A stretch of DNA of 64,000 nucleotides, from the NCBI GenBank assembly GCA_021018995.1, contig CM037591.1, forward strand, positions 69,963,901-70,027,900, read 5' to 3'. Origin of the DNA: Chloranthus sessilifolius (taxonomy: Eukaryota > Streptophyta > Magnoliopsida > Chloranthales > Chloranthaceae). The notes under the pieces were generated by a model. The model was not told the DNA's origin, ran no database searches, and saw only the letters and a list, made by a program, of their open reading frames with translations. Shown here piece after piece: positions 1 to 64,000 of the stretch. The translations under genes were made by a program, and so were the position numbers. Each line of letters opens with the position of its first letter. Position 1 is the first letter of the stretch.

Positions 1-109
1 CTACTGCAGCCATGCCTACTCTAAGACCCTCATGATCTACGGTGTAAGGTCGAGGTTATACAGTTTCAGCACAAGATGCCGAACCAAACAACGGGGTGAT
101 CCAGGGTAT
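1..109. other. Flank left of Tat-1
   Basis: Short unassigned sequence before the first LTR base. No coding or repeat signal was recognised. Confidence 0.5.
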
Positions 110-2978
110 TGTAGACACCCCATTTTCCTTCTCAGAATATACTTTTTGTTCAGTCAACCTTTGACTTTTTAAACCCTGATATGAGAACCATGCATTGAAG
201 CAATAGTATATGGCTGAACACAGGTTGAAACAATAGCACTGTGGCTTAGATCCTGAAATGGGGAGGCTATATACTAAAACAATAGTATATAATTAGAATG
301 TAGACTGAAACAATAGTCTTGCATTTCAGTCTAGAGACCAGACTCGGAAAACCCTGAAGCCCGCACCTGAAACCCCGCGTGTAATTTGATTTCATGTCAG
401 ATCACAAGCACACAATCAGTCCCCCTTTCAGACTAAACTTCCTTTCCTAGACCATCTCAAGACTCGATCATATGCCTGAAACTAGACACGCGATCGGATT
501 ACGCGCCCCATCGCCGGTGCGCAATTGGCCTACGCCCAACCTAGCCTCATGGTCCTTAACCCCCAAGTTTCCTTAATTAAACATTTTGAAAGTGGCGCTT
601 AATCGGATTGCGCACCTCATAATAGGCGCGCAATTAGTTCTAATGCTATTAGGACTAGAAAACTCGCTGAGCAAGTCAGTCGGTCGCTCACTGAGTCGGT
701 GACTAACTCAAAGCGCTTAAGCATCGGGAAATAAGCGCGTAATTTGATTAAATGCCTAAAAAAGGGTGTGTAATTGAAAATTAAATGCACCCCACAGGGC
801 GCGCAATTAGTAAAATACCTATAAAAGACCTTTCCATTACGACTCAAACTCTGGCCCCTACAACTTTGAGAATCGAGTTTCGAGTTTTTCGTCTTCAAGC
901 TTAGGATTTCGAGATTTCTCTTTGCAGCCCAGGTTGTAGGTATAATTTACTTACTAGTTTTAATTTCTGATTTTAGATCTTAGGCTCTGATTTCTAGTCC
1001 TAGGTTTTAGTTTCTAATCTCTAGTCCTAATATTTATTTCTTAGATTTAAAACTTAGGTTTTAATTATTAGTTTTGATTTTCAGTCTTAGATCGTAATAC
1101 CTCCTTTTTAACCCGTACTTTAATCCCTGTTTTTGGTTTTTAGTTTCTAAAATCACTCTTTTATTTTATTATCTAATTTTCAGTCTTAAAACTTAGTTTT
1201 TATCCCGATACCTTAATTTTCAGTCCTAATATTAATCTCTAGTTTCAGTTCTTAGTGTTCTAGGACTAGTCCTTAGTCCTACGGTCTGATTTTTTGATTT
1301 GGATTCCAATTTCAGTCCTTAGATTTCCTTTTAGCCTTGAGTTTTAATTTCTAATTTCTTATAATTCTAATCTTTAGATTCTAATTCTTAATTTTTAAGT
1401 TTTAGAATTCAGCCCTTAGGAAATCCCTGCCCAAATCCTTAATCTAGAGCCAACTAGGTCTCCCCAACCTTTTCTCAATTGTCAATCCCATCACTTTTAT
1501 GTTTGACTTATTTTGAGGTATCAAATAGAGTGAGATTAAGGCAAAATTCATTATGTTAGAAATCTTGTCGAAGTAGCTTTCCAACAAGCCAAAAAATGCT
1601 CAATTTCGACCTATATTGAAGAAGTTATGATTAGTTTTTGGCTGCTGCGCAAAAAGCGACATTTTTCAAAACTCCTAGTTGAATGAGGATTAGTATCTTT
1701 ATTATATTATTTTAGAAAATAGGGTTTATGGTAAAAGCCTATAAACAAGACCTTTACACCCCCCCCTAGCCATTCAATACACAATTCTCCTCTACACAAT
1801 TTCCTCTATATAATTTTCCCCTCTACAGTTTCCCTCTACACAATTTTCCTCTATACAATTTCCCTCCGCACGATTTAGATGATTCTTCAGGTAATTCCTT
1901 AGTCCTTAATTTTCTAATTCTAGTTCTTAGGTTCTAGAACTAGTTCCTTTTTTTTTTACATATTCTAGTTCTAGATTTAGGTTCTAGCCCTTTAGTTCTT
2001 AAATTTTACATCTTGGATTTTAATCTAAATTTCTAATTTTCTTATTCTAGTCCTTAGGTTCTAGAAACAGTCTTTTAAGTTTTAGGCCCTAGTTCTTAAG
2101 CTCTAGAATTGGTCCTTAATCTCACGGTCTAAATTTTTCTAATTTCGATCCCGATTTTGGTCCTTAGATTTTAGCTTTAGTCTTAATTTCTCATAATTCT
2201 AAATCCTAAAATTTGCTTTATAGTTTCAGTTCTTAATTCTTTTTTTTAGCCCTAAAATTTTAACCTTTAAATACCAATCATTAATCTTTTATAAAAAATA
2301 TTACTTTATAATTCAAATTCAGTCTTTTTCAATTTTTAGCCACCCAATTTGCCCAAGGGAGCTTACGGAGGGTACTCAGGAACGGGGCAGATCCTCCTTA
2401 GCATAGCGGGCCCAAACCCTTTTTTTCTAATTAATTAATTTCCAATTAAAAATAGGATATTTAAATTATGTAGACTTCTAGTAGGATTATGAGATTTAAT
2501 TAATTCCTAATAGGATTAAGATATTTAAATTAATTAGACTCTTAATAGAATTAGGAGACTCTTTTCTAAATTAAATTCCTAGTAGAATTAGGAGACCTTT
2601 CTTAGTCAGACTCTCAGTAGGATTAGGAGACCAAGTTAAATAAAATCCCAACAGGAATAAGAAAACCAAACTAGTTAGATTAAAGGCAACCCACAACTGC
2701 TGACGTTCGCCGACGGATGATTCAATAAAGGAGTTCAACCTGCAAGCCCCCGCTCCCCTTAAAGCGTGATCAGTGACGTGTTGCAGCGTCGATAAATATC
2801 TGTAGCTGGCGATCACATCTTCTCTGGTATTCTTCATTTAGAATTTGCCTCTTTAATTTCAGCAATTTAATATTTCTTAATTTATTACTCCATCACCATC
2901 ATAACCACAGTCCACTTTGATCGAATTGGGCCACTCTTTCGGGGACCGAAAGGAACCCAGAAAAAGCGCCTACCAACA
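110..2978 (+). repeat. 5' LTR of Tat-1
   Basis: It starts TGTAGACACCCC and ends CTACCAACA, directly before a PBS. The 2869-bp length is close to the 2499-bp LTR at 24853-27351, with which it shares the start, the CpG-motif array, the TATA box and the end. It carries about one and a half copies of the CTGAAACAATAG-containing unit that is tandemly expanded in the Tat-2 LTR. The second half (900-2900) is T/A-rich with many CTTAG/TTAGT steps. No ORF is credible here. Confidence 0.85.
370..827 (+). promoter_or_regulatory. U3 motif array and TATA box of Tat-1 LTR
   Basis: The sequence repeatedly shows GCGCGCAATT-type motifs and decayed versions (GTGTGTAATT, GCGCACC, GCGCTTAATC), followed by CCTATAAAAG at 818-827. 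This order fits a U3 promoter with its enhancer array. The many CG-to-TG/CA variants fit deamination of methylated cytosines. Confidence 0.7.
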
Positions 2979-2981
2979 GAT

Positions 2982-3001
2982 TGGCGATTGTGATGGGACT
3001 C
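2982..3001 (+). other. Primer-binding site of Tat-1
   Basis: TGGCGATTGTGATGGGACTC starts three bases after the LTR end. The form (TGGCGA..., then GGGAC) resembles Tat PBSs, which are usually complementary to a tRNA-Arg. The exact tRNA is inferred. Confidence 0.7.
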
Positions 3002-3307
3002 TTTTTCGCTAAGGTTGCCCCGATTTAATTAATTTGGTTTTCTATTTTCCTTGTTTTATTTAACTTAGTTTTATATTTTTCGCTTTTTATTTTGATTTTT
3101 ATTTTGTTCCGCTTTATCACTTTTCCACACACACTTGCACATGGATAAACTTTTTCAAAAAAAAAAAAAAACAAACTATTTTAAAATGGCTAGCATAAAA
3201 AAATTGAACTTTAATCATAACGCCCACCCGTATGGGGCTCCCATAGCGACCCCGAGTATAACATTAGGCCGTCTCCGTGGGTAGCTCAGCGTTGTGCTCA
3301 GATAAAC

Positions 3308-4219
3308 ATGGTTACTGAGAGCGAAAAATACCCCTTCGCTCCACGAAACACAAATCACAACAACAACAGCAGAGAAAGTGACGACGGACAGAACTCCATG
3401 ATTAGTCAAATTATGGACCACACTGCCAATCCACTCACAAAAAGAGGAAAAGAAGTCGAAGCATGGCTCAGGTCCCAAAGACAAGTTACTCCGAGGAATA
3501 TATAAAAGGAAAGGACGCCGACTCTTCCACATGCTCTAACTCCCCCGACACATAACACATATACCTCTCACACCTTCTATAACAACAACTACCGAGAATA
3601 ACCCTCTCCCAAGGCACGTAAAAAAGATACTGCCATAAATATAAACAACCTCCACCAATTTTTAGATGACTACATGGCTAACAAAGAACGCTCTAGTCAC
3701 ACTTTCGGATTTGACAAATTTTACTGAGACATAGACTTCATTGTACCTGCCGGGTTCAAACCACCCAAATTCAACAAATATAACGATATGGGAAACCCAC
3801 AACACCAATTGGCCCTATTTTGTAATGACTGCCGACCAATCCGCACCAGTCACGAGCTCCTGATCGATTACTTTTCGAGATCACTAGAAGGAGAAGCTCT
3901 TGACTGGTTCGTGGCCTTACCTTTAGTAGAAATCAAGACATTCGAAGACTTAACGGAGAGATTCCTAGATCAATACTAGTACCTGACTCATGAAGAAATC
4001 AGTCTTGCTGACTTGATGCACCCAAGACAAAAGGATGATGAAGACTTCTCGACATTCACCAATCGTTGGAGAAGACATGCCACCCGAACCGGGAATCAAA
4101 TAAAAGAAAGCGATGAGATAGAAATCGTGACTACCAATACCCGAGAGCCTCTTTGGAGCGTTCTCATCCTAAGCACTATCACGACCTCGCTAGCATTTAT
4201 CAATGCGCCTCACGCATAG
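3308..4219 (+). pseudogene. gag: Tat-1 gag, decayed (N-terminus and core)
   Basis: Gag would form the particle that packages element RNA. The ATG at 3308 opens an N-terminal 65-codon stretch rich in Asn. The retrotransposon gag core is visible at 3788-4219, where phrases such as EALDWF, FLDQY and TREPL match the Tat-2 gag at 28198-28500 (EALDWF, FLDQY, TREPL). The frame is broken by a stop at 3977-3979 and by other stops between 3506 and 3788, so no full protein can be made. The start at 3308 is chosen because it lies about 300 bases after the PBS and the peptide resembles the Tat-2 start at 27606. Confidence 0.75.
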
Positions 4220-4955
4220 AATGTTGAGTGAAGAATGGAGACCTCAATCTTCCTACGTTAACATCCAACCAACCCTCCTCTGAAAACCCAGAGACAAACA
4301 CCCTAAATGAAGCCATAAACTCCAAACAAATCAATGCGAACCAAGAAAAAAACCAAATTAACCCTCAACCATAACACCTATATGACCAAGCTCAAGATCT
4401 ATGCACAAACCTGTACCCTGACTATAACCAACCTCTATACCTTGACCAAAACCAATTACCACACATAAACCAAGATCAACACCCTCACAACCTCTAGACA
4501 CCAACTAATACATGAACCTGTACTATGACCAAAACCAGTACCCCAACGACACACAAACTAGAATCACCTATTACAATCCATTGTTCGATCAAACTCAACT
4601 CGTATACGAGACTGTACACTCATTCACCCCCGCCCCATTCCACCTAGCTAGCCTGATCCGAAGAATTGAACCTCCCTCAAATCAAGACCATACCATTCAC
4701 TTACAACCAACCAACCCTCTCCCATGCACCTATAAACGTGAAGTTACCTTTCATCCTGAATCGGTCACCAAGATCACTAAAATCCAAACTATCACCGAAT
4801 CTACCCCTAAACTAACTCAACCCATCACCAAACTCATCACCGAGCTCAACATGCTTATCTCCGAACCAACTCAACCTACCCTTGAATCTGATAACCTACC
4901 AACAAACGAATCAATCCCCACACCTCTTGAACAGACGCCCAAACTAATGACGTAA
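4220..4955 (+). pseudogene. Tat-1 gag C-terminal Asn/Gln/Tyr-rich part
   Basis: From 4260 to 4510 the + strand encodes stop-broken Asn/Gln/Tyr/Asp-rich peptide. A 147-codon open stretch follows at 4512-4955. It begins with NLYYDQNQYPND and turns into Ile/Thr/Glu/Lys/Pro-rich sequence (for example ITKIQTITEST) that leads into the minisatellite downstream. Tat-2 has a similarly Gln/Asn-rich stretch at 28600-29000, so this is probably the disordered C-terminal part of gag. No zinc knuckle is visible. No independent function is proposed. Confidence 0.5.
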
Positions 4956-5469
4956 ACTACTTTCGAACAGGCTCATGTGCCGATTTTAGAAGCAATTTTT
5001 GAACCAATCGATCAGTATTATATGACGCCATTCATACTTAAACCAATCACAAAACTAAACTCCAAACCCAAATCAGTAATCAGATTTACCCCAAAATCAC
5101 TAGCCTTCTCGCTTCCAAATCAACTCTAAAACTAACCCCCAAAACCGAATACATCACCCCACCAACCTTAAACCCGACCCCTAAATCAATTCCTATACCT
5201 GCTTTAAAACCTACGCTCAATAACAAACACTTCACCCCACTAACCTCGGAACTAGCTCTCGAACCAAAACCCACTCCAAACCCTATACTCACTACTGAAC
5301 TCGTCACTTCACCAACTTCTAAACGAAATCCTGAATCTGGCTCCGTCGCCAAATAGACCTCCAAACCACCCACTCTAGAATCACTGATTGGGCTAATTTC
5401 GGAACAAACTCATGAATCAACCCCTACAGAACTTGCCACCAAATTTATTATCCCCCCAACTCCGAAACA

Positions 5470-6140
5470 AGACTTTAAACCCACTATTGAACTTATCATT
5501 CAAGTAACCACAAAACTGAACTCCAAACTCAAACCTATTATAAAACCTAAACTTATCATCAAAACTAGACCTATTATAAAACCTAAACCTACTATCAAAA
5601 CTAAACCTATTATCCAATCTAAACCTCTTATCAAACCTAAACCTATCATTGAACATAAACCAATTATCGAATCTAAACCTATCCTCGAACATGAACCTAT
5701 CACCGAACCTAAACCCATAATCGAATTTGAACCTGTCATCAGACACGAAACCAAACCGATCATTGAACTTAAACCAATCATCGAATCTAAACCCGAGCCT
5801 ATCATTGACCTAGCACCCATCCACAAGCTCAAACCTTCCATCAAAGGCGAACCCGCCATCAAATCCGAACCCAATGTTGAACTTGAACGTATCGTCAAAC
5901 CTAAACTGATCATCGAATAAAAACCTGACATCAAGTCTCTAACTATTAGCGAATCTAAATCGACCCTCAAACCTGAACCTATCATCGAACCTAAACCAAT
6001 CACCGAACACAAACCCGTCATCAAACCTCAAACAATGAACAAATCCAAGCCCATCATCAAATTTGAACCCATCATTGAACTCGAGCCTATTATCGAACAC
6101 GTACCCAGTACTAAAACTGAACCTATTCCTACAACTCCAA
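5470..6140 (+). repeat. Degenerate 18-bp coding minisatellite (KPIIEP units)
   Basis: Units like AAACCTATCATCGAACCT repeat with substitutions over about 670 bases. Read on the + strand they give KPIIEP, KPIIES, KPIIEL and KPITEH hexapeptides, and the reading frame is mostly kept. Weaker units extend back to about 4790 and on to 6210. The unit length of 18 bases preserves the frame, so the expansion could have happened while gag was still translated. Long open frames on the - strand here are by-products of the repeat. Confidence 0.75.
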
Positions 6141-6899
6141 CCCCACTCACCTTTGAGCCTACCACAAAACCTATCAAGGAGCCGATCATCGCTTCGACTT
6201 TCGAAATCAAACCAAACTCAAATCTTACGACACCAATCACCATCCAAATCAACATACCTCAAATCCCATTAAAACACTAAATCAACGTCACAATTAAAAT
6301 CGCTTCTGATCATCAGATCCAAATCTTCGTGGACCTCACAATCAAAACTTTCACCGAACTCCAATCGGCAACAAAACTATTACGTCAAACTTTTGATACT
6401 CAACCTCCTCAAAAAATTATAAATAAAACTTTAAAATAACGTCACGATAAACCCAAAGTGAGAATCAAACCAAACAAGCATAATCAAATAAAACTGGATG
6501 GCCCAACACTTAGGATAGGTCAACCTTGGACTATGCCCTCGCATCTCCTCTTCCTACTATACCTCTGCCTTATCTTATCATTACCTTTACAACACTACCA
6601 TCCTTCTCAACAGTTTCCACTCCAACTTCACTCGCAAATAGCTTTCCAATGACCCCGAAGAACTCTTTAACAACTCTATGCTTCATCTCTATGAGATGCC
6701 TCACTCCGTCGAAAAACAAAAGGTCACTCCCGATATGGAGACCCCGGACACAAAAGACCTATCGAAGGAAGAAATCATACGACACCATACTTATTTTGAT
6801 AAACCCTATAACATTCAAAACACAAACCTAAACATAACCTCACTCTCATCCCTCATCGATCAGAACGACAGGGATTGAGGACCCCAAAATAATATTATC
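6141..6899 (+). other. Tat-1 gag-pol linker remnant
   Basis: Broken open stretches include one with PHSVEKQKVTPDME and ENDRD-like endings at 6678-6878. I recognise no protease motif (DTGA/DSGA). It is probably gag-to-protease linker sequence. Confidence 0.35.
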
Positions 6900-7610
6900 T
6901 AATCGAACGACCACTTCGACCATCCAACATGTCCCACCAAGCGCACTTCCTGAGTTAGTCCCCTGCCTAAGGAACTGATGCTATACCGTAACACAATAGT
7001 AATAACAAAAAATAATACGAAAAAAAATAAAAATATAGAAAAGTATAAGAAAAACTAAAAGTACAAAGGCCCAAAACGTAAATACTCCAAAGCAAAAATA
7101 CTCTTCTATGCCCCAAACCCTTCAGACTCATACTCGACCGAGAACTTGAAGTCGAGGAGCTACTGCTAAGGAAAAAATGCCTACAACCACCTCGCCCGGA
7201 GGAAAACAAACCCATATGAGAAGTACTTATATTATCTCGGCAACATGCTTAGGAAACAGCCACAGGGGAAGGACTTACTGACCCTTGGAATCATTACTGA
7301 ATGACCATCATATTTCGTTGCCTAAACAAACATACTTAGATACCTATCATCCTCGCAGTCATCACAAGGCATTCGCCAGTCATAGGTCATTATTTTTGAA
7401 ACCATTTTGGGTATCATCTGACTCATTGACCACCCTCCTATTCGGGCAAGTTGATCGAAAGGGCCAGTGGATCATGAAATTTTTTTTTTGAAATATAGAA
7501 AACTCTGGGTTCTCATACACCCTTCCAGCCATTGGAGTCGATGTTAGAGCAGAAAAAATGAAAATGTCAGGTTCCATCAAACCTCACAATTCTTGTGTTA
7601 GTAGGTTGTT
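6900..7610 (+). other. Pol-deletion junction and start of post-integrase region
   Basis: Here the element passes from gag/linker sequence to sequence matching Tat-2 downstream of integrase: 7300-7360 resembles 36250-36330, including TAGATACTTAT-like text and a run of CATCA/ATCACA. About 5-6 kb of protease, RT, RNase H and integrase seen in Tat-2 is missing. The A-rich stretch at 6990-7060 may be close to the breakpoint. Confidence 0.6.
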
Positions 7611-7808
7611 TCAAAAAAATATACAGAAAAGAAACACAATCGAGCGAGAGCAATACGATGAATGAACAGTCAATGAATTCAAGGAAGCATAAGCAAATTG
7701 TGAGGGCATTCCTAGTATTTTCATTAGGAGAGCATAAGCAAACCGCGAGGGCCTCCCTAACATTTTTACACTACTAGATATCGTCATACGGTGGCGGGAA
7801 GAGGACAA
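7611..7808 (-). CDS. Conserved antisense ORF with 15-residue repeat (Tat-1 copy)
   Basis: A 65-codon open frame lies opposite to the element. It matches the antisense frame at 36552-36776 in Tat-2: both have SSSRH, TISSS and two copies of a 15-residue unit with PSQFAYA or AYASL. On DNA this is a 45-bp direct repeat beginning GCATAAGCAA (7687 and 7732). Two diverged elements keep the same frame open, so it may be coding, but it could also be a conserved structured non-coding repeat read by chance. No family is recognised. Its position is just 3' of integrase, where Tat elements often carry extra ORFs. Confidence 0.3.
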   Translation of the reverse strand: MSSSRHRMTISSSVKMLGRPSRFAYALLMKILGMPSQFAYASLNSLTVHSSYCSRSIVFLFCIFF

Positions 7809-9279
7809 AACTCCTGCTAACCGTAGAATTTGAGACTTTGATGGTGCTAGACCATGATGGAGAGCTCAATTTTGGCACCGCATTATCCACCGGAGAAGAA
7901 AGTAGTTGACTACTATTTCAAAATTTGGTTGAATAAGAAGCTACCCTCAGATCAATAAACCTTGTCTCTTCTTCACCTTTAATTTTCTTTTCGGACAATG
8001 AGTCAAATGATTTTCAAAATCTCTTTCAAAATAAAACTGAAAACTTTCAAATGATAAGTGATGCAATCACTCATTATCTATCATACACCTCAATCTTGAT
8101 GAAAACTACGATACATGATGGTCGTTCAATACTTACAAAATCAAGCCTGCCATGTGGCCGAAATAATCGAACTACTCCCCAACATGTGATCATTACTAAT
8201 ACACTCCGAGACATCAATGAGGCCGATAAAAGCCCGACCATCACTTCACACTGGGACAGTTTTTTTAAGAGTGCTAACACCTTGATAGTGATACTCAGGT
8301 CACAAGACCAATACCCCAAACTAGGGCATTTTTTCTTTTTTAATTTTTAATTTAGTTTTTGCTTTTCCACCTTGGATACCAAAAACTGGGGCATTATTTT
8401 TTATTTATATTTTTTTTAATTCTTACTTTTTCGCCATAGGACCCCAAAACGAACACCTGAAATAGAACAACAGAGATACACTCAAAAAATAAACACCATA
8501 CTCTAATACTACCCATTCCCCATCTAACATAACATACAACGACAAATATAAACCAACATAAATGAAACAAACACAATAATAGAAAAATATCGCTCATAGT
8601 CAGCAATAAAGAAAAAAAATATATAATTACAAACTTCTTAGGATTTAATACTTGGGATGCAAAATAAAAAGGAAGAAAATACATTAGAAACTAAAAATGC
8701 CCCAAACATTTAAATCCTAAGTTTAGAAACAAAATTCAAAACAAAACCAACCCCTTAGCCTCTATTGATAACATACACCTCCTAAATCCCAAAATAACAA
8801 GTATCACCCTCAAAAATATCCTCAAACTAATTAAATCTATGGTAAGCCTAGATAAGCCAATAGGATTCAAACACTTAACACCCATCTAGAAACTTTAAAT
8901 TAAACCCTAAATTCATACACTTCTAACAAGTGTCATCTCAAATCAAATAAAAGACTAAAACAAAATACTTTAAACTTTAAACAAAAAAATATTTTTTTAG
9001 AATAAGACCCTGACTTATTTGGGACCAAAAAAGAAATGCCCCCAACAAATCCATCAGAACCAAGTAAACCCTCTAAACAAAAGTCAATAAAATGAATTAA
9101 TCTTGGGATAAACCCTCAATAAATCCGAAGTGAAACCCTAAACTAAATTAAGTCCTAAAATAAATCAAACAAATCAAATAAATCCAACTAATCCATTAAT
9201 AAGTTTAAACCAATAAACAAGCACAATAAAATAAAAAAAATACCTCTTTGTTTATAATTTAATTTTTTACAATATCACG
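7809..9279 (+). other. Tat-1 3' internal region, no sense gene
   Basis: The sequence is A/T-rich. It contains GGGGCATTTT-type motifs (about 8326 and 8384) that also occur in Tat-2 (37253, 37387) and Tat-3 (about 20013). From about 8640 it is the inverted homologue of Tat-3 20140-19640. Tat-1 lacks the PMD gene present in Tat-3. No credible ORF is seen. Confidence 0.5.
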
Positions 9280-9293
9280 GGAGGCATACCTCC
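9280..9293 (-). terminator. GGAGG-tetraloop-CCTCC hairpin of antisense unit (Tat-1)
   Basis: A perfect 5-bp stem with a CATA loop (read TATG on the - strand). The same short element occurs at 19473-19486, 20708-20720 and 37782-37793, with G-C/A-T changes on both arms. On the antisense strand the text GGTATGCC(T/C)CC is followed by GTGA. It probably marks the 3' end of an antisense transcript. Alternatively it codes a GMPPV tail. Confidence 0.4.
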
Positions 9294-9768
9294 TGAACTT
9301 ACAACCCAAAATGAAAACCTAAAACCTAACTTACAATCCAAAACAAAAACTAAACTAAAAACTCAGACAAAATGAGGAGCAGATTCCACTCGGAGCGTCC
9401 AATCAGAGGCTTCGGGAAGGATTGGCTGGGGAACACATCCCTCCACTTATAACCATTTCTCATCCGCCAACTTCACCTCCTCCGCCGCTGCCCCCCTCAA
9501 CGTTGCCTTCACTGCTCCCTAAAAAGGACCAATGTGAAGATTGGTGTCCTCATTCCCAATACTGCCTATTCTCAGAGCAATACAGCCCACGAGCACTACC
9601 TTAGGACGAAGATCACACAAAATAATGAACATAGAAAGAAATGAAATCCCAATCAGAAGGTTAGATCACTTGATATCACTAAAACATGAATTTTAGAACA
9701 CAAGATATACAAAAAGGTCAACACTCGAGACTAAACCAGAGAATGAAAAACAAATGAAGTCTCTCTCG

Positions 9769-10170
9769 CTTATATAGAGTACAGACTCAATCACGTACCA
9801 GAGCACATGCTCTTAACTCAATCACGTGCTAGGCACACTGCGCACAATCCAAAACACGCGCTCCCATCTGAGCGCATAATAAAACCATCACCCATGCCCA
9901 AATGACGTGACGCTCTGATCACGCGCAATTCCTCAACCGCACAAATTGATTAAACGACCCACTTTAGATGCGTAATACGAAAGGTCACTTGTACACTAAT
10001 CGTATACTGACCAGGTTATGCCTCGATCACGCGACATAATTACGGCACATAATTTAGTTGCATGCACACATACACACGCGTAAACGACCCATGAAGCCTA
10101 AGATTGCACGCCTAAGAGTAGGAGCGCAATCACTTTAAGCGCCCGAAAATAGGTGTGTAATACCTAATTT
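9769..10170 (-). promoter_or_regulatory. Internal antisense promoter of Tat-1
   Basis: Read on the - strand, a run of GCGC/AATT motifs (10170 to 9785, many decayed) ends in CTCTATATAAG at 9779-9769. The same core CTCTATATAAG precedes the PMD gene in Tat-3 at 21477-21487. The layout copies the LTR U3 (array, then TATA box) but points against the element. Confidence 0.55.
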
Positions 10171-10199
10171 TGTATGAAATTTACCCCCGAAGACTTTTT

Positions 10200-10880
10200 A
10201 TCTCGTTGCGATTAAGACAGTCCCGTTCCATCGCGTAGCCTTGCTGGCTGTCCTGACGAAAAAGAAAGACCTATTCACCCGTCTTATAGTGTTGATCATC
10301 CCCTAGTCCCGTCACGGCAATACATATACCCCTTACTGTAATACCCTCACGATCCCACCAGAGAAGGAAGAGCCCACCGTGATAACGTGCACACATGCGA
10401 CATCACCTTAATACCCAGCCCCATCAGAATAAATTAACCATACCCTCATAACCTATCGCAAAAAGCCGAAAATAAACCACCCGAAGACAAAGTCAACCAC
10501 AACGACATTTCTTTTATAACCCAAGATTGGCCTAAGAAGACACCAGTGTCCCATCGCTAACTACGTTCAGTCGACATCCCATAACGAAACTCGCTACCTA
10601 GAAAGAAAGCTCAAACAACACCTGTCACGCCACATGAAAAGAGGGAAAGCTTGATCATGCCTCATAGCTAAGGCAAAAAAGCTCTCTTTCTCCCGAATCA
10701 ATTCCCACCTCCCACCATGACTCACTCAGCATGCAGCCAATGAAAAGGACAACCCCTGGGTCCCATCGCGACATCATTTCTCCCAAGACATTTCATCACA
10801 ACTGCTAAGCCCTGCCATAGCAGACTTGAAGAGAAGAAAGCTCCAAAGTCTCATTGCAACACTACGGCGCCACCAGACCG
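10200..10880 (+). repeat. Array of PBS-complementary motifs (Tat-1)
   Basis: Motifs such as GTCCCATCGCGAC (near 10759), GTCCCATCGCTAAC (near 10549) and GTCCCGTCACGGC (near 10306) recur in element-sense orientation. GTCCCATCGCGA is the exact complement of part of the Tat-2 PBS (TCGCGATGGGAC). Tat-3 has the same array at 16860-18640. Confidence 0.55.
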
Positions 10881-10950
10881 TACAAACTATGCACAATCCA
10901 GGTAGCTATCACCCCCAGGTAAGTACTACCCACTTTTTTATTTTACTCGA

Positions 10951-11477
10951 TATATGATCAATCAGGATTTCCAAGCAGGGCTTAAGAGAATCTGGCTTGG
11001 TTTGTTTCTTGAGATTTTGATACCACAACTTAACCAGCCTTGGGTAAGACTTTTCATTTAATGGGCTCATCATGGGCGTCAGGCCTGCCTTCCCCAAATA
11101 ATTCAAAGTATCCTGACACTCCCCCAGCTTAGAGAATAGGGGATGTCGAAAATCATTTTCGGGATCAAATTTAATTTATCCACAATTTCATTGGGTGTGG
11201 ATCTAAGATTAGGCTTAGCCTCAAAAATCTCCGACTCAAGGTTAGGTTGTGTTTCAAGGGCCTCATCAACAATGTCTTCACTGGTTTGGGCATTCTTAGA
11301 TTTCTTAGACTTCTTAGATTTCACAACTTTCTCAACTTCCTCCATGACAAGTTTTCTTCTGGCCGGTGGGGTTTCCTTAGGCTGTGTGGTTTGCCTATTG
11401 GATTTCGAAGTGGCTTTGGTGGCAGATTTAGAAGGCACTTTAAAAGGATTTGCTAATACGTCCTCTTGCTTAGCCAT
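10951..11477 (-). pseudogene. Accessory ORF of Athila-C, frameshifted and truncated
   Basis: The ATG at 11477 follows the internal motif array. The first about 105 codons are basic and Lys/Ser-rich: a stretch of KSKKSKKSKN resembles a nuclear-localisation signal and is followed by acidic sequence. A one-base slip near 11160 moves the reading to the next frame, which gives FRHPLFSKLGECQDTLNYLG and then SYPRLVKLWYQNL. The latter resembles the (Y/F)PxLVxxFYxNL pattern of proteins often annotated as 'putative plant transposon protein' in the third, env-position ORF of Athila elements. The ORF is cut at the Tat-1 junction. Its function is unknown. Confidence 0.6.
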
Positions 11478-11770
11478 TGATTACTCAAACACTTCGAATT
11501 CACAACTAATCACCACACAAGCTTCTTAGGATAGTCGAATTACTCCCCCGAATTCACAATACAAACGCCTAAACTTGAAACAACATAGCGAAGTAAAAGG
11601 AAAGCTTACCGACAAAAATCTAGGGTTTGTGATATCTTGATGGGCGTGGGACCAAAACAGCTCGAACTAGGTGCAAAATATAGCTTTTGACAGATTGAAG
11701 CAATGTGGAAAATTGCTAGGAGGTTGCGATAACAGCCAGTGAGGTAGAGAGTAAAAGAAAAAGGAAAAAA

Positions 11771-12060
11771 TTGCCAGAGCAGCTTAAAGCGACGGAAAAT
11801 GTTCGTCGCGAGGATTGGGGTTTGTCGATAGGTTGCAACAACCTGTCAAAAAGTAAAGGATGGCCAATCATCGTGAGAAGGTCGACTAATCCTATCGACT
11901 GGTCCCAATGTTATAAAAAATTCATTTTGAGAGGTTCCAAGAACCTCTCGACGGCAATTTGGGCTTATGTAACATTCTCTCCGACAGGTTCTTTGCTCCT
12001 ATCGAGAAACTATCGATATGCATCAAGAGAACTTTCAGAATCCATTGATAGATTATAATT
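11771..12060 (-). promoter_or_regulatory. Internal motif array upstream of the Athila-C accessory ORF
   Basis: About nine motifs of the type TCGATAGGTT, CCTATCGAC, AACCTGTC and CCTCTCGAC lie between the pol remnant and the accessory ORF. The same motif is dense in this element's LTR (15440-15900). Downstream on the - strand, GCTATATTTTGC (near 11685) may be a TATA element, and ACCCTAGATTT followed by a GGTAAG donor-like site (near 11615) looks like a 5' leader. Confidence 0.6.
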
Positions 12061-12283
12061 CACTTCAAACAGGCTTGAAATCATTCCCACATTCATTTTA
12101 CACACAAATTTATCAAAACCCAAGTTAAATCACACAGTTCTTGCTTCTAGCCAACCTATGAAGGGCCCAAGATGTGCACATGTGAAACAATATGGAAAAT
12201 ATCAAAGGAAATAAGAATAGCAGTAATAATAACTCACCACAGTAACTAGTATACATAATGTACATTGTTGAGACTCAGCCGTG

Positions 12284-12864
12284 TTAAGGAGGGTCATGAT
12301 AGTGGTTGATTAGCACTGGTTTCCCTGCATGTAGAAACATATCATCAGCATGACCACAAGGACCAGTATACTGCAGCAGCTTGGGCAAAGTTAAAACCTC
12401 ATCCACTATTTCAATTGAGGAACAATCCTCACCATTCAAGTGGGGCTGATTGGCTAAATTGTAAACATCCAATTTAACTTTCATGTTGCCAAATGACACC
12501 TCAATTATTCCTGATCTACACTGTAAGCATGCATTGGAGTGGCCAAGAAAGGTCTGCCCAAAATCACAGGAATAGGGGTGGTGCACTTGCTTGGCTCCAT
12601 GTCAAGCACCAAGAAATCTGCTGGATAGAAGAATTTATCAACTCCAATTAATACGTCCTCGATGATTCCCACATGTTTCCTTTCAGATCTACCAACTAGT
12701 TGTAAGACCACATGTGTGGGCTTCAACTCACCTAAGCCCAACTTCTCATATACTGAATATGTAAGTAAATTCACACTAGCTCCCAGATCTAATAAGGCTT
12801 TTTCAATGGTATGATCCCCAACAAGAGACTTTTGCTGATGGACATGCCTCTCCCACACTAGCAA
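12284..12864 (-). pseudogene. Athila-C protease remnant fused to integrase tail
   Basis: The protease would cut the gag-pol polyprotein. The active-site stretch ALLDLGASVNLL is intact near 12790-12830 and is followed by VILGRPFLAT and then, after a one-base slip near 12525, by ACLQCRSGII, as in Athila-A (45900-45950). After EVLTLPKLLQY the sequence jumps to a short peptide ending INHYHDPP, which matches the end of Athila integrase (compare IHFHGTP at the end of 48511-49182). RT, RNase H and integrase cores are absent. The join keeps an open frame to 12284. Confidence 0.7.
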
Positions 12865-13740
12865 CCAATGGAGACTGTCTCTCGTCCATCATATTCTCCA
12901 GCTTTTGAGTTAAGCTGGCTACCCTTCTTACCAAATCATTATACCCACGAATCTCATACAATTTTCCTCTTGATGTATTCTCCTTCACCATTCCTCCTGG
13001 ATTGTCCACATCCCTAAAAAGAGACTCTTGCTGTAATGAATTTTTACTAATTACATCAAATAATTCCCATGCTTCTTCAGCTTTTTTATGAAGGTATGTG
13101 CCTCCACAAGAAGCATCTACCATATTTTTACTCTTCGAGTCAATTCTTTGATAGAAACTTTGGATAAGTTGCCATTCAAGAATTAGGTGGTGGGGGCATT
13201 GCCTCAACAACTCCTTGAACTTCTCCCATGCCTCTTGGAACCCTTTAGTTGGGAGTTGAGAAAATGAGAGGATATTCATCCTCAACTGACTGGTTTTAGA
13301 CGTGGGGAAAAATTTAGCTAGGAATTGGCTTTGCATGTCATCCCACGAGTTGATACTATTAGGGGGAAGCAAAGAGAATCAAGCCTTGACTTTATCCTTT
13401 AATGAAAAAGGAAATAGCCTAAGCTTGGTGGCTTCTGACCCTAGACCTGTAATGTTAAAGGTGGTACACAAGGCAAGGAATTCATCCACATGCTTGTATG
13501 GGTCTTCTTTACTCAAACCAAGGAAAGAAGCAACATCTGAATGGTTGCAGACTTAATCTCATAATTAGTTTCCACAGCAGGAACCTGGATACAAAAAGGA
13601 GAGTTGTATGCAGCAGGTGCATAATATTCCTCCAACAACAACCTCGGTTGCTCACCCATTGCAACAGATTCAGTTTCAGCAGATGTAGATGGGGTTTGTT
13701 TGGATCTAAGAATCCTTTCAAACTCTGGATTTAATGGCAA
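12803..13740 (-). pseudogene. gag: Athila-C gag, decayed
   Basis: The start peptide runs from 13740 (MPLNPEFERIL) through YAPAAYNSPFCIQ and NYEIKSATIQM, the same order as in Athila-A (43700) and Athila-B (53540). The frame then breaks near 13515. The core resumes at 13372 with NSINSWDDMQSQFLAKFF, SQLRMNILSFSQ, RQCPHHLI and SFYQRID. The zinc knuckle and Gln-rich tail seen in the other families are missing: after GEACP the sequence runs almost directly into protease, so a second internal deletion removed the gag C-terminus. Confidence 0.75.
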
Positions 13741-14072
13741 AATCTAGGGGTTGAGAGTTCTTCTTCCAAACATACATCACTCACACAATGCCCAAAATAC
13801 AGTTCACAACCAATACAACAAGGAACAAGCACAAACAACTAATAAATCTACAAATGCACAGATTTGAAAAATAATAGAGGAGTAAAGAGATGCAAACTTC
13901 AACACAACCTCTAGCGCAATGCTTGGAGCACCACAGATTTAGATCTGAAAAGAAAATCAAGCTACAAAATACTATTGGAGCAATTAGTTAAACACTTAAC
14001 AGGTAATCATAATTACAAATCTAAAAAAAAATTGAAAAGAACACTTAGATCTACCAAGTTTAGATCACATGA

Positions 14073-14090
14073 TCCCCGACAGCGACGCCA
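14073..14090 (-). other. Primer-binding site of Athila-C
   Basis: On the - strand TGGCGTCGCTGTCGGGGA starts six bases after the LTR end. It differs at three positions from TGGCGCCGTTGCCGGGGA, the complement of the tRNA-Asp 3' end. Confidence 0.75.
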
Positions 14091-14625
14091 ACAACTTGTT
14101 GAGGAAATTGAGTGTGCTGATTTAGTGTGTAACAAAATAAAATCAAATTAAATTAATGGATGGATTTAGCATAACTACAATCTCCTAGACCTGTAAGATA
14201 CAGGGCTATTGCAGTAAGTTTTATAGGTAAGTAAGGGTATCTCCACAGGAAAAATGTGAATAAACTATGATGGATCTCCATATCTACAATAGATTTGGCA
14301 CTCTATCCTAATTTAAGCTACTCTAAAACAAGAGAGAGGAGAGGTTTTTTTGGGTTTTTGTCACTGTAAACTATAGGTTTTAAATACAGTTGATCCAGAG
14401 CTTAAGAGAACATAGAGGCAAAAGAAAATGGATTAAAAATCAAAAGGATGAAAATCAACAGCTAGGGATATGGTATTCCACTAAAAATGAATCGAATCAA
14501 TGGCAATGCTTAGATCAGATCTGCAATAATCCTTCATCTGGCTACAAGCTCCCCAAGTTTTACCCTGGCAGATGCATGGTAAAAGAATCTAATCTCAACC
14601 AAAGAATGGAAGCAATCCTAAGGCT

Positions 14626-14729
14626 ATGATCTGTCCACTTTAATGGTCACAGACCATCCCAGAGATTGTCCCAATAAATCAAAGCAATCCTAACGCTATG
14701 AGCTGTCCACTTTAATGGTCCCAGACCAT
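14626..14729 (-). ncRNA. Conserved leader hairpin, two tandem copies (Athila-C LTR)
   Basis: On the - strand, ATGGTCTGT and ACAGATCAT (14657-14626) pair over 9 bp with one G-U, closing a 14-nt loop that contains a CCA/TGG mini-stem. A weaker second copy lies at 14729-14698. The repeat unit is 72 bp. Equivalent hairpins occur in all other Athila LTRs of the window. Confidence 0.6.
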
Positions 14730-15167
14730 CCTAGAGATTGTCTTGAGCCAATGGTTTTAATTAGAATAGGTTAACCATTATAGATGCTGTGACTGTCAGG
14801 CTATAAGCTCCCCATTTCTGGCTGGCTCACAGGAGTATCCAAACTAAGAAAATCAAATACAAATAAATGAAATCTAGCTTAGAATTAACTCTAAGACCCA
14901 TAATTCCATTGCAATGCTACTACTTACAATGATGTGCTCAGATATACAATATGTGCAACATCCAATCCCTCACAAAGCCTTTGAAACTCTCAATTACAGA
15001 TCATACCCTCACCCTAGCTACTGAAGAGGTTTTTAGCCAACCATCATTGGCTAATAATGACGAAGAAGAAGAAGAAGGAAAAGAGAGGGAGAAATTAGAG
15101 GGAAAAATGAATTCGATCTCGGCTCTACTCTCTCAATTTCTGAATGCTTTTCAATGTCATTTCTCCT

Positions 15168-15900
15168 CTTTTTAAACCTTTTTCTCATATCTATTTCAGC
15201 CAATCAGAATCCAAAAGAATAATACAATTATGCTGATGTGGCTGATCCCTCTTCTAGAAGCTTTTCTCCTATTGGTCCACAACTGACAAGTACATGTGAG
15301 GTAGTTAGCGTTCTCGCTCGTGCTTAGTTGAATGCCAAAAATACCTCCCAGGGGTCACTGTCGTTCCTTAGAGCATGTGCACGAAACCTGGAAGTTGTGA
15401 CTGTTGAAGAAGGGTCATTGGAAGTTCCTAGAATGAATGTCGAGAGGTTTTAGAGAGCTTTTTGATGGGTTCTTGGTCTGTATGCTCAGTCTTTCGATAG
15501 GTTTGGGATAAACCTCTCGCTGGGTTGAAGTGTACTAGTCGCTAGGATTAGCCTCTCTCGATAGGTTTGAAGTAGCTCTCGATACCCTCTGTTTAGTTCT
15601 TCCTTCGTCCTGTCGATAGGTTACAACCATCCTGTCGCCTTGGTGAGGTGATCGATATGTTGGGGATCATCTTTATAGGTTCTGAAGGATCTTGTCGAAG
15701 GCTTCTCTTGTTCAGCTTGATAGGTTTATCTGAACCTTGCGACTTCAACTGCACCTTCAGGTAAGGTGTCGACAGGATTCTTTCTTTCTGCAATCACAAC
15801 CTATCGACAAGCAGCTGGAACCTTACGATAGCATATTGGATTCTCTTGGTAGCTTGACAATTGAGCTTCAGAACTTCTCGACAGCTTCTTCCTTGACTTT
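15168..15900 (-). promoter_or_regulatory. U3 motif array and TATA box, Athila-C LTR
   Basis: At least a dozen CGATAGGTT / CCTATCGAC / TCTCGAC variants lie between 15900 and 15440 on the - strand. They are followed by TTTAAAAAG at 15177-15168, a plausible TATA box. Confidence 0.6.
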
Positions 15901-15974
15901 CCTCAGCTGGCACCTATTTCTGGTCCACTATCTTCCATCTGTTAGCACTTAGCAACCTCTTGGTGGGTTCAACA

Positions 15975-16641
15975 CTGACTCAGTGAGTGATCGGTTGATT
16001 GGCTCAGCCGGGTATCCCAGTCCTAGTCTAAGTAGACCAATTGCGCACTCTGATTATTGCACTCAATCAATTAAGGGCTTGAATACATGCGCTTAATAGG
16101 AGATTTTAGGTGGTTTAAGGAGTTAGAAGGCGGGTCGGCTTAGGAAACAATTACGCACTCGTGTAGAAGTGCATAATCCAATTGCGCATATTATGTAGGG
16201 CGTACAATCACGTCTTAAGTGGTTTCTAGGAAGCTAAACGGCTAGTCCAAAAGGGACTAATTATGCGCTAGTGGTGAAGCCTGTAATGTGATTGCGCGCG
16301 CCTGCCAGGGCACGTAATCGAGGCCTAAGGCGATCCTCAGGGGATGCAATCCTGGTCCAAGAGGGACCAATTATGCGCCAGCCATGGGGCATGCAATCAA
16401 GTTATGCGTGCTAGATATGGCGCATAATTTAGGACTTCCTTGGGTTTGAGTCGGGTCTGAGCCACAGAGCTATGTTTTCAGCCTAGGTCTCGACCATGTA
16501 CTATTGTTTTGGTGTCTAGTCTCTATATAGGGTTTTAAAGTCTTCAGAGAAGGTTAGTCATTTTTTGAAGATCATGGGCAAGGTCAAAGGTTGAACGAAT
16601 AAATTTATATACTCTGAGAGGGAAAAATGGGGGTGTCTACA
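15975..16641 (-). repeat. 3' LTR fragment of Tat-3
   Basis: It starts TGTAGACACCCCC on the - strand at 16641 and follows the same order as the Tat-1 LTR: AAACAATAG unit, GTGGCTCAGACCC, then a GCGC/AATT array. It is cut at the position equivalent to about 700 in the Tat-1 LTR, beside Athila-C. Confidence 0.8.
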
Positions 16642-16700
16642 GATGCCCCTCTTCGGCGCATTCTTGCAGAGTAAGAATGCATCGAAGAAGTAGACACCCC
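16630..16700 (-). promoter_or_regulatory. Polypurine tract inside an imperfect palindrome
   Basis: The PPT on the - strand is GAAGAGGGGCATC, directly before TGTAGACACC. The surrounding 71 bases fold back on themselves. GGGGTGTCTAC (16630-16640) pairs with GTAGACACCCC (16690-16700), CTTCG (16651-16655) with CGAAG (16683-16687), and GCATTCTT (16658-16665) with AAGAATGC (16673-16680). The outer stem includes the first LTR bases. Confidence 0.65.
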
Positions 16701-16859
16701 TCATCCGTGGGACCTTCTTGTTTTCTTGAGAAATCATAAATGTGAAGTAGGGATGCTGGCATGAGATGCTTAGCTTTCTTATCTATCAGCATAAGCTAAA
16801 ATAGAGCATTCGAGGGCCTAGTGGTAGCTGTCGAAAGGCATATTCCATGTCGTGGATGT

Positions 16860-18640
16860 GAGTGACATCCCGTCCCATATCACGACCTGCTGTTAGTAGT
16901 AGTTAATGGGGGAAAAGAGGGATAACCTAATCCATGGGTGCAAGGGGCATCCCATCATATATCGTGACCTGCTGCAAGGGGCAGCCAAATGGTAGGAGAG
17001 TCAATATCCTAATCTGTAGGTGAAAGGGGCAATCAAACAGAGGAACATATAACACATTCGAGGTACCGGGAGGCTTCATACGAATGTCCAGAGACAAGGT
17101 CTAGGGATCAATAATAAGATGAAATATCATGTAATGGCGAAAGCTTTTGCAAGCCATGTCAGATTGTCATTGCTCACACCAATGGCGCGTCAGGCGTCCT
17201 TTTCCAGTGGACATTTATGATTTCTCAGAATTGAGTATATTCATTGTTCGGCTTCTCAGGAGAATGAACGGAATGGAGAGGTGAGAGGTGAAGTTTGATA
17301 GATAGAGCGTTTATTTATTATCATTTTTTATTTATTTTATTTTTTTTGAAAAGAGATTTTTTTTTAAAATTTGGGATTAAACTTAAGATCAATTCGGTTG
17401 TAAAACTTTGGAAAATGTTTCTTTTGAGCTATCGCTGAGTAGATCCATCAGTACATGATTTGGATCGAACCATTTGTGTGGTTGTCAAGGCGACATTCGT
17501 TATGTCGGATGCTCCGTCTAACCTTCTTGTAAATATTAATGATTATCTCTTATGGAAGGATTACAGTGATTCATGGATAGAGAGAGCGTTTGAAAACATT
17601 TAAGTTAATCTTAACTAATTATATTTTACAAAAATATCGAGTAAAGATAAAAGGGGTGATACTTACCTGAATTGTTGTCGAGGGTCTTTGTATAGCTTGC
17701 GACGAAACCAATTGGTTGTCGTAGTGATGTCGTGATGGGACATTAGAGGGTTTCCTCTCTTTTCTTCACTTCTGTTGTAGCAAGACCTGATGGTCACCAA
17801 TGTGATGAAATATCTTAGGGAGGTGAGTTTCACAATGGGACATGGTTGTCCTCCCCTTATGGTTGTGTGCTATGATGAGTCTTACTGGTTGCAAGCGCGA
17901 TGGGACTGTGGAGGGTCTATCCTCCTCCGCATGGCCAGTTAATTAATGTGTGTTCATAGCTTGCGATATGGAGTCTCGCCGATGTTGCATGACAAGGGAA
18001 GTGGGCTCTCTACCTTTGCAATGGGATATTGGTTGAGCCTTTCCCTTTTGGTTGTGTATAAGTTATGCGATGGGATCTCGGGGAGGTGTGATTTGTGATG
18101 GGGTTTGGAAGGTTCGTCTTTCTGCTATGGGACCTTAACTAAGCCTTCCCTTCTTGATTATGCATTGTGACAGGCTGTGTCCAATCATCTTAGCTAGTAG
18201 TGTCACGATGGGACAGGTTTGTGATGAGATCAAGTTGTAGTTGCATCGTGATGGGACATGTGTGCGGTTGATGATTCCTTAGTTGCCTCAATGTCGTGAT
18301 GGGTCAGTGATGATGTTTCTTTCTTCGGCAGACCTTGGTTATACAATGGATTAAAGTCACTTTGAAGGGCGTCGGAGATTACGACGGGGGTTTGCCTTTG
18401 ATCTTGGTGGTATGATAGGATTTTCGAGAGGCTCATTCTTAACTCTTCGCGACGGGACATTGGTCGAGCCTTCCTTCGATTGTGTGGTGTGTTAGGTTGC
18501 ATGGTGAAGTTTTTAGCGTCGCAGTGGGACATGGGTTATTCATGCTGATGTGTTCGGCCATGATGGGACAGAATGTGATTAGTGGCTCTCTCTCTCTCTA
18601 AATGGCCTCCGAGGCTATGTGATGAGACACGGGAGAGGGA
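16860..18640. repeat. Array of PBS-related GCGATGGGAC motifs (Tat-3)
   Basis: About fifteen copies are seen, for example GTCGTGATGGGAC (17727), GCGCGATGGGACT (17897), GCGATGGGATCTC (18065), CGTGATGGGACATG (18247) and GCGACGGGACATTGG (18449). Many copies are followed by a GAGCCTTCC-like tail and GATTGTGTG. On the element-sense (-) strand they read GTCCCATCGC, complementary to the Tat PBS. The stretch at 17280-17640 between copies is A/T-rich, without recognisable content. Confidence 0.6.
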
Positions 18641-18689
18641 TTCTGATCGAGATGAGACAAAAGGGTCTAAGGGTGCACATTCTATTCGA

Positions 18690-19195
18690 AATGTGGTTAT
18701 AGCTGATTATTGCGCGCAGGGTACCCAACGTTTAATTAAATTGCGCGACAAGCCACATGTGTGCGATTAAGGGATTAGGGAAGTGATTGCGCGCCCGTAT
18801 GTATCCGTGTGATATCATTATGCACTCTGAGGACAACACATAATTCAAGAGTCATAAGGCTGAGAGAGCGCAGGTGTTCGGGCTTTGACTCGAATTACGT
18901 GCATGAGGACTAGCGTGTAATCCAATTATGTGCTTGTATCCATGCACACAATCAGGGAGTCACCAGGTCACTGTGCGGGTGTCCCTTTGGAATCCTTATG
19001 GTAACTTAGGCATGTAATTGAGTTGTGTGTAGGCTTGGTTGTGTGTTATTGTAATGTCGGGACTTGTGTACGAGTAGAAGTTCAATTGCACGCCACTCAG
19101 AGTGCGCGTGATTGTGTTTAAGTGCTTATGTATGTGCGCATAATTGAATTGGGAATTCAATTTCAGGCGTTTAATTAGGAGGGTTCCTATATATA
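18690..19195 (+). promoter_or_regulatory. Antisense promoter-like region A of Tat-3
   Basis: It has GCGCGCAGGG, AAATTGCGCGAC, GATTGCGCGCCC, GTGCGCGTGATTG, GTGCGCATAATTG and many decayed forms, then CTATATATATCC (about 19185-19196). The order matches the LTR U3. The inverted homologue in Tat-1 is 9769-10170. Confidence 0.55.
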
Positions 19196-19472
19196 TCCAA
19201 GTTTCCTTCTGTGACTCTGAGAATGGGCGGTATTGGGCACATCGGTCCCTTTTAGGTGGCAATGAAGGCATCATTGAAGAGGCGGCGGCAAAGGAGGTGA
19301 AGATGGTGAAAGGGAAGGTGTTACAAGTGGAGGGATGTGTTCCCCAACCAATCCTCCATCTCGCCTTCTAAAGACTTTTAATTGGGCACTTCGATCTGGG
19401 TCTTTTGGGCTTAGTTCTCGTTTTGGGTTGTAAATTAGATTTTCAGGTTTTCGTTTTGGGTTGTAAATTTCA

Positions 19473-19523
19473 GGAGGTATGCCTCCAGTGACTTTTGCAA
19501 ATCAAATTTGTCATATGAATAAA
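19473..19523 (+). terminator. Hairpin and poly(A) signal of antisense unit A
   Basis: GGAGG-TATG-CCTCC (19473-19486) is followed 32 bases later by AATAAA (19518-19523). Together with region A this outlines a short antisense transcription unit of about 330 bases. Its body (19220-19370) matches the Tat-1 region 9650-9420 in inverse, with a one-base indel, so it is probably not protein-coding. Confidence 0.45.
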
Positions 19524-20076
19524 AGAGATGTTTGTTGTATTTCCTTTCTATATTTGTTGTTCTTATTTATTTAGATTTAACTTTATGCTTTAATTTTTTG
19601 CAATTGATGAACTTTTAATTAATTTTTGTCATGGTGAGAGGATGAGTCTCATTTTTAGGGTTTAAGGTATTTTGTTTTAGTCTTATGTTTGATTGAGCAT
19701 GACAATTGTGTGAATTTGAGGTTTAATTTAAAAGACTCTAGATGGATGTTAGTTGCCTTAATCCCATTGGTTTATCTAGACTTGTGGTGGATTTGTGTTT
19801 CCATGGGAGGCAAGTGTTGTGTGATTATTGGTTTATCTGAACTTGTGATGGATTGTGATTTCTCAGGGGGTTATGTGTCTAGTTTAGATTTAGTTAGATG
19901 GAGGGTGCCTAAGAATGTGACACTTATTGTTTTGTGGTTTAGGGAGTGTGTTAAAAATAGGGGTTAGAGGACTTGGGCTTCATTTTGAATTTTATTTCAA
20001 ACTTGGGAATTAAAAGGCTTGGGGCATTTTTTTGTGTTATTATTATTATTATTAAGGGTTGGGGGTATCCTAATTT
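19524..20076. other. Tat-3 internal A/T-rich stretch, no gene seen
   Basis: It is the inverted homologue of Tat-1 9240-8690. It contains TTGGGGCATTTTTT near 20013, like the 3' internal motifs of Tat-1 and Tat-2. Confidence 0.45.
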
Positions 20077-20463
20077 CTAATGTCTTTTCTTCCCTTTTAT
20101 TTTGTATCTCGGGTGTTGAATCCTAAAAGACTTGTAATTTGTTTTTTTTTTGTTTATCATTGTTGTTATTATTGAGAATAAGTGGCATTGGGAATACGGG
20201 GTGGTGCTAGGGTCAATGATGTTAATCTGACCCGAAATGCCACCCATTGGGGGAAGAGATGGAAGAGTTAAAGGTTGGGGAAAGGAAACCAAAGGATAGA
20301 GCTGTGTCAGAGTTCTCGTGACCGACGTCAGTTGCTCCTTTGTGGGCTCTGTGGATTGGCTGCTGGTCGGCCTTCTCTTGGGAACTCCCAAGATCAGCTT
20401 TCCATAAGTGTATCCCGCTGATTTTGGGCGGCTTTCTATGAGCCACTCATTCTTTTCCGCCAA
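20077..20463 (-). CDS. Unrecognised ORF, element-sense, 128 codons
   Basis: The open frame reads in the sense direction of Tat-3 and begins AEKNEWLIESRPKSAGYTYG, followed by a Ser/Thr/Pro-rich part and a hydrophobic stretch near SIITTMINKKK. The same frame continues upstream of the ATG with DVTYDAVFKLHNYV, interrupted by a stop. It may therefore be the tail of a longer decayed accessory ORF. I recognise no domain. The opposite strand shows no better frame. It could be chance. Confidence 0.25.
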   Translation of the reverse strand: MAEKNEWLIESRPKSAGYTYGKLILGVPKRRPTSSQSTEPTKEQLTSVTRTLTQLYPLVSFPQPLTLPSLPPMGGISGQINIIDPSTTPYSQCHLFSIITTMINKKKTNYKSFRIQHPRYKIKGKKRH

Positions 20464-20707
20464 CTCCGGGCTCTACGATGTTGACACGTAATTGTGTAGC
20501 TTGAAGACTGCATCATAAGTGACATCTTATTGGTATTCGTTCAAGGCGTGCTTCCTCTCCAGACTTTTCTATTATCTTCCCCCATTTTAGGCATTTCTTT
20601 TAGGGATACCTCTTTTGTGTATTTATGGGCTCGGGTGTTCTTGAGTGTTTGCCCTAAATCAAAATTCATCTCTCGCTCCGAGATCACAATTATTTTTGTA
20701 AATTCAA

Positions 20708-20720
20708 AGGGTATGCCCCT
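20708..20720 (+). terminator. Third copy of the TATG hairpin in Tat-3
   Basis: AGGG-TATG-CCCCT lies in the same TTCA(G/A) context as at 19473, so a second, diverged antisense 3' end sits about 1.2 kb downstream of the first. Confidence 0.35.
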
Positions 20721-21114
20721 GGTGTAATTTGTAATTTGTAATTAATTATTACATTTATGAGAAATATTTACTTATAATTTTTTATATTCAGAATTTTTTT
20801 TTTGACTTTTCTTGGTTTGGATTCACTCTATTTGGTTGGGTTATTATTCTCTTCTTTTTAGTGTAGTTAAGTTGGAAATGTTTTTAGTGTATTGGTTTTG
20901 TTTTGATTTAACATGGGTTTCAGATGGGCTATGATAGCTTTAAGCAGTTAAGTATGGGTGCATAGATGAATTCTTTTGTTTATGGGGGGTAAGTTCTTAA
21001 GTGAGAGTTGTACGTGCGAAATCTGGATTGTGTATCGTGTGTAAGTGTTGGTTTCTAAGTCTGGGTTTTCAATTTTGGCTGTTGATGGCTGGTACAAATT
21101 TTTTTGTTGAACCT
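20721..21114. other. No gene seen
   Basis: A/T-rich spacer between the hairpin copy and the second antisense promoter-like region. Confidence 0.4.
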
Positions 21115-21487
21115 GGGCAATTGCGCGCAGGGTCCAGTGTGCTTAATAGAATTGCACGCCTGGTGAGTTGCGCGGGAATGATAGACCCAAGGCCAATTAT
21201 GTGCTAGGTTTGATGTGTGTAATGAAGTTGCGCGCTTGGTCAGTATCGTGTGATTCTAGCATCCCCCGGACAGTGTACAGGTGACTTTTGAATTTGCGCG
21301 CCTGGTTCAGGGCGCATAATATAATTTCGCGTCCTATCGAGAACGTGTAACCAGAGTTTGGGTAGGCGACAATTTGATTACGCGCCCGTTCAGTGGCGCG
21401 TATTTGTGATTGTGCGCTGTGGGTATCTCGCTTGATTCAATTGCGTGCCTTATCTTAAGTGCGTGGTTAAGCCACGCTCTATATAAG
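21115..21487 (+). promoter_or_regulatory. Antisense promoter B, upstream of the PMD gene
   Basis: It has a dense GCGC/AATT array (GGCAATTGCGCGCAGGG, AATTGCACGCC, GTTGCGCGCTTGG, TTGCGCGCCTGG, GATTACGCGCCC, GGCGCGTATTTG). The array is followed by a 6-bp hairpin GCGTGG-TTAAG-CCACGC (21461-21477) and CTCTATATAAG (21477-21487). The PMD-gene ATG lies 168 bases after the TATA box. Confidence 0.65.
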
Positions 21488-21654
21488 TCTAAGTTTCAAT
21501 TCAAATGCATGCTTTCTAAATCTTTTGTGATTTCAAGCTCTCTTGCTTCCTCGCTCCCCGAATTCAGTGTTTTCGACTTATCTTGCGATCCATCTGTCCG
21601 TTTTGGACGCCATTTCTTGCATTTTTCTTAGTTTTTCGAGCTCTTTGAACTGAG

Positions 21655-24600
21655 ATGGAGTCTGAGGGTATTGACCGACTTTCCTTCACTTCATCCGAGG
21701 TAGAGCGAATGGTCGAGGGGGTAGGTGAGGCTTCTGAGGTCTGCACTGGGACCTATGTTGTAGTTGAGGGTGATATTGAGATGGTTGTTAGGGAGGTCCC
21801 TGAGGTTGACGACAGGGCTGACGAGGATGGTGATGAGGATGCTGGTCCTCACGGGCCCGCGATTCCGTTGGAGGAGTTCATCACATGAGATCAGGTAGAT
21901 ACCCATTGAGCAAGAGTCTCTTTTATTTCTAGGCATTTAGGTTATAACGCAGAGTTCCTAGGATGGAAACCCTTTAAATTTTATGTCAAACCTGCATTTA
22001 GTTTTAGGGCGTGTGCACATTCATGCATCATATTCGTATCTAGTTTTAGGTCACATTTACTTCTTTTCTCTACATTGCTTTTATCATGTTTTGAGTGCTG
22101 GCTGTAAGTTGTTGCCTTTATTATGTTTTGTTATTATTGCTCTTTAATAGTTTTAGTCACTATTAGTGGTTGGGATTAGGGTTAGCGTAGGCATAGGTTA
22201 ATGTATTTTTTTTGTTTCATCTTCCGCTAGGAGCCTTCGGTGGTAGTCATTAGTACAGCGTGGTCGGAGTCTCATGTCTGGTACCGTCCCCTGCCTGGGT
22301 TCCAACGGGTGCGGTTGAGGGCTTTTATCTTCAGGTTGATTTTAGAGTTAGTGCCCTTCACGGTTGACTGTGGTCTTATCGGGGCGATCATGGAGAGATG
22401 GAGGGAGGAGCAGTAGGGATTAATGTTTTTAGTAGGCATGTTGTTGCCCACCCCTGAGGACTGGGTCCGTATCATTGGGCTCCGATTCACGGGAGCACCG
22501 ATCATGGGGTAGATGGAGAGTGATTATCAGGCTATGTGTTGAGAGGTGCTCTATGTCGAGTACCGGTATAGTAGATCCGAGACCGGGGTGGTTCGAGTTA
22601 CCTAATTTTTTGACACTTTTGCAAGTGGATTTGTTCCACCGAGGTGTCACTCGAAGGCGAGGATGGCGTTTATGGCATGCTATGAGGTGATGGCATGTGG
22701 GGTGCCAGTGATGGAGCTGGGAGTAGCGACAGATCGAGTACTCCAAGCATTTTTTATGCATTTCTTCAGGGCAGTCCTCTTCTCATCCTCGACCTGAGGG
22801 TGTGTGATAGGTCTTTTCGTGACCTTGCTGAGTGACCTGGATCAGGTGCCCACCTATGCTTGGGGGCAGCGGCGTTGGTGCACCTCTATGAGCAGCTTTA
22901 CCGCAGAGGGAGGGGTGTAGCAACCATCGGAGGTTTCCTCCCTTTTCTCCAGGTGAGTTTCAGTTGATTACTAGTTTCGTCGATAATGTCTTATTGACTT
23001 CAGTGTCCATCTTAGTGATAGTTTCAGACGTTGTGTGTCTAGTTCTGGGCGTACGACCATTTCTCTTTCTTGGCCCGTGGGTCCCGAGGGAGATTACTTT
23101 TACATTCCCATGGATGCATGTGTGGCGGTAGGCGTTGGGGCACTGTCGTCGATATTCAGATTTGCAGACCATGTGAGATCTCTTCGAGGACATGCACGCA
23201 GGGTAGGTACATGCTGTTTGTGTTGTCATAGTGTTTTATGTTTCAAGTTTTGGATCCACTAATGATGGTTCCTTTGTTTCTTACTGTAGGTGATTTGGAG
23301 GCCCTATGGTGCTGATGAGGATGCAGGGCAGCCGGTGATTCCGTTCGGCCAACCCTTCTTCGATGTGGACATCTGGGTCTATTGTTTTAAGAAGGTGGAG
23401 CACATCCACATCTCCCGAGTGACTCATTAGTTGGGGCTTCATCAGGGAGTCCCATTAGAGATTTGCGATCGGGTGTCGAGGAGGATGACCAGTCCTTCCA
23501 GTCACATCTTTTCATCGAGGATGACGACTCAGGTTAAGGATTTTAGAGTCGGGGGGACTAGGGTTATTGGGGCGCACGATGAGGTGGATGCCCAAGAGTT
23601 CCTGAGGTGGTTTTGTGATATAGGTGGTGGTCGACTCTTTACCCGCCCTTTCCATGGGTGCAGGCGTTCACGGATCATTGGATGCGCTTCACAGGGTGAT
23701 GGAGCAGACGATATGTGCTCCCCATCCAGACGAGGAGATGTTGCGGTCCATGACGGACTCAGTCTTCTAGGCCAGGACCTCAGAGGATGAGTTGAGGACG
23801 CAGCTTGTAGAGACCCGACGATCTCTGGTGAGTGTATTTGTTTATGTGTTTTATTCATTCCTATCTCTAATCATCTAAGTTTAATAGTCTTATTTGGTCT
23901 TGTTTGTCAGACTGGGAGGGAGAGCGAGGTTGCTGGGTAGGCGGCATTGCTCGAGTCTTACCATAGGCAGCAATAGACTGATCGGGCGGTAGCGACTAGC
24001 CTATGCTCCAAGCTCGATCGACTGGTAAGTATTTATCTCGTTCTATTTTATTAATTGTTGGCGTTTTGTTGACTTTAGCATGCCTGATTTTTTTTCTTGA
24101 TATTTGCAGAGAGCGGAGCTTTCTGCTGCTGGGGCTTTTGCTCCGACATTTGACCCGTCTTTAGTCTCCTCTTCTAGTCAGGAGGATCCGGTGATGGCTC
24201 AGCTCCGGGCGGAGCTAGAGCACTGGGTAAGTTTCTTTATTCTTTTGAGTTATCTGGCCTTGTGTTGTTAAGCAGTTTATTAATGTTGTATTATGCCTTT
24301 TCAGTGCCATCTCACTGAGGACCTCCAGACGAGGGAGGCGACTGCTGTCTCTCTGCGCCTAGAGAGTCAGGTATATTTTGTTTATGTGTAATTTGTTTGG
24401 TTCTTATTTCGTTTGCTAATCAGTTTTATCTGACAAGTTTTGTGTTTGTTTGGTTCATGTGCAGGTTATTCCTGACTCTTCTCTTGAGGCTCCTCCTCAG
24501 GAGTCGATTCCCGTTCCTTCGCAGGTATAATTGGTTAGCGTGATTATTTTTCATTCTCAATTTCGTAGTACCATTGTATCCCTAATGTTCTTTCTTTGCT

Positions 24601-24823
24601 TCTTGTAGTGACCTGTGTCCAAGGTTCCTCTGCCTGATCCAACCACTACTGTTACCATAGAGCGTCTTTTGCAGGAGCGTGTTGAGCTGGTATGTCTTCA
24701 TCATCCATGCTCTTTGTCTTGTTATGCATATGCATCTTCTTAGCCTTTGACTCGTACAGGTACGTGCGCTGGAGCAGTCACGCTTGGAAGTGCAGTGTGC
24801 TCAAGCTCACGAGGAGAGCCGTG
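21655..24823 (+). pseudogene. Plant mobile domain (PMD) gene, multi-exon, antisense in Tat-3
   Basis: The sequence supports about ten exons bounded by GT/AG: 21655-21894, 22231-22952, 23043-about 23202, 23290-23827, 23911-24024, 24110-24226, 24305-24370, 24465-24524, 24609-24689 and 24760-24823. Exon 1 is acidic (ESEGIDRLSF...DEDGDEDAG). Exons 2-4 encode a PMD: LLPTPEDWVRIIGLRFTG, YAWGQRRW, GVATIGGFLPFLQ, FWAYDHFSFLARGSR, then QVIWRPYG, DIWVYCFKKVEHIHISRV and LGLHQGVPLEICDRV. Exons 5-10 look like short coiled-coil segments (for example VRALEQSRLEVQCAQ). At least six in-frame stops (21886, several in exon 2, one after SRVTH) and a poor exon 3 donor show decay. Tat-2 is inserted at its 3' end. 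PMD proteins of plants (MAIN/MAIL type) act in silencing, and PMDs are known in transposable elements. Its role here is inferred. Confidence 0.75.
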
Positions 24824-24908
24824 AGGTTCCTGTTGACATTTCAAAGCATCATTGTAGACACCGCCATTTTGCCCTCTCATAATATATAGTCATTCGATCA
24901 ACCTTTGA

Positions 24909-25240
24909 CTAATGTGGGGACAATGCACTGAAATAATAGTACATGGTTGAATGCAGGCTGAAACAATAGCTCTGTGGCTTAGGCTCCATGACCCTAATGC
25001 AGGGACCATATGCTGAAACAATAGCGTATGGTTGAACACAGGTTGAAACAATAGCCCTGTGGCTCAGACCCCTTAACCCTAATGTGGGGACCATATGCTG
25101 AAATAATAGCAAATGACTGAACACAGGCTGAAACAATAACTCTGTGGCTCAGACCCCCTAACCCTAATGTGGGGACCATGCATTGAAATAATAGTACATG
25201 GCTGAACACAGGCTAAAACAATAGCTCTGTGGCTCATATC
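24909..25240 (+). repeat. 85-bp tandem repeats in the Tat-2 LTR
   Basis: Three full 85-bp units begin CTAATG at 24909, 24994 and 25079, and a partial fourth begins at 25164. Each has two CTGAAACAATAG-like elements and GTGGCTCAGACCC. The Tat-1 and Tat-3 LTRs have only one to one and a half units. Confidence 0.8.
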
Positions 25241-25329
25241 CCAATGTAGGGAGACTATATACTAAAACAATAGTTTATAGTCGAAATGCAGACTGAAATA
25301 ATAGTCTTGCATTTCATACCCGACCCGGA

Positions 25330-25810
25330 CCCAGACAACCTCGAATTATGTGCCTAAAATCAGGGGTACAATGCGATTGCACGCCAACACACCAGCGTGC
25401 AATAAGTCCCTCCTAGACAAAACCTCTTTTCTCTAGACTGCCTCAAGAATCGATTGCATGCCCTAATCAGCACGCACAATCGGATTGAGCGCTCCATCAC
25501 AGGCGCGCAATTGGTCTGTCCCCGACCTCGTCTCTTAGTCTTTCACTGCCAAAATTCCATGATTAAGCATAAGATCTGAAATGCTTAATCGGATTGTGCC
25601 CTCCAAAGTAAGCGCACAATTAGTCCTAACATGATTATAACTAGGAAGCCCAGCTGAGCTAGTCAGCCGGTCGCTCACGGACGGTCACTCAAAGCGAATA
25701 AGTGCCTGCTAACTGGTGCGCAATTCAATTAAACGCCTGAAACAAGGCGTGTAATTGAAAATTAAGTGCACCCCATAGGGCGCGTAATTAGTAAAAAACC
25801 TATAAAAAGG
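25330..25810 (+). promoter_or_regulatory. U3 motif array and TATA box of Tat-2 LTR
   Basis: GCGCGCAATTGG, GCGCACAATTAG, GGTGCGCAATTC and GGCGCGTAATTAG-type motifs lead to CCTATAAAAAGG (25799-25810). Confidence 0.65.
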
Positions 25811-27354
25811 CTTTTTTACCTTGACCTAACAAGAGAGAGAAGAGAGAGGACCATGCATCTAGCAATCAAATTTTCAAGTCCTCTGCATCTAGGCTTCGGA
25901 TTTCGAGATTCCTCTCTGCAGCCCCGGCCTTAGATAAAATTTTCTTTTTAGCTTTTAGTTTTCGATCCTAGTTTTTAATTCTTAGATTTAGATTTTTTCT
26001 ATTTTAACTATTAGCATTAAATTTTCAGTCTTAGACCGTAGCACCCCTTTTTAGACCATAATTTTTAATATCTAGTTTCAATTCTCAGAATCTGGAACCA
26101 CTCCTTAATCAGACTGCCTAATCCCTGACCCTAAACCTTAATTTTATTCTGAAATCTCAATCTCCAGTCCTATTATTAATCTCTGGTTCTAGTTCTTAGT
26201 TTTTAGAGCCAGTCCTTAATCATACGGTTTGATTTTCTGATTTCGGTCCCGAATTCAGTCCTTAGAATTTAAATTTTAGTCTTAATTTCTCAATTTGAGA
26301 TTTAAAAAAATCCTGATTTATAGTTCAGTTCTTAATTTCTAGTTTAAAAATTTAATTCATAATTATAATCCAAAATTGTTGAGGTTAAAAAAAAATAAAA
26401 AATACTATCTTATAATTAAAAATTCAATTTGCTTTAATCTCAGCCACCCGATTTGTCCAAGGGAGCTTACGGGTACTCGGGAAAGAGGCCAATCCTCCAC
26501 TTTTTTTTTTCCTTTTATTTATTTCATTTAATCTTATTTTAATAAAACTAGTGTGCTTATTTTAAATTAGAGTATCTATAGAATTGGCATATTTAATTTA
26601 GTTAGAGATTTATTCAAATTAGTACAATTTTAATCAGTCTTAGTAGAATTAGAATAGTTGCATTCCTAGTGCGATTAGGAGAATAATATTAATTAGATTT
26701 CTAGTAGGATTAGGAGACTTAATTAATTAGATTTCTAATAAGATTAAGATATTCAGATCAATTAGACTCCTAGTAGGATTCAAATACTAAATCAATTAGA
26801 CTTCTAATAGCATTAGGAAACCTTTTAAAATCACAATAGAATTAAGACACTTAATCATAATAGAATTCTAATAAAGGTAGGATGCTCAAAAGTAATTAGA
26901 TTCCTTACTAGTTGGATTTTTGATAGTACTAGAATATTTAAACTAAGTAGACTTATACTAGGATTAGGATACTTGAATGTTAGATTAATTCGCCACAATA
27001 GGTTCATGTAGTTAGACTCATAGTAGAACTAGGAAACTTAAGCCAATTATAATTAGAGCAATAATAAGAAAACTAAACTATCTAATGTTCAAGGAGAGCA
27101 ATGCTGTTGACGTTGGCAGGCCTACGATTCAGTAAAAAAGTAACCCACACCCCCTCCAAAGCGTGATCACTGACGTGTGATAGCGTCGTTAAATATCTGC
27201 AGCTGGCGATCACAACAAACTAGGGACCCTCCTAGAAATCCCCCTTTATTTTCAGCATTCAAAACTCCGCATTGCCAGAGCCCGCTTAGGACAGAATTGG
27301 GCCATTGATTCTTGGGGACCGAAAGGAACCCAGAAAAAGTGCACACCAACAAAC

Positions 27355-27374
27355 TAGCGATCGCGATGGGACTC
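27355..27374 (+). other. Primer-binding site of Tat-2
   Basis: TAGCGATCGCGATGGGACTC lies three bases after the LTR end, a variant of the Tat-1 PBS. Confidence 0.65.
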
Positions 27375-27605
27375 TTTCTTCCTAAACTCTTCCTTGTTTA
27401 GATAGTTAGTTTTTATTTTCTTTCTTGTTCTTTCCATCGCATCATTTCGAATTCCCTTTAATATATGAGTCTTTGCCAAAGACTCGAGATGTCTGGTATA
27501 CGAAGATTGAGTTTAGGAGACCCGCCATTGTGGGGATATCACAACAATCCCGTATATGAGGAAGAATCACCTTATGATTCTAGCCTATGACAACCTGAGA
27601 TTAAC

Positions 27606-28521
27606 ATGGCTGGCGATCAAGAAAATCCCTTTTCTACCCTGCACGCCGGTAATAACCACAATAGGAGAGATAGTAACACCGGACAAAACCTCACTGCTCA
27701 ACAAATTGTAGAACTCAGTATTCAGAAAATACAAAGAGGAGATGATGGCGCCAAGGAATTGCTTCAAGGACTGGCTGCTGCATATGAGACCGTTAGGGCA
27801 TGACAAGATTCAGAAGAACAAGAACAGAAATAGAGGCCGCCACCTACCCTGAGCACAGTGTCAGCCCGCGCCTCACCATTGAGACAACCTGCTCACACAT
27901 TCTTCAATGATGATTCTCTAGACAAGATTTGCTCGTGAGTTGCTCCAAAAGACAGTACCGTCAAGGTCGAAGATCTCCCCAAGATGCTCAATGAATACAT
28001 GGCCAAGACGGAGCACCCTGGTCACTCATTCGGATTTGACAAGTCCTGTTGAGATGTCGAATTTAACTTACCGACCGGATTCAAACTGCCAAAATTTTCC
28101 AAGTACAATGGCATGGGAAACCCAAACCATCACTTGCAACGATTGCTGACCTATGCGCGATAATCAAGAACTTCTCATCCATTATTTCCAATGATCCTTG
28201 GAACGAGAAGCTCTAGACTGGTTTGCAGGACTCCCGTTGTATAAGATAGATACATTCGACAATTTAGTCGATCAATTCCTGGACCAATACAAACACTTGA
28301 TCCAAGAAACACTCAGTCTCAGAGATCTAATGGTGGCAAAGCAAGAACTTGATGAAGAGTTTGCCGACTTCGTCGCCAGGTGGAGGAAACTCACTGCTAG
28401 GACCAACACTTCGATGAAAGAGAAAGGCTCGATTGACATTATCATCGATAACACTAGAGAACCATTAAAGAGCGTGCTTGTCATAAGCGACTATCCCGAC
28501 TTCACTACACTGCACTCCTAA
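27606..28521 (+). pseudogene. gag: Tat-2 gag, decayed
   Basis: The ATG at 27606 opens a 65-codon N-terminus (AGDQENPFSTLHAG...). The core at 28198-28521 is open for 107 codons, with EALDWFAGLPLYKIDTFDNL, VDQFLDQYKHLIQETLSLRD, FADFVARWRKLTAR and NTREPLKSVLV, typical of the retrotransposon gag domain. Stops at about 27801 and 28188 and frame changes between 27804 and 28198 separate the two parts. The start is chosen because it is the first ATG in frame with clear similarity to the Tat-1 start (3308). Confidence 0.8.
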
Positions 28522-30170
28522 ACATCCTGACTAGCGTGACACATCAAAGGCGGAGACCTCGCCCTATCCATAGTCACGTCAAGAGTGGGCTCCTCCAACG
28601 ATTCAAAGTAAAAAAATAGCAAAAAAGCCTCAAGAATCAAGCAGGTCAACACCGTTGTCAATCAAGGACAAAACTCCAAGAACAGAAACTTCTAGTCGAG
28701 AAATTTCAGGTAGAACCAAAATCAGCAGCGGTACATAAACAAAAATCAAGGCACGAATCAACAAAGATATGCGAACCAAAACTAAGGCCAGAACCAGAAT
28801 TAGGGTAATACCAAAACAGAAGCCAATACCCTGCTTACCAGAATCAGAATACAACACAGAATCGGTCGACTCACATGCAGAGCTATAATAAAGTACCCCC
28901 ACCACAAAATTTTAATCAGCTGAGACGGGAACACTATCCCCCTTTACTTGATATAATCCCCAACATCTTCCGCCTCCTTAACACTTAGAATCTCCTCTGA
29001 TTCTCGCAGGAAAGACCCCGACCATTGCTGACAAATCTAGACTATAGTAAATTCTATGCATTTCATCGGTATGCGGGACACAATCTGGAAGACTGCTGGG
29101 TCCCCCAGGATGTAATCTATAGCATGAATGACCAGAACCAAATGACTGGGAAGCACTTAAGAATCCTAACTCTAATAGTAATCAACCCTAATAGAACTTA
29201 GGAATCATTAATAACCCCATGCCCAACCACAACCAAGGAACACCAGTCCAGGTCATCACTGTGGATCTCCTTGGTCAATCCTCTTTCCAACCCTCCACCT
29301 TAATCACTCGCTTCCAACCTTCCAACACTTTTTCCACCCTTGTGGGAGCTCCTCCACCCCTGCACCCCTCGACCTTGATCACCCAAATTGCCCCGTCGAG
29401 CCCATCTCCTTACCCAAAATTCACTCAGATACGAGTCCACTCCTTTAGGGCTCGAAGATCATTCCTCCATAGTCGCCCACCAGAACCTTCAACCCCTCCA
29501 AATCCTAAGCCAACACCATTGCCACTTCCCTTGTCTGATTCAGAACCCGACTATGAAGATCGTGTTCTTTAAACTATAGCCCAAATCACCACATGGGTAG
29601 ACAGTGTCACCTGAAAGACCCCAAGCCAAGAAGACAAGACAAGGACTGAGTGTTTGCAAAACACAGCAGAGAGTGAACAAGAAGAGCATTCTGACACGTG
29701 CAGAGACATTGGTCTCTGCTTTCCTAGAAGAAGAAGAATACACACAGTACCTCCCACCTTAGAGCGGTACAGTGCAAGTAAGCGCTCTGTCATTGAATTT
29801 CACTCACTTCACAGATACAACAACATCAAGCAACGCTGGGCTCGTTCAACAACCGACTTGCCCGATCCTTAAGTCAGGAACCAATTATCCACCTCTGCCA
29901 TTTCCTCAAAATAAGGAGTCCACGAATGCACTACTACCAGAGGGAAACATGAGAGAAAAAGAAGTTAACTTGCCTCCCCCACCTCACATTATCCCTCCAC
30001 CAATCCCTGCACCTCAACCACTCCAACCACCCATCCCCAAGGCTCATCGGCCAGGAAAAGAAATTGTACTCGAGCCAAGACAAGAATATGACCTCTTGCG
30101 ATATCTCCAAAAGATCTCGGCCCAGATATCAATACTAAAACTCATCATGAAATCATCTGACCATCACTGA
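28522..30170 (+). pseudogene. Tat-2 gag C-terminus and linker, Asn/Gln- then Pro-rich
   Basis: The part at 28600-28930 is repetitive and Asn/Gln/Arg-rich (CAGAACCAGAAT-type steps) with stops. The part at 29219-29572 is open for 117 codons and Pro/Ser/Thr-rich. The part at 29772-30170 is Pro-rich (PPPPHIIPPPIPAPQPLQPP). A short Cys/His-containing stretch near 29070-29110 (YAGHNLEDCW-like) could be a decayed zinc knuckle. It is gag tail leading into protease, and no separate function is proposed. Confidence 0.5.
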
Positions 30171-30173
30171 CTG

Positions 30174-30829
30174 CTGATAAGGATGCTTGACGAAACACAA
30201 GTGGGCGAGGACACAACATTGGATGAGCTACATCAAATTACTTCAGTCATGGCGCAACCTCCGACACTCACTTTCACAAATGCAGACATGCCTAAAGAGA
30301 CACTCCGAGGAAGTTCAACTCCCATATACCTTATGGTTATAATTAGAGGATTCTCCGTACCTATGCGTTGGTCGATACAGGAGCAGGACTCAATATTTTT
30401 CCTATCACAATGTTAAAGACACTCAAGTATATGGAGCAGGATGTCAGACCCTCAACACTATCTCTTACAGCTTATGATGGCTCGTGTCATTTCGTCAAAG
30501 GAACTATCAAACTCCAAGTTCGCCTCGAACCTGTAACAAAAGACGTCACTTTCCATGTTTCTGATTCCTCTAGTACTCACAATCTTATCTTAGGAAGAAA
30601 ATGGTTAGAGTCAATAAAGGTCGTCGCATCCACATACCACCAATGCGTCAAATTCTCGTACAAGGACTCCATTGTCCGTATAGACATTGATGCACCCCTC
30701 CAAGAGATGGACACTGATTACACGGCGAGTATTTCTATAACCCATGATTTCGTGTTGAACATGGGCCATATTCAAAAGACCCAAATCCCTGATAACGTAA
30801 CTGTTGCAGAAGTCCGTCCCCCCTCCTAG
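30174..30829 (+). pseudogene. Tat-2 aspartic protease, decayed
   Basis: The protease would process the polyprotein. The active-site stretch ALVDTGAGLNIF has its catalytic Asp codon at 30374-30376. An open frame of about 153 codons follows with HFVKGTIKLQ, DVTFHV and NLILGRKWLES, the ILGRxWL motif typical of these proteases. The frame upstream (30183-30416) differs, so a frameshift lies near 30360. The residue after DTGA is Gly where Ser is usual. Confidence 0.75.
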
Positions 30830-32590
30830 TTCTCCCCCAACGCATCAAGAAACATTAACGAGAAGAGAGGTTAACCTAGACCTCGCCAAACTCTACAACA
30901 TCAACCCAATTGCGACAAATGGTTGGGGACCTTATGTATCAGCTCGGGTACATCCCCCACACCGAACTCGATAAAATAAGCAAGGTCGTGTAGGGCCTGT
31001 CATCCCAAGGAAAATATGCAAACAGATATGGTTAGGTTACCAATCGGATGACCCACAAGCTGACTTGTTCCCTACCTCACCGAAATGGTCTCTATATGAC
31101 CACTTTGTCTATGGGACCACTGAGAAAGCAAATATATCGAGGCAGAAGGAAGTGTCCTTCACTAAATCCCAAGAAGCAGAGATCGAACAAATGGCTGAAG
31201 CATTCAATGATTTAACAAATTTAAATGACTAAATCAACAAACCACTTGAGGGAGTCAGGCCATTATTCAATACTGAGGAATCCGTGAAAGAAGAGCCTCC
31301 CGAACCTGGGCCACACATTGAAGACTAGGATTCAACCGATGAAGAGGACTTCCATATCGCGAGCTTAGAAGATGAAGAGCAGCGAGAATCAACAGAGGAT
31401 GACTGGCTCTCGATGTCAAGTGAAGAAGAAGAATATTGGAGAAACCTCACCAACATAGAACTAGAAGACCTCCTAACGGCAGAACATCTAAAATTGCTTG
31501 AAGAAGTATCTCTCCTAAAACACCAATCTAGATTCTGACAGTAAATTTGATTATCAACCTATACTCCATCACTTGCAGTGCCCTTGCTCATGTTCTTATC
31601 TGAAAATGCCGTATTATGACTTGTGTGCATCTATCTTGATATGGTGCGAAAGGGCTTTCTTGCGAGAAATTTGGCAAACCACCATCATGGAAAATGATCA
31701 CGTCGCTCTTATTGAGTTTGAGGAAGAACTTGAACTAGATACTCCTCCATCCCCAAATGTGCCACAACTCCAAATATTCTAGAAATCTCTTGAGGAAGAG
31801 TGGTAACTCCTTCCGAGCGATGACGAGGACTACTGGATAGACCTCCCTGTACTCGAGCTACCAGAGCAGGCCAACCAAGGACTCCAGGCATTGTCAGATC
31901 AAGAAGATGAGTTCGATACCAGCCCTGACTCCAACCCAGAAGGATGGGAATGCCCATGGGAATCTACCTGCATTTCTCACCATTACCAGCCTCGCTGCCA
32001 AACATGCATGTTCATCCTAACATACTATGAAGTTCAAGGGAGAGAGTTCACTACCTCTGAGAATCCCCAAGGAGGTCACCCTTGACAGGGAGAGCAATTG
32101 CATTATAACTCAGAAGATGATAGTTCGATCAATTACTATCTCCAGATCTTCTTCGAAGATGAGGCAATCAATGTGATAGAGGAAATTCAAACGTTAGTGC
32201 TGCTATCACCAACACCGCTTATTCAAAAGACCTAATCAGATGAGGACTCTAAACAAAATTGCTAAACTCAAAACAAGTCCACATTACTCAAAGAATTGGA
32301 CGAAGGGCTCCACCAGCTGTCTCGCTCCCTTAGTTAGAGGAAGCAACTCTCCCGGTGCCTCTCTAGGCGACCGACTTTGTACCATATCTACTATCGAAAA
32401 TAAAAAAAGTAGGAAAAGCAGAAAACCTTAAAAATTTAGAAGTACAAAATCCAAAAAAATTAGAAAACCTCAAAAAAGAAAGGGAGCCCTTTATCTCGAA
32501 TCAATTTCGTGACGAACAAGGAGACTTTTCTCCTAAGACTTCTATCCCCTCTCCTGCATGAAGACGAAAGGCATCCAGGCTAAACAATGA
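30830..32590 (+). pseudogene. Tat-2 protease-RT linker, acidic, with Cys/His cluster
   Basis: The stop-broken frames are very rich in Glu and Asp (for example STDEEDFHIASLEDEEQ and LEFEEELELD-like stretches). Near 31945-32015 the + strand reads CPWESTCISHHYQPRCQTC, a possible metal-binding Cys/His cluster. Tat elements commonly have a long spacer here. Function unknown. Confidence 0.5.
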
Positions 32591-32594
32591 ACCA

Positions 32595-34335
32595 GTGATC
32601 ATACCAGATGAGATACTTCATGTCTTTGAGAAAAGAATCAATAGCCTTGACCTTCACCTTACTAAGGATCTCTTATTCATAAATTATGCTGATGAAGGGT
32701 TACCTTTTGTAAAATCAAATCCCAATTGTAGCAATTTTGTAGTGTACGAGCTTACCGAGGATGAAGAAGGAACACTAGTCACCGAGGAGGCGCATGACTT
32801 CCAACGGATCATCAAGCATTTCGACAAGCAAATCAAAGCTGCCACGGAACCTACAGAAGAAATCAACTTTGGCACGAAGAGAAACCCAAGAAGCTACTAA
32901 TTAGCGCAATGCTCAACTCCAAGGAACGTCAACAAATCATACAAGTCCTACAAGAACACCTCGACTCCTTTGCATGGTCCTATGAAGATATGCCTGGTCT
33001 AGACCCAAGTTTAGTAGAACATCATCTTGTCTTGGAACCTGATGCAAAACCTATTAAGTAGAAACTCCGAAGGATGCACCCACAAATTGCCCTTCCAGTT
33101 AAAGAGGAAGTTGACATGTTACAGAAAGCCAGATTCATCCGAGTCATCCTCTACCTCAAATGGGTCGCCAATATAGTACCTGTCGCTAAGAAAGATGGGC
33201 AGAGTATAAGGTTGCATTGAATTCCAAAATCTCAACCAAGCATGGCCAAAAGATGATTTCCCACTTCCACACATTGGCACTCTAGTCAATAGCACCACTA
33301 GACATGAGATGTTATCCTTTATGGATAGTTTCTCTTGGTATAATGAGATCAAATAAGTAGAGTCCAACCAAGAGAAGACTTCTTTCACCACACCATGGGA
33401 AACTTACTGCTATGTCATCACGCCTTTTGGAATCAAGAATGCAGGAGCCACGTATCAATGCGCCATGATGGCTATTTTTCATGACATGACGCATAAATGT
33501 ATAGAAGTCTATGTCAATCACATATTATAAAGTCCCAAACTCGAGCAGGACATATTGAAGCACTCTGACTGGTGCTATAAAGAGCTAAGAAGTATCAGCT
33601 AAAAATGAACCCAAAGAAATGTTTCTTTGGAGTCACCTTTGAAAAATTACTCGATTTCATTGTCAGCAAGCGAAGAATCGAAGTCGACCCAGCAAAAGTC
33701 AGAGCCATCCTTGAGATGCCACCTCCCAGTATTATCAAAGAATTTTGAGGCATGATAGGAAGATTGCAATTCATAAGGAGATTTATCTCCCAGCATTCAG
33801 ACAGATGTGATCCTTTCTATAGACTACTTAAAGGAGGAATTGAGTACAAATGGGATGACCAATGTTAGCAAGCCTTCGACAACATAAAGAAGTACCTCCT
33901 TAACCCGCCAATACTATCACCACCAGTTCTCGGAAGACCCCTAATCCTCTACCTCTTAGCAAATGACAAAGCAATGAGAGTAATTCTGGGACAATATGAA
34001 GAAGATGATAAGAGAGAGAAGGCTATCTACTACCTTAGTAGGATGATGGTTGAGTACGAACAAAAATACACTTCAATGGAGACGACCTACCTCACATTAG
34101 TGTGGGCCTCAACCAAACTACGGCACTACTTCGGAGCACATAAGATACTAGTACTAGCCCGAATGGACCCTCTGAAGTATGTATTCGAAAAACTCACAAC
34201 ATTAGGAAAGATCGCTTGCTAGCATATGCTATTGCAAGAATTCGACATCACTTACGTCATGCAAAAGTTGATCAAAGGACCAGCAATCACCGATTACCTC
34301 CGATTACCTCACAGATCTCCCACTCCTGAGCAATG
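32595..34335 (+). pseudogene. pol: Tat-2 reverse transcriptase and RNase H, decayed
   Basis: The region before RT is open at 32595-32900. RT is recognisable across frame changes: LRRMHPQIALPVKEEVDMLQ (33070), WVANIVPVAKKDG, and the helix after the catalytic site KYQLKMNPKKCFFGVTFEKLLDF. The catalytic motif that should be YVDD reads YVNH at 33510-33521, so both aspartates are lost. RNase H follows (YYLSRMMVEYEQKYTSMETT, LVWASTKLRHYF) to about 34222. More than ten stops or frameshifts are present. It cannot make an active enzyme. Confidence 0.8.
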
Positions 34336-34805
34336 AGCCCATACACGGGGATTTTCCCGATGAAGATCTACTCACAATTCATAACGAAGAGCCTGATAAG
34401 ACGTCATGGACCCTTTATTTTGACGGTGCTCTAAATCACAAAGGAAAAGGTATCAGGATAATCCTGCTAACCCTGAAAGGAGTTGTCATACCTAAGGCTT
34501 TTCAACTAGACTTCCCTGTCACTCATAATGTCACAGAATATGAAGCTTTCATAGCTAGACTGCGAGCAGTACTACAATCAGGTGTTAAACAGTTGAAAAC
34601 CATCGATGATTCTAAGCTCATAATCTCAAAAGTTATAGGAGAGTGGAAGACCAAGGAAAGGAAACTAATGGTATATCTAGAAACCGCTCAATATTTGGTA
34701 AAGAAATTTGAAAGAATCTCTTTCATGCACATCCCTAGATTAGAAAATGAGCTCGCAGACTCCCTTGCCACGTTAGCCTTGATCATCCAAATACCCATCA
34801 GATAA
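34336..34805 (+). pseudogene. Tat-2 second, archaeal-type RNase H (aRNH)
   Basis: After the gypsy RNase H a second RNase H begins with SWTLYFDGALNHKGKGIRII (catalytic Asp codon about 34422). It continues with NVTEYEAFIARLRAVLQSGV and DDSKLIISKVIGEWKTKERK, and ends with HIPRLENELADSLATLA, which supply the Glu and the last Asp of the fold. Known Tat elements carry this dual RNase H. This domain is one of the least damaged parts, with an open frame at 34593-34805 and the catalytic residues visible. It would help remove the RNA strand or the plus-strand primer. Confidence 0.8.
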
Positions 34806-34989
34806 AGTACCAAGACCAAGACCTTCGTTGTCGAAAAGCTGACAGTACCAGCCCACGAGGTAGCATGGATGGTCAAGAGAGAATTACTAGTCCTCCCCAT
34901 GAGCATGGGACCAAATGAAGCAATCGCTCTGAAAAATCATGTCAAGGTAAAAACTACAGTCGCTGCGTTCAGGTTTGAAAAATCACCAA

Positions 34990-36259
34990 CCGATGATGGA
35001 CATCCATGGTATTTCGACATCTAAAACTTTCTGAAGCATCAACATGTTCCTCCATATGCCACAAAGATCGAATGGAAGACTATAAGGAATCAATGCACCT
35101 GATTCTGTATGCTGGGCAAAATATTATACAAAGAAGCCTTCACCAAAGGAGTACTGCTGTGATGCGTATGAAGGACAATACATCATTCGAGAAGCACACG
35201 CTAGTACCTGTGATGCTCACATCGGTAGACAGAGACTCGCCAATCAAATCATACGACAAAGCTACTTCTGGCTGACGATGACAAGAGACTGCCGCCTCTA
35301 CATCCAAAGCTATAAACAATGTGAAGAACACATCGCACTTATCAAAGCTTCATTAGTTTCATTGAATACTATGACCTCGCTGTGGCCGTTTTCGATGTGG
35401 GCTTTCGATGCCATCAAACCTTTCATAGACACAGTTGGGAACACTCACAAGCACGTGTTCATACTTACGATAACTGAATACTACATTAAATGGGCAGAAG
35501 CTGAATCTTACATCAGAATTACCTCTTCAATACTCATGAGGTTTATCGTTCAGAATATCATCACCAGGTTTGGAGTACCTAGGATGTTTGTCACCGACAA
35601 CGGACCATAGTTCATCACAGAGAAGAAGTTAAGCAAAAAGTTTGACATCAATCTACGCCACTCATCACCGTTCTACCCTCAAGGTAATGGGCACGCAGAA
35701 GCTACGAACTAAACACTGATTCAAATTTTGAAACACATAGTAGAGACAAGTAATGGAGCCAACTGGCCCGAACGACTACTAGAAGCACTCTGGGCCTATA
35801 GGACCTCTATTCGTACGACCACTGGCCAAACTCCCTACCTCCTTACCTACGGGATGGAAGCAGTCCTACCTTATGAGATACAAGTACCATCCTTACGGAT
35901 TCAACTCGATGATTAGCTATCCTTAGATGAGAGGAGAATTGTTCTACTTGCGCAACTAGAGAAACTCGATGAAACACGCCTAAGGGCAGCTGATCACACT
36001 TAGGTATATCAGAGGAGAGTGGCCAACGCTTATGATAAAAAAATCCTCGAACGAACCTTTAATATTGGAGAACTAGTCTTGAAGAAAATCATGCCTTCCA
36101 AGCATGCCCATCCAAAAGGAAAACTAAAACTGAACTAGGAAGGCCCATATGTTATAACAGCCACATACCCTGGGAATGTATACAAATTGGCGAACCAATA
36201 TGGGGAAGAACTCCCTAGACCTTGGAAAGCCATGTACCATAGAAAATATTATCCTTAGC
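34990..36259 (+). pseudogene. Tat-2 integrase, decayed
   Basis: The N-terminal zinc-binding region is recognisable near 35160-35330 (EAHAST, CRLYIQSYKQCEEH). The core has FDAIKPFIDT, then FVTDNGP at 35597-35607 followed by a stop, and NGHAEATN (about 35687-35710), the three acidic positions of the DDE site. The C-terminal part includes NWPERLLEALWAYRTSIRTT and PYLLTYGMEAVLPYE (35728-35916), then GELVLKKIMPS and GPYVITATYPG up to the stop near 36257. Stops at 35608 and 35710 and a frame change near 35270 disable it. Confidence 0.8.
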
Positions 36260-36551
36260 CCTACAATCATCACATCCCATGGTTAGATACTTATACTTAT
36301 CAACCCTGTAGTCACCACGACCCATTCATTGGTCGTACACCTTCAATTCTTAGAATATCCTTAAGACCTCTAACTTATTGCCCACTTTCTCATTCGGGTA
36401 AATTGATCAAAGGACTAGTGACATACCTAACCTCTTTCAAAAATCCAAATAACACCTGATTCTCATTTCCCTTCCCCCGCCATTGGAGGAGACGTTAGAG
36501 CATGAAAAAAAATGAAGATGCTAGGTTCAATCAAAACTTACCATTCTTGCA

Positions 36552-36776
36552 TTAGCAGGTTGCTTCAGAAAAAAAATATATATACAAAAAAATAAGGGAG
36601 AGCAATATGACGAATGAACCAGTCCATGAGCTCAGGGAAGCATAAGCAGGCCGTGAGGACATCTCTGATAAGTCTACTAGAAATGTATAAGCAAGCTGCG
36701 AGGGCATCCTTGATGTCCCCATACTACTAGATATCGTCGTAAGGTGGCGGGAGGAGGATAAACACCTGCTAACCAT
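36552..36776 (-). CDS. Conserved antisense ORF with 15-residue repeat (Tat-2 copy)
   Basis: A 74-codon antisense frame matches the one at 7611-7808 in Tat-1: SSSRHLTTISSS, then two 15-residue units (PSQLAYTFL..., SSRPAYASL...). On DNA the unit is a 45-bp direct repeat (36642 and 36687), with spacing identical to Tat-1. After the repeat the frame continues into a hydrophobic tail (VILLSLIFLYIYFF) in this copy. It is either a small antisense gene or a conserved non-coding repeat. The family is not recognised. Confidence 0.3.
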   Translation of the reverse strand: MVSRCLSSSRHLTTISSSMGTSRMPSQLAYTFLVDLSEMSSRPAYASLSSWTGSFVILLSLIFLYIYFFSEATC

Positions 36777-37781
36777 AGAATGAGAGATTTTGATGATACT
36801 GAAACATGACGAAGAGCTCGATCATGGCACCCCGTATCCCCTCTGAGAAAAAAGATTGTTACTTATCCCTTTTGGAAAGCATTAGGTACAAACTACTCCC
36901 CACATCACTGAGCCTCACCCCTCTTCCACTTTTTTATTTTTCAGACGATAAATTGGAAGCCTTTTAGGATACTCCTAGGAATGAAACTGAAAACCAGTGA
37001 ATGACGACTGATGCAATCACTTACCATATCTACCACACCCTCTCTGATAATGACCACGAGATAGGATGACCACCACCCAAAGATAGACCCCGGTATACAA
37101 CTGACATAATCAAAATGACCTCTCCGGTTCGATGACAGTACTGATGAACTTTTCTTCAAAGCTAACTCACCAAATACCCATGGCTTCTTATATACCAAAA
37201 GTGTTCACCTAAAAAAAAAACCAGAAAAAAGATCCATTACACTTAGACACCGGGGCATTTTTTTTCCAGAAGGAGAATCACCTTAGAAGGGCCGACTAGC
37301 CCATAAAAGAGATGCGAAATAGCAAAGTAACCACCAAAAGAATGCTACTGAAGATACTATGCTGCCTATTCTACATGCTCCTACACTGGGGCATTTTATT
37401 TATTTATTTATTTCATTTTTCTTTTAGTTATTTTCTTTCCCTTTTGTATTATTTTCATTTCCTAAAAAAAAGGGGGAAAAAAGCATATATCCATCTTTTA
37501 CTACCAGACCCCGGTCTGAGACACTCGCCCCCCTTGACAACTAGGAAGGGGGAGAATAAAAATTATTGATAGCCTTGCCTTTATATGTGCAGATACAAAG
37601 CAACCTTCAACTACCACCGGGCTAACTTCAGAAGCATCCAAGTCCCGATGACAATTGACGACACTTAAAGCGAAAGGCAAATGCAAGAGGTAACTAAAAG
37701 AAAAGGAACCAACACAGGTACATCTGAACTAAAAAACTGTTTAAAAATATATATCAAAGTTTTCTTTTACAGCCGTCACCG
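36777..37781. other. Tat-2 post-integrase region
   Basis: It is homologous to Tat-1 7860-8400. It has two GGGGCATTTT motifs (37253, 37387). No sense gene is seen. Confidence 0.5.
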
Positions 37782-37793
37782 GGGGCATACCCC
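37782..37793 (-). terminator. GGGG-CATA-CCCC hairpin (Tat-2)
   Basis: Fourth copy of the conserved hairpin. It lies just downstream of the antisense ORF end at 37880, which supports a role at antisense 3' ends. Confidence 0.4.
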
Positions 37794-37861
37794 TTGCATA
37801 TATAATGAGCATGGCATAAAAAATGATAATAATATAGAAGAAAGATAAACTATACACCCCT

Positions 37862-38118
37862 ACTCCTTGCGCTATTGTTGGGATGGCCGATCATCGCTGT
37901 CCCCAATATCATCAACCCGGTTTGTAGACTGATCCTCCGAAAACACAATCCCATCTCCTGGAGTTGACAGAACTTGTAGACGAATCGAAGGCCCCACTAT
38001 AGAATCCCCCTCTCTCACTAGACTGGCAGCCCGCCTGGACCGCTAGCGAGAATGACACTCAACAAGTAGCTCCTAGATGGCGGAGTCCCCCTTGATGTAA
38101 TCCCTGACATGCTCCTCA
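37862..38118 (-). pseudogene. C-terminal end of antisense accessory ORF (Tat-2)
   Basis: Read on the - strand from the Athila junction: EEHVRDYIKGDSAI, a stop, ELLVECHSR, a stop, then a Ser/Asp-rich tail with VREGDSIVGPSIRLQVLSTP and VDDIGDSDDRPSQQ before a stop near 37880. Its position (antisense, next to the post-integrase region) corresponds to the 3' end of the PMD gene of Tat-3, which lies beyond the Tat-2 insertion. It may therefore be the missing tail of the same type of gene. The rest was lost at the junction with Athila-A. Confidence 0.45.
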
Positions 38119-38204
38119 AATTTGAATGCATATTATGTGAATACTTGTGATGAGTAGGCTGCACAAACTATAGTGCCCTTGTTTGGCACTAGGCTCTCGC
38201 GCAT

Positions 38205-38490
38205 TCCAAATTGTGATTTGGGAAGACTCGCGCAATTCGCATAGACCATTTCTTTTGCTGTTGCGAGTTTCAATGCTGCAGAATCTCTCGTGCACTTCCA
38301 GCTCTAACTCACATAATCGTGCAATTCTGATTTCTCGTGATTCCGTTATCCAGCTGCGCGAGTCTAATGCATTTGTCATTTCCCACGCTGACTGCTGGGA
38401 CTTGATGTTTCCCAACTCACTCTCAATTAATTGTGACGACTTGGATGTTATTCAACCGTTTCATCTTCCACCATCCTCGCCTTTAAATAC
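38205..38490 (+). promoter_or_regulatory. Internal motif array and TATA-like box, Athila-A1
   Basis: CTCTCGCGCATT, GACTCGCGCAATTCGC, CTCTCGTGCAC, ATCGTGCAATTC and TGCGCGAGTC lie between 38205 and 38365. TTTAAATAC follows at 38482-38490, and the accessory ATG is 73 bases further on. Confidence 0.6.
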
Positions 38491-38562
38491 ACAGGGAGGC
38501 CCTGTTCATCTTCATCGCATCGTATCTCCTCTCACCCTAGCGGTCCTTCCCTAATCCTAATC

Positions 38563-38802
38563 ATGGCAGATGACAAGCCGGATGCACTGCCTAACAAGTT
38601 TTACCCGATGTGGTTGGACCCGCTGCCCCCTAAAGAGCCGGATCCCCTCCAACCCCTCTGGGATGAATACGAGGAGGTTCTGCAAATCCTTGCCAAGGAG
38701 GAGGAAAAGCTTCAGTCACAGAAGAAGAAGCAAAAGACAGAGCCATCCCCTGCCCCCTCCACTCCACCCCCTCCCCCACCTTCTCAACCCCCTCACCCCT
38801 GA
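38563..38802 (+). CDS. Accessory ORF of Athila-A, intact 79-codon copy
   Basis: The ATG at 38563 is the first after the TATA-like box. The protein has an acidic, Pro-rich N-terminus (ADDKPDALPNKFYPMWLDPL), a short predicted helix with heptad-like spacing (WDEYEEVLQILAKEEEKLQS), a basic patch (QKKKQK) and a Pro-rich tail (TPPPPPPSQPP). No signal peptide, membrane segment or known domain is seen. It lies where Athila elements carry their third (env-position) ORF but is far too short for an envelope. It is one of very few open genes in the window. The second copy at 49785 is broken. The basic patch would fit a nuclear or nucleic-acid-binding protein; function unknown. Confidence 0.55.
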   Translation: MADDKPDALPNKFYPMWLDPLPPKEPDPLQPLWDEYEEVLQILAKEEEKLQSQKKKQKTEPSPAPSTPPPPPPSQPPHP

Positions 38803-38982
38803 TCTCTGTCTCCTTCCCTCCTCCATTTTTGTAATTTTCTTTTACTCTTAACGAAATTTTCCTTTTCTGATATGCTGTACAGTTTTCTATTCTTGGGTAC
38901 TTTATTTCTTGTTCTCGTCTTTTATGCTGTAATAACTCTGCTGCACAGACACCTTTTAACCAGTGAGGACACTGCTCCTCAT

Positions 38983-38997
38983 AGGTTTGGGGGTGTG
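38983..38997 (+). promoter_or_regulatory. Internal polypurine-tract copy, Athila-A1
   Basis: AGGTTTGGGGGTGTG is identical over 15 bases to the LTR-adjacent PPT plus TG at 40697-40711. It lies about 180 bases after the accessory ORF. Confidence 0.6.
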
Positions 38998-40543
38998 CCA
39001 GGCAGACCCTGCCAATGGAATAGCTAACATAAGTGCAGCAGACTCATCTGAGCAATATGGAAATGGACATCTGTTCACTTAAGTCATCTGAGCAATATGG
39101 AAATGGACCTCTGTTCACATAAGAATCATGAAATTAGGAAGTTTACAATTTTTGCAAACCTTGGACATTATAAACTTCTAATACTCCACATTTCCATGAT
39201 AATATCACCAAGGAAACTCACTTGTATCAGCACTCAGTGAATCTGTAGAGAGAGAAAAAGGTGAGGACATACTTAAAAGTTCAAAGGAAGACCATAACCA
39301 GTGAGAATTGGGCCTATAAATTTTTTTCGATCTTTTGAGGAGTAACCAAGGCAATCCCTTCTAGTTCTAAAGACTGACTGAGTCACTGTGCTCACTAGAA
39401 GTTAGGTAAATCCAAGTTGAAACAATTGACAGCACTCATGAGACTGAGGAAAGGATCAAGGCCTTCTCTTGGACAGCTTGAGCCTAATAAGACCAACCCT
39501 TAAGTAACTGCCCTAGTCCATACCCCCTTTGAGCTTTAAATCTTAAATTTCTTCAAAATACACCTGAGTACTTGAACCTGAACCTATGAACCTGCTTCAG
39601 CCTACCCTCACTCTGAGAATTCAGAAGGTAAAGGAGAAAAAGTTGAAGATGGACTAGCTATGGTCAACAGTAGGTGAATGGAAAAGAAATACCTCAAATC
39701 TGGCAGTATGATAATTGGGAGCATGGTGGCATTTCTGAAAAGTAAAAAAAAAAAGAAAAAAATGAATAAATAAAAATCAGAAAATTCCACAAGAAGGAAA
39801 CAAAAATAACAATGAAGAGAAGTAAGGGAGGAATCAAGAGGAACTTTCATTGGAAAATCAAAATCAAGAAGAGAAACTGATCACTTCAAATATGAAAATC
39901 TCAAAGAAGATGAAAGTTAGTTGAATTCAAGAAGGTGAAGTCATGAATCACCTCTGTCACCTACTGATTTCTCAATTTTGAACCCCTTCTCAACCCTCCA
40001 TTCTTTCAACCCCACTCCATAAGCCACATTACAGCCCAGTTAAAAGCCCTTGTGATCCAAAAGTTGAGTGAGCTCTCATGTGAAGATAAAGAGTTATCCA
40101 ATCTATTGTGAGGAACTGTCAATGATGTCAGCACTTAAGAACTCTGCCTATGCTCATGCTTACAGACCCATTTGGGGGATGTAACTGCTCTTGAGCCTGT
40201 GAGAGAATGAATCCCTCAACAAAACCCTTATGAGAGTATGCCCTGCAAAGTTTTTGGGTCCGAACTTGAATGCATTATGTATGACCTTAACCTAATTTTT
40301 GACTTAATGATAAGCTCAGTGCTGGACACACTTGTGCAGTTTTCTGTGATTGTAAACTATTTGGAAATGCTGTGCAATAATGAAGAGTTTATGCTGTTTA
40401 AGTTACTGTACAACCAATGAATTGAATTTCTTTTCTGCCTAATGATGCAAGAGTAAACTAAGTCTGCCCCTTGATTGCTCATTGGATGATATTGCACTTT
40501 TGTTAACTGTTTCCTTGAAGAAGTTTGTGGGTGTCTTCACTGA
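38998..40543 (+). other. Athila-A1 3' untranslated region
   Basis: No credible ORF. It includes short direct repeats of CATCTGAGCAATATGG (39046, 39087) and a block CTCACTCTGAGAATTCAGAA (39608) that is kept in Athila-B at about 62670. Confidence 0.5.
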
Positions 40544-40591
40544 AAACCCTCAGGAGACTTCACTCCTCCACTAGGGATCACCTAGGGGTTT
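40544..40591 (+). ncRNA. Predicted three-way-junction RNA upstream of the Athila-A PPT
   Basis: P1 is AAACCC (40544-40549) with GGGTTT (40586-40591). P2 is AGGAG (40552-40556) with CTCCT (40563-40567). P3 is CTAGG (40571-40575) with CCTAG (40581-40585). All arms are perfect, and the whole 48-nt block is identical in Athila-B (63529-63576). Confidence 0.55.
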
Positions 40592-40671
40592 AAAAGGCTT
40601 GGTACATATGCTAAATGTATCCGTGCTCCCTACGAAAGTGGCATTTAATTTTTATATTAGGTTTAATGTAG

Positions 40672-40709
40672 CTTTGCTAAGGGACTAGCAAAGATTAGGT
40701 TTGGGGGTG
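40672..40709 (+). promoter_or_regulatory. Terminal hairpin and polypurine tract, Athila-A1
   Basis: CTTTGCTA (40672-40679) and TAGCAAAG (40686-40693) form a perfect 8-bp stem with loop AGGGAC. The PPT AGGTTTGGGGGTG runs directly into the LTR at 40710. Confidence 0.75.
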
Positions 40710-40914
40710 TGTTAAGACCTGAAAAGTACCACTTTTCACCCCTTAACTTGATCTTTGATTAGACCCATAGCCACCTAATAAGTCCTTGTTAAGTGTTTTA
40801 TGTAGGTAGTACCCAGCAGTGAAATAAGGCTAGGAATCCTGCTAAAAAACCTGTTTTGGCACCAGAAGTCCCTTAGAAGGATGAAGTCTGAATCCAGACC
40901 TGAAAATGAGCCTT

Positions 40915-41721
40915 GCGCAGTCCAGCTGAGCTTCCCAAGACTCTACAACAACTTCTCATGCAGATGATTGATTGAAGAGCCTCAGAAATATAAAGTCGCG
41001 CAGCTCTCGTGAAGCTCAAGAATAGAACACCAGCTTAAAGCGCACTTCTCTCAATCGTAGAGTTCACTCGTAACGACGAGAAGAGAGCTTCAAAAGACTT
41101 CAAATTGTTACGATTGCTTGGTGGGATGCAACTATTAGAAGAGAACTCCTCGCACAGTTCTCGTGCCATTCAAGAAGAAAGCGTCCTTGCAAAAGCAAAG
41201 CCCCCCTCGCGAAGATCAGTTAAGACATGGAATCTCGCACAGTTTAGAACTCATCAAAGCCTCGTGAGGTAACTTGCGAAGCCCAGTGAAGATAAGTGCT
41301 CGCGAAGTTCTCGCGCTATTTAAATCTATCCTCGCAAAGATCAACCTCGCGACTGCTTAAGCTCCAACCCTGCGACATCTAAGGCTCTGATGTTCACTCA
41401 ACCTCGCGACTGCCTGAAGAGCAAACCAAGCCAACCTCGCGAAGGCAGAAGCTTCAATTTCAAATCATCCTAGCAAAGAATAAAAGCTACCACGCGACAA
41501 GTCCGGGAAATAATGGCTACCTAGCGAAGCTCTGAACCTCAAACTTCCATCTCTTTATCTAAGGACTTTCTAGGAATTTCTAGCGATTAGGGCACACACT
41601 CCCATGCTCAAATCTTCATGCACGTGCCCCAAGGCATCGAAGGATCACTATTTGGCCATGTGGCATCATTAAAATTAGGGTTTCCTAACCCTAATGCGCT
41701 GCCACACCACTACTATAAATA
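40915..41721 (+). promoter_or_regulatory. U3 motif array and TATA box, Athila-A LTR
   Basis: At least fourteen CTCGCGAAG-type motifs (CCTCGCGACTG, GCTCGCGAAGTTCTCGCGC, CCTCGTGAGG, CTTGCGAAGCC and others) occur at 40915-41540. CTATAAATA follows at 41713-41721. Confidence 0.65.
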
Positions 41722-42247
41722 CCCACACTTAGCTTAGGTTTAGGAGCTTAGACTTTCTTTTCTTTCTACGTCCTGGAATAGCTAGGAACCCATCTCATTT
41801 CGAGGAGACCTAATCTGAGATCGTTTAGTTTTTCTTTTTATAGTTGTAAGTAGTTTTCTTTTTCTTTTTCCTTCTCTCCATAGTCCAGCACTTGCTGGCT
41901 ATGTCTTTGTATGTATTTTGAACTAGATTAATGGAAGTTCTGTAATTGGATCTGTACTTTATGGGATTTGTGTTTATGTGTGAGATGCTCTGTGCAAGGC
42001 TGCTGCCTTGTGATCTGCCATTGCTTTGGCTGTGTTTCAAAGCAATGGAGGACTGTATCTAAGGGCCACTCAGATCCAAGTGACCTGTGTGTCTGGGCTA
42101 TCATGGTCCTATACAGCCTTAGCCCCACCACAGGACCCACTAGATCTGAAATCCCCATGGGAGCTTGAGCTGGTAGCCTTGTGACCATGGTGGTAGCAGC
42201 GATATTCTTGTTTTGTCTTGGGCTCTGTGAGGAGGATAACCTCTGGG

Positions 42248-42279
42248 ATAGTCTGTGACCATTTAAGTGAACAGATTAT
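42248..42279 (+). ncRNA. Conserved leader hairpin, copy 1 (Athila-A LTR)
   Basis: ATAGTCTGT (42248-42256) pairs with ACAGATTAT (42271-42279), including one G-U. The loop contains CCATTTAAGTG. Confidence 0.6.
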
Positions 42280-42683
42280 AGCCTTAGGGTGATTCTAATC
42301 CACCGATCCAAGATGGATCCTTCTTCTTTACACCTGAGATTGAAGAAGCCTGGTGAGAGATTGTACAGAGGTAGACTCCCCTATCTTTGTATAGATCCGC
42401 CATCAGATGTTGGATCTGATCTGGTTATAGAGATTATAGGCTGGTGACTGGACCATTGTAGCCTCACTCAAGAAATGGACAGCTAGATCGAAGGTTGTAC
42501 TCAATCTCTTGCTGGTTCTGTGTCTGGGCTGTCATGGTCCTATACAGCCTTAGCCCCACATATAGAGCTTTAGAGGTTGACGTTCCCCATGCATTCTTGA
42601 GCTGGTAGCCTGGATGAAATAGTGCCTGTAATGACTTACTGGTTATGTTTTGACCCATCCTTGGATAGTGGTTCCCCTATGGG

Positions 42684-42715
42684 ATAATCTGTGACCATTT
42701 GAGTGGACAGGTTAT
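42684..42715 (+). ncRNA. Conserved leader hairpin, copy 2 (Athila-A LTR)
   Basis: ATAATCTGT (42684-42692) pairs with ACAGGTTAT (42707-42715). Relative to copy 1 the arms changed but the stem is kept. Confidence 0.6.
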
Positions 42716-43220
42716 AGCCTTAAGGGTCGAATCATGGCCGAGTGATGAGTTGGATCCTTTCTCCTCAGTGGTGATAATGTAGCCACTAGACAGGATTTCT
42801 GAAACATCATATCTGAATCTGTGTTACAAAACTCCTCTGATCTGGGCTCAATAACATACTTCTCACCCTTTTATATTTATTTTCCACACTCCATCCATCC
42901 TCTCAACCCTTTCTGTAGTTTAGACGTTAGAATACTTAGAATAAGTGACCTTAAACCCCCCTCCTTTTAGGACTGCCAAATCTGTAGTCAAATCTGGAGG
43001 GACTACTAGAGATGGCTCCTTTGGAGCTGTAGATCACCTTTCCCTGTGGGACAAACTTTTACTTATCAAAACTTGCTACAATGGACCCTGTATCTTGTAG
43101 GTCTAGGATTTCTTAGTTGTGCTGATTCCATCCCTTGTTTTACTCTTTCTTTGATTTTTAAATGAGTTTCACCACCAACCAATAATGTAAGCACACACTC
43201 AGAATCCGCCAACAAATTTT

Positions 43221-43238
43221 TGGCGCCGTTGCCGAGGA
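43221..43238 (+). other. Primer-binding site of Athila-A2
   Basis: TGGCGCCGTTGCCGAGGA is complementary to the tRNA-Asp 3' end with one mismatch and lies six bases after the LTR. Confidence 0.85.
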
Positions 43239-43693
43239 CAGATGATCTATTAGTAGACCCTTAGTTTTTATATTATTAGTATTCTTTGCACATGTGAATA
43301 ATTGATACTGCTGACATAATTTTGAATCTTTCTTACAGATCTAGACAGCAGTAGCGAAGGACAGTGGACTGCATGTGGAGCTTAGCTACCTCTGTTTTCA
43401 AACTCTCTGACTTTTAAAACTCTGTCTATCTTTCTTAAATTTTTTTTTTCTAGCAGTATCTAGGATAGTTTAAATGTATTCTTTGAATAGCTGTAAACTA
43501 GTTAGATAAATTTGTTAGTGTACAATTATTCTTTTGCAATGTGCCTGCAAGAAGCTTTTCTTGCTGTTGGTGTGCTTGTATGCTAGGGAGGAGATCCCTC
43601 AGCCCTGCTTTAGAGCCTCTTAACCCTGAGTTAGAAAGGGGAAGGAGACTTAGGAGAGACAGGCACACCACAGGATAGCTCCCAAGTGAATCT

Positions 43694-45280
43694 GTGACAA
43701 CACTTATGGGTGAAGAACAACCCAGAACCCTCAAGGAGTTGAATGCTCCGGATGACTATAACTCCCCTTTTAGCATTCAATTCCCTGATGTTCAGGGGAA
43801 CTATGAGATAAAAACTTCAATCATCCAGATGCTGCCAGCTTTCCATGGGCTTAGCAAGGAGGACCCTTACAAGCATATTGACCAGTTCTTAGCCTTGTGC
43901 ACCACTTTTAATATCACTGGTTTGGGACTTGAGGCTACTAGGCTCAGACTCTTTCCCTTCTCTCTGAAGGATAGGGCAAGTACCTGGCTGACCACTCTTC
44001 CCAACAATAGCATTGCTTCATGAAAAGACCTACAGACCAAGTTCTTAACCAAGTTCTTCCCTGAGACCAAAACTAGCCAGTTGGGGAAAGAGATTCTTGC
44101 GTTTGCTCAATCCCCAACTGAGGATTTTAACCAGTCCTGGGATAGGTTTAAAGAGATGCTCAAACAATGCCCCCACCACAAGATCCCTGAGTGGCAGCTT
44201 GTACAAAGCTTCTACAATGGGATTGATGAGAAAAATAGAGATATGGTCGATGCCTCTTGTGGTGGATCCTACATGCACAAGACTGCTGAGGAGGCATGGG
44301 AATTGTTTGAGGTGATTAGTGAGAATGCTTTTCAAAAGCCATCCCTGGCAAGAACTAGTCAGGAATCTGAGTCAAAGGTGGGGCCTGCTGCTGGATCAAG
44401 AGGAAAAGTTTATGAGGTGTCCGGGAACAATGACCTGCAGCTGCAGATGGCAAACCTCTCTATGAAGTTTGACAAATTATTGACTGTGATGCAACCCAGA
44501 AGGGCTGCTCATGTGGCGGAGGCATGTCTGATATGCCAGTCCCCACAACACACAGTGGAGGAATGTCCATCTGCAGGGCAATTTCCTGAATTGATTTTGA
44601 AACATGCTGATGCTGCTCAATCTTATGGCCAGCAACAATCTGGGGGCTACAATAGGCAGCCATATGGATACCAGCACCAAAATGTTGGTTTTCAATGGAG
44701 AGACCACCAAAATCTGAGGTGGAAGCAAGACAACTACATGCAACCCCAACAGATGTTGGCTTTACCACAAAGGCCACAGCAGCAGTTCAACTAAGGGAAT
44801 GCCCCTAGGTCTACCTTCTAGCACCATCAACAGCCCCATCAGCAGCAAAATCAATTGGTCTTACCCCCTTCTCAACCTAGAAATATTTCTTTTGAGGATC
44901 AAGTCTTGACTTCATTGCAAAACTTGGGTTCCTCGGCTCAGACTGTGGACTCTCATGGTCAGAGCCTCCAGAAAATGGAAGAGCAGATGAGCTAAATGTC
45001 AAAAGCCTTGGCTACGAGAGATGAAGGCAGATTTCCCTGCCAGCCAATTGCTAACCCCAAGGGTCAGTTTTTAATTGAGGAAGCTTCCTCAAAGTTTGAG
45101 GACACTAATGCTGTCACTACCCTAAGGTTTGGCAGGATGGTAGACAATCAGGTGGGTAACAGACCAGCAGAGGCAATTTCCACAGATGATGCAAATGATC
45201 ATGATAGAGAAGTTGTGGGACCACAAAGCCAAGAAGTGCCTGCCACCTTGCAGCAGGAGAAAAATAATGAGGTCAGTTGA
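43694..45280 (+). pseudogene. gag: Athila-A2 gag, nearly intact but with stops
   Basis: One frame runs through the whole gene, interrupted by four stops: TGA at 44021 (former Trp), TAA at 44792 (former Gln), TAG near 44819 and TGA/TAA codons near 44993. The N-terminus has APDDYNSPFSIQFPDVQGNY, the core has FHGLSKEDPYKHIDQFLALC, LRLFPFSLKDRASTWL and DKNRDMVDASCGGSYMHK-like text. A zinc knuckle CX2CX4HX4C (CLICQSPQHTVEEC) sits at 44524-44567. A Gln/Tyr-rich tail and a heptad-like segment (VLTSLQNLGSSAQTV) follow. It binds genomic RNA and forms the particle. The ATG at 43694 or an upstream start near 43580 is possible. Confidence 0.85.
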
Positions 45281-45380
45281 GCAACAAAGTAGGAGAAAAA
45301 CATGAAAAAAGAAACAGAAGTTTAGTCATGGGCTAGCAGCTGAGGAACCAGCAGAACCTCAGCTGCCATTTCCTCAGGCT

Positions 45381-45800
45381 TTGGATGGTCCTATCCCTTT
45401 TGATAAAGGGAATGCCCAGATGGAGGAAATGATGGAGACCTTTAGGCAGGTGAAAATCAATTTACCCTTGCTTGAGGCAATTAAACAACTCCCAGCCTAT
45501 GCAAAGTTCCTGAAAGACCTCTGCACCCAAAAGAGAAAGGCTGAGGCCATGTGTCCAAGAAGGTCTTTGCTACTGATACAGTGAATTATGTATTTAACAT
45601 ATCAATGCCTGAGAAGTTGCAAGATCCAGGGATACCCACTATTCCCTGTGTTATTGGAGACCATACAATTGAAAAAGCCCTTTTTAACTTTGTTGCCATA
45701 CAGTGTATATCTGCAACTAGGTTTGGGGGAGCTGAAAGCTACCCCCATTGTGCTGATGATGGCTAATAGATCTGAGAGGAAACCTTTGGGAATGGTTTAG
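45381..45800 (+). pseudogene. Athila-A2 protease with deleted active site
   Basis: The lead-in is well kept (FRQVKINLPLLEAIKQLPAYAK, then IPTIPCVIGDHTIEKAL). Where Athila-B and Athila-C have ALLDLGASVNLLPYSV, this copy reads AL-F-N-F and resumes at LLPYSVYLQLGLGE in another frame. A deletion of about 13 bases near 45685-45700 removed the catalytic Asp-Leu-Gly-Ala. The sequence after it (GELKATPIVLMMANRSERKP) is normal. A stop at 45798 precedes the RT frame. Confidence 0.8.
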
Positions 45801-45809
45801 GATGTCCTG

Positions 45810-47880
45810 GTGGGAGTGGATAAGTTTTTCTACCCTGTCGACTTCTTAGTTTTAGATATGGGGTGCAGCAATAGCCCAAATCCCATACCTGTTATATTAG
45901 GCAGACCTTTCTTGGCCACTGCCAAAGCCTGCATCCAATGCAGGTCTGGAGTAATGGAGGTAACTTTTGGACATATGAAAGTTGAGCTGAATGTGTACAA
46001 CAGTGCAAAGTACCCTCAGATGGACAATGAGGAGAGCTTTGCAGTGGATGTACTAGAGGAAATTGTGGAAGAGGAATTACCCACTCTGCTGGAGTGGGGC
46101 AACATTGTCAGGAATTTAGTTAAAATTTGGGACATGGTGGAGGAAGAGAGCCCAGATGGGAGATCAAAAGACATGACCATATCGAAGTCTTCTGTGGGCT
46201 CAGTGCAGCATTCCAGTTGGAAACCTACATTGCTACCTCTTCCTCCAACCTCCAATGCACCAATTTTGCCATCTGCCCAACAGGCCCCTGATCTGGAACT
46301 CAAGAAGGTTTCAGAAACATTAAAATATGCCTTCCTTGAGAAAGGTGATAAGCTTCCTGTGATTATCTCTTCCTCCCTTACCAATGAGCAGGAAGAGGAA
46401 TTACTAATAGTTTTGAGGAAGCACAAGAAGGCAATTGGTTGGACCATTGCCGATCTGGGAGGAATTGATGCATCAATCTGCATGCATAGGATTCATCTTG
46501 AGGAGGGAGCACTACCCTCCAGGGAAATGCAGAGGAAGTTAAATCCTCACATACAGGAAGTGGTCCTTAAGGAAATCATTAAATTGTTAGATGCAGGGGT
46601 GATTTACCCCATCTCTGATTCTCATTGGGTGGCACTTATCCAGGTGGTGCCCAAGAAATCTGGCATAACAGTGATTAAGACTGAAACTGGAGAATTGAGG
46701 CCAGCCAGGGCAACCACTGGCTGGAGAGTGTGCATTGATTATAGGAAGCTCAACTCTAAAACTAGAAAGGACCATTTCCCTCTCCCCTTCATTGATCAAA
46801 TTCTGGACAAATTGGCTGGAAAAGCTTTTTACTATTTTCTTGATGGGTACTCAGGGTACAACCAAATCCCTGTGCATCCTCAAGACCAAGAGAAAAGCAC
46901 CTTTACCTGTCCTTTTGGCACCTTTGCTTACAGGAGGATGCGTTTTGGACTCTGTAATACGCCAGCCACTTTTCAGAGGTGTATGTATGCCATATTCTCT
47001 GATATGATTGACAAGTTTTTGGAGATTTTTATGGATGACTTTTCTGTCTATGGGGACAGCTTTGGCCAGTGTCTACAGCACCTCAGCCTAGTTTTGCAAA
47101 GATTTGAGGAAACCAATTTGGTTTTAAGCTGGGAAAAGAGCCACTTCATGGTAACACAAGGCATTGTGTTGGGCCATGTAGTCTCTAAAGAAGGGCTTGA
47201 GGTAGACAAGGCCAAAGTGGACCTCATTGTCAATTTGCCCCCTCCAAAAACAGTCAAGCAAATCAGATCTTTCCTGGGGCATGCGGGATTTTATAGGAGG
47301 TTCATTAAGGACTTCAGCAAAATTGCTAAGCCATTGTGCACTTGCTCTGCCAGGATGTGCCCTTTGACTTTTCTGCTGACTGTCTTAAGGCTTTTGAAAC
47401 ATTGAAAATCTACCTCACCTCTGCTCTTGTACTCCAAACACCAGACTATACCCTACCTTTTGAGCTGATGTGTGATGCATCAGACTTGGCATTAGGTGCT
47501 GTTTTGGGCCAAAGAAAAGATAAACTGCGTGTGGTCATTGCTTATATAAGCAAATCACTTGCTGAAGCTCAGCTGAACTATACCATAACTGAGAAAGAGC
47601 TTCTAGCAGTGGTTTACGTTGTTGACAAATTTAGAGCCTACCTACTAGGATCTAAAACTGTGATCTTCACTGACCATTCGGCATTGAAGTACCTACTGTC
47701 TAAGAGAGATGCTAAGCCTAGGCTGATTAGATGGATACTCCTGCTACAGGAGTTTGACATCGAAATCAAGGACAAAAAGGGTGTGGAGAATGTGGTGGCT
47801 GACCACTTGTCCAGAATTATCTTGGAGAAATGCCTGGATGGCCCTACAAATGATGCCTTCCCTGATGAGCAATTATTTGC
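45810..47880 (+). pseudogene. pol: Athila-A2 reverse transcriptase and RNase H
   Basis: RT copies RNA into DNA and RNase H removes the RNA. An open frame of 531 codons (45810-47405) holds VILGRPFLAT (protease end), IAD-containing lead-in, WVALIQVVPKKSG, WRVCIDYRKLNS, FLDGYSGYNQIPVHPQ, the catalytic FMDD at 47028-47039 and FLGHAGFYRRFIKDFSKI. A frameshift near 47335 is followed by RNase H in the next frame, with [26 protein letters not shown] and [11 protein letters not shown], giving the Asp, Glu and Asp of the site. RT itself is almost undamaged. Phe replaces the Tyr of YMDD, as in Athila-B here. Confidence 0.9.
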
Positions 47881-47898
47881 CATCCAATCCTTAGTCCC

Positions 47899-49182
47899 TT
47901 GGTTTGCACACATTGTCAATTATCTAGTTATAGGAAAGATTGGACCAAAATGGATAAAGACCTGTTCTTCTCAAGGGTCAAGTATTTTTTCTGGGAGGAA
48001 CCTTGCCTATACAAGTACTGTGCCGACCAGATCATCCGAAGATGTGTTCCTGAAAGTGATATCCCCAGTATTCTATCCATGTGCCATGAAAATGCCTGTG
48101 GAGGCCACTTTAGTGGGAGAAAAACAGCTGACAAGGTCCTGCAGTGTGGTTTTTACTGGCCATCCTTATTCAAGGATGCATACACACACTGCAAGGCATG
48201 TGAGAGATGCTAAAAATTAGGAGGGCTGCCCAAAATAAATTCAATGCCTTTACAACCCATCCTTGTTGTAGAACTATTTGATGTATGGGGAATTGACTTC
48301 ATGGGCCCCTTTCCTCCCTCTAATGGTTACCACTTCATCTTAGTGGCAGTGGACTATGTTTCCAAATGGGTAGAAGCCATTGCCACAAGAACCAATGATA
48401 ACCAGGTGGTCCTCAAATTCGTAAAGCACAACATTTTCTCATGATTTGGAACCCCTAGAGCTATTATCAGTGATGGGGGTAGCCATTTCTGCAACAGGAA
48501 TTTCGAGAGCTTGCTCAAGAAATATTCTGTGACCCATAGGATTGCTACTCCCTACCACCCACAAACAAGTGGGCAAGTTGAAATTTCCAATAGGGAGATC
48601 AAGCACATCCTTGAGAAAATAGTTAGGACTGACAGGAAAGATTGGGCTGAGAAACTGGATGATGCACTGTGGGTCTATCGGACTGCCTATAAGACTCCCA
48701 TTGGAATGGCCCCATTCAGACTGGTCTATGGCAAGGCCTGCCATCTCCCAGTAGAGTTAGAACACAGGGCCTATTGGGCCATTAAGAATTTGAACATGGA
48801 CCTAACTTCTGCTGGTCAACACAGGTCAGTACAACAATCAGAATTGGATGAGCTGAGGTTGGACGCTTACACCAATGCTAGGATCTACAAGGAACGAGCT
48901 AAAGCTTTCTTCGACAAGGGCTTGCTGAGAAAAAGCCTCGAACCGGGTGGTAAGGTTTGGTTATTCAACTCCAAACTAAAATTCTTTCCTGGCAAATTAA
49001 AATCCAGATGGGATGGTCCCTATGTTGTCTTGAATGTTTCCCCATCTAGTGCTGCGGAAGTCAAGGATCCCAAATCTGGGAGGACCTTCAAAGTGAATGG
49101 TCAGAGGCTTAAGCCTTGCATTGAACAACCTGCTGATCCTATGAGCACTATTCATTTTCATGGGACCCCTACATCTACCTGA
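47899..49182 (+). pseudogene. Athila-A2 integrase, few lesions
   Basis: It inserts the DNA copy into the genome. After a frameshift near 47945 the zinc-binding module reads [18 protein letters not shown] and ends with [12 protein letters not shown] at 48211 and a TGA at 48442 (former Arg) interrupt it. The catalytic residues are present: Asp 48295-48297 (GIDFMGPF), Asp 48472-48474 (ISDGGSHF) and Glu 48580-48582 ([11 protein letters not shown]), with the canonical 35 residues between the last two. The C-terminal domain ([28 protein letters not shown]) ends at 49182. No chromodomain is visible, as expected for Athila. Confidence 0.9.
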
Positions 49183-49409
49183 CCCGCAGTTGTGTCCATG
49201 TTGTACTATACTACTTTTGTTTCTACCTTAAGTTATAGAAAATTTTTGGGGATATGTGGAGTTTGATATTGTTGAGCTTGATAGAGTTTATGTGGGATTG
49301 GTATGATTTATTCTTCTTCTTCTGTGAATTGCTGGTTTTCGAATTTGAATGCATATTATGTGAATACTTGTGATGAGTAGGCTGCACTAACTATAGTGCC
49401 CTTGTTTGG

Positions 49410-49712
49410 CACTAGGCCCTCGCGCATTCCAAATTGTGATTTGGGAAGACTCGCGCAATTCGCATAGACCATTTCTTTCGCTGTCATGAGTTTCAATGCT
49501 ACAGAATCTCTCGCGCACTTCCAGCTCTAACTCCATAATCGCGCGATTCTGATTTCTCGTGATTCCCTTACCCAGTTGCGCGAGTCTAATGCATTTATCA
49601 TTTCCCACGCTAACTGCTGGGACTTGACGTTTTCCAACTCACTCTCAATTAATTGCGGCGACTTGGATGTTATTCAACCGTTTCATCTTCCACCATCCTC
49701 GCCTTTAAATAC
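49410..49712 (+). promoter_or_regulatory. Internal motif array and TATA-like box, Athila-A2
   Basis: It has CCCTCGCGCATT, GACTCGCGCAATTCGC, CTCTCGCGCAC, ATCGCGCGATTC and TTGCGCGAGTC, then TTTAAATAC (49704-49712). The CpGs are better kept than in the A1 copy. Confidence 0.6.
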
Positions 49713-49784
49713 ACAGGGAGGCCCTGTTCATCTTCATCGCATCCTATCTCCTCTCACCCTAGAGGTCCTTCCCTAATCCTAATC

Positions 49785-50021
49785 ATGGCAGATGACAAGC
49801 CGGATGCGCTGCCTAACAAGTTTTACCCGATGTGGTTGGACCCGCCGCCCCCTAAAGAGCCGGATCCCCTCCAACCCTTCTGGGATGAATACGAGGAGGT
49901 TCTGCAAATCCTTGCCAAGTAGGAGGAGGAAAAGCTTTAGCCGCAGAAGAAGAAGCAAAAGACAGAGCCATCCCTTGCCCCCTCCACTCCACCCCCTCCC
50001 CCACCTTCTCAACCCCCTCAC
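49785..50021 (+). pseudogene. Accessory ORF of Athila-A2, broken
   Basis: It is homologous to the intact 79-codon ORF at 38563. The first 45 codons agree with a few changes (PPPPKEPD for PLPPKEPD, QPFWDEYEE for QPLWDEYEE). A TAG then follows LAK at 49920, with a three-base insertion beside it. A second former CAG is TAG near 49937. The Pro-rich tail is still readable downstream. The product would be a 45-residue fragment. The array and TATA-like box upstream are intact. Confidence 0.7.
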
Positions 50022-50207
50022 CCCTGATCTCTCTCTCCTTCCCTCCTCCGTTTTTATAATTTTCTTTTACTCTTAATAAAATTTTCTTTTTCTGATATGT
50101 TGTATAGTTTTCTATTCTTGGGTACTTTATTTCTTGTTCTCGTCTTTTATGCTGTAATAACTCTGCTGCACAGACACCTTTGAACCAGTGAGGACACTGC
50201 TCCTCAT

Positions 50208-50222
50208 AGGTTTGGGGGTGTG
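50208..50222 (+). promoter_or_regulatory. Internal polypurine-tract copy, Athila-A2
   Basis: AGGTTTGGGGGTGTG, identical to 38983-38997. The region from 50223 to 51468 is non-coding 3' sequence. Confidence 0.6.
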
Positions 50223-51719
50223 CCAGGCAGACCCTGCCAATGGAATAGCTAACATAAGTGCAGCAGACTCATCTGAGAAATATGGAAATGGACCTCTGTT
50301 CACTTAAGTCATCTGAGCAATATGGAAATGGACCTCTGTTCACTTAAGAATCATGAAATTAAAAAGTTTAAAATTTTTGCAAACCTTGGACATTATAAAC
50401 TTCTAATACTCCACATTTCCATGATAATATCACCAAGGAAACTCACTTGTATCAGCACTCAGTGAATCAATAGAGAGAGAAAAAGGTGAGGACATACTTA
50501 AAAGTTCAAAGGAAGACCATAACCAGTGAGAATTGGGCCTATAAAATTTTTTCCATCTTTTGAAGAGTAACCAAGGAAATCCCTTCTAGTTCTAAAGACT
50601 GACTGAGTCACTGTGCTCACTAGAAGTTAGGTAAATCCAAGTTGAAACAATCGACAGTACTCATGAGACTGAGGAAAGGATCAAGGCCTTCTCTTGGACA
50701 GTTTGAGCCTAATAAGACCAACCCTTAAGTAACTGCCCTTGTCCATACCCCCTTTGACTTAAACCTAAACCTATGAACCTGCTTCAGCCTACCCTCACTC
50801 TGAGAATTCAGAAGGTAAAGGAGAAAAAGTTGAAGATGGACTAGCTATGGTCAACAGTAGGTGAATGGAAAAGAAATACCTCAAATCTGGCAGTATGATA
50901 ATTGGGAGCATGGTGGCATTTCTGAAAAGTAAAAAAAAAAAAAAAAAAAAAAAGAATAAATAAAAATCAGAAAATTCCACAAGAAGGAAACAAAAATAAC
51001 AATGAAGAGAAGTAAGGGAGGAATGAAGAGGAACTTTCATTGGAAAATCAAAATCAAGAAGAGAAACTGAAGGTGAAGTCATGAATCACCTCTGTCACCT
51101 ACTGATTTCTCAATTTTGAACCCCTTCTCAACCCTCCATTCTTTCAACCCCACTCCATAAGCCACATTACAGCCCAATTAAAAGCCCTTGTTATTCAAAA
51201 GTTGAGTGAGCTGTCATGTGAAGATAAAGAGTTATCCAATCTATGGTGAGGAACTGTCAATGATGTCAGCACTTAAGAACTCTGCCTATGCTCATGCTTA
51301 CAGACCCATTTGGGGGTTGTAACTGCTCTTGAGCCTGTGAGAGAATGAACCCCTCAACAAAACCCTTATGAGAGTATGCCCTGCAAAGATTTTGGGTCCG
51401 AACTTGAATGCATTATGTATGACCTTAACCTAATTTTTGACCTAATGATAAGCTCAGTGCTGGCACACTGTTGAGAACTAGAAAATACCATTCTCCACCC
51501 TTTAACATAGGCCTTGATAGACCCTTGAGAGAACTAAATAAGTGTTTTAAGTGCTTGTATTACAGCAAACAATAAAGACAGGCTTAACCATGAAAGCAGC
51601 CTAAAAGTGCCAAAAAGATGATAATCCATGTCGATCCAAAGGAAGAAAGAGAAGGGACAACCTCACTAGCTGTCAAAATGCCTGAACTGAAGAGGCAAAG
51701 ACTTGGTCTCAACCCAAAA

Positions 51720-52342
51720 AAGAAATGTGGAGCAATTCGAACAGAAAAATGCACTACAGAGTGCTTTTCGAAAAGAATCTGAACCCTTTGAAAAGAACCT
51801 GAACTCTGCGAAAAGAACTAAAAGCTCCAGGCTTAGTTTTCGAAAAGAACCTGAACTCTTCGAAAGGATGATTGACCTATTCGAAAAGAAGAGAACTCCT
51901 TGACAGTAACGAACTTTGCGAAAAGAGCTTCAGGAGTCACAGTACCTTGCGAAAAGTTCCCTAAACTATGCGAAATGGTATTCTGGAGATTCCTAGCTTT
52001 TGCAAGGGTAATTCAGTAATCTTTTTCACGCGTCCCAATGCATTTAAAAACCTAGGGACATTCCAAAAGATTCTAAGCACGAAGCGAAGGCATATTCCAC
52101 CCCATGTGAGCACCCGAAGATGAAATCACTTGGCGGGAACTTCTAGAAGCTCTAACAGATTTTCAAATTACATAATAGAATTGATGCTTATGTCGCCTGA
52201 CTGGCCAAACCAGATCGAGCAATTCTGATTGGCCAAAACAGATCAGGATCCTTGTGCTCGACTACCATTGGTTGTTACAGATCTGAGCACTTCTGATTGG
52301 TCGATACACATCTGAGCTAGACCTGGGGAAAACTATAAATAG
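51720..52342 (+). promoter_or_regulatory. U3 motif array and TATA box, Athila-B LTR
   Basis: About ten motifs (CTTTTCGAAAAG, CTCTGCGAAAAG, CTTCGAAAGG, CCTTGCGAAAAG and others) occur at 51730-51985. CTATAAATAG follows at 52333-52342. Confidence 0.65.
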
Positions 52343-52777
52343 ATGAACCATTTGCCCAATTTGGGCATCCAGATTTTGAGTTTCATTCCTATTCCCCCAT
52401 TTCCAAATTAGCTAGTTTGTCTGAAACCCCTATAATAGCCTAACTTTTACTTGCAATTGAGAGCTGTGAGATACCTCTGTAATTCAAAAGAGAATTGTAT
52501 TCAAGACTACAAATCTGAGAGCTGTTTAAGCTGTGCTCTGTAATTGTAATGGTGAATTTGAAAAGGTTGCTATAAACCGTACATTCTCAATTGGATTCGT
52601 GTTAAGGGTTCCCTCTGATCTCCTTATTGCACTAGACACCTTTAGATTTACAGTTTTTTATGCAATTTCCCTTGATTCATTAACCCTGTGGGAATTAGTA
52701 TTTGTAACCTAATCGCTCACAGCATTTGTAGTGATATTTCTTGTTTTGAATTAAGCATTTAGATTAAAGACTATTGG

Positions 52778-52809
52778 ATGGTCTGTGGCCATTGAAGTGG
52801 ACAGACCAT
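52778..52809 (+). ncRNA. Conserved leader hairpin (Athila-B LTR)
   Basis: ATGGTCTGT (52778-52786) pairs perfectly with ACAGACCAT (52801-52809). The loop holds a CCA/TGG mini-stem. It lies about 440 bases after the TATA box, in the transcribed part of the LTR. Confidence 0.65.
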
Positions 52810-53340
52810 AGCCATAAGCCTAATTCTAATCCTTGAGTTAGATTTATTTCTCTTACATCTGTGCTTGTAGCTAGATGAAGATTGGATCATCTCTCATTTG
52901 TTCTGCAGTCATTCTCATTTTGTTTCAAGGACCAAATCAAAGTTAGATATTATTTCTCCATTTTTTATAAGTTTACATCAAAATTCCCCTAACTCAGATC
53001 TGGATCATTTAGTTTAACTTTTATTTTTATCATTTAGTTAATGTGACAAATTCAACCTCCCATCTTATGTGCTTTATAGATAGGATAAGAGGCAAGATCT
53101 GGTAGCTCAGATCTGGAGGTTTATTTTGCATTTTAAACAAATTCTCTGTGGACGATCTTTTACTCATTTGCATTTAAAACTTGCTACAATTGGCCCTGAT
53201 CTTGCAGGCTAATTCACTTCTCTCTGTGCTGATATATCTTTACTCTTTTAAATATTCCAGATTCAGTATAACTTAGCAGTTGCAAATCTGTTTTCAAAAC
53301 CCAAATAAATCATGCACACTTAGATTGACCAACAAGTTTT

Positions 53341-53358
53341 TGGCGCCGTTGCCGGGGA
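53341..53358 (+). other. Primer-binding site of Athila-B
   Basis: TGGCGCCGTTGCCGGGGA is a perfect complement of the tRNA-Asp 3' end. Confidence 0.9.
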
Positions 53359-53532
53359 ATTTGTTTTAAAATAGGTAGACCTAAGTTTTCATTTTTATTT
53401 TTACATCAGTACTAAACTATTCTATTGTTTATATCTGTGCAGTTATTCATATCCATTTTGAAGAAGGGAATCTACTTTAAAAGGAATTCTGAAGGTTTGA
53501 TGTGAATAATCTGATTATCTGCTCTGTGTTGT

Positions 53533-55029
53533 ATGTTTGGTAGAAGGACTCTCAGCCCTGAGATTGTCCCTCTGAATTTAGAAGTTGAAAGGCTATTACG
53601 AACCAGACAAACAACACAGAATTCTGCTGAAACAATTACTATGGGTGAAGAACCTCAACTTTTGAGGGATTACTTTGCACCTGGTGCTTATAATTCTCCC
53701 TTTTGCATTCAATTTCCTACTGTTGAAGGAAATTATGAGATCAAATAATCGACTATCCAAATGCTTCCTTCCTTCCATGGGTTGAGTAAGGAAGATCCAT
53801 ACAAACATGTGGATGAATTCTTGTCTCTTTGCACCACATTCAACATAGCTGGACTTGGTCCAGAGGCAACCAAGCTTAGGCTCTTTCCTTTTTCATTAAA
53901 GGACAAAGCTAGAGCATGGTTGTCTATGTTAGCACCAAATAGTATCACTTCTTGGAATGATTTGCAGTGTCAATTTTTAGCCAAATACTTCCCAATGTCT
54001 AAAACAAGCCAATTGAGACAAAGTATTATTTCCTTCTCACAAAACTCAACTGAAACTTTCTATGAAGCATGGGAAAGATTTAAGGAACTTTTAAGACAAT
54101 GTCCTCATCATCAAATTCCCCGATGGTAGCTTGTTCAAAGCTTCTATCAAGGAATTGATCAAAAAGGCAAGAATATGGTAGAAGCTTCCTGTGGAGGCAC
54201 TTACTTGCAAAAAATAGTTGAGGAGGTTTGGGACTTATTTGAAGTAATTGGTGAAAACTCAACTCAACAGGAATCTTTGTCAAGAGATATTGAAAATTCT
54301 GCTAGGTTGAGCAATCAGCAAACCACCAAAGAAAATATTTATGAGGTGAATGAGTTGGAAAGAAAGATGGATAATTTAACCACAAAGTTTGATAGATTGA
54401 TGGACTCACTTAAAAATCCAATGGCTGCAAGAGTAGAGGAGGCATGTCTGATATGCCAGTCCCCTACTCATTCACTTGGCCAATGTCCCGCTGCACCACA
54501 GTTCCCAGATCTAGTGGTGGAACAAGCTCATGCTGCCCAATCATTTGGACAGATGCAGTCAAATGAATATCCATGGAGAGGGCACCCCAATTTGAGGTGG
54601 AGCCAGGGGAATTATCAATCACAGCAGCAGCAGCAACCAAAGAACCACATACCTTTCAAAGCTACGCAGCCTTATCAGCAGAATTTTTATGCCAAGCCAA
54701 ATTTTCAGCAGCCCATTCCACAACAACCTGTACAGCAATCTGCTCCAGTTCAAATCCCTTCTAGGTCCCCTTCTTTTGAAGATCAAGTCCTAAATTCACT
54801 CCAGAATTTAGGATCTTTAACTCAGACTGTGAACTTTCACAGTCAAAGCATAAAGAAGATTGAAGAAACATTGGGTCAGCTTTCAAATACTTTGGCCAAA
54901 TGAGAGGAAGGAAAGTTACCCAGCCAACCTTTGAACAATCCCAAAGGACAGTTCATGGTTGGAGAGGCTTCTATTTCACATGAAGAAGTAAAGCATCACA
55001 ACTTTGAGAAGTGGAAGAATTATAAATAA
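53533..55029 (+). pseudogene. gag: Athila-B gag, single frame with stops
   Basis: One frame from the ATG at 53533 (FGRRTLSPEIVPLNLEVERL) holds nearly the whole gene. Stops are TAA at 53746, TAG at 54127 (former Gln in the W-Q-LVQSFY motif) and TGA at 54901. The core phrases FHGLSKEDPYKHVDEFLSLC, SQLRQSIISFSQ and RQCPHHQIP match Athila-A. The zinc knuckle CLICQSPTHSLGQC (CX2CX4HX4C) is at about 54445-54486. A Gln-rich tail and a heptad-like NSLQNLGSLTQTV follow. The start shares its context with MFGRR-like starts in Athila-C. Confidence 0.85.
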
Positions 55030-55266
55030 CAAAGTGGGTAATCAAGAAGAAAAAAGTGAGGAAAATGATAAAGATATGCGATAGAGCAAAGATAATGTTA
55101 GCGTAAAAGCGATGTACCTCGGAAAAATCAAAAAATGAAAACAAAAAAATCAAAAGATTACGATAATGCTTCTAAAGTCTAAATGAAGGACTAGTTCCTC
55201 ATTTACCATTTCCTCATGCCATGAAATCAGATCCCTTTTGAAAAAGGGAACACAAAAATAGATGAA

Positions 55267-55924
55267 ATGATGGAGACTTTCAAGCAAGTCAAGATAAATC
55301 TACCTTTGCTTGATGCAATCAAACAAATTCCAAAGATATGCAAAATTTTTGAAAGATATTTGCACTCACAAAAGACATTTAGGATACAGCTTATCCAAGA
55401 AGGTCTTTCTTTGTGGAAAGAGTTAATCAGTGTTGTCTATTACCACACCTCCTAAACTTCAAGATCCTGGAATCCCCACAATCCCTTGCATTATTGGGGA
55501 ACAAACCATTGAAAAGGCTTTATTAGATTTGGGTGCTAGTGTCAACCTGCTTCCATATTCTGTATATGAGAAACTAGGTTTGGGAGAATTAAAACCCACT
55601 CATGTGGTGCAGATCCAAAGAAAGCCGCTTGGGATGATTGAGGATGTATTGGTGGGAGTAGATAAATTTTTCTATCCCCTGATTTTCTAGTTTTGGACAT
55701 GGAACCTACAAAAGCAAAACTTCCATCCTGTCATTTTGGGAAGACCATTCACAGCTCTGACAAATGCTTGCATTCAATGCAGGTCTGGTATTATAGAAGC
55801 CTCTTTTGGAAATATGAAGGTGAAATTAAATGTTTATAATGCAGTCACACAGCCTCAATTTAGCTCTGAGGAATGTTTTCATGTTGATCTATTAGATGAA
55901 CTGGTGGAAGGGACTTTACAATAG
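55267..55924 (+). pseudogene. Athila-B protease, frameshifted
   Basis: The lead-in is FKQVKINLPLLDAIKQIPK. The protease core IPTIPCIIGEQTIEKALLDL and then GASVNLLPYSVYEKLGLGE is intact, with the catalytic Asp codon at 55526-55528. Eight or so residues that should follow HVV are missing (joined to QIQRKPLG). A frameshift near 55677 splits it from the GRPF-NACIQCRSGIIEASFG part at 55736-55924. Frame changes at 55370 and 55925 also break the link to gag and RT. Confidence 0.8.
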
Positions 55925-56160
55925 TTTTTGTAGTGTGAAGATTTAACCACAGATTCTAAAGATGCTTGGGGAAATTCCGAGGAAGAAACATGTTGTACCT
56001 CAAAGTCTGAGGAAGTAAATGCTGTGCAAGGAACTCATAATCAATCAGCAAGTTTCTCTTCTTGGAAACCTGCTATTCTTCCCCTTCCACAAACAGCTAA
56101 GGTACCTTTGCTACCTTCTTTTCTCAAATTGAATTAGAATCAAGCGATTGCCGAGAAAAT

Positions 56161-57343
56161 TTGAAATATGTGTTTTTAGGAGACCATAAATCATTGCTTG
56201 CGATTATTTCTTCCTCCCTCACAAAGGAGCGGGAGGAAGAGCTGTTGATTGTTTTGAAACAACATAGAAGGGCAATTGGCTGGACTATTGCTGATTTGGG
56301 AGGAATCAGTTCAGCTATTTGCATGCATAAAATCCATTTGAAAGAAGATGCAAAGCCTTCTAGGGAAATGCAAAGGAGGTTGAACCCTCATATGCAAGAA
56401 GTGGTCATGAAAGAGGTTGTTAAGTTGTTGGATGCAGGGGTCATTTACCCCATTTCAGATTCAGCTTGGGTGGCACCTACACAGGTGGTACCTAAGAAAT
56501 CTGGGATCAGTGTTGTAACCTCAGATTTTGGTGAGCTTATGTCAACCAGACAAACAACTGGGTGGAGGGTCTGTATTGATTACAGAAAATTAAATTCAAT
56601 GACTAGAAAAGACCATTTCCCTCTCTCATTTATTGATCAGATTTTAGATAAGCTAGCAGGAAAAGCTTATTACTGTTTTCTTGATGGTTACTCTAGTTAC
56701 AACCAGATTCCTGTGTACCCACAAGATCAGGAAAAGACCACATTCACTTGCCCTTTTGGCACTTTTGCCTATAGGAGAATGCCTTTTGGTCTTTGTAATT
56801 CTCCTGCTACCTTTCAAAGATGCATGTACTCTATTTTCTCTGATATGATTGACCAGGCTAAATCGATTTTTATGGATGATTTTTCAATCTATGGAGATAG
56901 TTTTGCCCAGTGTTTACATCATCTCAAATTGGTGTTACAGAGATGTGAAGAAACCAATCTAGTTTTGAGCTGGGAGAAGAGCCATTTCATGGTCACCCAG
57001 GGCATTGTCCTTGGCCATGTTGTCTCCCACAAGGGCATTGAGGTAGACAGAGCAAAAATTGATTTAATTGTGCATTTACCACCTCCCAAAACTGTTAAAC
57101 AGATCAGAAGTTTTCTAGGACATGCTGGATTTTATAGAAGGTTCATTAAGGACTTCAGTAAAATAACCAAGCCTCTTTGTCATTTATTGTGCCAAGATGT
57201 CCCTTTTGTTTTCAATAATGAATGCATGAAGGCATTTGAATTCTTAAAAAACTGTTTGATTTCAGCTCCAATATTGTAGTCTCCAGATTATTCACTACCT
57301 TTTGAACTGATGTGTGATGCATCAGATTATCCTTTGGGAGCTG
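56161..57343 (+). pseudogene. pol: Athila-B reverse transcriptase and start of RNase H
   Basis: An open frame of 372 codons holds the RT lead-in (IAD-GGISSAICMHKIHL region), WVAPTQVVPKKSGISVV, WRVCIDYRKLNSMTRKD, FLDGYSSYNQIPVYPQ, FGTFAYRRMPFGLCNSP, the catalytic FMDD (56869-56880), HMVTQGIVLGHVVS-like text and FLGHAGFYRRFIKDFSKI. A TAG at 57277 (former Gln) ends it. The RNase H start [14 protein letters not shown] is cut by the solo LTR exactly at GGAGCTG. RT is otherwise undamaged. Confidence 0.9.
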
Positions 57344-59231
57344 TGTTGACAAGTGAAAAATACCATTTTTCACCCCTAAACTTAAGTCTTGATAGACCTT
57401 TGAGAGAACTAAATAAGTGTTTTAAGTGCCTATGTTGCAGCTAACAATAAAGACAGGCTTAACCATAAAAGCAGCTCAAAAAGTGCCAAAAAGATGACAA
57501 TCCATGTCAGTCCAAAGGAAGGAAGTGAAGAAACAAACCTCGTCAGCTGTGGAAAAGTCTAAAAGGAAGAGGCAAAGACCTGTAAGAGAAGCAGCGGACA
57601 ATTCGAACAGAGAAATGCACTACAGAGTTCTTTTCGCAAAGAACCTGCACTTTTCGTAAAGAACCTTGAACTCTGCGAAAAGGACTAAAACTCCAGGCGT
57701 AGCTTTCGAAGAGCATCTGAACTCCTCGAAGAGAAGATTGAACTTTGCGAAAAGGTCCCCAAGCTTTGCGAATAGATCTCCAGAAGTTACAGTTCTTTTC
57801 CAAAAGGTCTCCAATCTGTGTGAAAAGAGCTTCAGAAGTCACAACACTTTGCGAAAAGACCCTTAAGCTTTGCGAAAAGGTATTCTGGAGATTCGTAGCT
57901 TTAACAAGGGCAATTCAGTAATCTGTTGCAAGCGTCCCAATGTGTTTTAAAACCCAAGTACATTTCGAAAGATTCTGAGCATGAACCAAAGGCATATTCC
58001 TCCCCATGTGAACACCCAAAGATGAAATTACTTGGCGGGAACTTCTAGAAGTTCCAACAGATTTTTGAATTTCCTAAACAGAATTGATGCCTCTGTTTCT
58101 TGATTGGCTGAACCAGATCAAGCAGTTCTGATTGGCCAGAACAGATCTGGATCCTGGTGCTCGACTCCTATTGGCTGATATGGATTTAACCAATTCTGAT
58201 TGGTTGATGCACATCTGAGATGGACTTGGGGAAAGCTATAAATTGACGAACCATTTGCCCAATTTGGACATCCAGATTTTGAGTTTCATTTCTAATCCCC
58301 CATTTCCCAGCCAGACAGTTTGTCTGAAATCCCTGTAATAGCTTCACTTTGATTTGCAATTGAGAGCTGTGAGACATTTCTGTAATTCAAAAGAGAGTTG
58401 TATTCAAGACTACAAATCTGAGAGCTGTTTAAGCTGTGCTCTGTAATTGTAACGGTGGATTTGAAAAGGTTGCTGTAAACCGTATTTTCTCAATTGGACT
58501 CATGTTAAGGGTTCCCTCTGATCTCCTTATTGCATTAGACTCCTTTAGATTTACTGTTTTTTATGCAATTTCCCTTGATTCATTAATCCTGTAAGAATTA
58601 GTGTTGGTAACCTAGTCTCTTACAGCATTTGTAGTGATGTTTCCTGTTCTGAATTGAGGATTTGGATTAAAAACTATTGGATGGTTTGTGGCCATTAAAG
58701 TGGACAGACCATAGCCATAAGTGTAAGCCTAATCCTTGAATTAGATTTATCTCTCTTACATCTGTGCTTATAGCCAGATGAAGATTGGATCACCTCTGCT
58801 GAGCTGCAATTATTCTCATTAGATTTCAAAGACCAAATCAGATTTAGATATTACTTCTCCATCTTTGTTTCAATCACTCCCCCAACTCGGATCTGGATCA
58901 TTTAGTTTAAATTTTCCTTTGTTTTTAGTTTGTTAAACGTGACAAATTCAAACCTCTCATCTTATCAGCTTTCTAGATAGGATAAGAAGCCAGATCTGGT
59001 AGCTCAGATCTGGAGGTTTATCTTACATTTTAAACAAATTCTCTGTGGACGATCTTTCACTCACTTACTTTTAAAACTTGCTACAATTGGTCCTGATCTT
59101 GCAGGCTAATTCTCTTCTAACTGTGCTGATATTTCTTTGATTTCTTATATAGTCTAGAGCCACTGTAATTTGGCAACTTTAAAACTATTTTCAAAACACA
59201 CATAAATCAAGCACACTAAGAAGCAACAACA
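57344..59231 (+). mobile_element. Solo LTR of the Athila-B family inside pol
   Basis: A 1888-bp LTR (TGTTGACAAG...CAACAACA) is flanked by AGCTG on both sides (57339-57343 and 59232-59236), the 5-bp target duplication. Removing it rejoins GGA-GCT-GTC-CTT in frame. It carries its own array (about twelve CTTTGCGAAAAG variants, 57598-57885), CTATAAATT (58236-58244) and leader hairpin (58681-58712, ATGGTTTGT with ACAGACCAT). The internal region was lost by LTR-LTR recombination. Confidence 0.95.
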
Positions 59232-60788
59232 AGCTGTCCTTGGACAGAGAAAGGATAAGCTGCCTCATGTCATAGCTTATGCCAGTAGATCAATGATTGA
59301 TGCACAGCTCAATTACACAACAACTGAGAAGCAACTGCTGGCAATTGTTTTTGCTTTAGAGAAATTCAGGTCATATGTCTTGGGTTCACAAATAGTGGTG
59401 TTCACTGACCACTCTGCCTTGAAATACCTTCTGTCTAAGAAGGACACCAAACCAAGATTAATCAGGTGGATCCTCTTATTACAGGAATTTGATTTACAGA
59501 TCAAAGATAAAAAGGGTGTGGAGAATGTGGTGGCTGATCACCTGTCTAGAATTTTAACTGCTGAGATTGACAGGCTGCCTATCAATGAATCTTTCCCTGA
59601 TGAGCAATTGTTTGCTATTAGCATACACACCCCTTGGTTTGCAAACATAGTCAACTTTTTGGCTACTGGAAGAATTCCTCAACATTGGAATAAAATGGAT
59701 AAAAATCTTTTCTTCTCAAAGGTTAAACATTTCATTTGGGAAGATCCTTATCTGTTTAAGAGTTGTGCTGACCAAATAATAAGATGTGTCCCTGAAGAAG
59801 AATTTCATAGAATACTTTCTATGTGTCATGAACAGGCCTGTGGAGGTCATTTTAGTGGAAACAAAACTGCTGTAAAGGTTTTGCAGTGTGGATTTTATTG
59901 GCCTACACTTTTCAAAGATGCTCTGCAAAGACAAGTCTTGCTGTAATCGCTGTAAATTGGGCAGCATTTCCAAGAGAAACTCAATGCCTTTACAGTCCAT
60001 TTTGGTAGTTGAATTGTTTGATATTTGGGGGATAGACTTCCTGGGTCCCTTTCCTCCTTCCAATGGGTGTAATTTCATTTTAGTAGCTGTGGATTATGTA
60101 TCCAAATGGAGACCACTAAAACGAATGATCACAGAGTGGTTCTGAAAATTTTAAAGGATCACATTTTTTCCAGGTTTGGTTTTCCCAGAGCTATTATCAG
60201 TGATGGGGGAAGCCATTTTTGTAACAAACATTTTGAAACTTTATTGAAAAAATACTCTGTGACTCATAGAGTAGCTACTCCATATCATCCACAAACCAGT
60301 GGACAAGTGGAGATTTCCAATAGAGAAATCAAACATATACTGGAAAAGACTGTGAAGAAGGACAGAAAGGATTGGTCCTTTAAGCTGAATGATGCATTGT
60401 GGGCATATAGGACAACCTATAAAACCCCAATTGGCATGTCCCCATTCAGGTTGGTCTATGGCAAAGCATGCCATTTACCAGTGGAGTTAGAATATAAAGC
60501 CTTTTGGGCTATTAAAACATTGAACATGGAACTGACTCATCTTTGGTAATCACAGCGCAACTTGCTGAGTTGGAGGAGCTGAGAATGGATGCATACACCA
60601 ATTCAAGATCTTACAAAGAGAAAGTCAAAGCCGTCCATGATAAAAATTTGTTGAGAAAAGAGTTCACAGCTGGCTCTAAGGTATGGCTATTTAACTCAAA
60701 ACTTAAGTTTTTTCCTGGAAAGCTGAGATCGAGATGGGAAGGGCCATATACTGTCATTCATGCAGCTCCTTACAAATTGACATTTTAG
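59232..60788 (+). pseudogene. Athila-B RNase H remainder and integrase
   Basis: RNase H continues with [34 protein letters not shown] and [15 protein letters not shown]. The integrase zinc module is [17 protein letters not shown] and NRCKLG. The core has Asp in GIDFLGPF (about 60031), Asp in ISDGGSHF (about 60200) and Glu in [11 protein letters not shown] (about 60310). The C-terminal domain is [20 protein letters not shown]. Frameshifts lie near 59930, 60105 (with loss of the VEAI residues after SKW) and 60545. All catalytic residues survive, but no continuous protein exists. Confidence 0.85.
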
Positions 60789-60964
60789 ACCCAAGTAATG
60801 GAAGAATCTTGAAAGTAAATGGTGAGGCTCAAACCATGCATTGAAATCTTGCCCATCTATCATCAAGAACCTCCCCAAATCTGATGGTATACAACTGTAT
60901 AATATGTTTTTGTTCTATAGTTTTTGCTTAGTTTTCTATTTCTCTATTTTTATTCATGTTTGTT

Positions 60965-61262
60965 CTCTTTTCGCAATGTTTAAATATGTGAAAAATTAAT
61001 TCGCAAAGTAAAAATTGTCTTTTCGCAAAGTTCAATTTACTTTTCGAAAAGGATTTGGATTTGTAACGAACTGCTCGAAAGCAATGATTTGCTTTTCGAA
61101 TAGTTGTTTCTGAAGCCATTTACTTTTCGAATGGTACTGATGCCATTCTCTGTTGAAAAAAGGGACTATTTTGGAACTTTTCGAAAACTTAACAATGACT
61201 TTGCGAAAATAACTTTGAGCATATTTAAACCCTTTCGAAGTAAGGGTTTCATATTCGAAAGC
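60965..61262 (+). promoter_or_regulatory. Internal motif array and TATA-like box, Athila-B
   Basis: Eleven motifs (CTTTTCGCAATG, CTTTTCGCAAAG, CTTTTCGAAAAGG, CTTTTCGAATAG, CTTTTCGAATGG, CTTTGCGAAAAT, CCTTTCGAAG and others) lie between integrase and the accessory ORF. TATTTAAA sits at 61222-61229. The LTR has the same motif. Confidence 0.65.
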
Positions 61263-61535
61263 TTTTTGAGAACCTCCTGTTTCACAAAAACCCTATTTCT
61301 TTCTTTCCTTGCATGATTTTAGAATTCAGCCACACTTTTCTTCACATTTGCTCGATCATTTGAGCTTGAAGAGAGGGATTTTAGCTTCTGGTCTGGTGGA
61401 TTTCAGCGAGCAAGCAACACGTTCAACCAAAACCCTAGATTTCGGTATTTTTCTGCGCATTTCCTCTGTTTATCATTTGCAAAGTTTGATTTTGTGTCAG
61501 CATTTGTTGTGGGCATTTTTATACACAACTTTAGA

Positions 61536-61958
61536 ATGGGGAAAGCTGAAAAATCACTGGCTGTCATGTTCCCAAAATCTTCTGCTAAGAAAATTAGCAA
61601 ACCAACCCCTTATGAAAACCAGATTCAGAAATTGGAGTTATTCATGAAATTTGAGAGAGAGAAAATGAAGGACCTGCTGGGTCAAACTTTTCAGATGGTT
61701 AGGAGTGAGCAGCATAAGGTAACCATGTTGCAAGCACAGCTTGACCAGGAAAAACTGAGGACTACTAGACTTGGAAAGTACATTGGCCTCACCAAAAAGA
61801 TCAAATCAGAGGAATACACTGAGCTGCAAAACACAATCCAGGAGAAGGCTAAATCGAGTTCAGACTCCAATACTGATTCTAGTTCTGACTCTGACAGTGA
61901 CTCCAGTTCTGATCCCATTGAACCAACTTATGATACAAATTTTGACCCCAGTTATTAG
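61536..61958 (+). CDS. Accessory ORF of Athila-B, intact
   Basis: The frame is open from 61494. The ATG at 61536 (GKAEKSLAVMFPKSSAKK) is the likely start because the 14 residues before it are hydrophobic and follow a possible leader with ACCCTAGATTTCGGTA, also seen upstream of the Athila-C accessory ORF. The 140-residue product has a basic N-terminus, a long predicted helix/coiled coil (ENQIQKLELFMKFEREKMKD to KKIKSEEYTELQNTIQEKA) and a Ser/Asp tail (SSDSNTDSSSDSDSDSSSD). No signal peptide, membrane segment or known domain is seen. It is unrelated in sequence to the Athila-A and Athila-C accessory proteins but has the same position. The acidic tail could be an interaction or activation region; this is inference. 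Confidence 0.6.
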   Translation: MGKAEKSLAVMFPKSSAKKISKPTPYENQIQKLELFMKFEREKMKDLLGQTFQMVRSEQHKVTMLQAQLDQEKLRTTRLGKYIGLTKKIKSEEYTELQNTIQEKAKSSSDSNTDSSSDSDSDSSSDPIEPTYDTNFDPSY

Positions 61959-62115
61959 ATCACATTGTACTTATCTGTGTTATGAGTTTGTAATACAAAA
62001 TTCTGGTTTTTCTTGTGTAATTACTGTGCATTTCTGTTCTTTCTTCTTGTCATTATGATTCCTGCTTGATTGTTTCTTTTCTTTGCTTTAGACCAGTGCG
62101 GACCCTGCTCACCTT

Positions 62116-62130
62116 AGGTTTGGGGGTGTG
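62116..62130 (+). promoter_or_regulatory. Internal polypurine-tract copy, Athila-B
   Basis: AGGTTTGGGGGTGTG is identical to the Athila-A internal copy, about 160 bases after the accessory ORF. Confidence 0.6.
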
Positions 62131-63528
62131 GCAAAAATGTCAATAATTGAGTTAACATCAATGTAGCTTATGATCAGTGGAATTTTTGAAAATGAAGTAA
62201 TTTCACACCTGTTGTTTTGAAAAATGAGGAAGTTAAAAACTTTTTGAAATTAATTTCTAGTGTAATTCTAATACTTTCATGAAGTGAATGTTAGAAAATT
62301 TCCAAAAGAAAATTGATGTTTTAGTAAACCCAAAAAGAGAGAAAACAGTGATGATATACCTCAGGAATTTGATAGAAAACCACACCCAGTGAGATTTGGG
62401 CCTGAAATGTATTCTTTGGAGGTATGAATTGGCAATTTTTTCTGCTCTAGGGACTGATTGAACCTGCTGACTTTCATTAGAAGTTACACATATCCAAATT
62501 GAAATAATTTGACAGCAATCATGATATTAAAGACATGATGTGAGGCCTCCTTTTGAACAGTTTGAACTTCAAAAATCCCCACCTTTTAAAACTGCCCTTG
62601 ATACACACCATTTGAGCTTTGTAAATCCAAGATTTCTTTGAAACCTCATCAACCTCATTTAGCCTAACCCTCACTTTGAGAATTCAGAAGGTAAAGGAAA
62701 GGAAGCTGAAGAAAGGAGAGTTGGGTATCAGTTTGGTAAAAAGAAAATTAATTGAAGGCAATGATGTATCAACAAAAGAAATATGGCATTCCAGTCAATG
62801 TTGCTTTGAAAAAAAAAAAAAAAAAAAAGGAGAAGTCATTTCATTGGAAGTTTGAAAAAGAAAGAGAAAAAGATGGCCACTTTGGTTCTGAAAATTCAAA
62901 GAAGAAGATGAAATTGTGCTGAAATAAAGAAGGTGTCCATACCACCTCCTTACCTTTACTGACTTCTCAATTTTGAACTCTATTCCACTCCTTTATTCGT
63001 GATAAATTTCACCCATAAGCCACAGTACAACCCAAGTTAAAGTCCTTACTGATCAATGATGGATTGAGCTGCCACATGGAGATAAGGATTTGTGTAATCT
63101 ATGGTGAAAGGAGCAGTGAATTCAGAACTAAAAGCAATGCCTATGCTCATGCTTACAGTCCTATTTGTGGGCTGTAACTGCTCTTAAGCCGTGTGAAATA
63201 GTACAACCCTCTTACTTACACGTTGAGTGAAAACCTGGTGAGAGTTGGGTTTAAAATCGACTTATCTGGGGTAACATCAAAGCTGGATTCTCAAATAGAA
63301 GGCAAGCTGTTCATTAATTTTTCTTGTAAATAACTGTTTGACACAAATTGAGTGAATGGTAAAAAGAATTACAGCAGAATTTTAGTTCTGAACTGATGTT
63401 TTCTTGAAAATCTTCTTATAGCCTGACTGATGCAGGTGTGAATAATCTGATTGGATGAAAGTTTGCTTTAACAGAACTGCATTGATCTTAACTGATTTAT
63501 TGGAGAAGTTTGTGGGTACATTCACTTA
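62131..63528 (+). other. Athila-B 3' untranslated region
   Basis: No gene is seen. It holds a poly(A) run at about 62811-62828 and blocks conserved with Athila-A (GAGAATTCAGAAGGTAAAGG near 62680; CTATGCTCATGCTTACAG near 63140). Confidence 0.5.
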
Positions 63529-63576
63529 AAACCCTCAGGAGACTTCACTCCTCCACTAGGGATCACCTAGGGGTTT
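63529..63576 (+). ncRNA. Predicted three-way-junction RNA upstream of the Athila-B PPT
   Basis: P1 is AAACCC (63529-63534) with GGGTTT (63571-63576). P2 is AGGAG (63537-63541) with CTCCT (63548-63552). P3 is CTAGG (63556-63560) with CCTAG (63566-63570). It is identical to the Athila-A copy, while the sequence around it has diverged. Confidence 0.55.
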
Positions 63577-63650
63577 AAAAGGCTTGTTGTATATGTTAAA
63601 TACAACTTGTTCCCTACAAAAGTGGCATTTTATTCTGTTTTTAATTTTGA

Positions 63651-63688
63651 CTTTGCTAAGGGACTAGCAAAGCTTACGTTTAGGGGTG
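63651..63688 (+). promoter_or_regulatory. Terminal hairpin and polypurine tract, Athila-B
   Basis: CTTTGCTA-AGGGAC-TAGCAAAG (63651-63672) is followed by the PPT CGTTTAGGGGTG next to the LTR. Confidence 0.75.
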
Positions 63689-64000
63689 TGTTGAGAACCA
63701 GAAAATACCATTCTCTACCCTTTAACATAGGCCTTGATAGACCCTTGAGAGAACTAAATAAGTGTTTTAAGTGCTTGTGTTACAGCTAACAATAAAGACA
63801 GGCTTAACCATGAAAGTAGCCTAAAAGTGCCAAAAAGATGATAATCCATGTCGATCCAAAGGAAGAAAGAGAAGGGACAACCTCACTAGTCAAAAATGCT
63901 CGAATCAAGAGGCAAAGACTTGGTCTCAACCCAGAAAAGAAATGTGGAGAAATTCGAACAGAAAAATGCACTACAGAGTGCTTTTCGAAAAGAATCTGAA
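63689..64000 (+). repeat. 3' LTR of Athila-B, partial
   Basis: TGTTGAGAACCAG and about 310 further bases closely match 51469-51780, including the first CTTTTCGAAAAG motif at the window end. Confidence 0.9.

Follow-up and report, generated by a model that had tools for sequence, protein, structure and literature searches.

What the gene in the env position of plant LTR retrotransposons does is an open question, and an envelope-like function is called controversial in the part of a review drawn on here (PMC7264820). Motif arrays in a 64,000-nucleotide stretch of the Chloranthus sessilifolius genome, hereafter the window (CM037591.1, positions 69,963,901 to 70,027,900), bear on this question. 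In three Athila families, A, B and C, one array lies in the U3 region of the LTR and a second lies 5′ of an accessory gene situated between pol and the 3′ LTR. A Tat-type family, D, has an array in its LTR and further arrays 5′ of antisense genes (Table 1). The preliminary description of this DNA had recognized four families with a motif in both LTR and internal arrays; the arrangement is real, but several of its details were wrong. Having one array ahead of the main promoter and another ahead of a late accessory gene suggests a switch made by the element itself, although it falls short of proof.

Table 1. Arrays, accessory genes and LTRs of the four families in the window (array borders were set by eye).
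Feature	Position	Strand	Remarks
Athila-A LTR U3 array, CCTCGCGA type	40960..41600	+	5′ of TATAAA at 41714
Athila-A internal array copy 1, CTCGCGCA type	38180..38440	+	TTTAAAT at 38482
Athila-A accessory ORF copy 1, 79 aa	38563..38802	+	
Athila-A internal array copy 2	49405..49665	+	TTTAAAT at 49704
Athila-A accessory ORF copy 2	49785..50024	+	broken by stops
Athila-B 5′ LTR	51469..53336	+	PBS at 53341
Athila-B LTR U3 array, TTTKCGMAAA type	51730..52000	+	
Related solo LTR (B′) nested in Athila-B	57344..59233	+	array 57595-57985
Athila-B internal array, 5′ of accessory ORF	60960..61275	+	
Athila-B accessory ORF remnant, 140 aa	61536..61958	+	
Athila-B 3′ LTR start	63689..64000	+	continues beyond window
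Athila-C LTR	14099..15972	-	ends by eye; U3 array 15420-15870, CCTNTCGANAGG type
Athila-C internal array	11770..12060	-	
Athila-C accessory ORF, N-terminal part of 774-aa protein	11106..11477	-	frameshifted, truncated
D LTR array	360..810	+	TATAAA at 820
D LTR array	16020..16460	-	LTR interrupted by Athila-C
D LTR array	25360..25815	+	TATAAA at 25801
D array 5′ of antisense gene	9750..10170	-	TATATA at 9776
D array 5′ of antisense gene	18690..19170	+	TATATA at 19188
D array 5′ of antisense PMD gene	21105..21475	+	TATATA at 21480
Broken plant-mobile-domain (PMD) gene	22231..23787	+	antisense to minus-strand D element

LTRs, PBS, gag, RT and integrase were found, so the carriers are not Mutator-like DNA transposons. 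RVT_1 and rve are present in A and B and Retrotrans_gag in A and C, and gag or RT of B and C can be aligned to that of A. PBS pattern scans of 4 viral and 97 prokaryotic stretches gave mostly chance matches, and the B RT found no match when used as a query on viral contigs. In two of the loci from these scans, L014 and L059, tblastn and blastn identified plant Athila-like pieces; the U3 of L014 carries an array of another, non-CpG kind. An extra polypurine tract, mentioned for Athila4 and Calypso in the sections of PMC2829016 used here, holds up in A and B. A second such tract after the C ORF was rejected, since the stretch falls inside the gene in longer C copies.

The array motifs are typical of their family, CpG-centred and mostly palindromic, with the cores CTCGCG, TTTKCGMAA, CCTNTCGANAGG and TTGCGCG in A, B, C and D, respectively. 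The ratio of observed to expected CpG ranges from 0.68 to 1.49 across 12 arrays, compared with 0.47 for the window. All 14 distinct sites of the B core in the 64 kb fall within B LTRs, B′ included, or the B internal array. The form of the A site differs between LTR (CCTCGCGA) and internal array (CTCGCGCA). A tandem-repeat finder called only short stretches of the arrays; the motifs are near-palindromic and thus not one-orientation tandem repeats, and one array has been transferred in inverted form.

Sharing of motifs within families was examined with PWMs learned from LTR arrays alone and then scanned on the internal arrays. Matches in own-family internal arrays, against the shuffle mean, were 4 against 0.6 and 4 against 0.8 for A, 9 against 1.4 for B, 8 against 1.5 for C, and 11 against 2.5 and 10 against 2.2 for D. 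A CpG half-site classifier trained only on LTR CpGs assigned all seven internal arrays of the window to their own family, although it separates A from D imperfectly and its call for C is weak (5.9 bits, with 0.4 for the runner-up). The classifier was also run on 39 copies taken from this 2.17-Gb genome, where its call was correct as to family for 34 of the 36 internal windows and for 35 of the 39 on the LTR side. In scans of the whole window, own-family arrays took the top three places for B, the top two for C, ranks 1, 2 and 5 for A, and ranks 1-5, 7 and 8 for D. High motif density characterizes own-family noncoding regions, including those 5′ of the family's own accessory gene. Each motif had been called private; recurrence within the family is borne out, but the A, B and C PWMs cross-match.

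A TATA-like box (TATAWA or TTTAAAW, from -60 to +300 bases of the downstream array end, with about 0.5 expected per stretch) was found near five of seven internal and six of seven LTR arrays; the B and C internal regions have only TATA variants, identified by eye. Of the LTR and internal promoter regions set against each other (A copy 2; B; C, in a single orientation; one D LTR with two D internal arrays), none could be aligned over a stretch longer than 41 bp. Motif sharing, these boxes and the failure to align argue for two promoters that would use one set of sites.

The arrays could instead be enhancers bound by host transcription factors, with a different factor for each family serving both promoters, so that accessory and genomic RNA would be made together, and the accessory protein employed otherwise. 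This is a real possibility, if not the one that we favor. It agrees with the position of the arrays 5′ of TATA-like boxes and with the enrichment of TTYGAA, which we take to be a CRC/CHR site, in the B LTR array (6 vs. 1.0) and of VCGCGB, presumably a CAMTA site, in two D arrays (5 vs. 1.3 and 6 vs. 1.7). AAAG, the short Dof core, is likewise above expectation in two B arrays. Sirevirus motifs, too, were matched mainly to stress-related host sites in the sections of Bousios et al. considered here (PMC2829016). However, among 22 plant consensus sites compared there is none that accounts for A or C, or for the full set of arrays of any one family, and four distinct factors would be needed, each favoring CpG-centred palindromes.

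The accessory ORFs had likewise been described as private to each family. The 79-aa ORF of Athila-A is real as a family: from 11,013 candidates, the best 150 were scored, among them the two of the window; all match at E ≤ 6.6e-32, and 102 of the 150 are free of stops. Its pN/pS is 0.24 when the 136 pairs that 17 open copies form are pooled, copies having been ranked by protein similarity, which biases toward open, conserved frames. Divergence of the whole ORF is 8.3% vs. 8.2% for part of the 3′ flank. The protein has only 79 residues and is unrelated to those of B and C. Copy L125 has a U3 that lacks an array.

The remaining ORFs are remnants or broken pieces. Neither the B ORF (140 aa) nor the C ORF (124 aa) turned out to be a complete private protein once genome copies were compared: the former is an internal-deletion remnant that joins about 24 N-terminal to 117 C-terminal residues of an 821-aa protein, and the latter preserves only the broken beginning of a protein of 774 aa. 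The coiled coil proposed for the B ORF is weak (heptad permutation P 0.11); the predicted structure is one long helix, on which little rests, as the prediction was run on the 140-aa remnant. The C env-position ORF is not private, being homologous to the B protein (43% over 305 aa). These two families therefore have homologous proteins, yet different motifs. Both proteins are large; their N-terminus is basic and their core resembles Transposase_32. Full-length B protein scored 37.3 bits against Pfam Transposase_32 (PF20167), under the curated cut-off of 45 bits, and a Pfam scan of full-length C protein gave no match to PF20167. No DNA-binding domain was recognized in any accessory ORF. Searches of protein databases with the B and C ORFs gave no match, but the B gag control was also blank and the searches are thus uninformative.

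In family D, arrays and TATATA boxes stand 5′ of genes that run opposite to the element, one of which was identified, the PMD remnant. The antisense PMD protein claimed earlier does match PF10536 when stops are replaced by X (E 4.2e-15, one frame of the two submitted), but its gene is stop-ridden; ten separate pieces gave no PMD match. Profile comparison showed no link between the B/C core and PMD.

From one family to another, the motif and the accessory region turn over jointly. Between A and B, INT and the 3′ noncoding region can be aligned, whereas the array and ORF cannot, and neither can the U3 of the LTR. Array plus ORF form the only long block near the start of the 3′ region that cannot be aligned, and U3 is its counterpart in the LTR. 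In one A copy, among 22 sequences inspected, a 631 bp inverted LTR array stands in place of the internal array, with the TATA-like box and ORF retained.

The closest precedent is the repeat motif of Sireviruses. In the sections of Bousios et al. (2010; PMC2829016) drawn on here, these repeats are palindromic, CpG-island-forming, typical of the element and located in the LTR 5′ of the TATA box; extra copies lie in the linker, nearly all 5′ of env, in the nine elements with both the motif and an env gene. The arrays of A-D are similarly placed, in U3 before a TATA box and again before the env-position gene. They differ in that Sirevirus boxes belong to Ty1/copia and have a CGG-CCG core, while A-D are Ty3/gypsy elements, Athila and Tat, with other cores; CGG-CCG was seen only in a copia locus (L149). 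Those sections term the motif Sirevirus-specific, and a link to a protein domain is absent from them. A copia, Sirevirus-like element in the same genome has a strong PF20167 match with a palindrome array immediately 5′ of the gene; RVT_2 was found in L150, which belongs to the family of L149. A profile comparison of the B/C core with the copia protein was weak (E 0.0024, probability 12%). In foamy viruses, Tas acts through response elements in an internal promoter and in U3, and protein and elements are poorly conserved between species (PMC3798896, in part). The likeness lies in a 3′ gene with a candidate promoter of its own and motifs common to that region and U3; binding and transactivation are demonstrated for Tas and only inferred here. 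Grande gene23 and other accessory genes of Tat elements lie antisense in the 3′ internal region and have a promoter of their own (PMC7264820, in part), and the D elements may be of this kind; in D the candidate antisense promoter regions carry the LTR motif, and the one identified gene is a PMD remnant.

These Sirevirus and foamy virus systems, as far as the cited sections go, fit better than VANC, of which the arrays had been proposed as the LTR-retrotransposon counterpart. In an autonomous version of that system the accessory protein would mainly demethylate, and CpG methylation would block its binding. Family-typical, short, dense noncoding motifs, joint turnover, and the kin proteins of B and C with different motifs, as in VANC21 and VANC6, are points of likeness (PMC5735166, in part), and a CpG ratio of at least 0.88 is kept in 11 of 12 arrays, which may merely reflect the motif itself or young copies. 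Yet Pfam scans of window ORFs and of full-length B and C proteins found neither VANC domain, DUF1985 or DUF287; VANDAL is a DNA transposon for which binding and hypomethylation were shown, and VANC21 sites are non-palindromic and in a single orientation, in the sections of PMC5735166 concerned. We consider this explanation unlikely. Less likely still are palindromes acting as RNA or DNA structure, as hairpins that would give rise to small RNAs or modulate silencing, reported for maize Sireviruses (Bousios, 2016, cited in PMC10760457, in part). RNA folding z-scores of -2.5 to -5.1 for A, B and C internal arrays, -2.1 for the LTR array of C, and -2.9 to -5.0 for D (its three LTR arrays and one internal array) agree with this reading. 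Folding is inconsistent among arrays, however (+1.15 for A_LTR, -0.8 and -0.9 for the B LTRs, -0.9 for D_int1 and -1.45 for D_int2), and family-typical motifs placed before promoters are left unexplained.

We give slightly less than an even chance to a two-promoter design in which a shared array is most likely bound by the element's own accessory protein. The array would be the upstream activating region of the LTR promoter, which makes genomic RNA, and an array of the same family would activate an internal promoter of the late accessory gene. In our view the accessory protein, evolving along with its element, would be the most likely binder; it would activate its own gene before the LTR, whether or not silencing is also reversed. 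Joint loss of alignment in array, ORF and U3, the inverted transfer, the pN/pS of the A ORF, the B/C homologs with different motifs and the copia gene all speak for this design. Counted against it are the lack of a DNA-binding domain, the small unrelated A protein, the weak or missing PF20167 and copia matches, the copy-ranking bias, the equal divergence of A ORF and flank, the borders drawn by eye, and L125.

A wider proposal is offered tentatively, and we hold it to be doubtful. The env-like gene of copia Sireviruses and gypsy Athila elements may encode a Transposase_32-type factor that acts in the nucleus in self-recognition, with the CpG palindrome arrays before the gene and in the LTR as its cognate sites. 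Protein and array would change together, control and desilencing would be confined to the family, and inverted transfer of LTR arrays to the internal promoter would keep the two site sets matched. If the product recognizes arrays common to its own promoter and the LTR, the env-position gene would be a regulator rather than an envelope gene, the idea could be checked with one protein and a few short DNA probes, and these elements would be a second transposon class with family-specific self-recognition, beside VANC.

The window, at G000:C8:69963901-70027900 of a plant genome (G000) of 2,168,743,587 bases, is a nest of LTR elements. Pol pieces of both Athila-A and Athila-B match RVT_1 and rve. 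Athila-C lies on the minus strand and has gag and protease; reverse transcriptase and integrase were not found in the window's copy. Family D, which we take to be Tat-type, also has antisense genes. The Athila-A LTR near 40703 (within 38116-49339) is preceded by a 3' internal region and followed by gag-pol, as if one LTR were common to two elements. A similar layout is seen in L014, from the genome record of Streptomyces clavifer. Both this bacterial record and that of Blastococcus endophyticus, the source of L059, contain contigs of Athila-like plant sequence that appear to be contaminants. In A and B, the accessory ORF is followed by a second polypurine-tract-like site, TTTGGGGGTGTG (38986, 50211, 62119), identical to the terminal tract of A (40700). 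The Rfam snoR71 match in Athila-B has an E value of 1.1e-10, and that Rfam family was perhaps seeded from retrotransposon DNA.

Positions of elements and other features in the window
Feature	Position	Remark
Athila-B 5' LTR	51469-53336	
Athila-B 3' LTR	63689 (start)	
Solo LTR related to Athila-B	57344-59233	Sits in Athila-B pol region
Athila-A 3' end	38116-40702	Followed by LTR, then gag-pol
Athila-A 3' region, second copy	49339-51469	96.8% identical to first; cut by Athila-B
D LTRs	near 111, 16637 (minus), 24846 (starts)	
snoR71 match	54011-54116 (-)	Opposite strand, inside Athila-B sense gag ORF
18-base tandem repeat	5531-6080	Plus strand codes a Pro/Lys/Ile/Glu-rich repeat
85-base tandem repeat	24909-25243	About 4 copies, near start of a D LTR

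The CpG observed/expected ratio ranged from 0.68 to 1.49 in 12 motif arrays, the limits of which were drawn by eye, compared with 0.47 for the whole window. To limit circularity, only LTR arrays were used to train the models, and the internal arrays upstream of the accessory genes served as the test set. PWM matches exceeded those in dinucleotide shuffles in 6/6 own-family internal arrays tested, and a classifier that used the six bases around each CpG assigned 7/7 internal arrays to their own family, C weakly. In whole-window scans the B model gave 97, 89 and 85 for the three B arrays and 16 for the next window; the two C arrays ranked 1 and 2 with the C model. The A model ranked a D array third and its own arrays 1, 2 and 5; the D model placed its own at ranks 1-5, 7 and 8. 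Exact cores, which were picked after both arrays had been seen, gave the same picture. TTTKCGMAA had 7, 8 and 9 matches in the B arrays, each palindrome counting twice, and none in the other 11; all 14 of its distinct sites in the window fall within either a B LTR or the internal array of B. For CTCGCG, 13/16 sites in the window are inside A arrays. The D core is the weakest and is also present in A's internal arrays. The preliminary description had called the motifs private to each family; they are distinct, but not strictly private, since the A, B and C models also match one another's arrays.

The internal array does not simply repeat LTR sequence: in the pairs compared, no alignment of an LTR promoter region with an internal one was longer than 41 bp. 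In a stretch from -60 to +300 bases around the downstream end of each array, TATA-like boxes (background rate 1.30 per kb per strand) were found at 5/7 internal and 6/7 LTR arrays; only TATA variants, judged by eye, are present in the internal regions of B and C. Gag, RT and INT pieces of A and B share 48-84% protein identity, and their 3' regions can be aligned up to 49125/60845, the integrase included, with alignment resuming at the extra polypurine tract (38953/62086). No A-B alignment was found in the block of array and ORF between them, and LTR alignment is confined to stretches downstream of the TATA box. Array, internal promoter, ORF and U3 have thus changed together between A and B.

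The 79-aa ORF of A had 11,013 first-look candidates in the genome, the best 150 of which, all scored, had E ≤ 6.6e-32 (102 without a stop by our count). Twenty of these 150 were chosen by hand for fetching. The ORF was uninterrupted to residue 77 or beyond in 16/20, two of which (L114, L118) lack an ATG, and at least one internal CTCGCG core was present in 20/20. An LTR start was found in 17 copies, 15 of them with 5-15 LTR cores; L125 had one and L126 none. The pN/pS of 0.24 (136 pairs from 17 open copies, 16 fetched and the window's first) is suggestive only, because the set was ranked by protein similarity. Divergence over the whole ORF (8.3%) was no lower than in part of the 3' flank (8.2%). 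The arrays were most diverged (internal 15.3%, LTR 23.1%). In L126 (G000:C1:128166060-128170762) a 631-bp stretch of LTR U3 array, inverted and 91.6% identical to the LTR of another copy, stands in place of the internal array, with the TATA-like box and ORF retained; the LTR of L126 itself looks interrupted. Such a replacement was seen in none of the other 21 A sequences.

The B ORF, with 8,282 candidates, aligned from residue 23 or 24 in all 149 scored copies other than the window's own, with open frames up to 910 aa. Both ends of an open 821-codon frame in L130, one of 7 B copies fetched, match the N- and C-terminal parts of the window ORF, so that what had been described as a private 140-aa accessory ORF is an internal-deletion remnant. 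The C ORF had 6,847 candidates; of the 150 scored, those other than the window's own were 66-87% identical. In most the alignment extends to residue 115 or 119, and open frames reach 775 (774 aa in L138, one of 12 C copies fetched). The B and C proteins are 43% identical over 305 residues (E 4e-59) and differ in their basic N-termini and P/S-rich linkers; the A protein is unrelated to both. The match of the B core to Transposase_32 (PF20167) has an E value of 3.3e-9 and falls short of the curated cut-off; a Pfam scan gave no PF20167 match in the C protein.

The window-trained classifier called the own family in 34/36 internal and 35/39 LTR-side regions of 39 A, B and C copies, which are not independent within a family; three B copies lack the internal region. 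Internal misses were L137 (CpG-poor) and L139; LTR-side misses were L126 (interrupted LTR), L129 and L138 (both without a clear array in the stretch), and L143, where a B LTR (90.6% over 1,877 bp) sits inside a C element. Weak LTR-side calls included L125, L137 and L139, and for L142 and L148 the distance of the LTR-side region is unusual, and that region may be part of a different element. Six C copies (L140, L141, L144-L147) have an array at the distance usual for the LTR; in all of them half-sites in the frame CCTNTCGANAGG (N = A, C or G) are present both internally (3-9) and on the LTR side (7-15). L137 and L139 have weak internal arrays (1 and 2 half-sites), and L138 has 6 internal half-sites and no LTR array in the stretch.

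A genome search with PF20167 gave 13,855 candidates; the best 150 were all above the cut-off, many in open frames of about 395 aa. Two loci were fetched. L149 (G000:C10:126947469-126954017) is a copia element with a Sirevirus-like env-position gene (PF20167, E 2e-18), and the 390 bases upstream of its ATG contain eight CGGACGTCCG palindromes. These share a CGG-CCG core with Sirevirus motifs (PMC2829016, Table 3, in excerpt). In L150, 96% identical to L149 over the gene, the array is absent: the end of its copia RT (RVT_2, E 4.4e-61), which is matched by the start of L149 too, runs directly into the gene, as by deletion. A PF20167-type env-position gene with an upstream palindromic CpG array is thus found in two lineages of one genome, copia and, more weakly by domain score, gypsy. 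Sireviruses were already known to carry palindromic CpG arrays both in their LTRs and upstream of env (PMC2829016, in excerpt), and a sunflower study placed the PF20167 domain in an Athila extra ORF (PMC11728184, in excerpt). Searches of open-licence PMC papers found no published report of such arrays in Athila or Tat elements, nor of a link between arrays of this kind and PF20167.

The arrays look like upstream activating regions of two promoters, and their binder could quite possibly be the element's own protein. A host factor is a somewhat less likely candidate, favored by the want of a known DNA-binding domain in the accessory proteins and by partial fits to two host sites. A VANC-like demethylating action of the accessory protein, as proposed in the preliminary description, is a less likely possibility. 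Binding by the element's own protein is suggested by the joint turnover of array and ORF, by B/C homology despite different sites, by the pairing of gene and array across superfamilies, and by analogy with foamy-virus Tas, which binds internal-promoter sites and, most likely, U3 sites, the protein and its sites both being poorly conserved (PMC3798896, in excerpt).
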